Below the pieces are notes generated by a model, which searched no databases, was not told the DNA's origin, and saw only the letters and a list, made by a program, of their open reading frames with translations. DNA of 64,000 nt, from positions 29,005 to 93,004 of the forward strand of contig JAKBBA010000008.1 of the NCBI GenBank assembly GCA_021808665.1, written 5' to 3'. The position numbers were made by a program, and so were the translations under genes. Shown one piece after another: positions 1 to 64,000 of this stretch. The DNA is from Actinomycetes bacterium. GTDB taxonomy: Bacteria > Actinomycetota > Acidimicrobiia > Acidimicrobiales > Palsa-688. The first letter of the stretch is position 1, and every line of letters begins with the position of its first letter.

Positions 1-865
1 CGATAGCGACGCTCAGCCCGCTGTCTATGACATCCTTGATAAGCGTCACCAGCACATACTGCTGCTCGAGAATATCGAGCACGTTTCGGATGGTGCCCAC
101 CGCGTCGAAAGCCACGGCCAGATGCGACGCGCCTCCGACGAACACCTGGGGGGAGTGAGAACCGGTCTCCCCATCTCCGTACAAAGCTCGAAGTGAGGCT
201 TCCACGACCGTCGTGACCTCGTCGGTGTCGGACCCCCCAGGATGGCCGCCGTCAAGGCTTGGCCCGCCAACCGCTGGGATGTCCACACGGGTACCGAAAG
301 TAGACCCCACCATTAGCCCCGAGAGGCGGTCGGACACCGCAACAGCTACCCGCTCGTCGCAACCGTCGGGCAGCTCCACAGTTCGCTTTTCTACCGCCCC
401 ACTCGCCAGGACGACTACGAGCAGGGCTACGGTCGACGACAAACAAACGAGCTGCACTGACCGCACCCGGGCGGGATCCTCTGCGTCGCGGACCACGACA
501 GCTGCGTAGTCAGTGAGACCGGCGAGGAACTTGCTCGTATCGGCGAGCATTCTTTCCAGTTCGCCATGAGCCGAAGCGAAAAAGCTGCGGATCTGCTCTG
601 CGTGGGCTTCGTCGAGGTGAGCCGAAGGAGCGAGATGGTCGACGAAGAAGCGGTATCCCTTGTCGGTTGGCACCCGTCCGGCGCTGGTGTGAGGCTGGAC
701 GAGGTAGCCGTCGCGTTCCAAGGTGCCCATCTCGTTTCGAACCGTCGCTGCGGACACGCCCATGCCGTGGGCGCGTGTCACCGAAGCCGAGCCGACTGGC
801 TGGGCTGTCTGGATGTATTCCTCCACTACCGCCCGGAGGATCGCGGCCTTTCTTTCGTCCAACAC
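1..865 (-). CDS. hrcA: Heat-inducible transcription repressor HrcA (partial, C-terminus beyond window)
   Basis: HrcA represses dnaK and groE operons by binding CIRCE operators. The minus-strand frame is open from a GTG at 865 to the window edge and gives 288 codons of a family of about 340. The N-terminus begins MLDERKAAILRAVVEEYI. The winged-helix segment contains GVSAATVRNEMGTLERDGYL, followed by SAGRVPTDKGYRFFVD, both classic HrcA signatures. It lies 44 bp downstream of lepA on the same strand, the usual actinobacterial neighbourhood; dnaJ would be expected next, outside the window. I see no CIRCE element in the short gap before it. The GTG is preferred because the family starts almost exactly there. 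Confidence 0.93.
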   Translation of the reverse strand, partial: MLDERKAAILRAVVEEYIQTAQPVGSASVTRAHGMGVSAATVRNEMGTLERDGYLVQPHTSAGRVPTDKGYRFFVDHLAPSAHLDEAHAEQIRSFFASAHGELERMLADTSKFLAGLTDYAAVVVRDAEDPARVRSVQLVCLSSTVALLVVVLASGAVEKRTVELPDGCDERVAVAVSDRLSGLMVGSTFGTRVDIPAVGGPSLDGGHPGGSDTDEVTTVVEASLRALYGDGETGSHSPQVFVGGASHLAVAFDAVGTIRNVLDILEQQYVLVTLIKDVIDSGLSVAI

Positions 866-909
866 GTTGGCATCCAACGATATCGACTGGCGGCGCCAAT
901 CGGCGGCAC

Positions 910-2694
910 CTATTCCTCCAAGCGTAAGGCCTGGATGAACGCCTCTTGAGGAACTTCTACTCGGCCGATGTTCTTCATCCGCTTCTTACCTTCCTTCTGC
1001 TTTTCGAGCAGCTTGCGCTTACGGGTGATGTCACCCCCGTAGCACTTGGCGAGAACGTCCTTGCGCTTGGCCTTCACCGTCTCGCGGGCGATCACCCTGC
1101 CACCGATAGCGGCCTGGATCGGAACGTCGAACATTTGGCGTGGTATCAGCTCGCGCAGCCGCTCGGTCATCTTGCGGCCGTAGACCGTTGCTCCCGAACG
1201 GTGGACTATCGCCGAGAAGGCGTCGACCGGCAAGCCGTTAAGAAGAATATCTATCTTGACCAGGTCGGCTTGGTCGGTCCCGGACTGCTCGTAGTCGAGG
1301 CTCGCGTAGCCTTTCGTACGGCTCTTGAGCGCGTCGAAGAAGTCCATGACGACCTCGGCCAGGGGAATTCGGTATACCAGCTCGAGCCGCTCCGGCGAGA
1401 TGTACTCCATCCGGACCATCTCCCCCCGGCGGCTCTGGCAGAGGTCCATTAGCGTGCCGGTATAGTCGCTCGGGGTGAGGATCGTAGCTTGGAGGTACGG
1501 CTCCTCGATGGATTCGAGCTTCTGAGGTTCGGGCATCTCTGATGGACTATGCACGACGACGGTGGCGCCGTCGGTCAGATGAGCCAGGTACTCCACACTG
1601 GGCGCTGTCGCTATCAACGACAGGTTGAACTCCCGTTCGAGGCGTTCCCTGACGATCTCCATGTGAAGCAACCCGAGGAAGCCGCAGCGAAAGCCGAACC
1701 CGAGCGCCCCGGAGGTCTCCGGCTCGTAGGTGACCGATGCGTCATTGAGCCTGAGCTTCTCAAGCGCCTCACGCAGGTTGGAGAACTCGTCGCCGTCTAT
1801 AGGGTAGAGCCCGCAGAATACCATCGGCTTGGGATCCCGGTACCCCTCCAGAGCGGCTTTGGCCGGGGCGCCCGCAGACGTCACCGTCTCGCCGCTTCGG
1901 GCTTCCCCCACGTCTTTGATACCGGCGATCAGGTAGCCGACCTCCCCGGTTCCGAGCTCGCTGACCGGTTCGTTGGCGGGTGTGCGCACCCCGATCTCCT
2001 CCACGTCATGGACGCGGCCCGCTTGCATGAACCGAACTCGATCTCCGCTTCTCAGGGTCCCGTTCACGACTCGCACGGCGCTGACCACGCCGCGGTACTG
2101 GTCGTAGTAAGAGTCGAATATGAGCGCCTGGAGCGGCGCCAACGAGTCACCCGACGGGGGAGGGATCCGCTCGCAGATGGCATCTAGAAGCTCCGGCACC
2201 CCCGAACCTGTCTTCGCCGAGATCCGCAATATCTGCGACGCCGGGACGCCGAGAACCTTCTCTATCTCAGCCGCGTAACGGTCAGGATCCGCTGCGGGCA
2301 GGTCGATCTTGTTCAGCGCGGCGACGATCTCGAGGTCGTTCTCCAAGGCCTGGTAGGCGTTGGCCAGGGTCTGGGCTTCGATTCCCTGCGCTGCGTCGAC
2401 TAGCAGGACGACGCCCTCGCAGGCGGCGAGGCTCCGGCTCACCTCGTAGCCAAAGTCGACGTGCCCTGGGGTGTCGATCAGGTGAATAGTCTGACCCTTC
2501 CACGTGACGCGCACGTTCTGCGCCTTTATCGTGATGCCGCGCTCGCGCTCGATGTCCATCGAGTCGAGGTACTGCTCGCGCATGTCCCTGGCGTCTACAG
2601 CACCTGTCAGCTCAAGAATACGATCTGACAGCGTGGACTTTCCGTGGTCGACGTGCGCAACGACGCTCAAATTCCTGATATTTGCGAGGTTCAC
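910..2694 (-). CDS. lepA: Elongation factor 4 (LepA), ribosome back-translocating GTPase
   Basis: LepA is a translational GTPase that acts on stalled or mistranslocated ribosomes. The 594-residue product has the family's normal length. G1 (AHVDHGKST) is near residue 13, followed by the switch motif [10 protein letters not shown], the G3 DTPGHVDF and the G4 NKID. The LepA-specific C-terminal domain ends [15 protein letters not shown]. The start is a GTG at 2694 followed by [16 protein letters not shown], as in homologues. It precedes hrcA and is divergent from the cytidylate-kinase-like gene. Confidence 0.98.
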
Positions 2695-2752
2695 TGGTCG
2701 ACCATCTTCGGGGATTTAGGGGGTTTGAATAGAAAAAAGTAGGGGGAAGACT

Positions 2753-3469
2753 CTGCTGGCAGGCCTCTCGGCGACATATGGTTGGCACATCGAAAACGAC
2801 TACCAGCCCGTCATCACGATATCTGCTACCTACGGCGCCGCAGGAAGCGTCATCGCACCGACGCTCGCCGAGCGGCTCGGCCTGGCGTTCGTCGACCGGC
2901 TTCTAAGCATCGACGGCGTCTCGGACCCGTCCGGGGTAACACGCTCCCAGGAGGGCTTGGCAGGCGGCGAAGCCGAGGCAACCCCGGCGGGACGCTTCCT
3001 AAGCTACTTCGCCAGGGTAGCTACCGTGGGTACCGTCGTAGCCCCCGACCCTCTTGTCGACACCGACGATACGATCAAGGCCCGCTCGGAGTCCGCGCTC
3101 CACGACATAGCGAGAGGCGCAGGGGGCCTGGTGTTAGGGCGTGCCGGCGCGGTCGTGCTTGCGGGACGCCCTAAGGCTTTTCACGTTCGCCTCGACGGTC
3201 CCGTAGCCCGTAGGATCGAGCTGGCGTGCGAGATGGAGGGCCTTGACCAGGCCTCGGTCAGGCGCCACCAAGAGGAAGCGGACCGAGCGCGTACCTTGTT
3301 CGTCAAGCGCTTGTACCGGGTCGACCCGGCCAGCGCGGCGCTGTACCACATGGTCCTAGACAGCACCGCCCTCGGGGTCGACGCGTCCGTGGACGTGATC
3401 GCCGCAGCCGCCGGTGCTTTCTTCTCCAGGTTCCCGACCCCACCGGCCGGGTCGGACGCCCCAGGGTGA
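2753..3469 (+). CDS. Cytidylate-kinase-like AAA-family protein (start codon unresolved)
   Basis: The protein belongs to the cytidylate kinase-like nucleotide-binding family. The N-terminal beta-strand/P-loop region reads [13 protein letters not shown] followed by [15 protein letters not shown], and a later segment reads [14 protein letters not shown]. The start is a problem: the frame opens after a TGA at 2726 and has no ATG, GTG or TTG before the P-loop-like region. The first ordinary start, a TTG at 2957, would delete that region. A purine-rich AGGGGGAAG at 2741-2749 precedes tandem CTG codons at 2753 and 2756, so I use CTG provisionally. The alternative is an ATG at 2778 plus a one-base indel near 2805-2812. 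The gene overlaps the next one by GTGA. Confidence 0.7.
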
Positions 3470-4086
3470 TCGCCGACCGTCCGGCAGCGTGGGTCCTATC
3501 GCACCTGGACAACCTCAGGTCCCTTGCAGTCCTTCCCCTGTGCTGGGCTTACCGTCTAAGTGACCGGCGCGACGTCATCGACGCAGATACGCAGCGCTGG
3601 GCGGAGCTTCTGTGGGTGCCCGAGGACGACCGGGGTCGGATGCTCCCCCGGCTTTTGTTCGCGTTCCCCGAGTTCAGGTGCGTCTTCTACCACCGCCTAG
3701 CCTCGGGTAACGCTGCCGGAGCCCTCGCAGCTCGGTTGGCGAAGCACCTTTGGCGGGGCGTAGCAGGCATCGACTTGGGCAACACGCCGATAGGCCCGGG
3801 CCTGTTCATCTCCCACGGCCAGTCCACGATCCTCTCAGCCGAGTCGATAGGCGCGAACTTGCAGGTCCACCAGGGGGTCACCGTGGGGTGGGACTACCGG
3901 TCCCCGGGGCGGCCAGTGATCGGCGACGACGTGTTCATAGGAGCCGGAGCGAAGATCCTGGGAGCCGTCAAGGTCGGTGACGGCGCACGGATTGGAGCTA
4001 ACGCCGTGGTATTGCAAGATGTCCCTCCAGGCGCGACAGCTGTCGGGGTGCCTGCTGCGCTTCGATCCCGGGCACCTAGCCGGTGA
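3466..4086 (+). CDS. Serine O-acetyltransferase-like hexapeptide-repeat protein
   Basis: This 206-residue protein carries left-handed beta-helix hexapeptide repeats in its C-terminal half, including [44 protein letters not shown] and ARIGANAVV. Those motifs are those of CysE-type acetyltransferases, which make O-acetylserine from serine and acetyl-CoA. The N-terminal helical part is divergent and shorter than in E. coli CysE, so the true acceptor is uncertain. The GTG start overlaps the stop of the upstream kinase-like gene (GTGA), suggesting translational coupling. Confidence 0.8.
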
Positions 4087-4089
4087 TGC

Positions 4090-4095
4090 TAGAAT
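4090..4095 (+). promoter_or_regulatory. Possible -10 element for rpsT
   Basis: TAGAAT lies 60 bp upstream of the rpsT start and matches the actinobacterial -10 consensus TAnnnT. I do not see a convincing -35 at the matching distance, so this is a weak call. Confidence 0.3.
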
Positions 4096-4154
4096 GTCGC
4101 TTCCGCCGGCATGGCTGGTTTGCCGGGCTTTCTTACGAGGTGAACTGAACCCAA

Positions 4155-4430
4155 GTGGCCAACATCAAAAGCCAGATCAAGCGCAACCGAACCAATGAAG
4201 CCGCGCGCTTGCGTAACAAGGCAGCCCGATCCGAGGTCAAGACCCGTATCAAGACGGCCGTCGCGTCGGCCGCGGCGGGATCGGAGAGCACCGTAGAAGA
4301 TCTCCGTCTGGCCGTGAAGCGTCTGGACAAGGCGGCAGCTAGGGGGATCATCCACAAGAACCAGGCTTCTAACCGCAAGTCCCGTCTCGTCAAGAGGATC
4401 AACGCTCTCAGCACCCCGCCGGCGGCGTAA
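4155..4430 (+). CDS. rpsT: 30S ribosomal protein S20
   Basis: S20 binds 16S rRNA early in small-subunit assembly. The 91-residue, Lys/Arg/Ala-rich product begins MANIKSQIKRNRTNEAAR and contains GIIHKNQASNRKSRL, the diagnostic C-terminal S20 segment. The start is a GTG preceded by AGGTGA about ten bases upstream. It is convergent with holA, a common actinobacterial pairing. Confidence 0.97.
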   Translation: MANIKSQIKRNRTNEAARLRNKAARSEVKTRIKTAVASAAAGSESTVEDLRLAVKRLDKAAARGIIHKNQASNRKSRLVKRINALSTPPAA

Positions 4431-4438
4431 CCTCCGCG

Positions 4439-4455
4439 CCGGCCTCTCAGGCCGG
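4439..4455. terminator. Hairpin between convergent rpsT and holA
   Basis: CCGGCCT-CTC-AGGCCGG forms a perfect 7-bp GC stem with a 3-nt loop, starting nine bases after the rpsT stop and containing the holA stop at 4447. There is no T-tract on either side, so its terminator role is inferred from position alone. Confidence 0.4.
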
Positions 4456-5478
4456 GCTTCCGGCATCACGACCCGCTATCGCACCCCTGTGGCCGCCCCT
4501 CGGCGCGGACGTCGCCCTTGCCAGGCGGCACAGGCGGGCTACCAGCACCTCCAGCACGGCCTCGCCTGGCCAGGAACTGGCGCCTTTAAGGTCGGCGTCG
4601 GCGTCGGCTACCAGCCCGATCGCCTCGGCTATGTTCGCCGAGCCCCACTGGCGCGCGGCTCGCAGCGCCTTTTTCGCGGGGAAGGTGCTGCGCCCGGGTG
4701 CTATGCCCATCGCGGCAGCCGCTTCGGCCTCGGTGGATATAGCCGGGCTGTCCACCCGCATGAGCCCTCCGATGTGGCGAGCCAGGATGGACACGACCAC
4801 CAGGGGATGTCTCCCGCCCGCCCCCAGCAGCCGGTGCAGTACACCCAGAGCCGACGCGGCGTCACCGACGTCGATGGCGTCGGTAAACGCCCACGGGGTA
4901 ACTGACCCCGCCTCGCCCAGGTACACCTCAACCTCGCCGGGACCGAGTTTCGCTCCCGGCCCGTAGGCGGCCTCGAGGAGCTCCAACAGCGGCACGACGC
5001 CGCTCACATCCTCCCCCAGGTGGCTTCCAACAAGATTTTGGGCGTCCCTGTCCAAGCGGACGCTGGCATGTCCAAGCCGGTCCGCAAGCCAGTCCCCCGC
5101 CCGGCGGGCATCGACGGCGGTCGACACAACGATCCCCTTGGCTTTCGCCACCGCTACGAGCTTCGGGGCCATCTGGCCGCCACCGCCGGCTAGAACCAGC
5201 GAAGTCGTCGGCAAGGGATCCTCCAAGTATCTGAGCAGCGGGTCGACGTCTTCGGTGTTGTAACGGCCTGCTGAGCGGACGACTATCACCCGCCTGGATA
5301 CGAGCAGCGGCGGTGTCAGGCACGAGTCAGCTACCGCAGCGAGGTCGACTTCGTCGCCCTCGTAGTCTTCGAGGGCCAGCGAGCGGTCCTCCCCGCCCAG
5401 CAGCTCCCCGATCGCCTTGTCTACGGCCTCGCCGACGAGGGTCGGGTCGTTACCCTCGACCAGCACGACCGGTGTCAA
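4447..5478 (-). CDS. holA: DNA polymerase III delta subunit (clamp-loader wrench)
   Basis: HolA opens the beta clamp within the clamp-loader complex. The 343-residue product starts MTPVVLVEGNDPTLVGEAV and has the typical region PLLVSRRVIVVRSAGRYN near residue 60, followed by SLVLAGGGG and the C-terminal helical collar with SILARHIGGLMR near residue 235. It starts with TTG at 5478. Length and order fit actinobacterial HolA. Its 3' end meets rpsT in convergent orientation. Confidence 0.9.
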   Translation of the reverse strand: MTPVVLVEGNDPTLVGEAVDKAIGELLGGEDRSLALEDYEGDEVDLAAVADSCLTPPLLVSRRVIVVRSAGRYNTEDVDPLLRYLEDPLPTTSLVLAGGGGQMAPKLVAVAKAKGIVVSTAVDARRAGDWLADRLGHASVRLDRDAQNLVGSHLGEDVSGVVPLLELLEAAYGPGAKLGPGEVEVYLGEAGSVTPWAFTDAIDVGDAASALGVLHRLLGAGGRHPLVVVSILARHIGGLMRVDSPAISTEAEAAAAMGIAPGRSTFPAKKALRAARQWGSANIAEAIGLVADADADLKGASSWPGEAVLEVLVARLCRLARATSAPRGGHRGAIAGRDAGSPA

Positions 5479-5506
5479 AGTTTCCTAGCCTTAGTCACTG
5501 CCGGTC

Positions 5507-6337
5507 TCATCGGGCTTCGAGGATCGCCTCGACGCTGTCCGCGACTCGTCTCGCTGAGCGCACGTCGTGCACCCTTAGGATCCGGCATCCCAGGCTCACC
5601 CCTACTGCATGCGCAGCGATCGTAGCTTCGAGGCGTTCGGCGACTTCGAGGCCGAAACGCACGCCGAGGAAAGTCTTGTTCGACGCGGACAAAAGCAACG
5701 GCCATCCAAGGCCGGCGAGGCGGTCCGAGGCGCGCAGCAGCTCCGCCGACTGGGAGGCCGTCTTGCCTAGGTCGAGGCCGGCGTCCAAGACGATCCGGGT
5801 GTCGTCGATACCGGCTTCGCGGGCTAGTCGAGCCCGACTCACCAAGAAGTCGGCGACCTCGCCGACAAGATCCGCGTAGACGGGGTCGGGGTCGGGGATG
5901 CGAGGGCCGAGGCGTATGTGGGTGGCCACGACGGTCGCTCCTGCTGCCGCGGCCTCGGCGAGGTAAGCGGGGTCGGCGAAGCCGCTGATGTCGTTGCCGA
6001 CGACCGCCCCGACCCGGTACGCCTCTCGGGCGACCGCCGCCCGCCACGTGTCGACTGACAAAGCGACGTCGAAGCGGCGTCGCAAGGCTTCGATCGCGGG
6101 GACCACCCGGTCCATCTCCTCGGCTTCGCCCACCTCCGGCCCCGGCCCTGCCTTCACGCCGCCGACGTCGAGGAGGTCGGCGCCTTCAGCGACGTGCTTG
6201 TCGGCCAGAGCGAAGAAGTCGTCCATCTGCCAGTAGCGGCCGCGGTCGTAGAAGGAGTCCGGCGTCCTGTTCAAGATGCCCATCACCAGCGCGCGGCTGG
6301 TCAGGTCGAAGCTCTTGGCGCCGAGGTGCAAGATCAT
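5507..6337 (-). CDS. folP2: Dihydropteroate synthase paralogue, FolP2 type
   Basis: The fold is that of DHPS: MGILNRTPDSFYDRGRY near residue 19, SVDTWRAAVAREA, NDISGF, and the C-terminal segment GCRILRVHDV. The DHPS loop that is normally D-[IV]-GG-E/Q-S-[TS]-RPG reads DVGGVKAGPG here, the signature of the FolP2 branch of M. tuberculosis. Mycobacterial FolP2 lacks measurable DHPS activity, so folate synthesis should not be assumed. I chose ATG at 6337 over TTG at 6358 because the shorter product begins MILHLGAKSFDL as a normal first beta-strand. It lies 28 bp before holA. Confidence 0.85.
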   Translation of the reverse strand: MILHLGAKSFDLTSRALVMGILNRTPDSFYDRGRYWQMDDFFALADKHVAEGADLLDVGGVKAGPGPEVGEAEEMDRVVPAIEALRRRFDVALSVDTWRAAVAREAYRVGAVVGNDISGFADPAYLAEAAAAGATVVATHIRLGPRIPDPDPVYADLVGEVADFLVSRARLAREAGIDDTRIVLDAGLDLGKTASQSAELLRASDRLAGLGWPLLLSASNKTFLGVRFGLEVAERLEATIAAHAVGVSLGCRILRVHDVRSARRVADSVEAILEAR

Positions 6338-6419
6338 CGCGTGCGACCCTACACGCAAGCTGAGACCATCCGGGCGGTCCAGGCGGATTGTGGACTAGGC
6401 AGTCAGACCAGCCCGGCAG

Positions 6420-7154
6420 TTAGAACAGCCTTGCGGTGAGGGCCTTGCGGTAGGTGGCCGTGCGAGGATCTTCCGGTCCGAGGATCTCCAGCAGGTCGAT
6501 GAACTCCTGCCTGGCTGCTTCGTCGCCTCGAACCTTTTCGAGTAGCGCGTCGAGGCGAGCTTCGACGCCCTCGCCGGAGGTCGATTGCGCTTCGTCGGCT
6601 TCACCCCCCAGGCGTGCCTCTGCTGCGATCCGCCTGGATTCGGGGGACTCCGGCAGCTTGGCGAGGAGGCGTAACGCCTCGTCGCGGCGCGAGCTGTCAC
6701 CCCGGTCAGTGGCGAGGATTGCTGCGAGGCCGAGCAGGGCCTTCTCGTTGGCCGGCTCCAGATCCAAGGCGCTACGCAGCGACGCCTCGTCGCCTCGTTC
6801 GATCAGCAGCTCCACCTCGCTCGGGGCCCGGCTCAGGCCGGCCACCCAGGACCTGACGGCCGGTTCTGGCAGGGCGCCTACGAAACTGTCGAGCACCTTT
6901 CGGTCCTTGATGGCGTACACGGCGGGGATCGACTGCACCTGGAATGTCGCCGCTGCACGCGGGTTGGCGTCGACGTCTATCTTGACTAGCTCGACGCCGT
7001 CGGCCTCTCCGACTACCTTCTCCAAGATGGGGCCCAGAACCCGGCACGGTCCGCACCACGAAGCCCAAAGGTCTACGACTACCGTGACGCCCGTCGAGCG
7101 GGCGAGGACGTCAGCTTCGAATGTGGCGTCGGTTACGTCGGTGACTGTTGCCAT
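6420..7154 (-). CDS. Thioredoxin-TPR protein (CnoX/YbbN-like)
   Basis: The N-terminal thioredoxin domain (about residues 1-107) has the redox motif WASWCGPCR near residue 32 and the cis-proline segment VQSIPAVYAI. Residues 110-244 are a helical, TPR-like tail (IERGDEASLRSALDLEPANE and following), the architecture of CnoX/YbbN holdase-redoxins that protect and transfer unfolded proteins. Unlike E. coli YbbN, which has SXXC, it keeps both cysteines and could be redox-active. AGGGAG precedes the ATG by five bases. Confidence 0.9.
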   Translation of the reverse strand: MATVTDVTDATFEADVLARSTGVTVVVDLWASWCGPCRVLGPILEKVVGEADGVELVKIDVDANPRAAATFQVQSIPAVYAIKDRKVLDSFVGALPEPAVRSWVAGLSRAPSEVELLIERGDEASLRSALDLEPANEKALLGLAAILATDRGDSSRRDEALRLLAKLPESPESRRIAAEARLGGEADEAQSTSGEGVEARLDALLEKVRGDEAARQEFIDLLEILGPEDPRTATYRKALTARLF

Positions 7155-7217
7155 TTCGCTCCCTACCGGCCGCCAGCAGGCGGCACTTTAGATCCGATCA
7201 GTTCCAGTACCCCGTGA

Positions 7218-7229
7218 CCGTCCGGACGG
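7218..7229. promoter_or_regulatory. 12-bp perfect palindrome in divergent promoter region
   Basis: CCGTCCGGACGG is a perfect palindrome between the divergent thioredoxin gene (start 7154) and phosphotransferase gene (start 7281). Its position suits an operator. No regulator is encoded next to it. Confidence 0.35.
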
Positions 7230-7280
7230 ATGGAGGTCCGGGTATGCACAGATTGGGATTTTCGCAATAGCTTTGGGGAC

Positions 7281-8345
7281 ATGAACTCCGCTCAGAGTAC
7301 CGAAATGCCGAGGGGAATCGACGCCGAGCGGGTCAACGCATGGTTCGCGGGCAGCGTCCCCGCGGCCCTGCCGCCCCTCTCGTACTCTTTGGTGGCCGGG
7401 GGACGCTCGAACCTGACCTATGTCGCTACCGACAGCCGAGGCGAAAGGTTCGTGCTTCGCCGCCCGCCGACCGGCCACCTGCTTCCCAAAGCGCACGACA
7501 TGCACAGGGAGCACCGGATCATCTCGGCTCTGGGCCCGGCCGGGATTCCGGTCCCCCCCGCCTTAGGGCTGTGCGAAGACCCCGAGGTGACCGGCGCGCC
7601 TTTCTACGTCATGGGTTTCGTGGACGGGGTGATCGCCCGCAACGAGGACGACGTGGCGGCCCTCTTGGACCAAGACGCCCGGGAGAAGGTCAGCTTCGCC
7701 CTGATAGACACGCTCGCTGACATTCACATGGTCGACCCAGACGCCGTCGGGCTGGGTGAACTGGGGCGTAAGGATGGCTACATCGCACGCCAGCTGAGCC
7801 GCTGGTATTCGAACTACAAGGCTGCGAACGACGGCCGTGGGGGCACGCCGCTGGCGTCGATGGACTCCCTGCACAGCCGGCTGGCGGCTTCCATACCCGA
7901 CCAGGCCCGCTCTGGGATCGTCCACGGCGACTACCGCCTCGACAACTGTGTGGTCTCCCCCGACGGGCAGCGAGTGCGGGCGGTTCTCGACTGGGAGCTG
8001 TGCACCCTTGGGGATCCGCTCGCGGATCTAGGCCAACTCTTGTCGTACTGGCCCGAACCTGGCGAGCGCTCCGCCCTCGGTCACGCTGCGACGGCCATGC
8101 CGGGATTCGCCAGCCGGGACCAGCTCGTTCGCCGCTACGGCGAACGCACCGGCGTCGACCTGAGCGCGCTCGGCTTCTACGTGGCCTTCGCCTACTGGAA
8201 GTTGGCTTGCATCCTCGAAGGCGTCTACGCCCGCTACCTCGGCGGGGCGATGGGCGACGACGGTTTCGACTTCAGCTCCTACCCTGATTCGATCGCCTGG
8301 CTCGCTCAGCGCTCGGAGCAGGCCGCCGACGAAGTGGGCATCTGA
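7281..8345 (+). CDS. APH-family phosphotransferase, ACAD10/11 kinase-like
   Basis: The protein is a small-molecule kinase of the aminoglycoside/choline phosphotransferase fold. It shows a glycine-rich ATP loop (VAGGRSNLTYVAT), FVLRRPPTGHLLP, the catalytic loop GIVHGDYRLDNCVV and the metal-binding segment AVLDWELCTLGDPLADLG. These motifs match the kinase domain seen beside acyl-CoA dehydrogenases, which phosphorylates hydroxyacyl-CoAs. ATG at 7281, preceded by TTTGGGGAC, is favoured over an upstream start at 7230. Substrate is inferred from family only. Confidence 0.85.
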   Translation: MNSAQSTEMPRGIDAERVNAWFAGSVPAALPPLSYSLVAGGRSNLTYVATDSRGERFVLRRPPTGHLLPKAHDMHREHRIISALGPAGIPVPPALGLCEDPEVTGAPFYVMGFVDGVIARNEDDVAALLDQDAREKVSFALIDTLADIHMVDPDAVGLGELGRKDGYIARQLSRWYSNYKAANDGRGGTPLASMDSLHSRLAASIPDQARSGIVHGDYRLDNCVVSPDGQRVRAVLDWELCTLGDPLADLGQLLSYWPEPGERSALGHAATAMPGFASRDQLVRRYGERTGVDLSALGFYVAFAYWKLACILEGVYARYLGGAMGDDGFDFSSYPDSIAWLAQRSEQAADEVGI

Positions 8346-8450
8346 GGCCCCCAGGGTCGCACCCCGGCATCGGCGGGAGAGTCCCCTAAGGCTCGACGGG
8401 CGGATCGTGGAGGAGCCCGTGGCCGCGCGACAGGCTCCGCGTGCACCAAA

Positions 8451-9338
8451 ATGGATGATATGAGCGAGACCCGACCTCCCCTGGCCACGATAAGCGCATG
8501 GCCCTCGGTCGAGCGCCCGATCATGGTGATGTGCTTGGACGGGTGGATCGACGCTGGCGCGGCGGCGGCCGGCGCTCTCGGCGCCCTCACGGCTTCGACG
8601 CAGAGCACTCTGGTGGCGACGTTCGACTCCGACGAGTTGATCGACTTTCGCGCCCGCCGCCCGACGCTACGGATCGTGAACGGGGTCGACGAGCAGCTGC
8701 GCTGGCCTGAGATCACCGTCCACTCCTCGGTTAACAGGACCGGACGTACCGTGCTCACGCTGTCAGGCCCCGAGCCGGATATGCAGTGGCGTCGCTTCAC
8801 TACTGAGGTCGTTGCCCTGGCAAGCCGCTTGGAGGTGGAGCTCGTCGTCGGCTTGGGCGCCTTCCCAGCCCCGGTCCCCCACACCCGGCCTGTACGTCTC
8901 GTGGGCACGTCGCCGAACCCGGAGCTTGCGGCGCGAGTCGGCGTCCTGCCGGCCAGCATCGAGGTGCCCTCGGGCGTTCAAGGAGCCCTCGAAGTGGCCT
9001 TCGGAGAGGCTTCGATCCCCGCCGTCGGCCTGTGGGCACGAGTTCCCCACTACGTCGCCGCCATGCCCTACCCGGCCGCTTCCGCAGCATTGCTGGAAGG
9101 CCTGGGGCGTATAGCCGAGATCGAAGTGGACTCCAAGGCCCTTCACGCTTCGGCGAGCGTCACCAACCAGCAGATAGGCCAGCTTCTCGCAGGCAGCGAC
9201 GAGCACACCGCCCTCGTACGCCAGCTCGAAGAGCAAGCCGACCAGGAGCTGATGAGCGGCGCTGCCGACTTCGGGGACCTCCCCTCCGGCGACGAGCTTG
9301 CCGCCGAGTTGGAGCGTTTCCTACGCGGCGAAACGTGA
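8451..9338 (+). CDS. PAC2-family protein
   Basis: The 295-residue protein matches the PAC2 (proteasome assembly chaperone 2-like) family common in proteasome-bearing actinobacteria. Visible family segments are MVMCLDGWIDAGAAAAGALG near the N-terminus, LVATFDSDELIDFRARRP, LVVGLGAFPAPVPHTRPV and a C-terminal coiled segment LVRQLEEQADQEL. Function in bacteria is not established. A second ATG at 8460 is an alternative start. Confidence 0.88.
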   Translation: MDDMSETRPPLATISAWPSVERPIMVMCLDGWIDAGAAAAGALGALTASTQSTLVATFDSDELIDFRARRPTLRIVNGVDEQLRWPEITVHSSVNRTGRTVLTLSGPEPDMQWRRFTTEVVALASRLEVELVVGLGAFPAPVPHTRPVRLVGTSPNPELAARVGVLPASIEVPSGVQGALEVAFGEASIPAVGLWARVPHYVAAMPYPAASAALLEGLGRIAEIEVDSKALHASASVTNQQIGQLLAGSDEHTALVRQLEEQADQELMSGAADFGDLPSGDELAAELERFLRGET

Positions 9339-9400
9339 ACCGACCCCCTCGCATAGCCCGGCCCGCTCGCATGGCAGGTCCGGCCCTGCCACGGCGCGGG

Positions 9401-11890
<2,490 letters not shown>

Positions 11891-11960
11891 GCCACCAGGG
11901 TAGTTACCCTCGACGTGCCCCACCGCCACGGCAGGGCTGCTAGAGTCTCATCTGCCTTCT

Positions 11961-12037
<77 letters not shown>

Positions 12038-12239
12038 CCCCTAACCAGGAGTTTTACCCTCGGGAGGGCCTCGTAGATTCGCCCGGTTAAAGGGCCTGGC
12101 GGCCAAGCGGGCAGGGTGCCGCTCGGCGCAACGCGGGCCTACCGGGGCGTCTACCGATTGATCGAACGGGCTAGGAATGACACCGCGTGAGGTCAGGACT
12201 ATTTTTTTCGACGCGCTCATACCGCCGACGTGATGAACT

Positions 12240-14135
12240 ATGTCCATGCCCTCCAACATCACCATCGCGCGGACCGCTCTGGACGGGTACCCGGATGTCT
12301 ACACTCCCCTAGCCCTGTCGACTCTGGAAGCGCTGGCTCCTCTCGACGGCCGTCGCTTCGAGCTCATGGATTCGCGAATGCAACGCCGCCGTCGCCGAGC
12401 AGCGGAGCGCGAACACCTCAGCTTCCTACCCGAGACCTCGGTGATCGACGGGACCTCTATCACAGTTGCCGATGCTCGAGCCGGCCGCTTCGAGGGAGCG
12501 CCGATCCCCCACGACCTGCGCCGCCAGTGGATCCAGGGCACCGGGCCGGCAACCAAGCCCCGCGCGTCCACGCCGGTGGGGTTGCGCAACGTCGCCTACG
12601 CGCTGCTGTCGGGGGCCGACGGCTGGATGTTCGACGGCGAGGACGCTCTGGGCCAGGTCGACACCATGTCCTTGGACAACCTCCGGAATATGAAGCTGGC
12701 CTTCGCCGGGGACCCGCTGTTCCACGAGGTCGCCGAGGTTGTCGCCGGGGAGATGAACAGGTGGGCCGTCGGCTTCCACGGCCGGGAGATCATCGCCGAC
12801 TGGCGGGAGCAGCTGGAAGTTACCACGCGCATCTTCAGGGCCCGCGGCCTCCACCTCGACGATCGCCACATCACCCATCAAGACGGCCGTGGCTACTCCG
12901 CCAGCATGGCGGACGCTGCGCTCTACCTCGCCAACAACGCAGAGACGTTGCTCTCCCAGAATCGCTCGGTGGTGCTGTACCTGCCTAAGATCCAGACCGC
13001 CTCGGAGGCTGCGCACTGGGCCAGCATTCTCGACGCGATCGAAGACCACCTCGGCCTCGACCGAGGGACCGTGGTCGTCTACATCCTCGTCGAACAGCTC
13101 GAAGCGTGCTTCCAACTCATGGAGATCCGGGCCGCCCTCGGGCGTCACTTCGTTGGTTTCAACACCGGCCGGTGGGACTACATCAACTCGGTGTCGGACG
13201 CCCTCGCCTGGGACCCCGGCTTCGTGAACCCCAACATCGACGCGATCACAATGACCTACGGATACATGCGGGTCTACGAAGAGCGCGTCCGGCGCGCCGT
13301 CAACACGCCCGACCTGAACGGCCGCTATGCGCTTTGGCAAGGCGGCATGGAAGCGAACATACCGGTCGGCACCGACGCTGCCGTCGACGCCGCCATGAAA
13401 CGAGCGGTGTCGGGCGGGCGGCGCGAGCAGAAGGAGGGCGCCTCCGGGAAGTGGGTGGCCCACTGGAAGATGGTGCACGTCATGCGTCCGGTGTGGGAGG
13501 AGGTGGGAGAAGACAACCAGCTCGGCCGGCAGTTCCCTCCGCTCACCTACACGGCTCGGGACGCCGAGGATCTGAGGACGCTAGACGAAGCGCCTCGCAC
13601 GGTTCGGGGTGCCCGCGACCTGATCAGCGTAGGCCTTCAGTACGGCAACGCCTTCGGTCGAGGGTTCCAGGCTGCAGCTCTCAAGCCAGCCGACTTCTTC
13701 GGCGACGACAGCGTCTTGTACCTCATGGAGGACGCTGCGACCGGTGAGATCCGCCTGTCCGTGCTCTGGGAATGGCTCCACAAGAAAGCGGCGTTCAGCG
13801 AAGACGACCCCGACAGCGGGGTCAAGGCGGGCCACCCACTGACGCGCGAGTTGTTCCTGCGACTATTGGAAGAAGAGCACGCCAAGCTCCTGCGAGCCGG
13901 CGGTAACGACGTGCACGACGACTCGAAGGCCACGACCCTGCCCATCGCCAAAGCGATTGTGGAGGCCTACGTGCTCGAAACAGTGAAGGCGCCCTGGTAC
14001 ATCGACCTCCTCAACGTCAACCTCAACGTCACCGACCTCTCCGTAGCCGAGGAGCGGATCCGAAAGTTCCTCGACGCGTTCGCCCAAGACGGCACCCGCA
14101 TCACCCGCAACGTCGATTTCGACACCGAGAAATGA
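12240..14135 (+). CDS. aceB: Malate synthase
   Basis: Malate synthase condenses glyoxylate with acetyl-CoA. The 631-residue product carries [11 protein letters not shown] near residue 128, [32 protein letters not shown] near residue 282, and [15 protein letters not shown] near residue 303, the metal/glyoxylate-binding core of isoform-A-type enzymes. It is longer than typical AceB (about 530) mainly at the C-terminus. Its stop overlaps the isocitrate lyase start (ATGA), so the two glyoxylate-shunt enzymes are coupled. The 200 bp upstream, after the tRNA, hold a T-run near 12200 but no gene I can support. Confidence 0.93.
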
Positions 14136-16411
14136 AAGAATCCACCATGACATTCGACGACAACGTCGCTGCCGCTCGCAGCTACATGGAAAGTGACCGC
14201 TTCAGCGGCATAACCCGCCTCTATTCGGCCCGTCAAGTGGCCGAGCAGCAGGGGAGCATCGAGAGCGGCTACCCGGTCGCCCGGGCAAACGCCGCCGCGT
14301 TCTACGACCGTCTACGGGAGCTCTTCTCGGCGCGCAAGTCGATCACCACTTTCGGCCCCTACTCGCCTAGCCAGGCCGTGACGATGAAGCGGATGGGTAT
14401 CGAGGGCATCTACCTTGGTGGCTGGGCGACCTCGGCGAAGGGCTCGATTCAGGAGGACCCAGGTGCCGATCTGGCCAGCTACCCGCTCTCCCAGGTGCCC
14501 GACGAGGCATCCGCGATTGTGCGCGCCCTATTGACCGCAGACAAGAACCAGACTTACCAGCGGTCGCGCTTGTCGGCAGCCGAACTTGCGAGCGCCCCCG
14601 AACCGATCGACTACCGACCGTTTATCATCGCCGACGCCGACACCGGTCACGGCGGCGATGCTGCCGTGAGGAACCTGATCCGCCGCTTCGTCGAGGTCGG
14701 GGTCACCGGCTACCACATAGAAGACCAGCGCCCCGGCACCAAGAAGTGCGGCCACCAAGGCGGCAAGGTCCTCGTCGGAGTGGACGAGCAGATCAAACGC
14801 CTGAACACCGCCCGCTTCCAACTCGACGTGATGCGGGTACCGGGCATCATCGTGGCCCGAACCGACGCTGAAGCAGCGAACCTGCTCGACAGCAGCGGCG
14901 ACGAGCGGGACCACCCCTTCATCCTCGGAGCGACACGCGCCGACGTCCCGTCGTACAAACTGACGACGCTGGCTCTGATGCGCGCCTTCTACAACGCAGG
15001 AGCCCGTATCTTTAACGGATTCACGCTTTACAAGGTCACCGACAAGGAATATGCAGCGGCCGACGAGTGGCTTGAGCGCACGGGCATCGCCGCGTTGGCC
15101 CGTGCCGCAGCCGAAGATACTGCCGGTGCCGACGAGCCTGTAGTAGAGCGGGCCTACGACAAGGTCGCCAACGAGATGGTCGGACGTTGGGAGGTCGAGT
15201 CAGGTCTCATGACCATCGGCGAGGCGGTATTGGCCGCTTTGAAGAGCCGTTTGGAGGATGGCGACGAGGCACCCGTCAGCGAGGACGACTGGGTCGCCTT
15301 CGCCCGAACGGCGTCGTTTTGGGCTGTGCGAGCCGAGGCGCGCGAGCTTGGCATCGACTTCTACTGGGACGCTGAGGTGGCCCGCACCCCTGAGGGCTTC
15401 TACCAGGTTCGCGGCGGGTTGGACTACGCGGTCCGCAAGTCCCTGTCGGTCGCTGCGTACGCTGACCTGGTGTGGATGGAGACTGCGTCCGCGGATATCC
15501 GCGAGGCGCAGGAGTTCGCCGAGGCTATCCACGCGGAGTTCCCCGACAAGATGCTCGCCTACAACCTTTCGCCGTCGTTCAACTGGGACTCGACCGGCAT
15601 GACCGACGAGGAGATGCGCGAGTTCCCCAAGAAGTTGGGCGAGGCGGGCTTCGTGTTCAACTTCATCACCTACGGCGGCCACCAGATCGACGGTGTCGCA
15701 GCCGAAGAGTTCGCAACGGCCCTGCGGGAGGACGGCATGCTGGCCCTGGCTCAGATCCAACGCAAGATCCGCCTGCTCGAGTCACCCTACCGTACACCGC
15801 AGACCCTCGTCGGCGGGCCACGCCTCGACGCCGCTTTGGCGGCGTCGTCGGCGCGTACAGCGACGACGAAAGCCATGGGGAAAGGCTCGACGCAGGTCCA
15901 GCACCTGGCGCAAACCGAGCTTCCCAAGAAAGTTCTCGAAGACTGGCTCGCCGAGTGGAGGCAGGTCTACGGCTTCGAGGAGCCGCTCACGGTACGTCTG
16001 CGGCCGAGCCGCGAGGGTGCTGACGTCCTCGAACTGTCGGTGCTGGGCGCCGGTGGCGACGACGACCGAAGAGCCAACTTGATCTTCGCTTTGATCACTG
16101 ATCGCCACGGGCAGGTGATCCTTTCGGTCCGGGACCAGAACACGTTCGGCTCCGAGCTGCGCCAAAAGCGTCTGATGACCCTGCTTCACCTCTACGTCCT
16201 CAAGCGCTACCGGGTGTCCACCGTCCACTACGTCACACCGACCGAAGACAACGACAATCAGACCAAGAGAATGGCCGAGCAGGGCATCTACAGCGCCGTG
16301 AACACCGAGGTCGGCCAGATCATCGTCGCCAAGGTCAACACCACAACAGTCGACACTCTCGCCGACAACGTGGCCGGTGCCCTCAGCAAGCTCATCCGCA
16401 AGGAGGACTGA
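14132..16411 (+). CDS. aceA: Isocitrate lyase, long (ICL2-like) form
   Basis: Isocitrate lyase splits isocitrate into succinate and glyoxylate. The catalytic motif KKCGHQGGK is at about residues 204-212. Other core segments are [35 protein letters not shown], and [16 protein letters not shown]. At 759 residues it corresponds to the long ICL2 type seen in mycobacteria rather than the approximately 430-residue form. It overlaps aceB by four bases; ATG at 14147 ([14 protein letters not shown]) is an alternative start. Confidence 0.94.
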
Positions 16412-16515
16412 GGGGATAGCCCGCTCCCGCCACCGGCCGGGCTCACGGCGGGCCTGCGCGATCTTTGAGCCCAAACTGCCCTCGTCTGCGGTCGCCGGCG
16501 GGTAGCTTGTCGATC

Positions 16516-17295
16516 ATGGCCTGGGTCGAGCGCAGCGGGTTCCGTCTCTACGCTGAGCGCGCCGGTGCCGGCCCTGCGCTGCTGTACATCAGCGGCACCG
16601 GCGGAGACCTGCGCAACCGGCCCAACGGTTTCGACACTCCCGGTGTAGGTTCGTTCGATTGCGTCTGCTACGACCAGCGGGGTCTCGGCCGCAGCGGCCG
16701 CCCAAAGGACTCTTACACCATGGCCGATTTCGCGGACGACGCGGCTGCGATGCTCGACTGGGCGGGGTGGTCACGTGCTGCGGTGCTGGGAGTCTCCTTC
16801 GGCGGCATGGTCGCCCAGGAGCTCATCTTGCGCCACCCGGACCGGGTGAGCAGAGCTGTCCTGGCTTGCACGTCGAGTGGAGGCATAGGCGGGTCTTCGT
16901 ATCCACTCCACGAACTAGCGACACTCCGACCTGAACAGCGCGCGGCTAAGACGGCCGAGCTGATCGACACCCGCTGGGCGAACCCAGCGAACCCCGACCC
17001 GCTACGCAAGACAACGCTGAGCAGCCTCGGCGCGGCCCGCGCCCTCGACGGTGGCGCTATAGCGCAACTCCAAGCCCGCCGAGGCCACGACACCTGGGAT
17101 CGCCTCGCCGGCGTAACCTGCCCGGTGCTGGTGGCCGCGGGACGCTACGACGGGATCGCCCCGCTCGCCAACGCCGAGGCGTTGGCCGCCCGAATCCCCC
17201 GAGCCCGCCTCGAAGTCTTCGAAGGGGGCCACTTGTTCTTAGCCCAGGACCCTTCCGCTGCGACGAAGATCACGGCGTTCCTCGCCGCCTCGTAA
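16516..17295 (+). CDS. Alpha/beta hydrolase
   Basis: A 259-residue single-domain alpha/beta hydrolase. The oxyanion region LLYISGTGGDLR, the nucleophile elbow GVSFGGM with Ser near residue 94, the acid in AAGRYDGIAP and the C-terminal histidine in EGGHLFLAQD form a complete triad. Substrate is not predictable. ATG at 16516 is chosen because the fold starts immediately after it; upstream codons are proline/serine-rich and non-conserved in character. Convergent with the EAL gene. Confidence 0.88.
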   Translation: MAWVERSGFRLYAERAGAGPALLYISGTGGDLRNRPNGFDTPGVGSFDCVCYDQRGLGRSGRPKDSYTMADFADDAAAMLDWAGWSRAAVLGVSFGGMVAQELILRHPDRVSRAVLACTSSGGIGGSSYPLHELATLRPEQRAAKTAELIDTRWANPANPDPLRKTTLSSLGAARALDGGAIAQLQARRGHDTWDRLAGVTCPVLVAAGRYDGIAPLANAEALAARIPRARLEVFEGGHLFLAQDPSAATKITAFLAAS

Positions 17296-17303
17296 GCCCA
17301 GCC

Positions 17304-17339
17304 CCGGCAGCGCAGGCGCTGTACCGGCAGTGCAGGCGC
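17304..17339. repeat. Two 16-bp imperfect direct repeats with 20-bp period
   Basis: CCGGCAGCGCAGGCGC (17304-17319) and CCGGCAGTGCAGGCGC (17324-17339) differ at one base and lie between convergent genes. They could be a transcription-end structure or a short slipped duplication. Confidence 0.5.
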
Positions 17340-17362
17340 CATCCGGGACGAAATGTCACCGG

Positions 17363-18766
17363 CTATGAAGCCTCGTGGCAGTCTGCGGCCGGCGGGCTTA
17401 TCCGGGCCGCCATCGAGCGAGCGGCCGCTGTTACGGTGTTCCTGTCATAGGTCAGCACATAGCGGAACCTTCGCTGCAAGTCGGGGGAGTCGTCGCCCAG
17501 GTCCGAGGCCAGCAAGGCGAAGGACTCCTGCGCTCCGACCACGACAACCGACCACTCCAGGCGCATCGGGTCGGTCCGGCTCAGCTCCACCCAGCGCATC
17601 CCAACCCGACCGGCCGGCGAGATGGCCGCCCCATCGCGCCCTGGCCTGCCCGTTCCGAAAGTGGCGACCAGAGGGGAGTTGCGCGACATCGCCTCGTAGC
17701 GAGCCTTAGTCAGCGAAGTCAGCCGGGCGTGGTCTTGAACTGCGGCGAACACCACCGGAGCTACCATCTGAAACGCCCGATCCTCCACATGACGTGCGAT
17801 GCCTAACAGCAAACCTTTACGAGCCACCCTGACCCTGCTGTTCGCCTCCACGAGAGAGAATGGTGATGCTACGGGCCTCTCCGCTTTCATGGGCTCGAAC
17901 GCAGCCTGGTGAGGGAGGTCCGAGGCGCTTAGCGGTCCCGGCCTGCCGAAATACCATCCCTGCCCGAGCGTAGCGCCGAGGGCGATGGCCTGTTCAAGGT
18001 GACCTCTGGTCTCGATGCCCTCCGCTAGGACCAAAGCGCCGCTGTGCTCGGCGTAAGCCTGGACCCCGGCAATGACCCTACTCTGGGTGGGTCCCGGCCA
18101 TGCCTGCACCAAGCCTAGGTCGAGCTTTACCACGTCGGGCGATACAAGCGGCAGGAGAGCAAGAGCCGACGGGTCAGCACCTACGTCGTCGAGGGCGATT
18201 CCTATGCCTTCCCTGCGGGCCAGGGCGATCACGGACATCAGACCGGCCGGGTCGCCGCTCAAGGCTCGCTCTGTCAGCTCCAACGTCACCCGCAGCCTCC
18301 GCGAGGCTTGCTCGAACAGTCGGCTCGAACCTGCCCGTGCTAGACACCCGAGCGCTGCCGGTTCGACGTTGACGAACAGATGCTGACGGTCGGAAAGGCC
18401 CGCGTCGATTGCTCCTCTTATGGCGGCGAGCCTGCACGCCGAGTCTACTTCGGTGACGCGATCCCCGGCTCGGGCGAACACGTCGGCCGGCGAGTAACCC
18501 AGGCGAGGCCACCTGGCCAGCGCTTCGAAGGCGACCACCGCACCTGTACCCAGGTCCACTATCGGCTGGTAGGCCGGGCGCAGCTGCTCGGGGTCGATCA
18601 GAAGGTCGATCACCTCGTCGCTGTAGGCGAGCGTGCCGCCTCGGGCCTCCGAAAGCCCGGTGACCCAAGCCGAGGCGGTGCCGCCACCAGGCGAAGCGAC
18701 ACCCGTGTTCCTGGGCTCGCCGTGCGGCAGTTCGATCTCAGGTCGGCTTGTCGACGGCGACAGCAT
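17363..18766 (-). CDS. EAL-domain cyclic-di-GMP phosphodiesterase with C-terminal DICT domain
   Basis: The EAL domain spans roughly residues 50-295 and degrades c-di-GMP. The catalytic set appears intact: FEALARWP, FVNVEP, LELTERA, ALDDVGAD, VKLDLGLV, VLAEGIET and GQGWYFGRP. Residues about 325-460 resemble the DICT sensory domain (FQMVAPVVFAAVQDHARLTS, then RFRYVLTYDRNTV), which co-occurs with EAL and GGDEF proteins. There is no membrane segment or signal peptide. It is divergently arranged with the ThDP enzyme gene. Confidence 0.88.
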   Translation of the reverse strand: MLSPSTSRPEIELPHGEPRNTGVASPGGGTASAWVTGLSEARGGTLAYSDEVIDLLIDPEQLRPAYQPIVDLGTGAVVAFEALARWPRLGYSPADVFARAGDRVTEVDSACRLAAIRGAIDAGLSDRQHLFVNVEPAALGCLARAGSSRLFEQASRRLRVTLELTERALSGDPAGLMSVIALARREGIGIALDDVGADPSALALLPLVSPDVVKLDLGLVQAWPGPTQSRVIAGVQAYAEHSGALVLAEGIETRGHLEQAIALGATLGQGWYFGRPGPLSASDLPHQAAFEPMKAERPVASPFSLVEANSRVRVARKGLLLGIARHVEDRAFQMVAPVVFAAVQDHARLTSLTKARYEAMSRNSPLVATFGTGRPGRDGAAISPAGRVGMRWVELSRTDPMRLEWSVVVVGAQESFALLASDLGDDSPDLQRRFRYVLTYDRNTVTAAARSMAARISPPAADCHEAS

Positions 18767-18841
18767 TTGATAAGTCCTCGGTCACGTGAAATGAGGGCTT
18801 GAGCGATAGAACTCCGGCGGCGATGCCGCAGTCACTAGCGT

Positions 18842-20497
18842 GTGGACATGACCGACCCTTCCGACCGTCACACCGGGGACCTAGCGTTGGGACCACTGCT
18901 CGACGCCGGTGTGGACACCATGTTCACCTTGAACGGCGGCCACGTGTGGCCTCTCTATGACGCCGCACGCAAAGCTGGCATGCGCATCGTCGACACCCGC
19001 CACGAGCAGACAGCCGTGTGGGCCGCCGAGGCATGGGCCAAGCTCACCAGAGGTCCCGGCCTTGCAGTGCTGACAGCCGGGCCGGGAGTTACCAACGGTG
19101 TCAGCGCTATAACCTCCGCATTTTTCAACGGCTCCCCCCTCGTGGTGCTCGGCGGCCGGGCCCCGCAAGGTCGCTGGGGCTCCGGATCCCTCCAGGAGAT
19201 CGACCACCAGCCGATCGTCAGTTCGATAACCAAGATGGCAGCCACGGCCTTCGACTCTGACGAAGCCCGATCCCTAGTGGCCCGCGCTCTTCGGACCGCC
19301 ACGGAAGCCCACCGCGGTCCTGTGTTCGTCGATTTCCCGATGGACGTGCTCTTCTCGCCGGCCGCGGGGACCTCCCCGGGGACCAGCAACGACGCACAGG
19401 GCGCTGGCTCCCGCAGCGACGCCCATACCGCCAGCGTCGACGGCGACTTCGGTCGCGTGGCTGAGTTGATCGCGGGGGCCGAAAGGCCTGCGCTGATAGC
19501 GGGCAGCGACGTCTACTGGGCGGGCGCATGGGAGTCCCTGCGCCGAGCAGCCGAGGCGATGGAGATACCGTGCTATGCGAACGGAATGGGCCGCGGATGC
19601 CTCCCCGGCGACCACCGCCTGGCGTTCAGTCGAACCCGCTCGATGCTGAGCAAAGAGGCTGACCTGGTGGTCGTCGCTGGGACTCCGCTCGACTTCCGCC
19701 TGGGCTTCGGGCGTTTCGGGGACGCACACGTCGTGCACCTAGTGGACAGCCCGGAGGACAAGTCCCCGCTCGCGCCTAGCGTGCTGGGCGTGGCCGGCGA
19801 CCTGACAGCGGCCTTCGAGACGATTGCCGCCTGGAACGGACCGGTCGCTGACCACAGCGGCTGGGTCAGCCGTCTGAGAGAGGAAGAGACCGCTCACAAC
19901 GCCGCCGATCTGATCAAATTATGCTCAGGGTCGGACCCGATAAAACCCACACGTGTTTTCGGCGAGCTAAACCGGCGCCTCGACCGTGACGCCGTGGTCA
20001 TATGCGATGGCGGCGACTTCGCGTCCTACGCAGGCAAGTACGTGACCACCTTCACCCCGGGCTGCTGGTTGGACACAGGACCTTACGGTTGCCTTGGCAA
20101 CGGTCTCGGCTACGCCGCAGCAGCACGCCTTGCGAGACCCGACTCCCAAGTCGTGGCAGTACTCGGCGACGGTGCCGCAGGATTCGCCCTCGGCGACTTA
20201 GACACGCTGGTGAGGCACCAGCTACCCGCTGTCCTCATCGTCGGCAACAACGGGATCTGGGGCTTGGAGAAGCACCCCATGCGCGCCGTGTACGGCTACG
20301 ATGTGGCCTGCGACCTTCAGCCGGGCACCCGCTACGATCTCGTCGCCAAGGCACTCGGGGCAGACGGCGAGACCGTGACCACCCCGTCGGCGATAGGGCC
20401 TGCTCTAGACCGGGCGTTCGCCTCCGAGGTCCCCTACGTGGTCAACGTCCTCACCGACCCCGAAGACCAGTACCCGCGAAGCTCAAACTTGGGATAA
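18842..20497 (+). CDS. Thiamine-diphosphate enzyme, acetolactate synthase large-subunit-like
   Basis: The ThDP enzyme architecture is complete: N-terminal Pyr domain with the catalytic-Glu segment IVDTRHEQTAVWAAEAWAK, a central FAD/regulatory-like domain, and C-terminal PP domain with the GDG-NN motif VLGDGAAGFALGDLD then VGNNGIWG. It is of the acetolactate synthase/2-hydroxyacyl-CoA lyase/oxalyl-CoA decarboxylase superfamily. No small subunit is adjacent, so biosynthetic IlvB function is doubtful. Starts GTG 18842 or ATG 18848 are both possible. Confidence 0.85.
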   Translation: MDMTDPSDRHTGDLALGPLLDAGVDTMFTLNGGHVWPLYDAARKAGMRIVDTRHEQTAVWAAEAWAKLTRGPGLAVLTAGPGVTNGVSAITSAFFNGSPLVVLGGRAPQGRWGSGSLQEIDHQPIVSSITKMAATAFDSDEARSLVARALRTATEAHRGPVFVDFPMDVLFSPAAGTSPGTSNDAQGAGSRSDAHTASVDGDFGRVAELIAGAERPALIAGSDVYWAGAWESLRRAAEAMEIPCYANGMGRGCLPGDHRLAFSRTRSMLSKEADLVVVAGTPLDFRLGFGRFGDAHVVHLVDSPEDKSPLAPSVLGVAGDLTAAFETIAAWNGPVADHSGWVSRLREEETAHNAADLIKLCSGSDPIKPTRVFGELNRRLDRDAVVICDGGDFASYAGKYVTTFTPGCWLDTGPYGCLGNGLGYAAAARLARPDSQVVAVLGDGAAGFALGDLDTLVRHQLPAVLIVGNNGIWGLEKHPMRAVYGYDVACDLQPGTRYDLVAKALGADGETVTTPSAIGPALDRAFASEVPYVVNVLTDPEDQYPRSSNLG

Positions 20498-20500
20498 CAG

Positions 20501-20519
20501 GTAAGGTCTCAGACCTTAC
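20501..20519. promoter_or_regulatory. Perfect 19-bp palindrome, likely TetR operator
   Basis: GTAAGGTCT-C-AGACCTTAC is a perfect inverted repeat with 9-bp arms and a one-base centre. It lies three bases after the ThDP gene stop and 55 bp upstream of the TetR gene, which is the size and position of a TetR-family operator. It lacks a T-tract, so a terminator is less likely. Confidence 0.6.
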
Positions 20520-20574
20520 TCACTCAAGGTGACAACCTGCGCGGCCTGCGCGGAGTGTCGTACACTGGGAGGCA

Positions 20575-21249
20575 GTGACCGCCTTCACGATGCCGCCTGC
20601 TGACACACCCGACCCGGCGACTCCGCCACGTCGCAAGCGAAACCCCCGAGGACAGGGCTCAAGGCTTCGTGAGGAGATCATCCAGGCGACCAGCGTCCTG
20701 TTGGAGCGCACAGCCAACGAGGATTCGGTCACCTTGAGGGCTATCGCACGGGAGATCGGGATCGCCTCACCGTCGATCAGTTCTCACTTCGCCGACCGCA
20801 TGGAGATCCTCGACGCGGTAATCGCTCGCGAGGTGACTGAACTCTACGAGATGCTGGCAGAGGCAGTCGCCGCCCAGACCGACCCGGTCGAAAGGCTCCT
20901 CGCAGCGGCGCGCTCCTACTACAACTATGGCGTCACCCGTCCCAGCCGGTACCGCCTCCTGCTCGGCAGGCGGTTCCTCCCCGACTGGAGCGAGGACCGG
21001 CCGATGACCGAATCCTTGCAGGTCACCGGCGCGACCTTCCAGATGATCGAAGGTCTGGTCCAAGACTGCATCGACGCCGGAAGGTCGCGTAACACCGACG
21101 CTTCGACGACAGCCGTATCACTTTGGGTGCTTCTCCACGGTGTGCTTGCGCTTCCCACCTCTATAACCAGCTTCCCGTGGCCGGATATGGAACAGGTACT
21201 TGAAGAAGCGATGCACCGCGTCGCAGGGCTCGACGTAACCGGATCCTGA
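20575..21249 (+). CDS. TetR-family transcriptional regulator
   Basis: The N-terminal HTH contains SVTLRAIAREIGIASPSISS followed by HFADRMEILDAVI, a standard TetR DNA-binding domain (about residues 30-80). The C-terminal ligand domain has WVLLHGVLALPTSITSFPWP, like the TetR_C_33/WHG-type. GTG at 20575 sits only two bases after GGGAGG, so ATG at 20590 (MPPADTPDPATPP) may be the true start. The 19-bp palindrome upstream is its candidate site. Confidence 0.9.
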   Translation: MTAFTMPPADTPDPATPPRRKRNPRGQGSRLREEIIQATSVLLERTANEDSVTLRAIAREIGIASPSISSHFADRMEILDAVIAREVTELYEMLAEAVAAQTDPVERLLAAARSYYNYGVTRPSRYRLLLGRRFLPDWSEDRPMTESLQVTGATFQMIEGLVQDCIDAGRSRNTDASTTAVSLWVLLHGVLALPTSITSFPWPDMEQVLEEAMHRVAGLDVTGS

Positions 21250-21316
21250 CCAGCCGGTTCGCTGGCCCGCCCGCTCGCTGACCTTTCCCGGACAGCTACT
21301 CGCTGGGGACCGTTAT

Positions 21317-21330
21317 GTGACCTAAGCCTC
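21317..21330 (+). promoter_or_regulatory. DevR/DosR-box-like site (degenerate) upstream of phosphoketolase
   Basis: GTGACCTAAGCCTC lies 36 bp before the phosphoketolase ATG. Its first ten bases are identical to the site at 30851 (GTGACCTAAGGCCC), and its 5-4-5 layout resembles the DosR core GGGAC-N4-GTCCC, though the right arm is degenerate. Confidence 0.4.
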
Positions 21331-21366
21331 TTGTAGGCGAACGTCGCCGGGGGGACACTTAAAGGC

Positions 21367-23763
21367 ATGGAGCTAAACACCACCGGCGATGCTGGCGCGA
21401 CCAGAGGACCTTTGAGCGCCGAGGAGTTGCGTGACATCAACTCTTACTGGAGGGCCGCCAACTACCTTTCGGTCGGCCAGATCTACCTTCTCGACAATCC
21501 CCTGATCGGCGACGGGCTACGACCCGAGCACGTCAAACCCCGCCTGCTCGGGCACTGGGGGACCACGCCGGGCCTCAACTTACTGTACGCGCACTTGAAC
21601 CGGGTGATCAAACAGCGCGACGTGGACGTAGTGTTCGTCTGTGGCCCCGGGCACGGGGGTCCCGCAGTAGTGGCCAACAGCTACCTGGAGGGCACTTACA
21701 GCGAGATATACCCGCACATCTCGACCGACGCGAACGGGATGCGGCTGCTGTTCCGCCAGTTCTCCTTCCCGGGTGGGATCCCGAGCCACGCTGCACCTGA
21801 GACGCCAGGGTCGATGCACGAAGGGGGCGAGCTCGGCTACGCCCTTGCGCACGCTTTCGGCGCTGCCCTCGACAACCCGGATTTGGTAGTCGCCGCGGTG
21901 GTCGGGGACGGCGAAGCCGAAACCGGGCCGCTGGCGACAAGCTGGCATCTAAACAAGTTCTTGAACCCTGCCAACGACGGGGCCGTGCTTCCGATCCTGC
22001 ACCTAAACGGTTACAAGATCGCAAACCCGACCGTGCTTGCACGCATACCTGAGTCCGAGCTCATCGACCTGCTCAGGGGGTACGGCTGGAACCCTCTTGT
22101 CGTTTCAGGCGACGACCCGGCCGACGTGCACCAGCTTTTGGCTGCGACTTTCGACGACGCGTTCGATTCGATATCCGAGATACAAGCCGGCGCCCGGGCC
22201 CACGGTGTGGGCGCCCGACCGTCATGGCCGATGATCGTGCTGCGCACGCCCAAAGGCTGGACCGGGCCAGCTGTCGTGGACGGCAACAAGACGGAAGGCT
22301 CGTGGCGGGCCCACCAGGTGCCGCTCGCGGACGTGCGCGATAACCCTGAGCATCTCCGCCAGCTAGAAGAGTGGATGCGCAGCTACCGACCCGACGAGCT
22401 CTTCGACGCCTCCGGACGCCTCCGAGGGCACCTGGCTGCCCTTGCTCCCGCCGGGGATAGGAGGATGAGCGCCAATCCCCAGACTAACGGGGGGCGCCGC
22501 AGCGTCGACCTGACGATGCCTGACTTTCGCGACTACGCCGTCGAGGTGACAGCCCCCGGTGCCGTCGAAGACGAAGCGACCCGCACCCTCGGACGTTTCC
22601 TGCGCGACGTCATGACAGCAAACGCCGCCAACGTCAACTTCAGGGTGTTCGGCCCGGACGAGACTGCGTCTAACCGTCTCGACGCCCTGTTCGAGGTGAC
22701 AGGGCGAACCTGGATGGGCGAGACTCACCCCGACGACGACGAGCATCTGAGCCCGACGGGCAGGGTTACCGAGGTCCTCTCGGAGCATCTCTGCCAGGGG
22801 ATGCTCGAAGGGTACCTCCTGACCGGAAGGCACGGGTTGTTCTCCTGTTACGAGGCGTTCGTGCACATCGTCGACTCGATGTTCAACCAACACGCCAAGT
22901 GGCTGAAGACCACCCGTGAGATCGAGTGGCGCCGGCCGATCCCGTCCCTTAACTATCTGCTCACCTCGCACGTTTGGCGCCAGGACCACAACGGCTTTTC
23001 ACACCAAGACCCCGGCTTCATAGACCACGCCGTCAACAAGAAGGCGGACATCATCAGGGTTTACCTTCCCCCCGACACCAACTGTCTGCTGTCGGTAGCA
23101 GACCACTGTCTGCGATCCCGCCACTACGTGAACATCGTCGTCGCGGGCAAACAACCGGCCCTGCAGTACCTAGACGTCGATCAGGCGGCGGTCCACTGCA
23201 CCAGAGGATTAGGCATTTGGGAGTGGGCGAGCAACGACGCTCCCGGCGGGCCCGACGTGGTCATGGGCTGCGCCGGCGACGTCCCCACCTTGGAGGTGCT
23301 GGCGGCGGTGGACATCCTGCGCCGCAACCTTCCGGAGCTCAAGGTGCGGGTCGTCAACGTGGTCGACCTCATGACCCTGCAACCCCAAAGCGAGCATCCC
23401 CACGGCGTCTCCGACGCCGAGTTCGACTCGCTGTTCACCGTCGACAAACCGGTGATATTCGCCTACCACGGCTACCCGTGGCTGATCCACCGGCTCACCT
23501 ACAGGCGAACGAACCACGCCAACATCCACGTCAGGGGTTACAAAGAGGAGGGGACGACCACCACACCGTTCGACATGACCGTGATGAACGAACTGGACCG
23601 CTTCCACTTGGTCATGGACGTCGTGGACCGCGTGCCGGGACTCGGACAGAAAGCCGCCTACCTACGCCAGAACATGGCAGCCCGCCTGGTCGCCCAGTGG
23701 GATTACACCAAAACCCACGGGGAGGACCCCCCGGAGATAGCCGGCTGGACCTGGAATGGTTGA
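21367..23763 (+). CDS. xfp: Xylulose-5-phosphate/fructose-6-phosphate phosphoketolase
   Basis: Phosphoketolase converts X5P or F6P with phosphate to acetyl phosphate plus GAP or E4P, using ThDP. The 798-residue length is normal. Diagnostic segments are [75 protein letters not shown] and the ThDP-metal motif [17 protein letters not shown]. It leads an apparent operon with ackA, a DevS-like sensor and a GNAT/ACD fusion. Confidence 0.97.
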
Positions 23764-23766
23764 CCG

Positions 23767-24900
23767 GTGCCGGCCGATCGAATCCTGGTGGTCAACTCCG
23801 GCTCGTCGAGCGTCAAGCTTCGCGTCGTGGAAGCCGACGGCACCGTCAGCGCTAAGGAGGATCTAGGCCCGCCCGGCGAACACTTGGGCGACGCCCTCGC
23901 GGATTTCCTCGCACGATCGGAGCCGCCGGACGCGACCGCGCATCGAGTGGTGCACGGCGGCGGGGTGTTCAGCGCGGCGACGGTCGTAGACGACGTAGCC
24001 CGTGCCGCGTTGGACAGGACCGCTCTCCTGGCACCGTTGCACAACCCGCCGGCTCTCGTTGCGATCGACGCTTCCCGACGGCTGCTTGCGGGCAAGCCGT
24101 GCGTAGCGTGCTTCGACACGGCCTTTCACGCCACCATCGGGCCTGCCGCTTCGACCTATGCCATCCCGACGTCTTGGAGGGCAGGCTGGGGTGTCCGCCG
24201 TTACGGTTTCCACGGGCTGAGTTGCGCCTGGGCTAGCCGCCGTGCGCCTGAGGTTCTGTCCCCGGCTTCGCTGCGCCTAGCCTCGCAGGCGGGGCGCGGC
24301 TTGCGTATGGTCATCTGCCACCTTGGCTCGGGAGCGTCGGTCAGCGCGGTCGAGGACGGACGCTCTGTGGATACCACGATGGGTTTCAGCCCGCTGGAGG
24401 GTCTCGTCATGTCGAGCCGGCCGGGGGACCTGGACCCGGCGGTAGTGCTTTTGGCCTTGCGCCGGGGCCTGACAGTGGAGCAAGTCGACGACGCTTTGGA
24501 GCACCGCAGCGGGCTGCTCGGCCTTTCAGACGGCCGGTCGGCTGACATGCGCGACCTTCTCGAAGCACGCCGCCTCGGGGACGGACCTGCCGGTCTCGCC
24601 GTGTCGGTCTTCGTTCACAGGCTGAGAGCCAAGATAGCCGCCATGGCGGCAGCGACGTCGGGCGCGGACGCCGTGGTGTTCACCGGCGGGATCGGAGAGA
24701 ACTCCGCTCAAATCCGGGCCGAGGTGTCCGACGGTCTGGGGTGGATGGGCGTCGACATAGACACCGAAGCCAACGAAGCGGCCTCCGGCTCCGACGGCGA
24801 CATAACCGGGCGGAGCTCGACTGTCGGCGTCGCCGTGATCACCGCACGCGAGGAACTGCAGATGGCCGCAGAAGCGCAGGGGGTGCTGCGGGCGGGCTAG
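23767..24900 (+). CDS. ackA: Acetate kinase
   Basis: AckA interconverts acetyl phosphate and acetate with ATP generation. The N-terminal ASKHA motif reads ILVVNSGSSSVKLRV; other family segments are ATAHRVVHGGG, VACFDTAFHAT, YGFHGLSCAW, VICHLGSGASV, TTMGFSPLEGLVMSSRPGD and VFTGGIGENSA. The GTG start lies three bases after the phosphoketolase stop. The pair forms the phosphoketolase-acetate route from sugar phosphates to acetate plus ATP. Confidence 0.96.
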   Translation: MPADRILVVNSGSSSVKLRVVEADGTVSAKEDLGPPGEHLGDALADFLARSEPPDATAHRVVHGGGVFSAATVVDDVARAALDRTALLAPLHNPPALVAIDASRRLLAGKPCVACFDTAFHATIGPAASTYAIPTSWRAGWGVRRYGFHGLSCAWASRRAPEVLSPASLRLASQAGRGLRMVICHLGSGASVSAVEDGRSVDTTMGFSPLEGLVMSSRPGDLDPAVVLLALRRGLTVEQVDDALEHRSGLLGLSDGRSADMRDLLEARRLGDGPAGLAVSVFVHRLRAKIAAMAAATSGADAVVFTGGIGENSAQIRAEVSDGLGWMGVDIDTEANEAASGSDGDITGRSSTVGVAVITAREELQMAAEAQGVLRAG

Positions 24901-24910
24901 AAAGTACAGC

Positions 24911-25771
24911 GTGATCCCCTATCGCCTCATCGACTCGGCTGAGAGGCTCAAGGACGTTCTCGACTCGGTGTTCCTGCTCGCCTCCGACCTCGCCCCCGAC
25001 GCTCTTTTCGGCAACGTAGTCGCCTCAGCCACGAGGCTGGTGGACGCTCGATGCGGGGCGCTGGTGCTTTTGGACCCCGCCACGTCGGGAGCGTCGAAGG
25101 TCGTGCACGTCGGGTTGGACTCCGACGCCGTGGCGGACCTCGGAAGGCGACCCGAGCTGCCAGCGCTGCTCGAGGTGATGGTCAAGGAACGCCGAGCGTT
25201 GCGCCTCGACTCGTGGAAAGGCGACCCCGGCCAGCTCGGACTTGCCGGACCTGCCGGCTCGGTGACGAGCTTCCTCGGCCTACCGATCCTGCTTGGCTCC
25301 AGGCTGTTCGCTCTGTTGTACCTGGTCGACAAAGCATCCCGACAGCGCTTACCCGGACTCGGCGACGCGGCAACCCCGCCGAGCCCGGCGAGCCCGCCGG
25401 GTCAACCTGCGTGCTTCGACGACCAAGACGAGGCGGTCGTGGCAACTCTCGCCTTTGCGGCGGGCTTGGCTTTCGAGATCAACCGGCTTGAAAGCCAGGT
25501 CCGCGAGTTGACACTCATATCGGACCGGGAACGTATCGCAATGGAGCTGCACGACAAGGTAATCGGAAGGCTCTTCTCGCTCGGCCTGTCCCTGCAAGGA
25601 GCGGCGCGTACAGCTGGCGGTCCCTTAGCGGCGAAACTGCACGGGGCGGTCAACGAGCTCGACACGACCATCCGCGACATTCGAGACACTATCTTCTCGC
25701 TTGGACCCGTCGGCGACCCCTACGCTGAAACTGCCGTAGTCGAGGGGATCCGCCCGGAGGTGGAGCGGTGA
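24911..25771 (+). CDS. DevS/DosT-like GAF-HisKA_3 sensor lacking the ATPase domain
   Basis: Residues 25-195 form a GAF domain (LDSVFLLASDLAPDALFGNV, TSFLGLPILLGSRLFALLYL). Residues about 205-275 are the DevS-type dimerisation/phosphoacceptor helix pair, with ERIAMELHDKVIGRLFSLGL and, in the second helix, IRDIRDTIFSL. The protein stops directly after this; no HATPase_c N, G1 or G2 box follows and the next gene begins in the overlapping GTGA. I see no obvious haem ligand assignment. It may sense a ligand and receive or relay phosphate rather than autophosphorylate. Confidence 0.85.
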   Translation: MIPYRLIDSAERLKDVLDSVFLLASDLAPDALFGNVVASATRLVDARCGALVLLDPATSGASKVVHVGLDSDAVADLGRRPELPALLEVMVKERRALRLDSWKGDPGQLGLAGPAGSVTSFLGLPILLGSRLFALLYLVDKASRQRLPGLGDAATPPSPASPPGQPACFDDQDEAVVATLAFAAGLAFEINRLESQVRELTLISDRERIAMELHDKVIGRLFSLGLSLQGAARTAGGPLAAKLHGAVNELDTTIRDIRDTIFSLGPVGDPYAETAVVEGIRPEVER

Positions 25772-28521
25772 GCGGCGAGCCCGGCGCCAGCCCCTCGTGG
25801 GCTTCTTGCGACGCCGTCCTCGCAGACGGGGGAACGGTGCACATCCGGCCGATCACACCCTCCGACGCCACCCGGCTGGTCGAGCTGCACGGACGGCTCT
25901 CCGACGAGACGATCTACATGCGCTTTTTCTCTTTCCATCCCCGGCTGGGGGAAAAGGAGGTCGCGCACCTCACTACCGTCGACGGCGTCGACCGCATGGC
26001 GCTGGTTGCGACCCTTCGCGGGGACTTGATCGGCATCTCCCGCTACGACCGTTCCCGCGACGATCCCGAGGAGGCCGAAGCGGCTTTCCTGGTCGAAGAC
26101 GCTCATCAGGGTCGCGGTCTCGGCACCTTGCTGTTGGAGCACCTCGCCGTCTACGCGAGAGGCCAGGGCATAAGGCGATTCGTCGCTGACACCCTCCCGC
26201 AGAACACGGCCATGCAGGCGGTGTTTCGAAACGCCGGCTTCGTAGAAAAGGCGCGTTTCGACAATGGCGTCGTAAGAGTCGAGCTCGACATCGAACCGAC
26301 GGCGACCACCACCGAGGCGATCGAGAGGCGCTGGGCGGACGCGGCCGCCGCGTCTATAGGAAGAGTGCTCAGGCCACGCTCGATAGCTGTGATAGGCGCA
26401 GGACGGGCCCGTGGCGGTGTCGGCCACGAGCTTCTTCGTAACATCCTCGCCGGAGGTTTCAACGGCCCCGTATACCCAGTAAACCCGTCCGCCCGTTCGG
26501 TGGCGAGCGTTCCGGCCTTCCCGAGCCTGTCCTCGATCGAAGCTGACGTCGACCTCGCAGTGATCTCCGTCCCGGCTGCTCAGGTCCCCGGGATCGTCGA
26601 CGAGTGCGCTGCTAAGGGCGTCAAGGGTCTCGTCGTGGTCACCGCCGGTTTCGCCGAGCTCGGAGCGGGCGGGGCCGGCGTGCAGGCGGACCTGGTCCGC
26701 AAAGCCCGGGGTGCGGGGATGAGAATGGTCGGCCCTAACTGCATGGGCGTCGTCAACACCGACCCCGACGTGTCGATGAACGCCACATTCGCGTCCACGG
26801 CTCCTCTCGCCGGCAGGGTGGCCCTTTCGTCGCAGTCGGGTGGGCTGGGAATAGCCGTCCTCGAAGAGGCGCAGCGGCGGGGCCTTGGGCTGTCCAGTTT
26901 CGTGTCGGTCGGCAACAAAGCGGACATAAGCGGCAACGACCTGCTCAGGTACTGGCAGCGCGATGATTCCACCGATCTCATCCTCTTGTACCTGGAGTCG
27001 TTCGGCAATCCCCGCCGTTTCGCCCGAATCGCCCGCGAGGTGTCACGCACCAAGCCGATAGTCGCGGTCAAAGCAGGGCGCAGCCGGGCAGGCATCCGCG
27101 CTGCCGCTTCTCACACTGCGGCGCTCGCAAGCCCCGACGTGATGGTCGACGCATTGTTCCACCAGACCGGTGTCATCAGGGTCGACACATTGGAAGAGAT
27201 GTTCGACGTAGCGGAAGTTCTCGCGTGCCAACCGGTCCCTGGCGGTCGACGGGTTGCGATAGTCGGCAACGCTGGCGGGCCGGGGATCCTCGCAGCGGAC
27301 GCCTGCGAGGCGGCGGGCCTGGTGGTGGGTGAGCTTTCCCCAGCCTCCCAGGCGGCCCTGCGGGACTTCCTGCCGGCCGAGGCAGGCGTGGCAAACCCGG
27401 TGGACATGGTCGCCTCCGCGACGGCCGCGTCCTACCGGCGGGCTCTCGAAGTCGTCCTGGCAGACGACGGCGTCGACGCCGTGCTGACCATCTTCGCGCC
27501 GACGCTGCTGGCCACCGCTGACCACGTCGCGGCAGCCATCAATCAAGCAGCAGCCATCAACCAGGCTGCAGTCAACGATGCTGCGGTCGCCTCGGGCCAG
27601 AGGGTGCGAGCCAAGCCTGTGGTCGCCACTTTTCTCGGTCGATGGGACATCCCCGAAGGCCTTCGAAGCGATGATGTCAGAGTGCCCTCCTTCGCGTTTC
27701 CCGAGCCTGCCGCCCGCGCTCTCGCCAAGGTTTGCGCTTACGGCGACTGGCGTGGCCGGCCAGACGGGGATCTCCTCGGGCGTGAGGGGCTGCGAACTGG
27801 CGAAGCTGAGGCCGCAGTGCTCGAATGCCTAGCCGAGCATCCCGAGGGCGCGTGGCTGCCCCCGGAGCAGGTGGACAAGGTGCTGGCGGCCTATTCGATC
27901 CCCTCTGCTGCGTCGGTCACGGTGCTGTCCGCCTCCGAGGCCGCTGAAGCCGCCTCAAAGGTAGGCCTGCCCGTGGCGCTCAAAGCGGTCGGCCCGCTCT
28001 TGGTTCACAAGACCGACGTGGGCGGCGTTGAACTTTCGTTGAAGTCACCCGACGAAGTATCCGAGGGATTCCAGTCGATGAAAGCCCGTCTAGGCGACGC
28101 CATGACGGGCGCTCTAGTCCAAGCGATGGTCCCGGCGGGCGTAGAAACGGTGGTCGGGCTGGTCCAGGACCACCTGTTCGGGCCGTTGATCATGTTCGGC
28201 AGCGGCGGTACCGCCGTGGAGGTCTTCGGGGACCAAGCTTTCCGCTGCCTCCCGTTGAGCGACCTGGACGCAGCCGAACTGGTCCGCTCCACGAAAGGGT
28301 CCGCCCTCCTCGGCGGCTATAGGGGTGCGGCCCCTGTCGACATCGCCTCCCTCGAAACTTTGGTGATGCGGGTCGCTCAACTCGCAGAGGACCTCCCCGA
28401 GATAGCGGAGATGGACCTCAACCCGGTCGTGGTGAGCGAGAGCGGAGCGGTCGTGGTCGACGCGAAGATACGCGTCGAGATCCCCCCGTCCAGACCCGAC
28501 CCTACCCTAAGACGACTTTAA
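25768..28521 (+). CDS. GNAT acetyltransferase fused to ADP-forming acyl-CoA synthetase (Pat-type)
   Basis: Residues about 20-185 are a GNAT domain (FLVEDAHQGRGLGTLLLEHL with the acetyl-CoA loop). Residues about 200-480 are CoA-binding and succinyl-CoA-ligase-like domains, including SIAVIGAGRARGGVGHELL, GPNCMGVVNTDP and the phospho-His loop AASHTAALASP near residue 449. Residues about 690-917 are an ATP-grasp domain ending in MDLNPVVVSESGAVVVDAKI. The order GNAT first is the actinobacterial version of protein acyltransferase Pat. A short duplication (AAINQA twice) lies near residue 592. The domains could add protein lysine acetylation or CoA-thioester ATP formation to the acetate operon. Confidence 0.9.
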   Translation: MSGEPGASPSWASCDAVLADGGTVHIRPITPSDATRLVELHGRLSDETIYMRFFSFHPRLGEKEVAHLTTVDGVDRMALVATLRGDLIGISRYDRSRDDPEEAEAAFLVEDAHQGRGLGTLLLEHLAVYARGQGIRRFVADTLPQNTAMQAVFRNAGFVEKARFDNGVVRVELDIEPTATTTEAIERRWADAAAASIGRVLRPRSIAVIGAGRARGGVGHELLRNILAGGFNGPVYPVNPSARSVASVPAFPSLSSIEADVDLAVISVPAAQVPGIVDECAAKGVKGLVVVTAGFAELGAGGAGVQADLVRKARGAGMRMVGPNCMGVVNTDPDVSMNATFASTAPLAGRVALSSQSGGLGIAVLEEAQRRGLGLSSFVSVGNKADISGNDLLRYWQRDDSTDLILLYLESFGNPRRFARIAREVSRTKPIVAVKAGRSRAGIRAAASHTAALASPDVMVDALFHQTGVIRVDTLEEMFDVAEVLACQPVPGGRRVAIVGNAGGPGILAADACEAAGLVVGELSPASQAALRDFLPAEAGVANPVDMVASATAASYRRALEVVLADDGVDAVLTIFAPTLLATADHVAAAINQAAAINQAAVNDAAVASGQRVRAKPVVATFLGRWDIPEGLRSDDVRVPSFAFPEPAARALAKVCAYGDWRGRPDGDLLGREGLRTGEAEAAVLECLAEHPEGAWLPPEQVDKVLAAYSIPSAASVTVLSASEAAEAASKVGLPVALKAVGPLLVHKTDVGGVELSLKSPDEVSEGFQSMKARLGDAMTGALVQAMVPAGVETVVGLVQDHLFGPLIMFGSGGTAVEVFGDQAFRCLPLSDLDAAELVRSTKGSALLGGYRGAAPVDIASLETLVMRVAQLAEDLPEIAEMDLNPVVVSESGAVVVDAKIRVEIPPSRPDPTLRRL

Positions 28522-28592
28522 CGAGCGCCCGGCAAGCCCGGGGCCCGGGCCGATCCCCGCCCCCGAACGCCGAAGCCGAACGCCGAACGCGA

Positions 28593-28624
28593 AAAAGGCC
28601 CGGAGGCTAAGCTCCGGGCCTTTT
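28593..28624. terminator. Strong bidirectional intrinsic terminator
   Basis: AAAAGGCCCGGAG-GCTAAG-CTCCGGGCCTTTT forms a perfect 13-bp stem with a 6-nt loop, an A-tract on one side and a T-tract on the other. It lies between the GNAT/ACD gene and the convergent membrane protein gene and can terminate both. Confidence 0.95.
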
Positions 28625-28642
28625 GACTATCGGTTGGAATGA

Positions 28643-29248
28643 TTAGCTGACCGGCGTGGGAGTGGGGATCCCGAGGTGGCCGGCGAGGACTTCCTCAGTG
28701 GGCGCTACCTTGCGTACGTGCCAGAAGCCGAGCCCTGTGAGAATCGCCATGACCGCTGCGAGGATGAAGCTTGCGATGCCTGCTACCAGCGAGATCGTCG
28801 CGAACTCCGAGAAGGCGTAGGCTTCGAGGAGAAGACCCCTAAGCGTGGTGCCTTGGAAGACCGTCTGGACCTCAGCTTTGAGCGCGGCGTTGTTTGGCTG
28901 GGCCTGCGATGCGGCGGAGACTTTGGCGTATACCCCTCCGTAGGGCATTTCCGACAGGTGCACTGCGATGAAGTGGTCGGCGTACGCTTCGGCTTCGGGA
29001 CCGGTAGTCAGTGGCTTACCGGCGTACTGGCCTAGGTACTGTTGCATCGACGCTGTGATCTCGCCCCCGTTTGGATGAGCCAGCTGTGACGCTGTCGGGA
29101 AAGTTATCTGCTGTTCGGCGAGCTGGCTGTGCACGTTGGAGTTGGCGAACGAATAACCCCACATGAGCAAAGCCCCGGCCACGATCAACACGATCGTCAG
29201 CACGAGTCCACCAGCTGTCAGAAGTGTGTCGAATGTCTTACGGCGCAT
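28643..29248 (-). CDS. Two-transmembrane small membrane protein, function unknown
   Basis: The product (about 201 residues) has an N-terminal membrane anchor (LVLTIVLIVAGALLMWGYSF), an extracytoplasmic loop of about 110 residues starting SNVHSQLAEQQITFPTASQL, and a second membrane helix (ISLVAGIASFILAAVMAIL). I know no function. ATG at 29248 is chosen because AAGGAG sits nine bases upstream; a longer open frame starts at 29329 but would cross the regulatory repeats. The upstream sites at 29292 and 29355 suggest shared control with the zinc-ribbon gene. Confidence 0.8.
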   Translation of the reverse strand: MRRKTFDTLLTAGGLVLTIVLIVAGALLMWGYSFANSNVHSQLAEQQITFPTASQLAHPNGGEITASMQQYLGQYAGKPLTTGPEAEAYADHFIAVHLSEMPYGGVYAKVSAASQAQPNNAALKAEVQTVFQGTTLRGLLLEAYAFSEFATISLVAGIASFILAAVMAILTGLGFWHVRKVAPTEEVLAGHLGIPTPTPVS

Positions 29249-29291
29249 TATTCCCATCTCCTTGTCGTGTCGGGTCGCCCGGGACCACCTT

Positions 29292-29303
29292 GGTCTTCGG
29301 ACC
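29292..29303 (-). promoter_or_regulatory. 12-bp inverted-symmetry site, copy 1
   Basis: GGTCTTCGGACC is the exact reverse complement of GGTCCGAAGACC at 29356-29367. It lies 44 bp upstream of the membrane protein start and is likely bound by the same regulator as copy 2. Confidence 0.55.
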
Positions 29304-29354
29304 TCCAACCCTGAGCACATCTCCATCATGAACCAAGGTGGGTTCCCTCCGGTA

Positions 29355-29368
29355 GGGTCCGAAGACCC
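29355..29368 (+). promoter_or_regulatory. 12-bp inverted-symmetry site, copy 2 (GGGTC-CGAA-GACCC)
   Basis: GGGTC-CGAA-GACCC has perfect 5-bp arms and contains the second copy of the 12-mer, in opposite orientation to copy 1 and 64 bp from it. The GGGnC-N4-GnCCC layout is that of the DevR/DosR box. Confidence 0.55.
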
Positions 29369-29377
29369 CTATTGGAT

Positions 29378-29410
29378 GTGACGAAAGTCCCGGGTAGTGA
29401 CTTTCGGCCC
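29378..29410 (+). promoter_or_regulatory. Tandem DevR/DosR-box-like sites
   Basis: GTGACGAAAGTCCC (29378-29391) and GTGACTTTCGGCCC (29397-29410) are 19 bp apart, about two helical turns, and lie 62-95 bp upstream of the zinc-ribbon gene start. Both fit GKGAC-N4-GKCCC, close to the mycobacterial DosR core GGGACTWWAGTCCC. Paired boxes at this distance are typical of DevR-activated promoters. Confidence 0.55.
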
Positions 29411-29472
29411 TGTCTCATTCTGGGCGCGGCTCTTAACATTGGAGGGTAGGCAACTTGGCAAAGGGAGGTGTG

Positions 29473-29844
29473 ATGCCGGCAACTTCTAAGGTGGCGACAC
29501 ACGAACGGACGGCCGAGGTGATGCTCGGCTTCGCCAAGCGAGGCTACGCCCGAGCGCTGCAAGTGGCTCACGGCCATCTTTGGTGCCCGTCGTGCGACAC
29601 CGACTTCGACTCCCACGACTTGGCCGTCGAAGAGACGGTCGCTACCAGCGCCGGACCGGACGGTTCGCAAGCCACCGTCTACGCTCTGCGCTGCACCACC
29701 TGCGGAGCCGCCGGGGTCTGGGTGGTCCGCCATCCCGCGTCAGACGACGACCTCCGCCTCATCGAATGGGTGGATGCCCTCTCGAAGCCCTCCGGGAACG
29801 GGGATCGACCTCCACAGCACTGCCAGAACTTCTCCCACGGCTAA
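29473..29844 (+). CDS. Small zinc-ribbon protein, function unknown
   Basis: The 123-residue product carries one CxxC pair in WCPSCDTDF near residue 37 and a second in RCTTCGAAG near residue 74, forming a probable zinc ribbon. The N-terminal segment ERTAEVMLGFAKRGYARALQ is helical. ATG at 29473 with GGGAGG six bases upstream is preferred over TTG at 29455. Tandem DevR-box-like sites lie upstream. No function recognised. Confidence 0.75.
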   Translation: MPATSKVATHERTAEVMLGFAKRGYARALQVAHGHLWCPSCDTDFDSHDLAVEETVATSAGPDGSQATVYALRCTTCGAAGVWVVRHPASDDDLRLIEWVDALSKPSGNGDRPPQHCQNFSHG

Positions 29845-29848
29845 CGGC

Positions 29849-30301
29849 CTAGTCGAAGGGTACTACCGCTACCGGGCACGGCGGCCGGTGAGCCAACTGG
29901 CTGCTCGTGCTTCCAAGCAGCGACGATCCACCTAGCCCCCGGCAACCAACGACGATCAAATCCGTCCGCTCGGAATTGGCTACTTCACGTAGAACCCTTT
30001 CGGGAGGGCCGTAGGCCAGTTGACAGTCGAAATGCCGTTTTCTGCGGACCAGGGGTTCGCACCACTCCTCTGCCATTCGGCGCCCTATCTCAGCTTCGTG
30101 GTGCTCTACTGGGACAGGCTCGCCGGCCGGTCGAAGGTGCTCGATAAGACCGAGGGCGTGCACCGCTATCACTTCGGCCCCGGTCGCGTCGCCGAGCGCG
30201 GCGGCCCACTCGACCGCCGCGGTGCTGTTGGGTGACCCGTCGACCCCGACGACGATCCTTGAGATCACTGTCCCGGTCGAATGGTCGTTTTGGGATGCCA
30301 C
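29849..30301 (-). CDS. Universal stress protein, UspA family
   Basis: The single Usp domain (150 residues) contains IVVGVDGSPNSTAAVEWAAA at the N-terminus and the ATP-binding signature VVGCRGLGGSSLLGSTSSQL, matching G-2x-G-9x-G-S/T. ATP-binding Usps in actinobacteria are often part of dormancy/hypoxia responses. It converges on the zinc-ribbon gene, with four bases between stops, and follows the second Usp gene by 15 bp. Confidence 0.92.
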   Translation of the reverse strand: MASQNDHSTGTVISRIVVGVDGSPNSTAAVEWAAALGDATGAEVIAVHALGLIEHLRPAGEPVPVEHHEAEIGRRMAEEWCEPLVRRKRHFDCQLAYGPPERVLREVANSERTDLIVVGCRGLGGSSLLGSTSSQLAHRPPCPVAVVPFD

Positions 30302-30316
30302 TGGATGCGAAGGCCG

Positions 30317-30739
30317 TCAGCCGCGCACCACGACCACCGCCGGGGCGGTCGCGTGGCTCACCAAGTGGAGGCTGACCGAGCCGGCGATCAGTCCCGCGAC
30401 CGTCGAGTGACCCCGGGAGCCGACCACGAGCATCGCTGCTTCGCTTGACGCGTCTTCGAGAACCTTCGACGCATGACCACGGACAGCTCTAGCGCTCCAA
30501 TCAACGCCGGCCGGGGTGGCTACGGCGTCGACTTCTTTCTCCAAGCGCGTCTGGGTGTAATCCCCGAGCTCCGAGTCGCTCCCGAACTCGCCAGGACTCC
30601 ACGCCTGGACCACCTCCACTGACATGCCCAACGCAACAGCGTGGCTCAGAGCCCAGTCGAGGGCCCGCTGCGAACCTGGGCTGCCGTCGAATCCGACGAC
30701 TATCTTCTCGGAGTTTGCTGCATCAGCTTGATCGGCCAT
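30317..30739 (-). CDS. Universal stress protein, UspA family
   Basis: The 140-residue Usp domain begins KIVVGFDGSPGSQRALDWAL and has the ATP motif VVGSRGHSTVAGLIAGSVSL. AAGGAG precedes the ATG by eight bases. A tandem 9-bp repeat CATGTCACC (30763-30780) lies just upstream. It is first of two Usp genes on the minus strand and divergent from the pyruvate:ferredoxin oxidoreductase operon, sharing the intergenic box at 30851. Confidence 0.92.
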   Translation of the reverse strand: MADQADAANSEKIVVGFDGSPGSQRALDWALSHAVALGMSVEVVQAWSPGEFGSDSELGDYTQTRLEKEVDAVATPAGVDWSARAVRGHASKVLEDASSEAAMLVVGSRGHSTVAGLIAGSVSLHLVSHATAPAVVVVRG

Positions 30740-30762
30740 GACCGCTCTCCTTACCTTGCCGA

Positions 30763-30780
30763 CATGTCACCCATGTCACC
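30763..30780. repeat. Tandem 9-bp repeat upstream of Usp gene
   Basis: CATGTCACC occurs twice without a gap, 24 bp upstream of the Usp ATG on the minus strand, in the promoter/leader position. Confidence 0.5.
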
Positions 30781-30850
30781 GAATGTTCAACTCCAAAGCT
30801 AGGACTCCGCGCTGACGGGTCGTAGAGCCGGAAGTCACTTTCAGCCGATC

Positions 30851-30864
30851 GTGACCTAAGGCCC
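30851..30864 (+). promoter_or_regulatory. DevR/DosR-box-like site in Usp/PFOR divergent promoter
   Basis: GTGACCTAAGGCCC matches GKGAC-N4-GKCCC and shares ten consecutive bases with the site upstream of phosphoketolase. A weaker relative, GTCACTTTCAGCC, lies at 30834-30846. The site is placed to serve the Usp gene, the 173-residue protein operon or both. Confidence 0.5.
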
Positions 30865-30897
30865 TACCGGGAACACCTCGGAAGCGACGATGATTGA

Positions 30898-30971
30898 GTC
30901 ACAGCCCTTGAGGCACACAAGCCAGGAGGACCCGAAAGGGTCCACTTGGGTGACAGCACCGCCTGTCACAG
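30898..30971 (+). promoter_or_regulatory. Structured 5' leader with two hairpins and an alternative pairing
   Basis: GGACCC-GAAA-GGGTCC (30928-30943) is a perfect stem closed by a GNRA tetraloop. GTGACAG-CACCGC-CTGTCAC (30950-30969) is a second perfect stem. GTCACAG also occurs at 30898-30904, so GTGAC at 30950 can pair either with it or with 30965. AAAGGAG for the downstream gene starts about twelve bases after the second stem. I do not recognise a known riboswitch class. Confidence 0.55.
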
Positions 30972-30994
30972 CAAGCAATTCCAAAGGAGCAGCA

Positions 30995-31516
30995 ATGAAC
31001 GAGCACACCAACGAACCGCAGCCCCAGGCCGATGCCGGCCAACCCAGCGCCGCCGACCTGCAGAAGGTCCTGCAACGCTACGCAGATCAGACGGGTAGCG
31101 TGTCGGCTGCTAGCGCTCACCGTCTCGCCCAGGAGAACGGATGGTCCGGCCGTCTGGTCGAAGTGCTCGAGCTGCTGGCGGAGAGCGACCAGAGGATGGG
31201 TTACGTCGCCGGGGGACGCCATCCCGACGAGATCGCCACCTGGGTGGCGGTTTGGGCTGAGTCCCCCCTGGAAATCTCGAAGATCGCGATGGTCATGCGC
31301 TCGGGCGGCTGGGATCCCGACCCGTTCGTGGCGCTCGACAAGGCGGGAATCTTGGAGGCGCTCCTCGTCGCACCCGACGGCACCACAAGGCACGTCGAAG
31401 GTGAGCTCGTGGGTGCCTGGTTGAGCGACGAGCTCGCCATGGCTGACGACGACGAGATCGTCGCCAAGGCGACAGCGCTGATAGCCAGCGACGGCGTCGA
31501 AGCCAAAGCCAAGTGA
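30995..31516 (+). CDS. Conserved-looking hypothetical protein upstream of PFOR operon
   Basis: The 173-residue product starts MNEHTNEPQPQADAGQPS, has an acidic, charged low-complexity N-terminus and a helical core (DLQKVLQRYADQTGSVSAAS, VEVLELLAESDQRMGYVAGG). No cysteines, membrane segments or catalytic motif are visible. AAAGGAG precedes the ATG closely. Its stop overlaps the GTG of the GltD-ferredoxin gene, implying a coupled function with pyruvate/ferredoxin metabolism. I do not recognise the family. Confidence 0.8.
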   Translation: MNEHTNEPQPQADAGQPSAADLQKVLQRYADQTGSVSAASAHRLAQENGWSGRLVEVLELLAESDQRMGYVAGGRHPDEIATWVAVWAESPLEISKIAMVMRSGGWDPDPFVALDKAGILEALLVAPDGTTRHVEGELVGAWLSDELAMADDDEIVAKATALIASDGVEAKAK

Positions 31517-33183
31517 AACCGGCTGACCTCGCCGCCCTACCCGACCTGGCAGGGGAGGTCCCTATGGCAGGGCCGACCAGGACCCGCCGGCCGGTGTACG
31601 TGGACCTGCTACCACCCTGCAACTCGGCGTGCCCGGCCGGCGAGAACATCCAGGCGTGGCTGGCTCACCTCCAAGCCGGTCACGCTAAAGCAGCGTGGGA
31701 GGCCTTGGTCGCCGACAACCCCTTCCCGGCGGTGGAAGGCAGGGTCTGCTACCACCCTTGCGAGAGCTCCTGCAACCGGGCCGACCTCGACAGCGCTGTC
31801 TCCATCCACGCAGTCGAGCGCTACCTGGGGGACTTGGCAGTCGAGCACGGGTGGGAGCTACCGCCGCCGCTACCAGACAGCACCAGGAGGGTCCTTGTCG
31901 TAGGCGCAGGGCCGAGCGGACTTTCCGCCGCCTACCACCTCGCCAGGGCGGGACATAGCGTAGAGGTCTTCGACTCCGGCGAAGCCCCTGGCGGGATGAT
32001 GCGCTACGGGATCCCCGCCTACAGGCTGCCCCGCGAGACTCTCGACGCGGAGATCTCCCGGTTGGCCTCCTACGGAGTGTCGATCACCACCAACCGTAAG
32101 GTGACCGACCTTGAGGCGATTAGGGCCGAAGGTGCTTTCGACGCAGTGTTCGTGGCGGTCGGCGCGCACCTTTCCAAGAAGGTGGACATACCCAACCGCG
32201 ACGCGGGCCGGATCCTCGAAGCGGTCAGCTTCCTCCGTGACGTCGCGAGCGGCGAACGGCCGGTGATAGGCCGGCGCGTCGCTGTGTACGGAGGTGGTAA
32301 CACCGCTATGGACGCCGCCCGAACCGCGCGCAGGCTCGGCGCGTCCGAGGCGGTCGTCGTGTACCGCAGGACCGCCGACCAGATGAGCGCGCACCCCGAA
32401 GAGGCAGCCGAGGCCCAGGCCGAAGGAGTGAAGATCAACTGGCTGCGGAGCATCAGCGCTTTCGAAGGCTCCGACCTGCTCGTGGAGGTGATGGAGCTCG
32501 ACGCAGACGGGATCGCCCGCCCGACCGGGCGGGCCGAGCGCATCCCCGCTGACAGTCTGATCCTCGCCGTCGGTCAAGACACCGACACCTCGTTTCTGCG
32601 TTCCGTGCCCGGCGTCGAGTTCAACTTGGACGGCACCGTGGTCGTCTCGCAGGCGATGATGACCGGCTGCCCCGGCGTCTTCGCAGGTGGCGACATGGTC
32701 CCTGCCGAACGGACGGTTACCGTCGGGATCGGGCATGGCAGGAAAGCCGCCCGCCACATCGACGCCTGGCTACGCCACGAAGACGGTTACGCCCCCCCCA
32801 AGCACGATTTGGCCTCGTTCGACAAGCTTCACCTGTGGTATTTCGCCGACGCGGACCGCCGGGCGCAACCCCAAGTATCTCCAGACGAGCGGCTATCCGA
32901 CTTCACCGAGGTCACCGGCGGTCTGAGCGACAGGCAGGCGAGCTTCGAAGCCGGACGGTGCCTTTCGTGCGGTAACTGCTTCGAGTGCGACGGATGCCTT
33001 GGCGCTTGCCCGGAGGACGCGGTCATAAAGCTCGGCGTGGGCAACCGGTACCGATTCGACTACGACCGCTGCACGGGCTGCGCTGTCTGCTTCGAGCAGT
33101 GCCCGGTGCACGCGATCGTAATGGTCGAAGAGTCCGGTGTAGCGGCCGAAGACTCCGGGGCCGAGAAGATGGAGGTCTGCTAG
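31513..33183 (+). CDS. GltD-like FAD/NAD(P) oxidoreductase fused to a 2[4Fe-4S] ferredoxin domain
   Basis: The N-terminus holds the GltD-type Fe-S cysteines (CNSACPAGENI and CYHPCESSCN). An FAD Rossmann motif VLVVGAGPSGLSAAYHLARA is near residue 131 and a NAD(P) Rossmann motif VAVYGGGNTAMDAARTARRL near residue 257. The C-terminus is a ferredoxin domain with CLSCGNCFECDGCLGACP near residue 483 and CTGCAVCFEQCP near residue 520. The protein is suited to passing electrons between ferredoxin and NAD(P)H. It is adjacent to PFOR with no gap. Confidence 0.9.
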   Translation: MKPADLAALPDLAGEVPMAGPTRTRRPVYVDLLPPCNSACPAGENIQAWLAHLQAGHAKAAWEALVADNPFPAVEGRVCYHPCESSCNRADLDSAVSIHAVERYLGDLAVEHGWELPPPLPDSTRRVLVVGAGPSGLSAAYHLARAGHSVEVFDSGEAPGGMMRYGIPAYRLPRETLDAEISRLASYGVSITTNRKVTDLEAIRAEGAFDAVFVAVGAHLSKKVDIPNRDAGRILEAVSFLRDVASGERPVIGRRVAVYGGGNTAMDAARTARRLGASEAVVVYRRTADQMSAHPEEAAEAQAEGVKINWLRSISAFEGSDLLVEVMELDADGIARPTGRAERIPADSLILAVGQDTDTSFLRSVPGVEFNLDGTVVVSQAMMTGCPGVFAGGDMVPAERTVTVGIGHGRKAARHIDAWLRHEDGYAPPKHDLASFDKLHLWYFADADRRAQPQVSPDERLSDFTEVTGGLSDRQASFEAGRCLSCGNCFECDGCLGACPEDAVIKLGVGNRYRFDYDRCTGCAVCFEQCPVHAIVMVEESGVAAEDSGAEKMEVC

Positions 33184-36100
33184 ATGACGGTGACGATAGA
33201 CGGCAACGAGGCGGCGGTGTCGGTCGCTTACCGTCTCAACGAGGTGTGCTCGATCTATCCGATCACGCCGGCATCGCCGATGGCCGAGCTCGCCGATCAA
33301 TGGTCGGCGAGCGACAAGGCGAACGTGTACGGGACCGTCCCCCAGGTTCTCGAAATGCAAAGCGAAGCGGGCGCCGCGGGGGCGCTGCACGGAGCGCTAC
33401 AGGGCGGGGCTTTGGCGACTACGTTCACAGCTTCGCAAGGCCTGCTTTTGATGATCCCCGACATGTACAAGATCGCCGGTGAGCTCACGCCGACGGTCAT
33501 CCACGTGGCAGCCCGGTCGATAGCAGCCCAGGGCCTTTCGATCTTCGGTGACCACCAAGACGTGATGGCAGTACGCCAGACAGGATTCGCGATCCTCGGC
33601 TCGACGTCGGTGCAAGAGGCTCACGACATGGCGGCGGTAGCCCAGGCGTCGACGCTTGCGTCCCGGGTGCCTTTCGTGCACTTTTTCGACGGTTTTCGCA
33701 CCTCCCACGAGCTGAACTCGGTCGAGTTGCTCTCCGACGCGGACCTGTTGAAGCTCGTACCGCCCGACGCGGTCCACTCTCACCGCCAGCGGTCTTTGAG
33801 CCCGGAACGACCTGTGATACGCGGCACCTCCCAGAACCCCGACGTGTACTTCCAGGCCCGCGAGGGCGTCAACCCCTTCTACGGTGCCGTAGCCGGCATC
33901 GTCCAAGCTCAGATGGACCGTCTCGGCGCGCTAAGCGGCCGCAGGTACCGGATAGTCGAGTACTACGGCGACCCGCTCGCCGACAGGGTGGTAGTAGCGA
34001 TGGGGTCAGCCACAAGGACCCTGCGACGCACGGTCGACGCCCTGGCAGCCCGCGGGGAGAAGGTGGGGGTGATCACTTTGCGCCTCTTCCGGCCGTTCCC
34101 TGGCGAGGCGCTCCTTGAGGCTCTGCCCGCCTCGGCGCGCCGGGTGGCGGTCCTAGACCGGACCAAGGAGCCGGGGTCGATCGGCGAGCCACTGTTCCTC
34201 GACGTCGCAGCGGCGCTCGAAGCCGCCGGGCCTGCGAGCGAAGCCCGCCACACCGAGGTGCTCTGCGGGGGCCGCTACGGCCTGTCGTCCAAGGAGTTCA
34301 CGCCTTCGATGGCAGCCGGAGTCTTCGCCGAGCTCGCCGCGGACAACCCCAAGAAGCACTTCACCGTCGGTATCAACGACGACGTGTCAGGCACCAGCAT
34401 CCAATACGGGGAACCCCTCGACGTCGAAGCCCCGGGGACGCTGCGGGCGGTCTTCTTCGGCCTCGGAGCCGACGGCACAGTCGGCGCAAGCAAGAACACG
34501 ATCAAGGTCCTCGGCTCGCACGGTTTCTTCGCGCAGGGCTACTTCGTGTACGACTCCAAGAAGTCCGGCTCGTGGACGGTTTCGCACCTCCGCTTCGGCA
34601 AGGAGCCCATCGACGCCCCTTACCTGGTCGACGAGGCGTCGTTCGTGGGGTGCCACCAGTTCAGCCTCGTCTCGCGTCCCGAGGTGTTGGACAGGGCCGC
34701 CCCGGGCGCCCAGGTGCTCATAAACAGCCCCTACCCTGCCGAGCAGGTGTGGGAGCACCTCGACAGCACCGTTCAGGGCAAGATTCTTGCCAAGAGCCTC
34801 GAGTTGTGGACGATTGACGCTGCTCGAATAGCCCGCGAGGAAGGCATCGGAGGTCGGGTGAACACCGTCCTGCAAGCATGCTTTTTCGCGATATCGGGGA
34901 TTCTCGACTACCCGAGCGCCCTGGAGAGCATCGAGTCGACGGTCACCAAAACCTACGCCCGCAGGGGTGCAGCGGTCGTCGAAGCGAACCTAGCTGCGCT
35001 TCGCCGGGCGCGCGACGCCGTCGCAAAGGTGCCCACAGCTGCGTCGGTCACCTCGGAGTTTCCCACTCCGGCGCTGGTACCGGCCGGGGCTCCCAGGTTC
35101 GTCACCGACGTCACAGCGCCGATGCTCGCCGGTTTGGGAGACGAGCTTGCGGTGAGCGCCCTACCAGTCGACGGCACGTGGCCGACCGGCACCGCCGCGT
35201 ACGAGAAGCGAAACATCTCCGAGCTTGTCGCTTCTTGGGACCCCGATGCGTGCATCCAGTGCGGCAACTGCGCTTTCGTCTGCCCTCACAGCGTGATCCG
35301 TGCGAAGTTCTACGACCGATCCCTGCTCGAAGACGCCCCTGCCGGGTTCAAGTCGGCGCCGCTTCGCGCTCGTGGTCTTCCCGATACGGCTTACACCCTG
35401 GCGGTGTACGTGGAGGATTGCACCGGCTGCGACCTGTGCGTCCAGGCCTGCCCGGTGGACGTCGACGGGACGGCCAAGGCGATCAACCTCGCCGAGCGGG
35501 AGCCTCTCCTAGCCGAGGCGCGGCTGTCAACCGCCTTCTTCGAAAAGCTACCCACGCCCGAGCGGCCCCGGGTGGATTTCGCTACAGTGCGCGGAACCCA
35601 GTTCCTCACGCCGCTGTTCGAGTTCTCGGGGGCTTGCGCCGGGTGCGGCGAAACCCCCTACCTAAAGCTTCTGTCCCAGCTGTTCGGGGACAGGGCTCTG
35701 ATAGCGAACGCCACAGGGTGCTCGTCGATCTACGGAGGGAACCTCCCGACCACCCCTTGGACCACCGACAGTTCCGGGCGAGGACCCGCATGGTCCAACT
35801 CCCTCTTCGAGGACAACGCAGAGTTCGGTCTCGGCATGCGCCTCGCCGCCGATCAGCACACGGCCATCGCCCGCCGACGTCTGGCGGGGATGCGAGACCG
35901 GATCGGAGCGGACCTGGTCGATCAGATCCTCTCCGCCCCCCAGCGCAGCGAGTCCGAGATCGCCGCCCAACGCCGGCGCCTCGAAATGCTGGCCGAGCGT
36001 GTTTCGGGGATGGAGGATCCCGACGCTACCGACCTTCGCAGCGTCGCTGATCATCTGGTCCGCCGCAGCGTGTGGATCGTCGGGGGCGACGGCTGGGCTT

Positions 36101-36759
36101 ACGACATCGGATCAGGCGGCCTCGACCACGTGCTCGCCGCGGGCCGGGACGTCAACGTGTTGGTTCTCGACACGGAGGTTTACTCCAACACTGGAGGACA
36201 GGCGTCCAAAGCGACGCCGCTGGGAGCTACCGCCAAGTTCGCATCGGCCGGCAAGACCGCCGAGAAGAAGGACCTGGCGTTGCAGGCGATAGCCTACGGC
36301 AGCGTCTACGTGGCACGGGTCGCCATGGGCTCCGACCCTCAGCAGTGCCTAAAAGCTTTCCGGGAGGCCGAAGCCTTCGACGGTCCTTCTCTGATAATCG
36401 CCTACAGCCACTGTATCGCTCACGGGATCGACATGAGCCAAGGCCTTGCCCAGCAGTACCGGGCGGTCGCGAGCGGCTACTGGCCGCTGCTCCGCTACGA
36501 CCCTGTACTGCGCGAAAGCGACGGCAACCCGTTCCTGCTCGACTCGCCCCGCCCCCGCCTAGCGCTTCGCGATTACACCAACCGCGAGATCCGCTACACG
36601 AGCCTTGCTGTGAGCGATCCCGAGGAAGCCTCCCGGCTTGAGCTGCTCGCCCAGGACGCCGCGGACATGCGCTGGGCGGTTTACGAGGAGATGGCTACAC
36701 GCCCGGCGCATCGCTTTCCTGTCGACTCACGGAGGAACCGCTCGGCGTTACCCCGCTAG
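33184..36759 (+). CDS. nifJ: Pyruvate:ferredoxin (flavodoxin) oxidoreductase
   Basis: PFOR oxidises pyruvate with CoA to acetyl-CoA, CO2 and reduced ferredoxin. The single-chain 1191-residue form is complete. It has the N-terminal YPITPASPMAELADQWSA, ferredoxin-like clusters CIQCGNCAFVCP (about residue 690) and CTGCDLCVQACP (about residue 746), the proximal-cluster ligands ACAGCGETPYLK and NATGCSSIYGG, and the ThDP segment GGDGWAYDIGSGGLDHVLA. The ATG follows the upstream TAG directly. The 3' end overlaps a convergent gene by 65 bp. Confidence 0.97.
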   Translation: MTVTIDGNEAAVSVAYRLNEVCSIYPITPASPMAELADQWSASDKANVYGTVPQVLEMQSEAGAAGALHGALQGGALATTFTASQGLLLMIPDMYKIAGELTPTVIHVAARSIAAQGLSIFGDHQDVMAVRQTGFAILGSTSVQEAHDMAAVAQASTLASRVPFVHFFDGFRTSHELNSVELLSDADLLKLVPPDAVHSHRQRSLSPERPVIRGTSQNPDVYFQAREGVNPFYGAVAGIVQAQMDRLGALSGRRYRIVEYYGDPLADRVVVAMGSATRTLRRTVDALAARGEKVGVITLRLFRPFPGEALLEALPASARRVAVLDRTKEPGSIGEPLFLDVAAALEAAGPASEARHTEVLCGGRYGLSSKEFTPSMAAGVFAELAADNPKKHFTVGINDDVSGTSIQYGEPLDVEAPGTLRAVFFGLGADGTVGASKNTIKVLGSHGFFAQGYFVYDSKKSGSWTVSHLRFGKEPIDAPYLVDEASFVGCHQFSLVSRPEVLDRAAPGAQVLINSPYPAEQVWEHLDSTVQGKILAKSLELWTIDAARIAREEGIGGRVNTVLQACFFAISGILDYPSALESIESTVTKTYARRGAAVVEANLAALRRARDAVAKVPTAASVTSEFPTPALVPAGAPRFVTDVTAPMLAGLGDELAVSALPVDGTWPTGTAAYEKRNISELVASWDPDACIQCGNCAFVCPHSVIRAKFYDRSLLEDAPAGFKSAPLRARGLPDTAYTLAVYVEDCTGCDLCVQACPVDVDGTAKAINLAEREPLLAEARLSTAFFEKLPTPERPRVDFATVRGTQFLTPLFEFSGACAGCGETPYLKLLSQLFGDRALIANATGCSSIYGGNLPTTPWTTDSSGRGPAWSNSLFEDNAEFGLGMRLAADQHTAIARRRLAGMRDRIGADLVDQILSAPQRSESEIAAQRRRLEMLAERVSGMEDPDATDLRSVADHLVRRSVWIVGGDGWAYDIGSGGLDHVLAAGRDVNVLVLDTEVYSNTGGQASKATPLGATAKFASAGKTAEKKDLALQAIAYGSVYVARVAMGSDPQQCLKAFREAEAFDGPSLIIAYSHCIAHGIDMSQGLAQQYRAVASGYWPLLRYDPVLRESDGNPFLLDSPRPRLALRDYTNREIRYTSLAVSDPEEASRLELLAQDAADMRWAVYEEMATRPAHRFPVDSRRNRSALPR

Positions 36760-37783
36760 GCGCCGATCCGCCTGATGGGATGTGGCGGAGTTCGCTTACA
36801 AGAGACCCGACGCCCACCCCGGCAACAGAAACGACGACCAAGACTAGGGGCAGCCCGAGATGAGCGAGGTTGTGCACGTGCACTCCCGTGGACACGCTGA
36901 ACGACGCAAGGTTGGGAAAGGCTATTCCGAACAGGCCCCCCAGAACGAAAGCGACCCCTCCGACGGCGAGCGTGCGCCCGGCGACTACAAGGCCGAGACG
37001 GCGACTCATCTGGGGCGACGCACCCTTCCTGCGCACGAGCCATCCCACTAGTCCCCCGACCATGACCTGCACTGCGGTGGTACCGAGACCGAACAGGGCA
37101 CCGGGAACCCATCCCCACCACGCCGAGGGCATCGACGGGGCGAGGACCGTGTAGACGATCAGGGCGAACGCCCCGAAGCCCCACCCGGCTATGAAGCCGT
37201 GCAACGCCGGCATCCATGCTCTCGGGTCGACCAAATCAGGTTCGTGGCATTCGGAGCAGCTGTCGGCGGTCCAGTGCGGGACGGCGGGGTTCAGCTCGAC
37301 CCCGCCGTGCACGTGAGCGTGCACGTGTGCGTGCTCAGGGTCGTGGCCGACACCGGCAGCCACCATCCCCCCACCTGACTTGACTCGCGGCTTTCCCTCG
37401 TGGAGGTGAAGGTCGAAGTGCCACGGCAGCTTTCCACCATGGATGTAGCGGGCCGCCCAGAACATCGCGAATCCAACGACCACGTAGACGATGTAGTCGC
37501 CCCGTGATCCGAGTGTCAAGAAGTTCCCCAGCGCCAGGAAAGCCAGTTCGCTCGCCAGGGCTCTTTGAAAGGTGAAGGCGAGGGAGAAGACGAGCGCGTT
37601 GCGCATACCCGCACGGCTCGAGTACCCGCCGACCGCGTATGAGAAGGTGATAGGCCACGTGTGCTCGTCTGGGGTGACCCCGTGGATCATGCCAAGCAGG
37701 AACGCTGTGGCCAGTACCGCCCACAGCGCCAGCCCGACGTGAGGGTCCCACAAGTTCAAAGCGAGTATCGCAGACTTCGCCAT
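36695..37783 (-). CDS. Polytopic membrane protein, NicO/UreH-like metal transporter candidate
   Basis: About seven membrane helices can be read. The first ends GMIHGVTPDEHTWPITFSYA, an H-4x-D-E-H pattern like that of NicO/RcnA and UreH-like transporters. The central loop is histidine-rich (HDPEHAHVHAHVHGG) followed by CSECHEPD, suggesting divalent metal binding. C-terminal helices contain GLGTTAVQVMVGGLVGWLV and HNLAHLGLPLVLVVVSVAG. Substrate (nickel, cobalt or other) is inferred. The last 65 bp are antisense to the end of nifJ. Confidence 0.7.
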   Translation of the reverse strand: MAKSAILALNLWDPHVGLALWAVLATAFLLGMIHGVTPDEHTWPITFSYAVGGYSSRAGMRNALVFSLAFTFQRALASELAFLALGNFLTLGSRGDYIVYVVVGFAMFWAARYIHGGKLPWHFDLHLHEGKPRVKSGGGMVAAGVGHDPEHAHVHAHVHGGVELNPAVPHWTADSCSECHEPDLVDPRAWMPALHGFIAGWGFGAFALIVYTVLAPSMPSAWWGWVPGALFGLGTTAVQVMVGGLVGWLVRRKGASPQMSRRLGLVVAGRTLAVGGVAFVLGGLFGIAFPNLASFSVSTGVHVHNLAHLGLPLVLVVVSVAGVGVGSLVSELRHIPSGGSAPSGVTPSGSSVSRQESDAPGV

Positions 37784-37830
37784 CAGTCACCCCGCTCGCT
37801 CTGCATACTCCCTAGGGTACCTTCCGCGCC

Positions 37831-40098
37831 TTGAGGAGCGAAGCCCTTGACACGAGTTGGAGGCCCGTCAGGGTCGCGGCCATCGAGCTCAGCCATCTCC
37901 GCGTGCGCGGACCTGGACTAGCTTGGCTGAGGATGGATCTGAGCGGACCCTGGCGTGTTGCGGAGTCGACCGAGGCGTTGCGGGCAGAGTTCGTCGAGGG
38001 CGCTTACGCCGATGACGGCTGGGCCGTCGCCGATATTCCAGGGCACTGGCGGGACGTCCCAGGTCTGGAAGGCTCTGACGGACCGGTCCTTTACCGAAAG
38101 CGCTTCGACCTCAATGGCCACGTAGCCCATCGGGACGATGAAGCGCCGTTGCGGCGCTTCGTGATATTCGACGGAATCTTTTATCAGGCCAGCGTCTGGT
38201 TCGACGGGGAGTACCTGGGGGACACGGAAGGGTACTTCTACCCGAGCTCGTTCGAGGTCACCGAGCTGCTCAACGCGCGACACGGCGAGCACCTGCTAGC
38301 GGTGGAAGTGAGCTGCCCCCGTCCCACCGACCGGAGGGCGAAGCGCAGCCTCACCGGCGTGTTCCAGCATTCGTCGTACATCGACCCCGCATGGAACCCG
38401 GGGGGAATCTGGTCGACGGTGCACTTAGAGGAGACCAGCGCTGTGCGGATAGCGTACCTGAAGGTCCTATGCCAGGAGGCGAACGTAGACCGGGCGGTTT
38501 TGGCCTTGGAGGTCGAACTGGATGCGCAGAATTCCTCGCCAGCCACTTTGCGCACCACGGTGGCCAAGCTAGCGGTCGAAGGCTCCGCCCAAGCCGTGCT
38601 GACGAGGGAAACTGATCACAGCCTTTCGGCGGGGTCGAATCGGCTGCGCTGGACGGTCGCTATCGAAAACCCTGACTTGTGGTGGCCTCACAGCCTCGGG
38701 ACGCAACCCCTCTACCAGGTGGTAGTCGACGTGTACTCTGCGCAGGAGGCGACTCGAAGTGACAGTCGGGAGGTGGTTACAGGGCTACGACAGGTCCGAG
38801 TTCGCAATTTCGTCGCTTCGGTCAATGGCGAGAGGATGTTCCTCAAAGGCGTCAACTGTGCCCCCACCAAACGTGACATTGCTAACGCTACGGCTTACGA
38901 GATCACCCAGGACCTCTCCTTGGCGGTTGAGGCCGGCTTCGACCTGATACGCCTCGACGGCCACGTCGCACGCCCGGAGCTCTATGCCGAGGCGGACCGT
39001 CGCGGCATGCTCATCTGGCAGGACCTTCCCCTGAAATGGGGCTACTCGGGCATCCGCCGCAAAGCCCCAGAGGAAGCAAGAAAGGCGGTGCGCCTCCTTG
39101 GCCACCATCCCTCGATTGCGTTGTGGTGCGCTCACGACGAGCCGCTTCGAGAGGACCCTTCCGAGGCCGGATACTCCAAACGGACGTCACCGCTGCGCTC
39201 AGCGGCCGCGGCCGCCAAGCCGGACTGGGAGGGGAACCTCCTCGACCGCGCCACCCGTCGGGCGTTGCGCAGCGAGGACGCCACTCGCTCCACGGTCGGG
39301 CGCTCGGGGCTGCTACCCCACCCGGGTGGCGCCACAGACACCCACCTGTACTTCGGCTGGTACTACGGGGAGGCGTCCGGGCTTGCCTCCTTCATCGCCC
39401 GCCTGCCGAACGCCGGACGTTTCGTAGGAGCCTTCGGAGCTGCTTCGGTGCCCGACAGCGCCGACTTCATGGATCCCCAAGCCTGGCCCGACCTCGACTG
39501 GGATCGCCTCTCGGAGCATTACGGCCTGGACTTGGAGACCTTCGGGACGAGAGTCCCCCCGTCACTGTTCGCTACCTTCGAGGACTGGCGAGCGGCGACC
39601 CAGCGGCTCCAGGCAAACCTGCTTCGCTACCAGGTGGAATCTCTACGCCGGCTCAAGTATCGGCCGGCTGGAGGCTTCTGCGTGTCGATGCTGGCCGACG
39701 CCCAGCCAGCCGTCTCCTTCGCCTTGGTCGACCACGACCGTCTGCCCAAGCGTGCTTACCGGGCGCTGAAAGCAGCCTGCGCTCCGGTGATCGTGACAGC
39801 GGACCATCTCAGCGCCACGTACCGGCCCGGCGAGCGGGTGCGCTTGGCAATCCACGCCATCAGCGACCTACGCCAGCCGGTCGAGCGTGCAGCGCTAGAG
39901 GTGGTGGTTCGCTACCCGGGAGATGAGCGGCGCTGGCGCTACGAGGGAAGCGTCGCAGCGGACTCGTGTGTGTTCGTGGGAAAGCCATCTTTCGAACTGC
40001 CCCGCGAGGTGGCAGCGGGGAGGATGGTGGTAGAGCTAGCGCTAGGGTGGTCCGGCGGACGGGTTTCCAACAGGTACATGTCAGAGATCGTGGCCTGA
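37831..40098 (+). CDS. GH2-family (beta-mannosidase-like) protein with missing nucleophile
   Basis: The layout is that of GH2: N-terminal jelly-roll (MDLSGPWRVAESTEALRAEF, VLYRKRFDL), immunoglobulin-like domain after WNPGGIWSTVHLEE, then a TIM barrel starting NGERMFLKGVNCAPT. The acid/base glutamate is kept (IALWCAHDEP, near residue 437). The nucleophile strand, normally FVSEFG, reads FVGAFGAASVPDS near residue 531, so the glutamate is replaced by alanine at about 534. There is no signal peptide; TTG 37831 is uncertain and ATG 37933 is an alternative. Confidence 0.75.
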   Translation: MRSEALDTSWRPVRVAAIELSHLRVRGPGLAWLRMDLSGPWRVAESTEALRAEFVEGAYADDGWAVADIPGHWRDVPGLEGSDGPVLYRKRFDLNGHVAHRDDEAPLRRFVIFDGIFYQASVWFDGEYLGDTEGYFYPSSFEVTELLNARHGEHLLAVEVSCPRPTDRRAKRSLTGVFQHSSYIDPAWNPGGIWSTVHLEETSAVRIAYLKVLCQEANVDRAVLALEVELDAQNSSPATLRTTVAKLAVEGSAQAVLTRETDHSLSAGSNRLRWTVAIENPDLWWPHSLGTQPLYQVVVDVYSAQEATRSDSREVVTGLRQVRVRNFVASVNGERMFLKGVNCAPTKRDIANATAYEITQDLSLAVEAGFDLIRLDGHVARPELYAEADRRGMLIWQDLPLKWGYSGIRRKAPEEARKAVRLLGHHPSIALWCAHDEPLREDPSEAGYSKRTSPLRSAAAAAKPDWEGNLLDRATRRALRSEDATRSTVGRSGLLPHPGGATDTHLYFGWYYGEASGLASFIARLPNAGRFVGAFGAASVPDSADFMDPQAWPDLDWDRLSEHYGLDLETFGTRVPPSLFATFEDWRAATQRLQANLLRYQVESLRRLKYRPAGGFCVSMLADAQPAVSFALVDHDRLPKRAYRALKAACAPVIVTADHLSATYRPGERVRLAIHAISDLRQPVERAALEVVVRYPGDERRWRYEGSVAADSCVFVGKPSFELPREVAAGRMVVELALGWSGGRVSNRYMSEIVA

Positions 40099-40137
40099 CT
40101 GGATGTGGAGTCCTCACGCGCAGATGATTGTCGGTAG

Positions 40138-40629
40138 ATGACCGATAGTGAAGGTACCCTCGGCGGCGACGACTTGCAGCGAACGAGCACGTGGCCGTTA
40201 CGGTTCTTGTCGACCGCTTGGTTCAACATGGTCACAGAGATGACCCCGCCGTGGATAGCACCTCCGGGACGCTCAGTGGTATTGGAGCAGGTGGTGGAAG
40301 GCACCCCCGCGGGAACCGTGCGCTATAGGGTCGAGGCTTCGTCTCGGGCCTGCCGGATCGTCTGGCCTGTGGATCCCAGCGCCGCACAAGCCGATCTCAC
40401 GATCATCTCCAGTTGGGACACGGCCGCTGCGATCGCGTCGGGGGAGATGAACGCCGATGCCGCGTTGACGCAAGGCCGTCTCAAGGTGAGAGGAAACCCT
40501 CTCGCGATCGACATTCCCGATGGCGAAGGAGCCTTCAGGGACCCGGTGCCAAGCGAAGTTCGACACTTCACAGACTTCTCGGTAGCCGGCGGAGCGGCTA
40601 TGTTGGGCGAACCACGACCCAGGAGGTAG
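40138..40629 (+). CDS. SCP2-like sterol/lipid-carrier domain protein
   Basis: The 163-residue product shows an SCP2-like core: ADLTIISSWDTAAAIASGEM followed by NADAALTQGRLKVRGNPLAI, the pattern of bacterial SCP2 lipid-binding domains. No signal peptide is seen. AGGAGG of the next gene overlaps its stop codon region, so the two are likely co-transcribed. Ligand unknown. Confidence 0.7.
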   Translation: MTDSEGTLGGDDLQRTSTWPLRFLSTAWFNMVTEMTPPWIAPPGRSVVLEQVVEGTPAGTVRYRVEASSRACRIVWPVDPSAAQADLTIISSWDTAAAIASGEMNADAALTQGRLKVRGNPLAIDIPDGEGAFRDPVPSEVRHFTDFSVAGGAAMLGEPRPRR

Positions 40630-40634
40630 GGCAA

Positions 40635-40853
40635 GTGACGCTGTCGGAAGTAATCGACGACCAGTTCCTCACCCGCTACCGGGCGCTGCTCGACGCCGAG
40701 GACGCAGCCTTCGACGAGCTTGAGCACGCCTTCGAAGACGGTGACAGGGACCATTTCAACAAGGATCTGTCAGCTTGGCGCCAAGCCGTCGAGCGCAAGC
40801 TTGGCTACCTTCACCGCTTGGGTGTCGTGTCACCCCCGACGATCAGCTCCTAG
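40635..40853 (+). CDS. Small 72-residue helical protein, function unknown
   Basis: A GTG at 40635 is preceded by AGGAGG (40620-40625), an ideal ribosome-binding site. The product begins MTLSEVIDDQFLTRYRALLD, is highly charged and helical (DELEHAFEDGDRDHFNKDL, WRQAVERKLGYLHRL), and ends at 40853. Longer open frames upstream lie inside the SCP2-like gene. It probably works with that gene, but no family is recognised. Confidence 0.7.
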   Translation: MTLSEVIDDQFLTRYRALLDAEDAAFDELEHAFEDGDRDHFNKDLSAWRQAVERKLGYLHRLGVVSPPTISS

Positions 40854-40877
40854 ACTTCGCCGACCTCACCTGCTCTA

Positions 40878-40912
40878 AGCTTCTTCCCCCACGACTGCGG
40901 CGGGAAGAAGCT
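40878..40912. terminator. 11-bp inverted repeat, possible terminator before mdh
   Basis: AGCTTCTTCCC (40878-40888) pairs perfectly with GGGAAGAAGCT (40902-40912) around a 13-nt loop, 24 bp after the small gene's stop. No T-tract follows, so either a factor-assisted terminator or a regulatory hairpin is possible. Confidence 0.45.
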
Positions 40913-41007
40913 GCCGGTTGGCCGTCAACCCCCAAGGGGGCCTATCGTCGGTGCGTGCACACACCGCCGAGTCAACGGCGCTCTCGATGGAGGCTAGAAG
41001 ACAACAT

Positions 41008-42000
41008 ATGACTGCCACACCCGTACGAATTGCAGTGACCGGCGCCGCGGGCCAGATCGGCTACAGCCTGCTGTTCCGCATCGCGAGCGGCGCCGTTCTA
41101 GGACCGGACCAGCCCGTCATCCTGCAGCTTCTTGAGGTGACCCCGGCGCTTTCGGCTCTTCGGGGGGTGGTGATGGAACTCGACGACTGTGCCTTTCCGC
41201 TGCTTTCCGGTGTGGTCGCCACCGACGACGCCAACGTCGCTTTTGCCGACGCGAACATCGCTCTGCTCGTCGGAGCCCGGCCTCGCAGCAAGGGCATGGA
41301 ACGCAAGGACCTCCTTGAGGCGAACGGGGCGATCTTCACCGTCGCAGGCAGAGCCTTATCCGACAACGCCGCCAAGGACATCAGGGTGCTCGTGGTCGGT
41401 AACCCGGCTAACACGAACGCCCTAATCGCCATGCACAACGCCCCGGCTATACCTGCTGAGCGTTTCACGGCGATGACCCGCCTCGACCAGAACCGGGCGA
41501 AGGCGCAACTTGCCGCCAGGTCAGGGCGCACAGTGAGCGACGTCACCAACATGACGATTTGGGGCAACCACTCGGCGACTCAGTACCCCGACATTACCCA
41601 CGCCAAGATCGGCGGGATACCGGCAGCCGAAGTGATCGCAGATCAGGAATGGGTCGAGAAGGAATTCATTCCTGTCGTCCAACAGCGAGGCGCTGCCATC
41701 ATCGAAGCCCGAGGAGCCTCCAGCGCTGCGTCAGCGGCCAGCGCTGCCATCGACCACGTCCACGACTGGATGGCCGGCACGTCCGAAAGCGACTGGGTGT
41801 CTATGAGCGTCCCTTCCGACGGCTCCTACGGTGTCCCCGAGGGGCTGATCTCGTCGTTTCCGGTCACGACTTCTGCTGGGTCCTACAAGATCGTGACAGG
41901 CCTCGACATCGACGAGTTCTCCCGGTCCCGCATAGATAAGACGGTGAGCGAGCTAGCCGAAGAGCGCGACGCGGTCCGCTCCCTCGGTCTTATCCCCTGA
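41008..42000 (+). CDS. mdh: Malate dehydrogenase (NAD)
   Basis: Mdh interconverts malate and oxaloacetate. The 330-residue product begins [20 protein letters not shown] with the NAD-binding GAAGQIG. It has [30 protein letters not shown], the catalytic region [13 protein letters not shown] with the proton-acceptor histidine, and [11 protein letters not shown]. It is the long, cytosolic-type Mdh common in actinobacteria. ATG at 41008 is chosen; the upstream extension lacks family character. Convergent with icd. Confidence 0.97.
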
Positions 42001-42084
42001 TCTCCACCTCCGCTAGTTAAAGACGGCGCGAGCACTTGGCGCTCCGGGCGTTCCAGTCAGCTGGTCGCCCGGTGCGCTGTTTGC

Positions 42085-43281
42085 TCAGAGACGGTCGACT
42101 ATCGCCGAGGCGAACTCGGAGGTCTTGACCTCTGTCGCCCCTTGCATCTGCCGGGCAAAGTCGTAGGTGACGATCTTGTCCGCGATGGTCGCTTCCATGG
42201 CCCTAACGATGTCGGCTGCGGCCTCGGACCAGCCGAGATGCTCGAACATCATCACACCCGAAAGCAGCACCGAACCAGGATTGACCTTGTCTAGCCCGGC
42301 GTACTTGGGAGCGGTGCCATGGGTCGCTTCGAAGATCCCGTGACCGGTCACGTAGTTGATGTTCGCCCCTGGGGCTATGCCTATACCACCGACCTGTGCC
42401 GCTAGAGCGTCGGAGAGGTAATCGCCGTTCAGGTTGGTCGTGGCGATCACGTCGAACTCGTCGGGACGGGTGAGGACCTGCTGGAGGGTTATGTCGGCTA
42501 TAGCGTCTTTGACGAGGATCCTGTCACCCGGCTTGCCGTCGCAGTCGTCCCAACCGACAGCTACGTCGGCGAACTCGTCTCGAACCACTTCATACCCCCA
42601 GTTCCGGAACGCTCCTTCGGTGAATTTCTGGATGTTGCCCTTGTGGACAATCGTCACGGACTTGCGCCCGTGACTGACCGCATACTTGATCGCCGCCCTC
42701 ACCAAACGCTTCGAACCCGTCTCTGACACCGGCTTAATCCCCACCCCGCTGTCAGAGCGAATGTCCCAACCGAACTCGTCGTGGAGAAGTTCGATCATTC
42801 GCTTGGCCTCGGGGGTGCCCTCTTGGACCTCCAGACCTGCGTATATGTCCTCGGTGTTCTCCCTGAAGATGACCATGTCGACTAGGTCAGGGCGCTTCAC
42901 GGGCGACGGCACACCTTCGAACCAGCGAACAGGTCGCAGACATACATAAAGGTCCAGCAGCTGGCGCAAAGCTACGTTCAAAGAACGGAACCCGCCACCT
43001 ATGGGCGTAGTGAGAGGGCCTTTGATCCCGATCAGGTATTCACGAAACACGTCTACGGTTTCCTGGGGCAGCCAATCGCCCACCTCGTTGAAGGCCTTCT
43101 CGCCTGCGAGAACTTCTTTCCACGCTATGCGCTTGGAGTATTTCGCTGCTGCGGCGTCTAGTACCTTCTGAGCGGCAGGCCAGATGTCCACCCCCGTCCC
43201 GTCACCTTCGATGAATGGGATTATCGGCTCGTCGGAAACCGCGAGAGTCCCGTCAGCCTGCATCGTAATCTTGTCAGCCAT
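42085..43281 (-). CDS. icd: NADP-dependent isocitrate dehydrogenase
   Basis: Icd converts isocitrate to 2-oxoglutarate. The 398-residue E. coli-type enzyme has [20 protein letters not shown], the substrate loop [55 protein letters not shown], and the nucleotide region [11 protein letters not shown]. Its ATG overlaps the stop of the upstream YkgJ-like gene by 8 bp, placing this TCA-cycle gene at the 3' end of a co-oriented run that begins in the contractile cluster. Confidence 0.97.
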
Positions 43282-44422
43282 ATGGCATAGATGCTACCGG
43301 GAAGCTGGCCTCGATCCGGGCTTTGAGCAATTCGACGGTTGGCACCCGTCGCACACGACCCGTTGCATCGAACACCACCGAACCGGCAAGCACAGCGAAC
43401 TCCTCTCTGGTCACCCGGACCTGATCCGAGGGTACCGGCTCCTCAAAATGATCCCGGTAGGCGCACTTGAGCGGGTCGTAGTAGGAGCAACGCAGAGGCC
43501 GCTCGTCTTTGCCGAAAAGCGAGCAACGTCCACCGGCGAGGTGAGAGCATGAGGTCCTGACGACCACCGTCCAGCTTTCCTCGGCGATCGACAGCTCGAC
43601 GCTCGGAAAACCCAGACAATAGCGAAAGAAGTCGAACTCCGACGCGTCGGTAGGTATCTGCCTGGGGAAGACGAGGTTGCTGCAGCAGTACGCAGCGCAC
43701 CCGTTGCAAGGGTCTAGGACTGCTCTGTCGTGGAAGTGCAAGTCGTCGTAGGTCGTCGCTGCCGTGCGACCACTCAAGACGATCTGTCTCCACTCGGCCT
43801 GGGCCGAGTTCTCCGGAGGGATCGGCGCCCTCGTACGGTCCAGTGGCATGGTGGCGAAAGCCTCGAGCAACTTGTCCCAGTCAGGCAGGTCGACCACGTG
43901 GCGGGTCTCGTCGAAAGTGACCTGCTCTGCATACCACCGGGCGCGCCGTGCGTCGAGGAGAGGCTGTGCCGGGTTCAGGTCGGCCGTCATCGCAAAACGG
44001 TAACGACAAGCGTGGGCGTTGTAGTGCGAGCAGATCGAAGGTTGGGCGGGTGTCCCGTGAACCTTGCATAGCCCTTCATCGTCGAGAAAGCCGCAGGCTT
44101 GGGACAGGTAGACACGGAAGTTGCCTCCTGCATCTACATCTAGGAGTATCCCAGTGAAATTGGAAACGTACAGCACGTAATCCACGTCACCGAGGTCTTC
44201 GATGCTGAACTTGCGCAGCAGCAGGTGCGTGCAGCATGGCGAGGCCTTGCACGACAAGCACGGCGAGTGCATCGCCTGCTTGAAGGTGAGGCTCACCGGC
44301 GTGGACGGCACCACTTCGACATCCGGGTCATTTGTTACTCTGTCGACGCCCAACCCATCTCGACGCTGCGATCGTGGAGGGGCAACGTCAGTGGGCAGCT
44401 CCTCTCCCACCTCATCCTTCAT
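43274..44422 (-). CDS. Double YkgJ-type cysteine-cluster protein
   Basis: The 382-residue protein contains two YkgJ-like zinc/iron-chelating cysteine modules in tandem. The first has [10 protein letters not shown], then [20 protein letters not shown] and [12 protein letters not shown]; the second has [11 protein letters not shown], then [20 protein letters not shown] and [12 protein letters not shown]. Each keeps the family's cysteine spacing. Function is unknown; a metal or Fe-S role is inferred. AGGGAG precedes the ATG, 18 bp after the lysine-rich gene's stop, so co-transcription with the contractile operon is likely. Confidence 0.8.
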
Positions 44423-44440
44423 ATTGGGTCTCCCTGAATG

Positions 44441-45043
44441 TCATTTAAATCTGCGCGCGAACCTGCCGAGCATCACCGCTTTGCCGGCTTGCGGTTCGAG
44501 CTTGGTGGCAGCTGTAGCGGCCTTTTTGGCATCGGTCGCGGCCTTGGCATTGGCAAGTAGCTTCCTTTCCTTACCAAGGAGCCCTTTGGCTACGCCGAGC
44601 TCCTTTGAAGCCGCTGTCTTATCCTTCACCAGCACGCTACGCGCTCCCGAGACCCCGGGAGCCGTCTTGGCCTTAGACACCGAACCAGCCTTCTTCAAAT
44701 CTGACTCCGCCGCCTTAACATCAGACCCCAAACTAGAAGCGCCCTTCTTGACTACCCCCGCCACAGGAACAGACTTAGCCTTCGCCACAGAACGCGCCTT
44801 GGAAATGTCAGCCTTCAACTTCGACGCATCAGACGACAAACCAGGCTTGAGAAGATCCTTCTCCTTCACCAGCACGCTACGCGACGCTTTGATCGGCCTC
44901 GAGGATTTCGCAGCTTTTGCGATCTCCCCACCTGCCTTGCCTCCCAGTAGAGGAGCCAGGAGAGACGCCGCTCCGACGCCTCCACCAAGGCGGCTGTACT
45001 TAGACGGTGAAGGGGCAAACCTGCCCATTGCCGGGGTCCCCAT
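44441..45043 (-). CDS. Lysine/alanine-rich repeat protein of the contractile cluster, function unknown
   Basis: The 200-residue product is strongly basic and helical, dominated by Lys, Ala, Ser and Leu. It contains two related blocks, SRSVLVKEKDLLKPGL near residue 54 and ARSVLVKDKTAASKEL near residue 134, separated by 80 residues. An Ala/Gly-rich hydrophobic stretch (GGGVGAASLLAPLLGG) is near residue 20. The C-terminus reads MLGRFARRFK. The ATG overlaps the stop of the discoidin-like gene. The centre (about 44690-44840) has visibly more A/T-ending codons than its neighbours. It could be a cargo, nucleic-acid-binding or scaffold protein. Confidence 0.75.
   Translation of the reverse strand: MGTPAMGRFAPSPSKYSRLGGGVGAASLLAPLLGGKAGGEIAKAAKSSRPIKASRSVLVKEKDLLKPGLSSDASKLKADISKARSVAKAKSVPVAGVVKKGASSLGSDVKAAESDLKKAGSVSKAKTAPGVSGARSVLVKDKTAASKELGVAKGLLGKERKLLANAKAATDAKKAATAATKLEPQAGKAVMLGRFARRFK
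44622..44883. repeat. 22-bp perfect direct repeat, 240-bp spacing, inside the lysine-rich gene
   Basis: TCCTTCACCAGCACGCTACG followed by CG occurs identically at 44622-44643 and 44862-44883. The offset is exactly 240 bp (80 codons), so recombination between copies would remove 80 codons in frame. Confidence 0.85.
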
Positions 45044-46809
45044 CAGCTCTTCGTGAACAGTTCGATCTCAGCAATCGAGAGGTTCTTACCGCCCCCAGTG
45101 GCGGGGTAGACCGACAAAATCGAAATAGTGATGCTGCTGGTGGACTTGGTGGACACCGAGAAGGTCTGGAAGTTCGGCGTATCCGAGAGGGTGATGGTCT
45201 TGGACATCGGTGCCGGCCCATTGAAGACGACCTGCAACTGCTGTACGCGCGGTTCGGTGACGAAATCCTGGGGAAGGTCCTGGTCTCCGTTCAAGAAGCC
45301 GATCTTGGCGATGTCGGAAGGGGCTGGCAACTGGAGAGATATCGTCTGAGGCGTCGCCACCGCAGCGGACTGCCAGCTCGTGTTGATCGCGCCATCGATC
45401 AGGTTCGAAGCCGGGTGACCGGCGGCTGAACTGCTTGCCGTAGCGCTGACAGGATGCAGCGGATTGTATGTGGGATGGATCGTATTGGCGATGTCGTGGT
45501 AGTAGCGAGTCTCACGGGCGTGCAAAGATTTGTGCCAGGGACCGACGAAGGAAAGGAGGACTAAGGCCGCTACGCCGAGCGTCACCAGACGCGTCACCCA
45601 GCTTGTCAGCCATCCGGGTCCGGAACCGCCGATCGCGCGCCGCCGGGTCCTTGGTCGCTCACCCGCCGCGTGCTGGCGACGCATCGTGAGACGTCGCCAT
45701 AGTCGCCGGTACCACGACATGGTGTAGACGGCCGCCTCGACGAGGGACGCTCCGCAATGACGGCAGAACTGCCGGGTTGGGTCGTTGCCGAACCCGCACT
45801 GCCCGCAGATCTTGTCCCCCGGTTTGATATCGGGTGTCGCAAGTGGCTTCTTCGGCGCCGGCCGCCTCGCCGGGGCAGCGCCAGGCTTGACGGCCCCTGG
45901 TTGCACGGCCCCTGGTTGCACGGCCCCGGCGGGCTGGCGGCCGGACTGGACTGGACCAGCCTCGGTTGGCGAAGACGCCGGGGGTGACGCCACCACGTCG
46001 GGCGACCCGTCGATCGGCGGGGCTACTAACCCTGGGAGGGCTGCGTCCGTCTTCGACTCGGCGAACTGCGAGCGGGAGGGTTCGCTTGGCAGCGCAGCAC
46101 CCGGAGATGGACGAACAGAGCCCGGCCGGACGGCGCCAGGGAGCGAAGGCCCGGGTACACCGGGTACAACAGGGGCGGGCGCCGAGGTGGTCGCGTTGGC
46201 GTCGGCTCCTGCCAGACCGACTTGTTCGGCTGGGACGCGCGCGTCTTGCGTTTCGCCCAGAAGTCCCTGGTCCGCAGTCGGCGGCACCGACAGCCCGCCG
46301 GCTGCTGGAAGGTTCGACACCGTCACGTCATGCTCAGAGCCGCCTGCTGACGACGCCTCTATGTCAGTGCCGGCTGGCTCAGGTCCACCGCCTGCGATCG
46401 TCGCATTCCCAGTGAACAGGGGAGGCGGTGGCGGGGCCTGACCGACGCCGCGGTAGCCGGCTGGGCTCAAGGGCGCTGAGACCGGTCCGAGGTTGGCAGT
46501 TGAGACGCTGTCGGAATCCGACTCGGTTGACGTTTCGAGGGCCGGATCGTCAACGCCGGACGGTCCGGGTCCGCCCGCCTCGCCGGCGGCGGCGCCGGCT
46601 GCTACGTCAGTGAAACCGATAACCTCCTTGACCCTCCCGATGATCCCCTGACGGACCTCAGCCGGCGGTTCGGGCTCCGCTGCGGGCGTCGGCTCGGGCT
46701 CCGGGTCGGTCTCTACCCGCTTGCCGTCCCATTCCAGGAACGACGCGCAAGATCCACAGAAACTGTCAGAGTCTTCGTTCTCGAACCCACACCGGCTGCA
46801 AACGATCAA
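45043..46809 (-). CDS. Zinc-ribbon / single-TM / discoidin-like protein, candidate CIS membrane anchor
   Basis: The 588-residue protein begins with a zinc ribbon (CSRCGFENEDSDSFCGSC), followed by about 300 residues of Pro/Ala/Gly/Ser-rich linker. A second zinc ribbon (CGQCGFGNDPTRQFCRHC) lies near residue 335. An Arg-rich stretch precedes one membrane helix (LVTLGVAALVLLSFVGPW, about residues 403-423), giving N-in/C-out by the positive-inside rule. The outside domain (about 450-588) resembles F5/8 type C or NADase-type glycan-binding modules (HPASNLIDGAINTSWQSAA, KNLSIAEIELF). It starts with TTG overlapping the upstream stop. The role as docking factor is inferred. Confidence 0.8.
   Translation of the reverse strand: MIVCSRCGFENEDSDSFCGSCASFLEWDGKRVETDPEPEPTPAAEPEPPAEVRQGIIGRVKEVIGFTDVAAGAAAGEAGGPGPSGVDDPALETSTESDSDSVSTANLGPVSAPLSPAGYRGVGQAPPPPPLFTGNATIAGGGPEPAGTDIEASSAGGSEHDVTVSNLPAAGGLSVPPTADQGLLGETQDARVPAEQVGLAGADANATTSAPAPVVPGVPGPSLPGAVRPGSVRPSPGAALPSEPSRSQFAESKTDAALPGLVAPPIDGSPDVVASPPASSPTEAGPVQSGRQPAGAVQPGAVQPGAVKPGAAPARRPAPKKPLATPDIKPGDKICGQCGFGNDPTRQFCRHCGASLVEAAVYTMSWYRRLWRRLTMRRQHAAGERPRTRRRAIGGSGPGWLTSWVTRLVTLGVAALVLLSFVGPWHKSLHARETRYYHDIANTIHPTYNPLHPVSATASSSAAGHPASNLIDGAINTSWQSAAVATPQTISLQLPAPSDIAKIGFLNGDQDLPQDFVTEPRVQQLQVVFNGPAPMSKTITLSDTPNFQTFSVSTKSTSSITISILSVYPATGGGKNLSIAEIELFTKS
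45891..45927. repeat. 15-bp tandem repeat encoding QPGAV units
   Basis: CGGCCCCTGGTTGCA is repeated perfectly at 45891-45905 and 45906-45920 and partly again. On the minus strand it encodes repeated QPGAV in the flexible linker of the discoidin-like protein. Confidence 0.8.
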
Positions 46810-47618
46810 TCAGATTGTCCTTCTTGCTCGCTGCTTGCGTCTTTACCACCAAAGGGGCCGAGATCGCCTTCGCCGCCATCGGGGGGTTCGTCGACGCCGG
46901 GGGCTTCCATCTCGATGCGTTCCGACCCGGGCAAGTCCACCGCGCCGACACCGCCGTCCGAGACCTTGTCGTCGGGACCAGGTCCGAGGGAGTCGCTCGA
47001 CATTGCGACCCCCGATCGCGAGCGGATCTCCACTGTCGCTGGTACATGGGCGGGACGGGAAGCGTCTACGATGCGGTCGAGAGCCCTCCGGTCTACAGAC
47101 GACGGGTCGTCCGTTTCGACCCGCACGACTAGGTAGGGAGCGGGACTTCCCGGCAGGGCCGACATAGCCGTCTGCGACCAAGAGCACCCGCCGCTGTCGT
47201 GGATCTCCGGCGCAACGCCGGTGTAGAGCTCCACGTGCTCGCTTATCCCTGTGGCGGTGCCTCTCGAAGCGTAGAGCCGGACTGATGCACGGACTAGGGC
47301 GCGACGGCGTTCTGTCGACCAGTACTCGTCGACTTGCACCCCCACCCAGCCGGCGATCCAATCAAGAAAGTCGACTGGGGCTAGCTCGGCGTCCAGGTAC
47401 GCCTGGAGGCAGTCCAGTACCGAATAGATCGGGGCGGAGACCTCGTCGAGAGCTTCGCAAAGCCTCACACAGAAGTCGTCCTCGGCAAGCACCGACGGTA
47501 GCTGCTCGTAAAGTGTCCTCGCCGGGGTGAGGCCCGGCACCGTGCCCCGCTCGAAGGAGACCGCTCCGTCGAGGAAGCCTCCACTGCCAGGCGCCCCCGG
47601 CGCGACGACTAAGGCCAC
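46806..47618 (-). CDS. Phage tail protein I-like baseplate component of the CIS
   Basis: The N-terminal 200 residues resemble P2 gpI-type tail proteins: YEQLPSVLAEDDFCVRLCEA, LDCLQAYLDAELAPVDFLDW, IAGWVGVQVDEYWSTERRRA then RLYASRGTATGISEHVELYT. These occur at the distal end of CIS baseplate gene sets. The C-terminal 70 residues are acidic and Gly/Asp-rich, likely flexible. It starts with GTG directly after the TAA of the baseplate-J-like gene. Confidence 0.85.
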   Translation of the reverse strand: MALVVAPGAPGSGGFLDGAVSFERGTVPGLTPARTLYEQLPSVLAEDDFCVRLCEALDEVSAPIYSVLDCLQAYLDAELAPVDFLDWIAGWVGVQVDEYWSTERRRALVRASVRLYASRGTATGISEHVELYTGVAPEIHDSGGCSWSQTAMSALPGSPAPYLVVRVETDDPSSVDRRALDRIVDASRPAHVPATVEIRSRSGVAMSSDSLGPGPDDKVSDGGVGAVDLPGSERIEMEAPGVDEPPDGGEGDLGPFGGKDASSEQEGQSD

Positions 47619-49571
47619 TTAAGCCCCTTCGACCCGGACTTGGTGCTGGTAGGAGAAGACCAGGGCGTTGGGAGCCACGTCGACGCGCTGCGCCGGCTGG
47701 CCACGATCGCCGGTCAAGGGGTTCGCAGCGAACAAACGAACATCATCGACTATCTCCACACCTGGAAGGTTCTGCAGCACAGCGAAAATCTCTCCGATCA
47801 GGACGGGCCGCCCGAAAGGCCAACCCGAGCCATCCATACCACCCGTTATCGGGTGAAGATAATCGTATAACGCCTGGGTGGCGCTGCGCTTGAGACGAGC
47901 AGCATCCGACCACGGTCTGGGCGTCAGGGCCGCCACGACTGTCACTCCCTGGTAGGCCGGTGGTTCCACCACCACCCGGGCGCCGATAGCCCTGCGACGG
48001 TCAAGGGCGGTCGCGATGTCAGACAGCATCTCGGCCGCCGGCACGAGGCGTTCGAAGGGCAGAAGGCCGTCCTCGTCGTCGGCAACAGAAGGAACGACGA
48101 GAACCCGGACGCCGCCCGCGTCCTCCGGCCCAGAAGCCGGGACCGCCCTTATCCTCGCAGCTTGGGGGGCAGCAGCGCGGGCGAGCTCCTCGTAGTCCTC
48201 GGCGGTGACAGCCCTTCCCAGGGTGCGAAGCAGTACAGGTCCCCTGACTTTGGCCTCGTCAAGGGTCTCGCCGTCCACGCCGCCCGTCGCCGCAACCCGG
48301 TTCTCTACGCGACTCACGAACGGTATCGAGTTACGCAGGACCCTTATCGCGCCTTTGGAAACGTTGCCCTGCCTGCCACCACCACAACGGTAGGGGCGGG
48401 CGCGCAGCACCGAACCTTTGGCTGGGACCGCTCCGTACTGGGTGACGCTGCCGTCGGGGTTACGCACGAGAGGCCCTAGGGTGACCTCCCCGAAGGTCCG
48501 GTCCAACGTGAAGTGCCGGTCCGCCGGTCCGCTCTGTGCGAACGTGGTGACCTCTGTCCAGGTTTGCCAGCCGTCGTCCTCGTCGGAAACCTCAAGCTCG
48601 AAAGGCTCGCCTGAACCGACCACGGGATATTTGTCGAGTTGGAAACGTTCACCAGCGACTCCATCGGACACCCCGATCACCTGCTCGGAGATCCGCTCCG
48701 CCTGGTAGGCCCTGGTGGTCCCCCCGATCGTGAAAGCCTCTATCGAGTTGATCGTCGGCGAGTTCGAGTAGAACGGCTGATCAGGACGCGGGTCCACCAG
48801 TCGCGCCCGAACCCATCCCGCTCGCAGGGTCTGGAACACCGACAAGGTGTGAGAGTCGGGAACGTGCAGCACCACGTCACCTTGGCGGTTCAGCCCACCG
48901 GTTGAGTCGGATTCGATCTCGCACTCGACCCAGTCGGTCCCGTCGAAAGCTTCCCACACCAGCGGCGGGTCGGACGGATCCACTCCGATACCTTCGATTC
49001 GACAGTCGAAGCGAAGATTAAGCACGCACCTCGGCACCGCGGCCGACACGCCTACTAGGAGCACCTCCCCTGGTACGGGGTTTGCGGAGAAACACGAGAA
49101 GCCTGCCAGCTTGATCGTGTCGGTGTGGTTACGCCACGTTCCGCTGGCAGGGATCGAGCATATGTAGGAGAACTCGCAGGGCACGATGTCCAAGGCCTCG
49201 TCCACTGTGAAGACCACGGGCTGGGCTTCGGTGTCGCCGCGCGGTGTCGCAACCTCGACACCCTCCGGGACTCGGATGGTCTCCTCTTGGGGTGCGGACA
49301 ACCAGAACGTCACGTTGCACGACGCAGCGGTGGGCGGGAACAGCTGGACACCGACCAGTTCCAAGAACTTTATATAGTTGAGATCGGGCACCCGGTTGAG
49401 CCGGTAGATCAGCTGGTCGGTCATGTACGCGAAGGTCTCGATCAGTGTGACACCCGGGTCGGACACGTTGTGGTCGGTCCATTCGGGGCATCGCTGCATC
49501 ACCAGGCGCTTTGCGTCGTCTACGAGGCTTTGGAAACGTCGGTCGTCGAGGTTCGGGGCGGGCAGCGTCAA
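47619..49571 (-). CDS. Baseplate J-like wedge protein (Afp11/Pvc11 type)
   Basis: The 650-residue product starts MTLPAPNLDDRRFQSLVDDA and has the family segment WTDHNVSDPGVTLIETFAYM then TDQLIYRLNRVPDLNY. The C-terminal half carries the baseplate-J core (ATGGVDGETLDEAKVRGPVL, AVTAEDYEELARAAAPQAAR) and GRPVLIGEIFAVLQNLPGVE. It forms part of the baseplate wedge. Only one J-like protein is seen, while Afp and PVC encode two. TTG start, six bases after the gp25-like stop. Confidence 0.9.
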   Translation of the reverse strand: MTLPAPNLDDRRFQSLVDDAKRLVMQRCPEWTDHNVSDPGVTLIETFAYMTDQLIYRLNRVPDLNYIKFLELVGVQLFPPTAASCNVTFWLSAPQEETIRVPEGVEVATPRGDTEAQPVVFTVDEALDIVPCEFSYICSIPASGTWRNHTDTIKLAGFSCFSANPVPGEVLLVGVSAAVPRCVLNLRFDCRIEGIGVDPSDPPLVWEAFDGTDWVECEIESDSTGGLNRQGDVVLHVPDSHTLSVFQTLRAGWVRARLVDPRPDQPFYSNSPTINSIEAFTIGGTTRAYQAERISEQVIGVSDGVAGERFQLDKYPVVGSGEPFELEVSDEDDGWQTWTEVTTFAQSGPADRHFTLDRTFGEVTLGPLVRNPDGSVTQYGAVPAKGSVLRARPYRCGGGRQGNVSKGAIRVLRNSIPFVSRVENRVAATGGVDGETLDEAKVRGPVLLRTLGRAVTAEDYEELARAAAPQAARIRAVPASGPEDAGGVRVLVVPSVADDEDGLLPFERLVPAAEMLSDIATALDRRRAIGARVVVEPPAYQGVTVVAALTPRPWSDAARLKRSATQALYDYLHPITGGMDGSGWPFGRPVLIGEIFAVLQNLPGVEIVDDVRLFAANPLTGDRGQPAQRVDVAPNALVFSYQHQVRVEGA

Positions 49572-49577
49572 CGCAGA

Positions 49578-49976
49578 TCAGTCTTCCTCTGGTATCACGT
49601 AAAAAGGGAACACCAAGTTACGCGGATCGTAGGACCCTTTCTTGGTGTAGTGAATGTCTATGTACATCAAGTTGCGGTCGGCGGCGTCGATGCTCACGTC
49701 CACGCGCTCGACGTCGATGCGCGGCTCCCACATGGTGAGCGACCGCTTCACTTCGGAAGCCAACTGCCCCGCGGTGGTCGCATCAGCGGATGCGAAGACG
49801 AAGTCGTGGATACCGCAGCCGAAACCGGGACGCATTGGGCGCTCGCCGGGCGAAGTTGCGAGAATGAAACGAATCGCCTGCGCGATGTTACGGTCGTCGG
49901 CCGCCATGGCGATACCGCCGGAAGCGTCCGTCCCCAGAGGGTAGTTCCAGCCCTGCCCTACGAACTTCTCCGCCAT
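49578..49976 (-). CDS. gp25-like baseplate wedge protein (Afp9/Pvc9)
   Basis: The 132-residue product has the gp25/IraD-like core: NIAQAIRFILATSPGERPMR then PGFGCGIHDFVFA, with the family's EXR-like region in SPGERPMRPGFG. It joins sheath initiation to the baseplate. It sits between spike and baseplate-J genes, the standard CIS order. Usually a PAAR gene follows here; in this window it is elsewhere (63432). Confidence 0.92.
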   Translation of the reverse strand: MAEKFVGQGWNYPLGTDASGGIAMAADDRNIAQAIRFILATSPGERPMRPGFGCGIHDFVFASADATTAGQLASEVKRSLTMWEPRIDVERVDVSIDAADRNLMYIDIHYTKKGSYDPRNLVFPFYVIPEED

Positions 49977-49984
49977 ATCGCTTC

Positions 49985-51820
49985 CTACCCGCCGAGGCTT
50001 ATGCTCTGCGAAGACACAGCTACGCTCGGTGCCTCTATCTTGGCGCTGGCCTTACCGCTCAACCCGACCTCGGAGCCCGAAGCTGACACCTTACCTTCGC
50101 TGGAGAGGGCTACACCCTGTTTGCCCGTTACGCTCACTTGGCCGCCGTTGGCTTTCAACTCCAGGTTGCCACTAGTAGCCTCCAAGGTGATCCCCTTGTT
50201 GCCTTTCACGGTGACCGTACCGTCGGTGCACTCGATCGTGATCGCCTTGGTCTTCTCGTCGAGCTTGATCGTGACGTTCCCCAGCCCGCTCTTGATGGTG
50301 ATCCCAGAGTTGTCAGGGCCGTCGTCGAAGAGGACAGTGTGCTTTGCCCGCGACGTTATCCTCCTGCTGGCGACGACGTCGGTTATCTGGGCTTCGGGTT
50401 TCGGCTTTCCTATACCCTTGTATAGGTTGCCTATCACGAACGGGTGGTCGATGTCCCCCCTGTCGAAGCCGACGAGGACTTCCTCGCCTACTTCCGGGAC
50501 GAAGAGGAACCCCCACTCCCCCGTCTTTCCCGCCCCGATCTGCATCGTTCGAGCCCAGGCGCTCTTATAACTGTCCGACAGCCACGGGAACGTAACCTTG
50601 ACACGTCCGGACTGCTCGGGGTCTTTGTTGTCGTCGACGGTTCCTATCACCAGACCTGGAACCCGGCCCTGGCTTACCAGCTCAGAGTAGCTGCGCCCCG
50701 ACACCAACGCAGCGAGGGTACGGTCCCGCTTGCCGCCCACCGTGAACCAGGTGGTGTAACCGCCGTTGCCCGGCTCGTAGCAGTGCCTGACGGCCGAGCA
50801 CACGTACTGCCCGTCGAAGGGCTGCCCGGCCATTCCTATGCTGATCACCTCGCCTGACAATACCGACGGGTTTCCGTAGCACTGACCTTCGATCTCGGCA
50901 AGAGCGCCTGCTATGTCAGCTGCGATAGAAGAAGCAATGTTGGACGCTTCGCCTTCGGAGTCGACCGGTCGAGCGGCGTCGTAGAACTTCTTAGCGCCTT
51001 TCATCTCGCCGCCGACGATTGCTGGTTGGACACCCGGGTCGGTCACTTCGGCGGTCGACCCCAATGCCTCTCCCACTCCAACGACCTTCACAGAGGCCTT
51101 GGCGTCGTAACCGGTGACGACCACGCCCTCCACCTGCTCGGCGCCCGTCACCGACGAGCGCAGCCGGATGAGGTTACGTCCTGCGACCATCTGAGTGGAA
51201 AGCGGCTTCTGGTCATAAGACATAGCCGGTGGCGGGCCGTCTTGGGCTTTGGGCACCTTCTTAAAGTTGAACAAGCCCAGGGCGTCGACGTAAGCAAGCC
51301 TGTTTTCGCGCTGAGCCAGCTGCTGCACGAAAACCCAGGGGCTCACGCTGGGCTGTGACAACCAGGCGTAAGGGGCACTTGTCGGCTCTATCACTCCGAC
51401 CTCGACCTGGTACTGGCCGAGGATCTTCTGTACGACTTCGGAGGCTGTCATCTCCGGGTAGGCGTCGATCACGGTCCCGTGCATAAGACGGTGGGACGGA
51501 TCGAGGGCTCGCACCACGGCCATACGGCCCTCCGGCCCGAGCTCCAAGTCGACGCCGGTGACCTCACCGGTGAAGATCGGCTTAGGGGCGGAACCGACGC
51601 TGACGGCGACCCTGACCTTCACTCCGAGCTTGAGTCCGCTCTTGGTGAGGGTGTCGTCGGTGGCAGCGCGAAACACTAGGCGCATCTGCGAAGGCAGGAA
51701 CAGGCTGGACTCGACCTCGCAGGAGGTCACGTACTTGAAGATCGAAGGGGAGAGAGGTTCACCGGCGACACCGACTCTCACCGATATGGCCGCCCCGGCG
51801 GTGCCGTTCGTAAAAGCCAC
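49985..51820 (-). CDS. VgrG-like central spike protein (Afp8/Pvc8)
   Basis: The 611-residue protein combines a gp27-like N-terminal part (VTSCEVESSLFLPSQMRLVF), an OB-fold region (VIGTVDDNKDPEQSGRVKVT, GEEVLVGFDRGDIDHPFVIG) and a C-terminal repetitive beta-helix (VTIKLDEKTKAITIECTDG onward to SISLGG). It trimerises into the needle that pierces the target membrane. No extra effector domain is attached. GTG start with GAGGAG upstream. Confidence 0.95.
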   Translation of the reverse strand: MAFTNGTAGAAISVRVGVAGEPLSPSIFKYVTSCEVESSLFLPSQMRLVFRAATDDTLTKSGLKLGVKVRVAVSVGSAPKPIFTGEVTGVDLELGPEGRMAVVRALDPSHRLMHGTVIDAYPEMTASEVVQKILGQYQVEVGVIEPTSAPYAWLSQPSVSPWVFVQQLAQRENRLAYVDALGLFNFKKVPKAQDGPPPAMSYDQKPLSTQMVAGRNLIRLRSSVTGAEQVEGVVVTGYDAKASVKVVGVGEALGSTAEVTDPGVQPAIVGGEMKGAKKFYDAARPVDSEGEASNIASSIAADIAGALAEIEGQCYGNPSVLSGEVISIGMAGQPFDGQYVCSAVRHCYEPGNGGYTTWFTVGGKRDRTLAALVSGRSYSELVSQGRVPGLVIGTVDDNKDPEQSGRVKVTFPWLSDSYKSAWARTMQIGAGKTGEWGFLFVPEVGEEVLVGFDRGDIDHPFVIGNLYKGIGKPKPEAQITDVVASRRITSRAKHTVLFDDGPDNSGITIKSGLGNVTIKLDEKTKAITIECTDGTVTVKGNKGITLEATSGNLELKANGGQVSVTGKQGVALSSEGKVSASGSEVGLSGKASAKIEAPSVAVSSQSISLGG

Positions 51821-51829
51821 GTCAGCTCC

Positions 51830-52513
51830 TCACAGCAAAGCTTCCGCTTCGCCAGGTTCGGGGAGCACGAGGAGCGTGCCGGGCTTGACCCGCATCGGAT
51901 CGTCGATGCCATTGGCGATCGCCACGGCTCTCCACTTTGCGGGGTCGCCGTACTCGGCGAACGCCACCGACGCCAGCGTGTCGCCCGCCACTACCGTCCT
52001 CGTCCGCCTGCTCGCTAGCGCGCCCGAGGTGGGGTTGGTCCCGGGCAGTTCGGCCGGTACCGCCCTCAGGGTGAACGAAAGGTTGAGCAGCGCCGGCGAC
52101 CAAAAGTGGGTGTGTTGCTCGTCGACACTGAAGTTCTCCAGGTAGGCCTCCTCCATGATGGTCCTGGTACCCCACCCGAACTTGAAGGTCGGTGGCTTAG
52201 GGTCACCTTGGGTCACCGACTCCTCGGAGGGGACCACAGCTGCGTCGAACATCGCCAGGAGAGTCTCCAACGACACCGGCGGGAACACCGAGAACTTGTA
52301 GAGGGTGAATTTGGCGCTCAGCGACGCCCCGTTGGAACCCTGGAACTGCGGGATCGATCCTTGGACCGCCTCCGGTTGGGGGGTCTGGTGCCACTCGGCG
52401 TTACGCTGGTAGCTGAGGCTATCCGGGTTGGTCGGGAGCTTGATCATCTGACCCGACGAGAGGTTCAGCAGGTAGGGGTTGCCTAAGCCCATCGCGGCCT
52501 GTACGAACGACAT
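51830..52513 (-). CDS. LysM-domain baseplate hub protein (Afp7/Pvc7)
   Basis: The N-terminal part (about residues 1-155) is the tail-associated domain with SSGQMIKLPTNPDSLSYQRN. The C-terminal LysM (about 170-220) contains RTVVAGDTLASVAFAEYGDP then WRAVAIANGIDDP. Such proteins link the tube to the spike. GGAGGAG precedes the ATG. 227 residues, typical for the family. Confidence 0.92.
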   Translation of the reverse strand: MSFVQAAMGLGNPYLLNLSSGQMIKLPTNPDSLSYQRNAEWHQTPQPEAVQGSIPQFQGSNGASLSAKFTLYKFSVFPPVSLETLLAMFDAAVVPSEESVTQGDPKPPTFKFGWGTRTIMEEAYLENFSVDEQHTHFWSPALLNLSFTLRAVPAELPGTNPTSGALASRRTRTVVAGDTLASVAFAEYGDPAKWRAVAIANGIDDPMRVKPGTLLVLPEPGEAEALL

Positions 52514-52535
52514 GTCTTGGTCTCTCCTCCTAGCC

Positions 52536-52970
52536 TTACAGGAAACCCTGGTAGGCCAGCTCTAGTTGCTCTTCTGCGATCTTCAGCGACGAGGCGTCGA
52601 ACGAAGGCCCGGTCCACTTGACCGGCACAACTCCGTAGAGGCTGAAGGTCATTATCGACTTTCCGTCCGGGTCGAGCGCAGTGATCTCAGCCACTGTCGG
52701 ATGTGGCAGCAGGCTAAAGGCGCTCAGCCAAGCGATCACCTTGTCCGTTGAGGGGCTGATCGGCCTCCCCAGGGTCACATTCGTGTATGTCTTACTCTTG
52801 GGGAAGTGGTGCATGAAGGAGAACGTGGCGGTGTCCCCCTGCGATACCGTCTCGAAGCTGATCCCGAGGCCGCTGCAAGTCGTCCAGTCTCCGAGCTCGC
52901 CGGACGGGGCGTCCACACGGCAACGGAAGTAGACGCTTAGTCCCGGGTCATCGGTCACCAAGTCGCTCAC
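52536..52970 (-). CDS. Second tube-like protein (tube initiator, Afp5-type)
   Basis: The product is a T4 gp19/Hcp-fold tail tube protein of about 144 residues (FRCRVDAPSGELGDWTTCSG, LGRPISPSTDKVIAWLSAF, IMTFSLYGVVPVKWTGPSF). It is divergent from the main tube protein at 56609 and lies beside the LysM hub, as tube-baseplate adaptors do. GTG at 52970 is chosen since AGGAGG ends eight bases upstream; GTGs at 52976 and 52979 are too close. Starts two bases after the 995-residue gene's stop. Confidence 0.88.
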   Translation of the reverse strand: MSDLVTDDPGLSVYFRCRVDAPSGELGDWTTCSGLGISFETVSQGDTATFSFMHHFPKSKTYTNVTLGRPISPSTDKVIAWLSAFSLLPHPTVAEITALDPDGKSIMTFSLYGVVPVKWTGPSFDASSLKIAEEQLELAYQGFL

Positions 52971-52972
52971 TG

Positions 52973-55960
52973 TCACCACCTCCTATAGGTATCGGTCAGA
53001 AGGCCCGAGCGCTCCCGGCCCTGTCGTATCTCGCTACGAAGCTTGTAGACGATCAGCGGGTACAGCCAGGAGGCCAGCCGCGAAAGTTGCGCCTCTGTTG
53101 GCCGCTTGTCGAACACGTCGTTGTCGGGGCTGTTCAATGGGGCCGGGGACGGCTGGGTGGCTGCCGGGGAAGGCTCTGACCCCTTCGTAGCCATCTGGAC
53201 GCCGGCGCCGGTGAGGGCTGGCGCGCTAGCCGACGCGGCAGCCGGCGGTGCCGGCGCGCTGACGATGCTTGTGGACGGCGCCGAGGAAACCGCCGGCTGA
53301 CTGACAGTTCCTGTGGAACGATCCCATCCGCCCGGCGACGTCGAAGACCAGCTCAGGCTCGGATAGGCCAGAGGAAGAGCGTTCCCGGTAGCGACGCGAG
53401 ATCCAACTGGGGTGAGACCGGCGAACGGTTGCGGAGCGGACCCGACCTGGCGCCGAGACGCCACTGCGAGAGGGCCGGTAGCTGGCGACGTCAAGCGCTG
53501 GGCGGCTTCTGCTCTCAACGCCTCTGCCTCTAGGCCACGGCCCTCCTGGGACCCCTCGAAGGTCGGCCGGTCACCTCGCATTCGCTGTGCGACGTGGGTT
53601 AGTTCGTGGGCTAGCAGAGCAGCTCCGGGCCCATCGTCGAGGCTTCCGGCTTGGCGCGGTATCGCTATGCCTGCGTCGGTGGTAAAGCCACGGGCACCCA
53701 TCCTCTCGGCCGTCACGAACGCCGAGTTGCTCCGGTCGACCGGCACCGACGAAAGGTCGACACCGTGACGGTGGCCTACGGCGCTGCGAACCGAGGAACC
53801 CTCCACCATGCCCGAAGGGCGCTGCTGTGCGCCTTGGGAGGTCCCCGTGACACGGGCGCTCCAAGTGGACCCCTGTCCTAGAAGCGGGAGCACTGCGACA
53901 TCGACCGGGATGGCAGTTGAAGGCAAGCGTGGTGGGCCTGCGCTTGGATCTCCAGGAGCCGCCGGAGCGTAGACGAGGGGCTCGGAGATGTAGGGTCCCG
54001 AGTCTGGGGCGGCGTCGACGTCCGGTCCCGCCGGCAGTTCGGCGACCGTTGCCTCGCCCACCGCCACCTCGGCGCTTGCGCCACCCCGGAGAGCCGGCCA
54101 AGAGATCTCGGCTGGTGACACCAGGCTTGCTTCGACAAAACGCTCCAGTGCGACGTGGACAGGAGGGACTTGTACAGCGCTTACCAAGGGAAGCCCGGCC
54201 CAACTGTTTGCCGAACCCACGGGAGCGCTTCGCTCGGGCGGCACGCTCCGGCTAGAAAACTGTCCGAACCCTGTCGGACCCGACGCTGGCAAGGCACCCA
54301 AAGGAGGAGTCGCCGCCGGCGCGCCCGGCTGGCTTTCGCCGGGCGTACCGGCTCGGCTTAGATCGAGGGACGGCGCCATGGTGGTACGCAGCGCCGCAGT
54401 CAGCCGACGTCGTCCCTCGGGGCTGAGTGCCATCTCGCTCGGATCGAGCGTCTCAGCGGTAGGAGGCAGTCCCGCCAGTGGCGCCCCCAGGCCTGGACGA
54501 CGATGCGCTGCAGGTTCAAAGCTCTGACGTTCCGTCCGCTGAGCAGCCCCGTTCGGCTCGCTGCGCACGGCGAACGGTTGGGACTCGCCCGTCGTGGCGG
54601 AGCGGGAGGCGCTCGGCGTCTCCGGCAGTGCCGGACTCCCGCTGGCGTAGTCGCTTCCGCTGAGAATCGGCGCCTCACCCTCCACGAGAGCGACGGCGGG
54701 CGAGGCTGGCCCTTGGGGCATGCCCGACAGGGGCTCAATAGCCGCACCCGTCGCCCCTGACGGCGTGCCCTGCGCAGGGAGCGCCTCCTCCGAAAGGCCG
54801 CCGACCGGTTGCATCACCGCACCAGGGACCTCTCCTTCGAGCGCCAGCATTCGCTCGGCAGGTAGCTGCACCAGACTTAACGTAGGTGGCATCGCCGCCG
54901 AGACAAACCGGCTGTTGGTATCGACAGGTTCGACAGGAATAAAGGTCCCCACCCGGGGCAGCCGCCCCTCGGTGCCAACCGCCACCATGTTCCTAGTCAC
55001 TGCGACGGGAAGGGGAAGTTGGGCACCGCCATCAGGAGCTCGCCCGAAAGCCGGGGTCGTCGAGGTAGGAGTATCCGACGTCGAAGCTTGGGTCGAAGGT
55101 GCCACCGGCGCAACCGCTGTCACAAGCGACGCCGGCGGGGGGCTTGCCAGGTCGTCGGTAAGCGTCGGCCGAGACGCAGCGACTTGCGGGGACTCAGCGG
55201 CGGAAACGTCTGCCGTAGCCTCTAATCGGGCTCGGCCAGTGGCCGACCCACTAGACGAAAGGGCGCTTTGCCCTCTAGGGGGAGTTGGTGACACTGGAGG
55301 CGCTTGAGTTGGTGTCACCTGCGCCAACGCCGGCGCGACTGAGGCTGCTCTTGCCGGCACTGCTGGCGCCGGTCGTGCAGGCGCGACCTGTACGTATCTC
55401 CCGGCGTCTGTGAAGGCTATCTCGGGAACGCCAGTGTGATCCTCGGGCGCGTCGAAGACATGGTGCCACTGGGAAACACCGCTACCAGAAACGCCGGAAC
55501 GACCAGACCGCGCCGGGTCTGTCCTCGCGACGTCGAGAGCAGGCAGCGAGTCGGGGAAGGTCCCCGCTGGCGGAGGAGCCTGCATGCTCGTGACAACGAG
55601 GTCCACCAGCCCCGAAGGTGCGGCCGGGCTGAGAATGTGCCCGAGATTCGGTGCGACCGTTAGCACTGACATCCGCGAGCCGAGGTAGCGGTCGAAGTCG
55701 GTCGTCACGACGAGAGGCATCGCAGAAACCAGCGATGCCAAAGGTGGGACTTCCTGCCATCCCGGCTTTCCGGAGAGGTCCGCCACTCGGATAGGGCTTG
55801 CGGATCGGGTATCTGACCCCTGAGTACGTGTCAGGACCGACGAGTCGACTCCTGAAGGCCCCGGCGGGGCCGACTCCTTCGGAGCCGGCCCCGGGAGATT
55901 CGAAAGGGCCTCATGGCCAGGCGCCGCGTGCCTACGAAACAGATTTGACAGTCCCATCAT
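52973..55960 (-). CDS. 995-residue Pro/Ala-rich DUF4157 protein of the CIS, function unknown
   Basis: Most of the 995 residues are low-complexity Pro/Ala/Ser/Gly sequence predicted to be disordered. A DUF4157 module is near residues 750-815, with AALLAHELTHVAQRMRGDRP (HExxH zincin-like) preceded by FVTAERMGARGFTTDAGIAI. The last 50 residues are different, ordered and charged: RLASWLYPLIVYKLRSEIR then RERSGLLTDTYRRW. DUF4157 is the commonest accessory domain of eCIS loci. Position between the assembly genes and the hub suggests a lumen or baseplate component or a cargo carrier. Starts ATGATG overlap the DUF6760 stop. Confidence 0.8.
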   Translation of the reverse strand: MMGLSNLFRRHAAPGHEALSNLPGPAPKESAPPGPSGVDSSVLTRTQGSDTRSASPIRVADLSGKPGWQEVPPLASLVSAMPLVVTTDFDRYLGSRMSVLTVAPNLGHILSPAAPSGLVDLVVTSMQAPPPAGTFPDSLPALDVARTDPARSGRSGVSGSGVSQWHHVFDAPEDHTGVPEIAFTDAGRYVQVAPARPAPAVPARAASVAPALAQVTPTQAPPVSPTPPRGQSALSSSGSATGRARLEATADVSAAESPQVAASRPTLTDDLASPPPASLVTAVAPVAPSTQASTSDTPTSTTPAFGRAPDGGAQLPLPVAVTRNMVAVGTEGRLPRVGTFIPVEPVDTNSRFVSAAMPPTLSLVQLPAERMLALEGEVPGAVMQPVGGLSEEALPAQGTPSGATGAAIEPLSGMPQGPASPAVALVEGEAPILSGSDYASGSPALPETPSASRSATTGESQPFAVRSEPNGAAQRTERQSFEPAAHRRPGLGAPLAGLPPTAETLDPSEMALSPEGRRRLTAALRTTMAPSLDLSRAGTPGESQPGAPAATPPLGALPASGPTGFGQFSSRSVPPERSAPVGSANSWAGLPLVSAVQVPPVHVALERFVEASLVSPAEISWPALRGGASAEVAVGEATVAELPAGPDVDAAPDSGPYISEPLVYAPAAPGDPSAGPPRLPSTAIPVDVAVLPLLGQGSTWSARVTGTSQGAQQRPSGMVEGSSVRSAVGHRHGVDLSSVPVDRSNSAFVTAERMGARGFTTDAGIAIPRQAGSLDDGPGAALLAHELTHVAQRMRGDRPTFEGSQEGRGLEAEALRAEAAQRLTSPATGPLAVASRRQVGSAPQPFAGLTPVGSRVATGNALPLAYPSLSWSSTSPGGWDRSTGTVSQPAVSSAPSTSIVSAPAPPAAASASAPALTGAGVQMATKGSEPSPAATQPSPAPLNSPDNDVFDKRPTEAQLSRLASWLYPLIVYKLRSEIRQGRERSGLLTDTYRRW

Positions 55961-56118
55961 TGATCCCCTGAGCTAATCCGCCGGTTGATCTTGGCTATCT
56001 CCTCCACGAAGCGCCGCCTTGTCGGGTGCTCCATGTCGATGATGTCGTTGAAGGACCAGTTGAAGTGGTATGCGACGTACGCCACCTCCTCATAGAGACG
56101 GTCGGTCGCGTACGTCAC
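55957..56118 (-). CDS. DUF6760-like small CIS protein
   Basis: The 53-residue product reads MTYATDRLYEEVAYVAYHFN then WSFNDIIDMEHPTRRRFVEE, matching the small DUF6760-type proteins found in CIS loci next to the tail-assembly gene. GTG at 56118 overlaps the upstream stop (GTGA), and GGGGGA lies four bases before it. A longer reading to 56178 would overlap coding sequence and is rejected. It may work with the upstream protein as a two-part assembly chaperone. Confidence 0.82.
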   Translation of the reverse strand: MTYATDRLYEEVAYVAYHFNWSFNDIIDMEHPTRRRFVEEIAKINRRISSGDQ

Positions 56119-56609
56119 TGTTCCCCCAGGCGACCACCGGCCAGATCGACCGTGAAACGCTCGTGGCATGCCGGGCACGTGACCGCCGCCCGTGTGTGGC
56201 CCTCGGTGTTAATTCTCTTGTAGAGCTCCTGCAAGAAACGCAGGTCCGACGCAAAAAGGTTCTCGATCACCGAGGCCCGGACGTCTTCGTTACCGAGATC
56301 CCCGAGCCTGGTGATGACCCTGGCGAGTATCACGACCGTCTGATAGGCGGGATTCTCTCTAACCCGGTCGTCGTGGATAGGGAGAAGTTCGTCGCGTGCT
56401 GTTGCAAGACGCATAGTTCCGAGCTTGTGAACCTTGCCGTTGGCGTCCACGTAGCCTCGCGGCAGTTCGAAGTCGAACTCGGTCCGCAGCGGCTCGGGCC
56501 GGCTCGGGGCGACGGTCGCATCCCGAGCCGGCCCTTGTGAGTCGCTCTGGTGATGCTCGTCGCCCTCTTCCCACGCCTCGGTCGGCTGGGTCTGGACGAC
56601 TCGCTTCAT
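56115..56609 (-). CDS. Tail-assembly-chaperone-like CIS protein with C-terminal zinc knuckle
   Basis: The 164-residue product has an acidic disordered N-terminus, then a core LRTEFDFELPRGYVDANGKV followed by MRLATARDELLPIHDDRVRE and VVILARVITRLGDLG, resembling phage Mu gp41-type tail assembly proteins. The C-terminus has TCPACHERFTVDL, half of a zinc-binding site. Placement directly after the tube gene with overlapping TGATG supports an assembly role. Family assignment is tentative. Confidence 0.7.
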   Translation of the reverse strand: MKRVVQTQPTEAWEEGDEHHQSDSQGPARDATVAPSRPEPLRTEFDFELPRGYVDANGKVHKLGTMRLATARDELLPIHDDRVRENPAYQTVVILARVITRLGDLGNEDVRASVIENLFASDLRFLQELYKRINTEGHTRAAVTCPACHERFTVDLAGGRLGEQ

Positions 56610-57070
56610 CAGTCGCCCTTCTCGAGACCTTCGTGAACTATCGTCAGCTTCTCGGTCAGAACACTGGTATCACCAGCTTTGAGCGTCCCGATCTCGAGCG
56701 ACTTGGGCCAGCCGTTGACGAACTTGAACTCCATGGTCGCGTCGCCCATGTAGTTGTACAACTTGATTGAGCCGTGCTTACGGGCGGACTTGACGTCGCC
56801 TTTGAACACGAGCTCGATCCAGTCCACCCACTTCTTGTCGCCGTTGATACCCCGGGTGAGGGTGATCTCACCGGCCTTCTTGCGACCGGGAAGTCTCTTG
56901 TTGATGTACTTACCGTCGATGGTGTTGTGCTTGAGCTCGATCTCGTCGGACTCGAGCTTCAACCCGGAGACCTCTTGGATCTCCTTGATCTCGATCCCGT
57001 CGATCTCGAGGCCGAACGACCAACCGACCCCGGTGTCGTACAGCTCACCTGAATAGAACGTCCCTGACAC
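56609..57070 (-). CDS. Main inner tube protein (Afp1-type)
   Basis: The 153-residue tail tube protein (T4 gp19/Hcp fold) starts MSGTFYSGELYDTGVGWSFG and contains EIDGIEIKEIQEVSGLKLES, KRLPGRKKAGEITLTRGING and a C-terminal LTEKLTIVHEGLEKGD. It stacks as hexameric rings inside the sheath. GGAGG precedes the GTG by nine bases, 19 bp after the sheath stop. It is the likely major tube subunit because of its place beside the sheath gene. Confidence 0.94.
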   Translation of the reverse strand: MSGTFYSGELYDTGVGWSFGLEIDGIEIKEIQEVSGLKLESDEIELKHNTIDGKYINKRLPGRKKAGEITLTRGINGDKKWVDWIELVFKGDVKSARKHGSIKLYNYMGDATMEFKFVNGWPKSLEIGTLKAGDTSVLTEKLTIVHEGLEKGD

Positions 57071-57089
57071 TGCTATTTACCTCCGCTTC

Positions 57090-58634
57090 TCACTCGTTGA
57101 CAAGGCTTGTTCCGCCGGAGAACTGCGAGAGGCGGAAGATGACGAACTCTGCTGGCTTGACTGGGGCGACGCCGATCTCGCATATCACCTGGCCGGCGTC
57201 GATCCCTTCGGCGGGGTTGGTCTCCCCGTCGCACTTCACGTAGAACGACTCCTGCGGCGATAGGCCGAACAGGGCCCCTTTACGCCACTCGTTGACAAGG
57301 AAAGCGGAGATCGTCCTGCGGATCTTCGACCACAGCGCGTAGTCGTTCGGTTCGAAGACCACCCAGTCGGTCCCGTTCAGGATCGACTTTTCGAGGTAGT
57401 TGAACAGCCGTCGAACGTTTAGATAGCGCCAAGCTGGATCAGAGGACAGGGTCCTCGCTCCCCATACCCTTATCCCTCTCCCGGGGAAGGCGCGAATACA
57501 GTTGATGCCGACCGGGTTGAGCAGGTCGTGCTCGTTCTTGGTGATGTTGATCTCCAAGTTGATGGCACCGCGAACAACCTCGTTGGCGGGGGCCTTGTGG
57601 ACACCTCGTGAGTCGTCGTTACGGCCCCAGATCCCGGCCATGTGACCGCTGGGGGGAACGAAGATGTTCGTGCCGCTCGACGGGTCGAAGACCTTCACCC
57701 ACGGCCAGTACAACGAGGCGTACTTGGAGTCGTAACCTGCCTTCTCGACTCGCCACTCCTTTACCTGTTGGGCGTTGAGGCCGGGGGGAGGGTCGAGGAT
57801 GGCGACCCTGTCACCCATGAGCTCGCAGTGAGCGATCATCGCCAACTGGACCGCTTGGACGCCTTCGAGGTCGATCATCCCCCTCTGGTAGGCGGACATG
57901 AGGTCAGGGACGCTGACCATCGTTACCTCGTCGACTGCTTCCAAGCCGCCGAAGCCGGTGCGGTCAGCTGAGTCGCCAACGTAGTCGTCGGGAGCGAGGC
58001 TCGTGGTGGCAGGAGCCCCGCCACCAGCGAGGGACACGGTTCCACGCGTCACCTTCTCGGCGCTCACACCGAGGTCTTCGAGGCGTATCAGCTTCGACTG
58101 GGCGTTGACGACCGTTACGACGTTCTGGCGACCCTTCTTGGTGGTCAAGTTGTCGAAGGTCTCTTCGACCTTCCCACCGCGTTTGACAACTACCTTGAAG
58201 GCGTCCTCGCCGGCGCCTTCGGTCGAGGAGTCGGTCACTTCCACCGAGATATCGTTGCCGGCGGAACCCTCGACGAGAGCCTCGACCCGGAACGCACCGG
58301 AGGCGGAGGCGCCAGGGGCCGTCCCGGCGGCCGCCAACTCGGCGCGCGCGGGCGGAGCTGAAGCAGCAACGTCGGTGCCGATGCGAACGACGTAGCAGGC
58401 GCCGCCGCCGTTCAGGAAGTAGCCGTATACAGCATGGGCCAGGTACGAGCCCTCTACGAACTCGCCAAAAGTGTTTGTGAACTGACTCCAGTTGGTTACG
58501 AGTGTAGGGGCGTTGAACGGTCCGGCTGAGGCCAAGCCCACGAATGCGGCGACCGCGGTGCCCACGCCCTCAATGGGCCGGGAACCGGAGTCCACTTCCT
58601 CAACATAGACACCGGGTGACAGGTACGTCGGCAT
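57090..58634 (-). CDS. Contractile tail sheath protein
   Basis: The 514-residue sheath protein begins MPTYLSPGVYVEEVDSGSRP, the universal sheath N-terminus, followed by GTAVAAFVGLASAGPFNAPT and a variable inserted domain near residues 115-200. The conserved C-terminal domain includes INCIRAFPGRGIRVWGARTL, RYLNVRRLFNYLEKSI and EIGVAPVKPAEFVIFRLSQF. Only one sheath gene is present, whereas Afp encodes three. AAGGAGG precedes the ATG. A promoter of its own is possible because a 119-bp gap lies upstream. Confidence 0.97.
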   Translation of the reverse strand: MPTYLSPGVYVEEVDSGSRPIEGVGTAVAAFVGLASAGPFNAPTLVTNWSQFTNTFGEFVEGSYLAHAVYGYFLNGGGACYVVRIGTDVAASAPPARAELAAAGTAPGASASGAFRVEALVEGSAGNDISVEVTDSSTEGAGEDAFKVVVKRGGKVEETFDNLTTKKGRQNVVTVVNAQSKLIRLEDLGVSAEKVTRGTVSLAGGGAPATTSLAPDDYVGDSADRTGFGGLEAVDEVTMVSVPDLMSAYQRGMIDLEGVQAVQLAMIAHCELMGDRVAILDPPPGLNAQQVKEWRVEKAGYDSKYASLYWPWVKVFDPSSGTNIFVPPSGHMAGIWGRNDDSRGVHKAPANEVVRGAINLEINITKNEHDLLNPVGINCIRAFPGRGIRVWGARTLSSDPAWRYLNVRRLFNYLEKSILNGTDWVVFEPNDYALWSKIRRTISAFLVNEWRKGALFGLSPQESFYVKCDGETNPAEGIDAGQVICEIGVAPVKPAEFVIFRLSQFSGGTSLVNE

Positions 58635-58724
58635 GTGCCTCCTTCTGATGATTGTTGGTTCTATTTTTAGCGCAGTCAGGCATCACTTGGAAGCCTTCGA
58701 CGGCGCCTGCGGGGAAGAAAAGCT

Positions 58725-58738
58725 TGCCCTTAAGGGCA
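58725..58738. promoter_or_regulatory. 14-bp perfect palindrome in the gap before the sheath gene
   Basis: TGCCCTTAAGGGCA is a perfect palindrome 91 bp upstream of the sheath ATG, in the only sizeable gap (58635-58753) of the structural operon. It is a candidate operator or attenuator for the structural genes. Confidence 0.45.
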
Positions 58739-58753
58739 GATATTCGAAGGTCA

Positions 58754-59347
58754 CTAGCTGAAGTGCCGTTCGACGGCGGCGGCCGCCGCCGCGTCTGCTT
58801 CGCGCTCGTGGCGGTCGCCTGGATCGGAGATCTTCAGCCCGTCCGAGGTCTCGGTGCCTTCCACCGCGCCGTGCGCCTGCTGATTGACGATGTGGTGCAC
58901 CTCGTGCACAGCTTTGAACGCTCCTTCCATGGTGGTCACGTCGAGACCTTTCGGGGCGACAAGGTGCGGCCCGGAGGCGAACATCTCCGCCCCGACCGAT
59001 CTTGCGGCCTCCGCCGCCTGGGGACCTTCGTGGAGTTGTATACCCGACGGGTCCCGCCCCGTGGCGGTCTGCACGAAGCGACTGGTCGACGAGTCGAGCG
59101 GCCGGCCGGGGGCGGAAACGACGGAACGCACCAGGTCACCTGGGCTCGACAGCATCGACGAAACCGCTGCGTTGCCGGCTCCCTGCTGGAGCCGGGACAA
59201 GCCGGGCTCGGCGCCCGGTTGGCTTCGCTCCTGAGACGGTTCGTCGTGTGCCGGCTCGAAAGCGTTCAGGGTTGGGCGGCTTCCGCCTTGTAGCGGGGCG
59301 TGACCGGCTGGCCCGTTGGATCCTGCCATCGCATCGCTACCCGCCAT
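58754..59347 (-). CDS. DUF4157 (HExxH) protein of the CIS
   Basis: The 197-residue protein has a low-complexity N-terminus, then the DUF4157 core: LDSSTSRFVQTATGRDPSGI, VGAEMFASGPHLVAPKG, the zincin motif in AVHEVHHIVNQQ near residue 148 and a distal DRHEREADAAAAAAVERHF that may supply the third ligand. DUF4157 proteins are strongly associated with eCIS loci and often with toxins; this one carries no additional domain. It overlaps the ATPase gene by 11 bp. ATG at 59329 is an alternative start. Confidence 0.85.
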   Translation of the reverse strand: MAGSDAMAGSNGPAGHAPLQGGSRPTLNAFEPAHDEPSQERSQPGAEPGLSRLQQGAGNAAVSSMLSSPGDLVRSVVSAPGRPLDSSTSRFVQTATGRDPSGIQLHEGPQAAEAARSVGAEMFASGPHLVAPKGLDVTTMEGAFKAVHEVHHIVNQQAHGAVEGTETSDGLKISDPGDRHEREADAAAAAAVERHFS

Positions 59348-61691
59348 GGCGTCGCGCCCCTTCCTTGTGGGCCGGGACTGTAGCCGGATAGTACTGTCCG
59401 AACTCGCCGGCGACGACGAGACGACCGAGCTTGCGGTACTCGAGCTGTATGGCTCTTACCAGGTCGTCCATGGAGACGGCCCTGCCGGAGTCAGCCGCAG
59501 AGTAAGCGGCCGCCGTGGCTATGCTGCGTATGTTGCCGCCCGAGAGCTCGAAGGACTTAGCGCAAAAGTCGAGGTCCAAGTCGTCGTCTCTGGGCACACC
59601 CGGAGCCAGGCAACGTTCCCACAGTGCCCGGCGCTGTTCGACGTCGGGCTTAGGAAAATCGACCACTAAGTCCAAGCGGCGGGCGAAAGCGTCGTCTACG
59701 TTGGCCCGCAGGTTGGTTGCGAGTATCGCTATCCCGTCGAAGGTCTCCATCCGCTGCAACAGGTAAGCGACTTCTATGTTCGCGTAGCGGTCGTTGGCGT
59801 CGCGGACCTCTGAGCGTTTTCCGAAGATGGCGTCGGCCTCGTCGAAGAGCAAGACTGCGTTGACCCCGTCCGCTTCGGAGAAGATCCTTTCGAGGTTCTT
59901 CTCGGTTTCACCGACGTACTTGTCGACAACGGTCGCAAGGTTCACCGCATAGAGGTCCAACCCGAGCTCGCCTGCCACCACTTCCGCCGACATGGTCTTG
60001 CCGGTCCCTGAGTCCCCTGCGAACAGTGCCGTGATGCCGCGCCCTCTCCCGCCGCCGGGTCTCATACCCCACTCGTCCAAGACGACGCTCCGACGCCGAG
60101 CTCGCGCCGAGAGGTCTCTCAACGAGTCAGCGGTCGACGGGGCAAGGACCAGGTCGTCCCAGCCAACGCCCGGCACTATGCGCCGCGCCAGGCGTTCCAG
60201 GCCGGCACTGTTCTGGGATCTGGCACCTTGCAGGACGTGGTCTACACCAACCGGGCTGCCGTCTAGGAAGGCCTGGTTGCGAGCTGCCAATACCGCCCTA
60301 GCGACCTGTTCGGCGGATAGGACGAACTGGCTGGCGACGTCAGCCGCCGAGCTCATGTCGACCTCACTGTCACCCAGAGCCTTCTGCCACCAGGCCGATC
60401 GCGTGGCGGCGGGCGCGGCTTTGACGTCAGCGACGACCGGGACCCGGTCAGCCCAAGACGGATCCCAGGCCCTCCTTCCGTAAAAGACGACAGGGACCAC
60501 CGCCTTGGCGCCAGGCGACAGCCCGACACCGACGATCCGTGACACGTAAGACCGAACAGCCGCATTGCCCAACTCGGCTATCACGTCGAGAGGACCGACC
60601 ACCAAGCCGGCGTCCGTGAGGACGGCCTCACGGCGCGCCAAGGACATCAAGTTCGCGGCGTCCCTTACGGGGTCGATGTTCGCAAGGTCGATCGCAACCG
60701 TGGACTTACCCGCCGCCTTGAAGGCTCCGGCCGCCAGCGTCGTGACCGAGGCCCCGGGCCGGTCCCGTAGGTACACCATTTCGACCCCACCTTCGATCGT
60801 CCGCCCGAGCGAATCGCACAGCGAGTCGGACCACGTTGCGGCGGGATAGCTGAGCGCCCCGGCGGTGGCCAACGCAGACACCTCAGCTCCGAGCAGGTGT
60901 CCGACCACCCTGTCAGGGACATGCAGAGACCTCGACAGGGCCGGGCGGTCGGGTTCCTCGACTTCGAGTAGACCGCAGCTGACAAGGGGGCCGTCTGGAG
61001 ACAGACGCCGCCGCGCCGACACCGTCCAGGGCGACTCCCCTGCCAACTCTAACGCCAGGGCGACCGTCGCTCGCCGTCTGGTTACGTCGTCGTTCAGGTA
61101 TCCATACAGACGCTCGAATCGCAAGTCCAGGTCGGGGGCTATCGCGATGAGAACGAGGTTGACGTCAGTCCTGTCGAGGTCAAGGCGTTCGGCCAGTTCA
61201 GCAAGGCGAATGTCACGCCCGTCCATCCGCGCTCGGTATGCCTCCCGCTCCAGGGAGGCTATTGCCTCGCCGTCGTCCCACGCGAATGCTTTCGAGCCGA
61301 ACCTTTCGGACACGATCGATGCTACGTGCTCGTCGGCCAGGTACAAGCCTCGGAAAGGATCGTCAGGGTTGGGGTCCACGGCCCTCCTGCGATCCACCAG
61401 TGCGCCGACCCGCCCGTGGACGATCCCGAGCCGTGCCAGTAGGTAGGCAGCCGAGTCACCGAGCACGCTCTCAGGGGCTCTTGCCACCGGCGGGCGTGGG
61501 GACACCGCGGTCAGATCCTCTCCGCTGGTGGCCACGGGCCCGCGAGGGACTTCGCGGGCAGAGCGCTCGACTGGTTCGACCCGGTCGATCTCAGGCGACG
61601 CCACCTCGACGGCTGGTTCTGAAACCCGCACGGAGGCTGAGGCCTGACGCGACTCGGGAACGACCCGGCGGACACTGCCCGGAAGTCTCAT
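59337..61691 (-). CDS. AAA+ ATPase of the CIS (Afp15/Pvc15 type)
   Basis: The 784-residue protein ends in a classical AAA+ module: Walker A FAGDSGTGKTMSAEVV (about residue 557), Walker B AVLLFDEADAIFGKRSEVRD (about 613), and sensor/arginine-finger region ILATNLRANVDDAFARRLDL. The N-terminal 500 residues include a degenerate second ATPase-like domain (FKAAGKSTVAIDLAN). CIS ATPases of this family are needed for particle assembly. Start ATGA overlaps the terminator gene. Confidence 0.95.
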   Translation of the reverse strand: MRLPGSVRRVVPESRQASASVRVSEPAVEVASPEIDRVEPVERSAREVPRGPVATSGEDLTAVSPRPPVARAPESVLGDSAAYLLARLGIVHGRVGALVDRRRAVDPNPDDPFRGLYLADEHVASIVSERFGSKAFAWDDGEAIASLEREAYRARMDGRDIRLAELAERLDLDRTDVNLVLIAIAPDLDLRFERLYGYLNDDVTRRRATVALALELAGESPWTVSARRRLSPDGPLVSCGLLEVEEPDRPALSRSLHVPDRVVGHLLGAEVSALATAGALSYPAATWSDSLCDSLGRTIEGGVEMVYLRDRPGASVTTLAAGAFKAAGKSTVAIDLANIDPVRDAANLMSLARREAVLTDAGLVVGPLDVIAELGNAAVRSYVSRIVGVGLSPGAKAVVPVVFYGRRAWDPSWADRVPVVADVKAAPAATRSAWWQKALGDSEVDMSSAADVASQFVLSAEQVARAVLAARNQAFLDGSPVGVDHVLQGARSQNSAGLERLARRIVPGVGWDDLVLAPSTADSLRDLSARARRRSVVLDEWGMRPGGGRGRGITALFAGDSGTGKTMSAEVVAGELGLDLYAVNLATVVDKYVGETEKNLERIFSEADGVNAVLLFDEADAIFGKRSEVRDANDRYANIEVAYLLQRMETFDGIAILATNLRANVDDAFARRLDLVVDFPKPDVEQRRALWERCLAPGVPRDDDLDLDFCAKSFELSGGNIRSIATAAAYSAADSGRAVSMDDLVRAIQLEYRKLGRLVVAGEFGQYYPATVPAHKEGARRHGG

Positions 61692-62419
61692 CCTTTGACG
61701 GTCCGGCGCTGGTGGGTGTTACGCGCCCGGCGCGGCTGGGCGGCTGCGCTAGGTCCCGACGGTTCGTGCCCATCCGGTAGGGCCGGTTCGCTCGAGCCTT
61801 CAGGCCAGGCGCGCGCCTGGCGCTCGTCGTCTTGAGCTTCGAATGTCTTTTGGGCGGAAGCTCGAAGTCGCATCGGTGCCATGACCGCTTGGGCGATGTC
61901 GAAGAACCGGTCTGGTTCTATCGCCATGTGGACTACCAGGTCGACTGAGGGCTTCAAGTCTCCACCGAGCGAGGACCACACATCGGAAACCTGCCGGTCC
62001 TCGGGCGGTGGGTAGGCGATCTGGACCCCAAGCGGCGTACCTGCCTCTAGGAGGATCGGCGTCATGTACGTGCTCGGCAGGACGTCGTAGCGCATGAAGG
62101 CCCCGAGGGTCGCTGCCAGCAGGCGGTGCTCGTCCTCGGGTCTTTGGGTCCACGCGGTTATCAGGTAGGCGAGCTTGAAGATCCTGGGCAGAGCCCGCCG
62201 TTCTTCGACAACGCCCTCTTCGTTGCGACGCTCCCTCACGCCGACGGAGCGCCTGCGGGTGTCCTCTCTGATGTCGTAGAGGTACATATCCACCGTCGGC
62301 TTGTTACGCCGCGACGACCAGTCCCTCGTCGGTGCGTCGAAGACGACCTCCACGTCGGTGCCGTTGACCACTTCGGCCTTGACCAGTGATCTGAGCGCCT
62401 CATCAACTTCATTTATCAT
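61688..62419 (-). CDS. DUF4255 tail terminator (Afp16/Pvc16 type)
   Basis: The 243-residue product starts MINEVDEALRSLVKAEV and has KPTVDMYLYDIREDTRRRSV, LPRIFKLAYLITAWTQRPED and EHRLLAATLGAFMRYDVLPS, all typical of DUF4255/Pvc16 terminators that cap the tube and sheath. The C-terminal 45 residues are basic and Pro/Ala-rich. It is the first structural gene after the LuxR regulator, with a 105-bp gap between them that holds no gene. Confidence 0.93.
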   Translation of the reverse strand: MINEVDEALRSLVKAEVVNGTDVEVVFDAPTRDWSSRRNKPTVDMYLYDIREDTRRRSVGVRERRNEEGVVEERRALPRIFKLAYLITAWTQRPEDEHRLLAATLGAFMRYDVLPSTYMTPILLEAGTPLGVQIAYPPPEDRQVSDVWSSLGGDLKPSVDLVVHMAIEPDRFFDIAQAVMAPMRLRASAQKTFEAQDDERQARAWPEGSSEPALPDGHEPSGPSAAAQPRRARNTHQRRTVKG

Positions 62420-62524
62420 TTTCGTGGAATCCTCGGGTAGAAGGCAGTGAGAACGTGGCGAAGCCTACGGCTGGAGTAACCGGCTGGACTGGCTCGACTT
62501 GTCCATCGGAGCGACCATCCGCAA

Positions 62525-63145
62525 TCAAATTACGCCGACTCTCATAGCGTGGGCTACGGCGTGGACGCGGTTTCTCAGCTGATGGCGGACGATGATCCCG
62601 TGGACGATGTTCTTCACAGTCCGTTCGCTGTAAGAAAGCTTGTTCGCAATGTCCGCCGTGCCCCATCCCTCTGAGAGGAGCCTCAAGACGTCGACCTCCC
62701 GCTCGGTAAAGCCGGTCAGGGAGAGTCCTCTCGGCGCGAGAAGTTGACGCTGTAGCTTGCCTACCTGGCCTAGAAACCTTCCGACCAACTCCGGGGCCAG
62801 GCCGGCTTCGCCTTTGGCGCATGCGGCCACGACGTCTCCGAGCCGGTCCGCCGTCGCCTCGAATCGCCGTAGGATGCTGCACACTCCTGCTTCGACGGCC
62901 GGCAGCAAAGCTGAGTCGTCGAGGTGGGTCACTACGGCTAACACCCGCCGGCTACCGTCGTGGCTCGCCTCGCGAATAGCGCGAATAGCGTCAGCGTCGA
63001 TTTGTTCGACCACGACGACGATCACGTCGGCCTCGTCTTGATCGTCTGGACTCTTCACCGACACAGAGTGGCTTTTCGCAAGCTCGACCCGTATCCCCGC
63101 CGCTGAGATCGGGTCGAACGCCTCCACCTCCACTAACACGGCCAT
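62525..63145 (-). CDS. LuxR-type regulator with degenerate receiver domain
   Basis: The C-terminal LuxR HTH (about residues 140-206) contains FTEREVDVLRLLSEGWGTAD then IANKLSYSERTVKNIVHGII. The N-terminal 115 residues have a receiver-like pattern, but the phosphoacceptor strand reads ADVIVVVVEQID, with Val where Asp is expected, and the conserved Lys near the end is Arg (ILRRFE). Phosphorylation-independent control is likely. It is first in the contractile operon and divergent from the PAAR-like gene, as LuxR-type regulators are in Streptomyces CIS loci. Confidence 0.88.
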   Translation of the reverse strand: MAVLVEVEAFDPISAAGIRVELAKSHSVSVKSPDDQDEADVIVVVVEQIDADAIRAIREASHDGSRRVLAVVTHLDDSALLPAVEAGVCSILRRFEATADRLGDVVAACAKGEAGLAPELVGRFLGQVGKLQRQLLAPRGLSLTGFTEREVDVLRLLSEGWGTADIANKLSYSERTVKNIVHGIIVRHQLRNRVHAVAHAMRVGVI

Positions 63146-63345
63146 CTAGCATTCCTGTCATCCAAAGCCCCGGAGGCGCTGTGCGCCGCTGCGTAGAATC
63201 CCGCGTAGGAACCGTCGGAAAGCGACCGATCCAAAGTAGCAGAGCTAACTAATCTGTCCATCATTGCCTTTCTTGGTGCAGTTTGTCACGGGACGCTGAT
63301 CAGATTATGACGCCGACCTCTAAACGACCGCTCAACGTCGGCTCA

Positions 63346-63380
63346 ACGGGCAGAAATTCCTGCCCGTTCGGGCAGAAATT
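63346..63380. promoter_or_regulatory. Inverted/direct repeat operator in the CIS divergent promoter region
   Basis: ACGGGCAG-AAATTC-CTGCCCGT (63346-63367) has perfect 8-bp arms. GGGCAGAAATT recurs at 63348 and 63370, a 22-bp period of about two helical turns. GATAAT at 63398-63403 could be the -10 for the PAAR-like gene, placing the repeats over its -35. The remaining 63146-63345 region shows no gene. Confidence 0.6.
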
Positions 63381-63431
63381 TCGCGCCTTGCGCTTGTAGA
63401 TAATTCGCTTGACGCGGCCTAGCATCGATGC

Positions 63432-63806
63432 ATGCCTAACGTGGTCGTCGCAGGAGCGATGGTCGGTTGCTCGATGAGCATTCCACCTCTGGAGCCAATG
63501 CCTTTGGCGGTCACACCGTCGGGTCCCTCAGTCACCGCCGGCCCTTTGGTGGCCACTGTGATGGCGATCACGCCGGAGAACATCGCCACGTTCGGTGACT
63601 GCACCGCCCCTGGGAACCCGGCGTGCGCCAACCCGACCAAGCAGGGGCCTTGCAAGCCGATGATCGCCGGGCCGTGGGCACCCGGTTCGGTCACCACCAA
63701 GATCGGGGGTATGGCGGTGCTCACCGACGACTCGGTGTGCGAATGCGCTTACGGCGGTGTGATCAAGGTGATAGAGGCGGGCCAGGAGATCGTTACGGCC
63801 GTCTAG
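63432..63806 (+). CDS. PAAR-like (DUF4280) spike-tip protein
   Basis: The 124-residue protein matches the DUF4280/PAAR-like pattern: VVAGAMVGCSMSIPPLEPMP, ITPENIATFGDCTAPGNPAC, GPCKPMIAGPW and CECAYGGVIKVIEAGQEIV, with conserved cysteines for zinc. PAAR proteins sharpen the VgrG-like spike and can carry effectors. Unusually it is divergent from the main operon rather than between the spike and baseplate genes. Short, so no effector is fused. Confidence 0.88.
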   Translation: MPNVVVAGAMVGCSMSIPPLEPMPLAVTPSGPSVTAGPLVATVMAITPENIATFGDCTAPGNPACANPTKQGPCKPMIAGPWAPGSVTTKIGGMAVLTDDSVCECAYGGVIKVIEAGQEIVTAV

Positions 63807-63832
63807 GCCTCCGCAAAGCGCACCGACTTGGT

Positions 63833-64000
63833 CTAGCTGGGGCTGATCCCGAGATCCCTCAGCGTGTTGTCGTAGTCGGCTTTTGCCTTTCGGGCTTCCA
63901 TGCTGCGACTAGAAGCCTCTAGGCATGCGATCAGGATCCGCCACAGGCGATCGTGGTACTTGTCGACTTCGAGTCCGCGCCGGGCTACGACGGCGGCGGT
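63833..64000 (-). CDS. C-terminus of a BTAD-type transcriptional regulator (partial)
   Basis: The minus-strand frame is open from the window edge to a TAG at 63833-63835 (55 codons). It reads ARRGLEVDKYHDRLWRILIA then ADYDNTLRDLGISPS at its end, matching the end of bacterial transcriptional activator domains (TPR-like, as in AfsR/SARP regulators). The upstream part lies outside the window. It is convergent with the PAAR-like gene and may regulate the cluster. Confidence 0.65.
   Translation of the reverse strand, partial: TAAVVARRGLEVDKYHDRLWRILIACLEASSRSMEARKAKADYDNTLRDLGISPS

Follow-up and report, generated by a model that had tools for sequence, protein, structure and literature searches.

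A probable type IId contractile injection system in an Acidimicrobiales genome, with a candidate length ruler in the tape-measure position

The window, that is, the whole stretch of 64,000 nucleotides analysed here from an Actinomycetes bacterium of the order Acidimicrobiales (GenBank contig JAKBBA010000008.1), harbors a genuine and intact contractile injection system (CIS). Genes for sheath, tube, spike, gp25, baseplate J, Pvc16_N terminator, and AAA ATPase are found together in one cluster, whose genes are open frames free of internal stops. The features are the following, each with the evidence for its assignment.

43274..44422, minus strand: cysteine-rich YkgJ-like protein with 17 cysteines (CIS-associated in two relatives)
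44441..45043, minus strand: Lys/Ala-rich repeat protein with two RSVLVK[ED]K motifs (sequence)
45043..46809, minus strand: CisA-type membrane adaptor in the fiber position (Pfam; invariant cysteines; hydropathy)
46806..47618, minus strand: Cis12 tail protein I (Pfam Tail_P2_I, 2.1e-14)
47619..49571, minus strand: Cis11 baseplate J (Pfam Baseplate_J, 1.2e-12)
49578..49976, minus strand: Cis9 gp25-like wedge protein (Pfam GPW_gp25, 6.6e-25)
49985..51820, minus strand: Cis8 VgrG-like spike (Pfam Phage_base_V, 2.3e-24)
51830..52513, minus strand: Cis7 hub with LysM (Pfam CIS_tube 7e-5 and LysM 9e-4, both just under the cut-off)
52536..52979, minus strand: Cis1b tube initiator (Pfam gp19, 3e-20)
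52973..55960, minus strand: 995-aa protein, proposed tape measure (Pfam eCIS_core at residues 722-795; AF2; conserved ends; position)
55957..56118, minus strand: DUF6760 protein of 53 aa (Pfam PF20546, 5.1e-15)
56115..56609, minus strand: tail assembly chaperone of the Mu gp41 family with a C-terminal CPxC (PHROG 508, E 2e-7)
56609..57070, minus strand: Cis1a inner tube (Pfam gp19, 3e-30)
57090..58634, minus strand: Cis2 contractile sheath (Pfam Phage_sheath_1, 7.8e-23; PDB 8bky, E 2.8e-216)
58754..59347, minus strand: small eCIS_core (DUF4157) protein, Sle2-like by position (Pfam eCIS_core, 1.3e-10)
59337..61691, minus strand: Cis15 AAA+ ATPase with a winged-helix domain (Pfam WHD 1.9e-24, AAA 6.7e-23)
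61688..62419, minus strand: Cis16 tail terminator, Pvc16_N (Pfam, 1.7e-40)
62525..63145, minus strand: LuxR/GerE-type regulator at the operon head (Pfam GerE, 1e-9)
63432..63806, plus strand: divergent PAAR-like tip protein, DUF4280 (Pfam DUF4280, 1.2e-22)

The initial annotation had already listed a sheath, two tube proteins, a LysM hub, spike, gp25, J, tail protein I, ATPase, Pvc16, and a PAAR-like protein, and Pfam matches agree with this list, those to CIS_tube and LysM falling just below the cut-off. Its single sheath gene and single J-like gene hold true within the cluster, the PAAR gene is indeed divergent, and no frameshift is seen in the sheath or in the ATPase, which carries Walker A (GDSGTGKT) and Walker B (VLLFDE) motifs. 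The list was nevertheless incomplete, as it omitted the 53-aa DUF6760 gene and did not name the two DUF4157/eCIS_core proteins.

Related loci were ranked by sheath likeness, the best 80 of 183 confirmed ones being L001-L080, and synteny of the cluster is seen among them. A LuxR protein 40-58% identical to that of the window precedes Cis16 in L001, L004, L007, and L008. The placement of the PAAR gene varies among related loci: PAAR-like relatives (35-38%) lie immediately upstream of the sheath gene in L088-L092 and also inside L147, while blastp found none in the best 80 of 183. The product of 43274..44422, which is presumed to be YkgJ-like and has no Pfam match over the cut-off, is encoded just beyond the range of the initial annotation (44441..63806). 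In both L145 and L147 a frame 47-55% identical to it separates Cis12 from CisA, and a look-alike of the Lys/Ala-rich protein stands before this YkgJ-like gene; a sequence search with the Lys/Ala-rich protein gave no match in 41 relatives. An eCIS_core domain with HExxH is present in both 52973..55960 and 58754..59347. The latter, with an intact HEVHH, lies just upstream of the sheath, the position held by Sle2 (PMC13277306).

The sheath finds its best solved match in that of Streptomyces coelicolor (8bky/9gtp; 722 bits, E 2.8e-216), followed by 384 bits for 9ezm and 150-186 bits for Afp2, Afp3, Pvc2, and Pvc3 (E 1.4e-53 for Pvc2 and 2.3e-45 for Afp3). In a sheath tree of 38 hand-chosen rows, the window and several Actinomycetota genomes, including one labelled Acidimicrobiaceae, form a well-supported group among actinobacterial and Chloroflexota sheaths. 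Sheath and gene order thus group with the Streptomyces and Chloroflexota systems named type IId (PMC12237407, PMC12998442), and the cluster is probably a further member of this already known cytoplasmic lineage. The same degree of confidence applies to the explanation as a whole, comprising type IId membership, firing through a CisA-type protein, and a ruler in the 995-aa protein. By homology, the particles would be located in the cytoplasm and assemble free in it. The earlier view of a Streptomyces-like, fiberless, and probably intracellular system, not exported like the Afp type, therefore gains support from the sheath scores, the sheath tree, and the CisA-type protein.

The largest frame of the cluster, 52973..55960, occupies the place expected of a tape measure, between the tail-assembly chaperone and the hub, in the order sheath, tube, chaperone, DUF6760, 995-aa protein, and tube initiator. 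Wherever both flanks are present, in 62 of the best 80 of 183 loci, a long protein lies between chaperone and tube initiator; in the other 18, one flank is absent from the available DNA, many of them being at contig ends. Frames in the 62 loci were first listed by HExxH or a length above 400 aa, without the C-terminal motif, a listing that gave no frame for L032 (overlapping coordinates). Motif-based picking recovered that frame and served 60 of the 62 loci, with L002 and L075 added by eye; start codons were chosen by script, so that single lengths may be off, chiefly the 447-aa minimum. Among the 63 copies compared, mostly actinobacterial and Chloroflexota, both ends are conserved and the interior is variable: the first 160 and the last 60 residues each have 12 strong non-Pro/Ala positions, and four 160-aa blocks of the interior have 0-3 each. 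The length CV of the long protein is 0.23, against 0.03 for the sheath and for the chaperone and at most 0.125 among seven other proteins measured (Cis11, truncated rows included). Streptomyces versions are not uniformly of about 600 aa, the size in L076-L078, as the S. coelicolor-type locus encodes 1378 aa.

The AF2 model of the 995-aa protein places 787 of 995 residues below pLDDT 50, and its confident parts are a domain at 722-824 and a helix at 956-984. The protein is therefore not mostly helical or coiled-coil, this helix being the long confident one outside DUF4157. The C-terminal helix matches Roseiflexus, Thermogemmatispora, and Deinococcus DUF4157 proteins (HHalign 96%, E 4.8e-9), while six control sets each gave 0.3% or less. 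Neither Pfam nor PHROGs returned a known tape-measure family for the protein.

The chaperones of five CIS (the window, L001, L076 from Streptomyces, L012 from Chloroflexota, and L100 from Deinococcus) all match PHROG 508, to which Mu gp41 itself belongs (E 6e-49), whereas E of P2 and of 186 belongs to PHROG 103. The AF2 model of the window chaperone (mean pLDDT 71) has no counterpart among PDB folds, so that the assignment rests on PHROG 508 and position. The DUF6760 start overlaps the chaperone stop (GTGA), forming a second chaperone-like reading frame. DUF6760 is present in 91 of 101 loci, some genomes being counted twice, and in 11 of 41 relatives, each of which is among the 13 sheath-positive ones. 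Compared with P2 E', it gives only 67% over 20 columns, a result not used as proof, and it showed no match to Mu gp41'. A tblastn search of 50,697 phage records with chaperone and DUF6760 returned nothing at E cut-offs of 0.1 and 0.01. A limited literature search for DUF6760 found nothing, and one combining contractile injection, tail assembly chaperone, and Streptomyces returned only an unrelated Oenococcus phage paper.

Position, chaperone, conserved ends, and a length trend together suggest that 52973..55960 is a candidate tape measure, filling a slot that had been taken as empty. The remark in the initial annotation that no helical tape measure could be recognised stands literally, as the candidate is disordered, but its heading, "without tape measure", finds no support in this evidence. 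The gene has been reported absent from the lineage, in some wording only a "typical" one (PMC12237407, PMC10286715, and PMC10066040), and a limited literature search found no published type IId ruler. The S. coelicolor orthologue would be SCO4249. One paper labels SCO4249 as PhoP, apparently by mistake.

As for the length trend, proteins of 974, 1378, and 1831 aa correspond to particles of 217 nm (Roseiflexus), 268 nm (S. coelicolor), and 365 nm (Deinococcus), with particle lengths from PMC12998442 and PMC12237407. The fit gives 0.174 nm per residue with a 41-nm intercept, from three points of which Roseiflexus and Deinococcus rely on congeneric proxies, and the slope ranges from 0.145 to 0.236 depending on the Deinococcus chosen. 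Three Deinococcus frames are stop-to-stop readings, for which PLSDB annotates shorter genes, and in D. grandis the long protein is fused to the tube (1259 aa). S. coelicolor alone gave about 1070 aa for Roseiflexus, a value noted before the 974-aa protein was seen; Roseiflexus-like mat particles measure 251 +/- 26 nm (PMC12998442). For the window, the tube is predicted to have about 43 rings and to measure 166 nm, and the particle to be 205-215 nm long.

From these features a ruler function, docking partners, and a cargo role can be proposed for the 995-aa protein. The Mu-gp41-type chaperone and DUF6760 would keep the chain in solution, and its C-terminal helix would dock on the tube initiator and hub (Cis1b/Cis7/Cis8). 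Tube (Cis1a) and sheath (Cis2) would then polymerise around the chain up to its conserved N-terminal block, where polymerisation would end, so that the chain sets the length, and Cis16 would cap the tube. The built-in DUF4157 domain, together with the small DUF4157 protein encoded upstream of the sheath, may make the chain a cargo or cargo adaptor as well.

Several observations speak against a ruler. Being Pro-rich and disordered, the family does not resemble helical tape measures, and 0.17 nm per residue is closer to what a helix would give than to an extended chain. The lumens of effector-mutant particles are mostly empty, according to PMC10066040, although a ruler chain should remain there. 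That paper also describes most components as detected in particles, and the product encoded at the ruler position is missing from the proteins that the relevant passage of PMC10020575 names for purified S. coelicolor particles. The triple effector mutant, on the other hand, yields particles resembling the wild type (PMC10066040), so that none of the known effectors is the ruler.

The 995-aa protein could instead be only a DUF4157-guided cargo of the Tme/Sle type, with no recognisable toxin end, threaded in a tube whose length is set otherwise. Its DUF4157 domain, with an intact HELTH, would fit this role, as would the binding of DUF4157 proteins to the tube initiator in Streptomyces lividans and the DUF4157 effector Tme of Streptomyces davawensis (PMC13277306, PMC11126660), and none of the other genes in the cluster was recognised as a large effector, as judged without a sequence search using Sco4256-type effectors. 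However, DUF4157 occurs in only 6 of the 58 family members scanned (the window and 57 of the 62 loci), whereas the two conserved ends are general, Pfam finds no toxin domain in the protein, and the chaperone lies directly upstream, like in phage tape-measure operons. A purely cargo role is thus rather unlikely, and ruler and cargo roles are compatible with each other.

The fiber position is taken by the CisA-type protein at 45043..46809. It consists, by Pfam and hydropathy, of a zinc ribbon, a Pro-rich linker, a second zinc ribbon, a predicted membrane helix (about 401-426, following an Arg-rich stretch, with a hydropathy maximum of 2.05 at 405), and an outer discoidin domain. Eight cysteines are invariant in 16 of 16 chosen rows, comprising the window, 13 of 19 other search matches, and two plasmid genes, with six matches, several of them short, omitted. 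In a 20-row set including these six, the four cysteines of the second ribbon are invariant in 20 of 20, and the N-terminal ribbon is not among the invariant cysteines. Strong matches (E 1e-37 or better) occur in 7 of 41 relatives, six of them sheath-positive, and no match better than 1e-5 was obtained in 6 of the 13 sheath-positive relatives; a CisA-type adaptor downstream of the baseplate genes is a usual, not universal, trait of type IId. The claim that no fiber is encoded holds in that Pfam finds no fiber family, Afp13-like or other, in the cluster, but the slot itself is occupied.

CisA of S. coelicolor, a bitopic membrane protein, is required for firing and is not part of the particle structure (PMC12237407). 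By analogy, the protein of the window may trigger firing on the cytoplasmic side of the membrane of the producing cell itself, its cytoplasmic zinc ribbons binding the baseplate. The membrane-proximal ribbon has already been proposed to bind zinc and baseplate in PMC10020575, and the two ribbons offer a concrete candidate surface for docking. An exported particle, with a fiber encoded elsewhere in the genome or with the CisA-position protein as outer fiber, could draw on the discoidin domain at this position and on the S. coelicolor homologue, which PMC10020575 first named a putative fiber and detected in all three purified particle samples, unlike PMC12237407. The predicted membrane helix between ribbons and discoidin domain fits a membrane adaptor better, as does the behavior of S. 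coelicolor CisA, making export improbable. A remnant prophage tail or tailocin, suggested by the phage-like order of the tail genes, is hardly credible given Pvc16_N, AAA ATPase, and DUF4157 proteins, the lack of capsid, terminase, or lysis families by Pfam in the 44 window proteins scanned, and the common chromosomal place near icd in the window and three relatives.

Beyond this locus, it seems slightly favored that type IId CIS of Actinomycetota, Chloroflexota, and Deinococcota measure length by a disordered Pro-rich ruler, pinned at the hub by its conserved C-terminal helix and, in the 63 copies compared, also conserved in a block at the opposite end, with a Mu-gp41-type protein plus DUF6760 as chaperones and with DUF4157 built in for some lineages (the window, Roseiflexus, and Deinococcus). 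A metallopeptidase-like DUF4157 domain within the ruler would imply that the ruler itself is injected. If so, tape measures need not be helical, a disordered chain could act as a molecular ruler, and Streptomyces would turn out to have the tape-measure gene that it is reported to lack. The uniform length of S. coelicolor particles, described alongside the absence of such a gene (PMC12237407), becomes testable with a candidate in the phage position, a chaperone, and a quantitative length prediction.

The closest known system is the type IId CIS of S. coelicolor (sco4242-sco4260), which has a single sheath, two tubes, Cis7/8/9/11/12, and a CisA-type gene in the same order, with chaperone and long Pro-rich protein in matching places; its Cis15 and Cis16 are known from PMC12237407 and PMC10020575. 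The sheath is 62% identical in the S. coelicolor-type locus L113. The window differs in its shorter long protein (995 against 1378 aa) with DUF4157 inside, in its PAAR-like gene and its YkgJ-like and Lys-rich companions, and in that no Sco4256-4258-like effector was recognised, as judged without sequence comparison. The Roseiflexus/Deinococcota branch of type IId (PMC12998442) has a comparable long Pro-rich protein, which carries DUF4157 and shares the C-terminal helix. However, in Roseiflexus RS-1 and D. psychrotolerans it comes after the second tube gene, and close CisA homologues are reported absent in Roseiflexus (PMC12998442).

Tme (S. davawensis) and Sle1/Sle2 (S. lividans) are likewise DUF4157 proteins linked to tape-measure-like cargo near the tube initiator. 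No nuclease or other toxin end was found in the window protein, and the loss of Sle1/Sle2 leaves particles without apparent defects (PMC13277306), which makes them unlikely to be the ruler. With respect to phages Mu (sheath-tube-gp41-gp42(tape measure)-N-P-45-46-47-48-S) and P2/186 (FI-FII-E-E'-T), the window has no capsid, a CisA-type protein in place of the fiber, a disordered tape-measure candidate, and the second part of the chaperone as a separate 53-aa frame with an overlapping start. The order of sheath, tube, chaperone, second chaperone frame, and tape measure is nonetheless alike in all of them, and with Mu the likeness includes the chaperone family PHROG 508 and continues via hub, spike, and wedge genes to the fiber position.

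The genes at 44441-63806 make up an intact contractile injection system (CIS) on the minus strand, headed by a LuxR-type regulator and accompanied by a divergent PAAR-like gene. Its Pfam families comprise Pvc16_N, an AAA ATPase with both Walker motifs, the sheath, two gp19-type tubes, a hub with LysM, a Phage_base_V spike, gp25, Baseplate_J, and Tail_P2_I, and no gene in the cluster is interrupted. The features of particular concern here are the following:

62525-63145, minus strand, regulator
59337-61691, minus strand, ATPase
56609-57070, minus strand, inner tube
56115-56609, minus strand, chaperone
55957-56118, minus strand, DUF6760 gene
52973-55960, minus strand, long protein (995-aa frame)
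45043-46809, minus strand, CisA-type protein
44441-45043, minus strand, Lys/Ala-rich repeat gene

The genes flanking the cluster are those of core metabolism and housekeeping. On the CisA side lies icd (42085-43281), which is likewise found 3-9 kb off in three related CIS loci (L145, L146, and L147), at 87-88% identity. Since icd lies near the cluster in these three relatives as well, the locus is regarded as chromosomal and not as a prophage; icd and the CIS form a chromosomal site common to the window and these loci. The nearest of the genomes compared, G001, gave no sheath match. Two TTA codons each are found in the genes for the regulator, the long protein, the CisA-type protein, and the ATPase, and the CIS regions of Streptomyces are reported to be often bldA-regulated (PMC10020575).

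Compared with PDB sequences, the window sheath scores 722 bits against 8bky/9gtp, 713 against 8bl4/9gts, and 384 against 9ezm, and it reaches 150-186 bits against Afp2, Afp3, Pvc2, and Pvc3. The entry 8bky, labeled as a phage tail sheath protein, is read as the S. coelicolor sheath on the basis of the deposited structure and of PMC10066040 and PMC12237407. Related loci were confirmed in 183 cases among 84,980 species genomes, and the best 80 of these 183 come from Acidimicrobiia, Streptomyces, Micromonospora, Kribbella, Arthrobacter, and others, including many Chloroflexota. Among these best 80 of 183, the gene order from sheath to baseplate is constant wherever the contig reaches, and Cis15 and Cis16 lie on the opposite strand in most Chloroflexota loci. 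In a tree of 38 chosen sheath sequences, the window and three Actinomycetota, one of them labeled Acidimicrobiaceae, form a group of four (support 100/98) nested inside actinobacterial and Chloroflexota sheaths, and the Roseiflexus and Deinococcus sheaths form a separate branch (support 100/100). Judged by this grouping, the host is probably acidimicrobial. This lineage is named type IId in PMC12237407, PMC10020575, and PMC12998442, and the window system is a new member of this known kind, whose particles, by homology, would be cytoplasmic. The sheath match and the tree bear out the overall reading of the initial annotation, a Streptomyces-like, probably intracellular CIS, but its list of missing parts has to be corrected, as the slots of both the fiber and the tape measure are filled.

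The fiber slot, directly after Tail_P2_I as in phage Mu, holds a gene for a protein of 588 aa. From the N-terminus on, this protein has two zinc ribbons separated by a Pro-rich stretch, then an Arg-rich stretch leading into a single hydrophobic helix at about 401-426, and finally a discoidin domain (F5/8 C, NADase_transloc). Judged from its sequence, it has the layout of CisA, with one predicted membrane helix, a predicted cytoplasmic N-terminus, and a predicted outer C-terminal domain. All of its eight cysteines are within the two ribbons, and every one of them is shared by all 16 chosen rows (two from Streptomyces); in a wider 20-row set that includes short rows, those listed as invariant are the four of the second ribbon only. 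In S. coelicolor, CisA is reported to be needed for contraction and to be missing from the particle structure (PMC12237407), and it was nonetheless detected in purified samples (PMC10020575), where the Cys-rich region beside the membrane helix had earlier been proposed to bind zinc and the baseplate. A CisA alignment search in 41 relative genomes gave matches at E 0.001 or better in 23. Seven of these reach E 1e-37 or better and count as strong, and sheath-positive genomes account for six of the seven. In a seventh sheath-positive genome, G014, the match is weak and covers the outer domain, and no match better than 1e-5 was obtained in the remaining 6 of the 13 sheath-positive genomes.

Other components surround this core. 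Downstream of the CisA gene are found the Lys/Ala-rich repeat gene and a Cys-rich YkgJ-like gene (43274-44422, 17 cysteines), and L145 and L147 have a resembling pair between their Cis12 and CisA genes. In L145 (genome G009), an FG-GAP repeat protein is encoded between the YkgJ-like gene and CisA (5367-6782); the window has none at that place. Five other related loci (L088-L092) have a PAAR-like gene immediately before the sheath, and L147 has one in its interior; blastp found none in L001-L080, the best 80 of the 183 loci. A small DUF4157 protein adjoins the sheath upstream, the position described for Sle2, which in S. lividans was found to interact with the tube initiator (PMC13277306). Inspection of the window revealed no recognizable Sle1- or Sco4256-like effector; the long protein, whose HELTH motif is intact, may itself be cargo. 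The inner tube is 68-73% identical to those of L005, L007, L008, L009, and L018, and 81% to that of L083; its identity to L001-L004 is 39-42%, although their sheaths match at 83-86%. The tube gene may have been exchanged, because its identity to L001-L004 is low and that of the sheath is high.

The most interesting result is a concrete candidate for the ruler reported missing from this lineage. Three papers describe a tape-measure gene, or a typical one, as absent (PMC10066040, PMC12237407, and PMC10286715). The long protein is a testable candidate for this type IId ruler, a proposal to which we give slightly better than even chances. It was found in all 62 loci with both neighbors present, and 60 extracted copies range from 447 to 1481 aa, a coefficient of variation of 0.23; the sheath has 0.028, the chaperone 0.029, and Cis11, the most variable other protein, 0.125 (truncated rows included). 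Conservation is concentrated at the ends. Across 63 sequences (the 60 loci, the window, an S. coelicolor-type locus, and L101), there are 12 strongly conserved positions other than Pro and Ala in the first 160 residues, 12 in the last 60, and 0 to 3 in each of four interior blocks; frame picking relied partly on the C-terminal motif and never on the N-terminal block. AlphaFold2 gives a pLDDT below 50 at 787 of the 995 residues; the parts modeled with confidence are the DUF4157 domain (722-824) and a helix near the C-terminus (956-984). DUF4157 occurs in 6 of 58 members scanned, the window included. The same C-terminal helix is found in DUF4157 proteins of Roseiflexus, Thermogemmatispora, and Deinococcus (HHalign 96%, E 4.8e-9), and the C-termini of other proteins of the cluster, compared as six control sets, gave 0.3% or less. 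In L114 (8061-12281, genome G164), the long-protein frame is seemingly out of frame over much of its length, despite a sheath 100% identical (rounded) to that of S. coelicolor.

A ruler would be expressed in particle length. In a genome with an S. coelicolor-type sheath, which over 530 residues agrees with the S. coelicolor sequence of the PDB at 100% identity (rounded), the long protein has 1378 aa from the first GTG. Counted from the sheath gene sco4253, and with sco4245 (baseplate wedge protein BW1) as a control, the corresponding S. coelicolor gene would be SCO4249. S. coelicolor particles are reported as uniform, with 268 nm and 60 tube layers (PMC12237407), as 295 nm by negative stain (PMC10020575), and, for a non-contractile mutant in vitro, as about 230 nm (PMC10066040). 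The protein of the genome matched to Roseiflexus sp. RS-1 has 974 aa, its 43 nearest matches (P0030-P0072, itself included) 886-981, and the more distant P0077-P0082 820-1038; R. castenholzii particles measure 217 +/- 16 nm in culture, and those of Roseiflexus-like mat cells 251 +/- 26 nm (PMC12998442). In Deinococcus, the D. psychrotolerans protein has 1831 aa and the stop-to-stop frames of D. taeanensis, D. actinosclerus, and D. aquaticus 1535, 1830, and 1999 aa, inside which PLSDB annotates shorter genes; D. aquatilis particles measure 365 +/- 39 nm (PMC12998442). D. grandis is the exception in this series, its long protein being fused to its tube. On its plasmid (L098, 16675-20454), the tube and the DUF4157/anchor protein form a single 1259-aa frame, and the sheath pieces upstream look broken.

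A three-point line, two points of which are proxies, gives 0.174 nm per residue with an intercept of 41 nm. Phage tape measures run at about 0.15 nm per residue. The Roseiflexus to S. coelicolor ratio comes out lower for contracted sheaths, at 0.62 (86.7/140); the RS-1 protein gives 0.71 and extended particles 0.81. With few points and two proxies, the relation amounts to a consistent trend, short of a passed test. If the relation holds, the window system would have about 43 rings, a tube of 166 nm (scaled from 230 nm per 1378 aa), and a particle of 205-215 nm. Versions of about 600 aa in Streptomyces (L076-L078) would then go with tubes near 100 nm, and those of Micromonospora (about 720-1000 aa) with tubes of 120-165 nm. 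Scaled from S. coelicolor alone (0.165 nm per residue plus 40 nm, a relation set up with the D. psychrotolerans length already known), the predicted proteins have about 1070 aa in R. castenholzii DSM 13941 (217 nm), 1200 aa in C. chliarophilus DSM 9957 (238 nm), and 1970 aa in D. aquatilis CCM 7524 (365 nm).

Against a ruler count the absence stated in the three papers and the lumens of the effector mutant, described as mostly empty-looking (PMC10066040). The counterpart of the long protein is also missing from the S. coelicolor products that a main-text passage of PMC10020575 lists as identified by mass spectrometry. The chain, moreover, is not helical, which leaves a spacing of 0.17 nm per residue hard to explain physically.

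The ruler reading draws further on gene order. Three genes lie between the tube and the tube initiator: the chaperone, the DUF6760 gene, and the 995-aa frame. The first matches PHROG 508, a tail assembly chaperone family (E 2e-7), which is also the best match for its counterparts in L001, in L076 (Streptomyces), in L012 (Chloroflexota), and in L100 (Deinococcus), at E 3e-4 to 3e-6. Mu gp41 itself belongs to PHROG 508 (E 6e-49), and E of P2 and 186 to another family, PHROG 103. The DUF6760 gene encodes 53 aa from a GTG start that overlaps the chaperone stop. It is present in 91 of 101 loci (some genomes counted twice) and in 11 of the 41 relatives (11 of 13 sheath-positive, 0 of 28 sheath-negative), and in none of 14 control genomes. 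In P2 and 186, the order is FI, FII, E, E', T. The Mu record runs sheath, tube, chaperone with frameshift extension, tape measure, N, hub, spike, three wedge genes, and fiber, and the window follows this order position by position, with the tube initiator in the place of N and CisA in the slot of the fiber.
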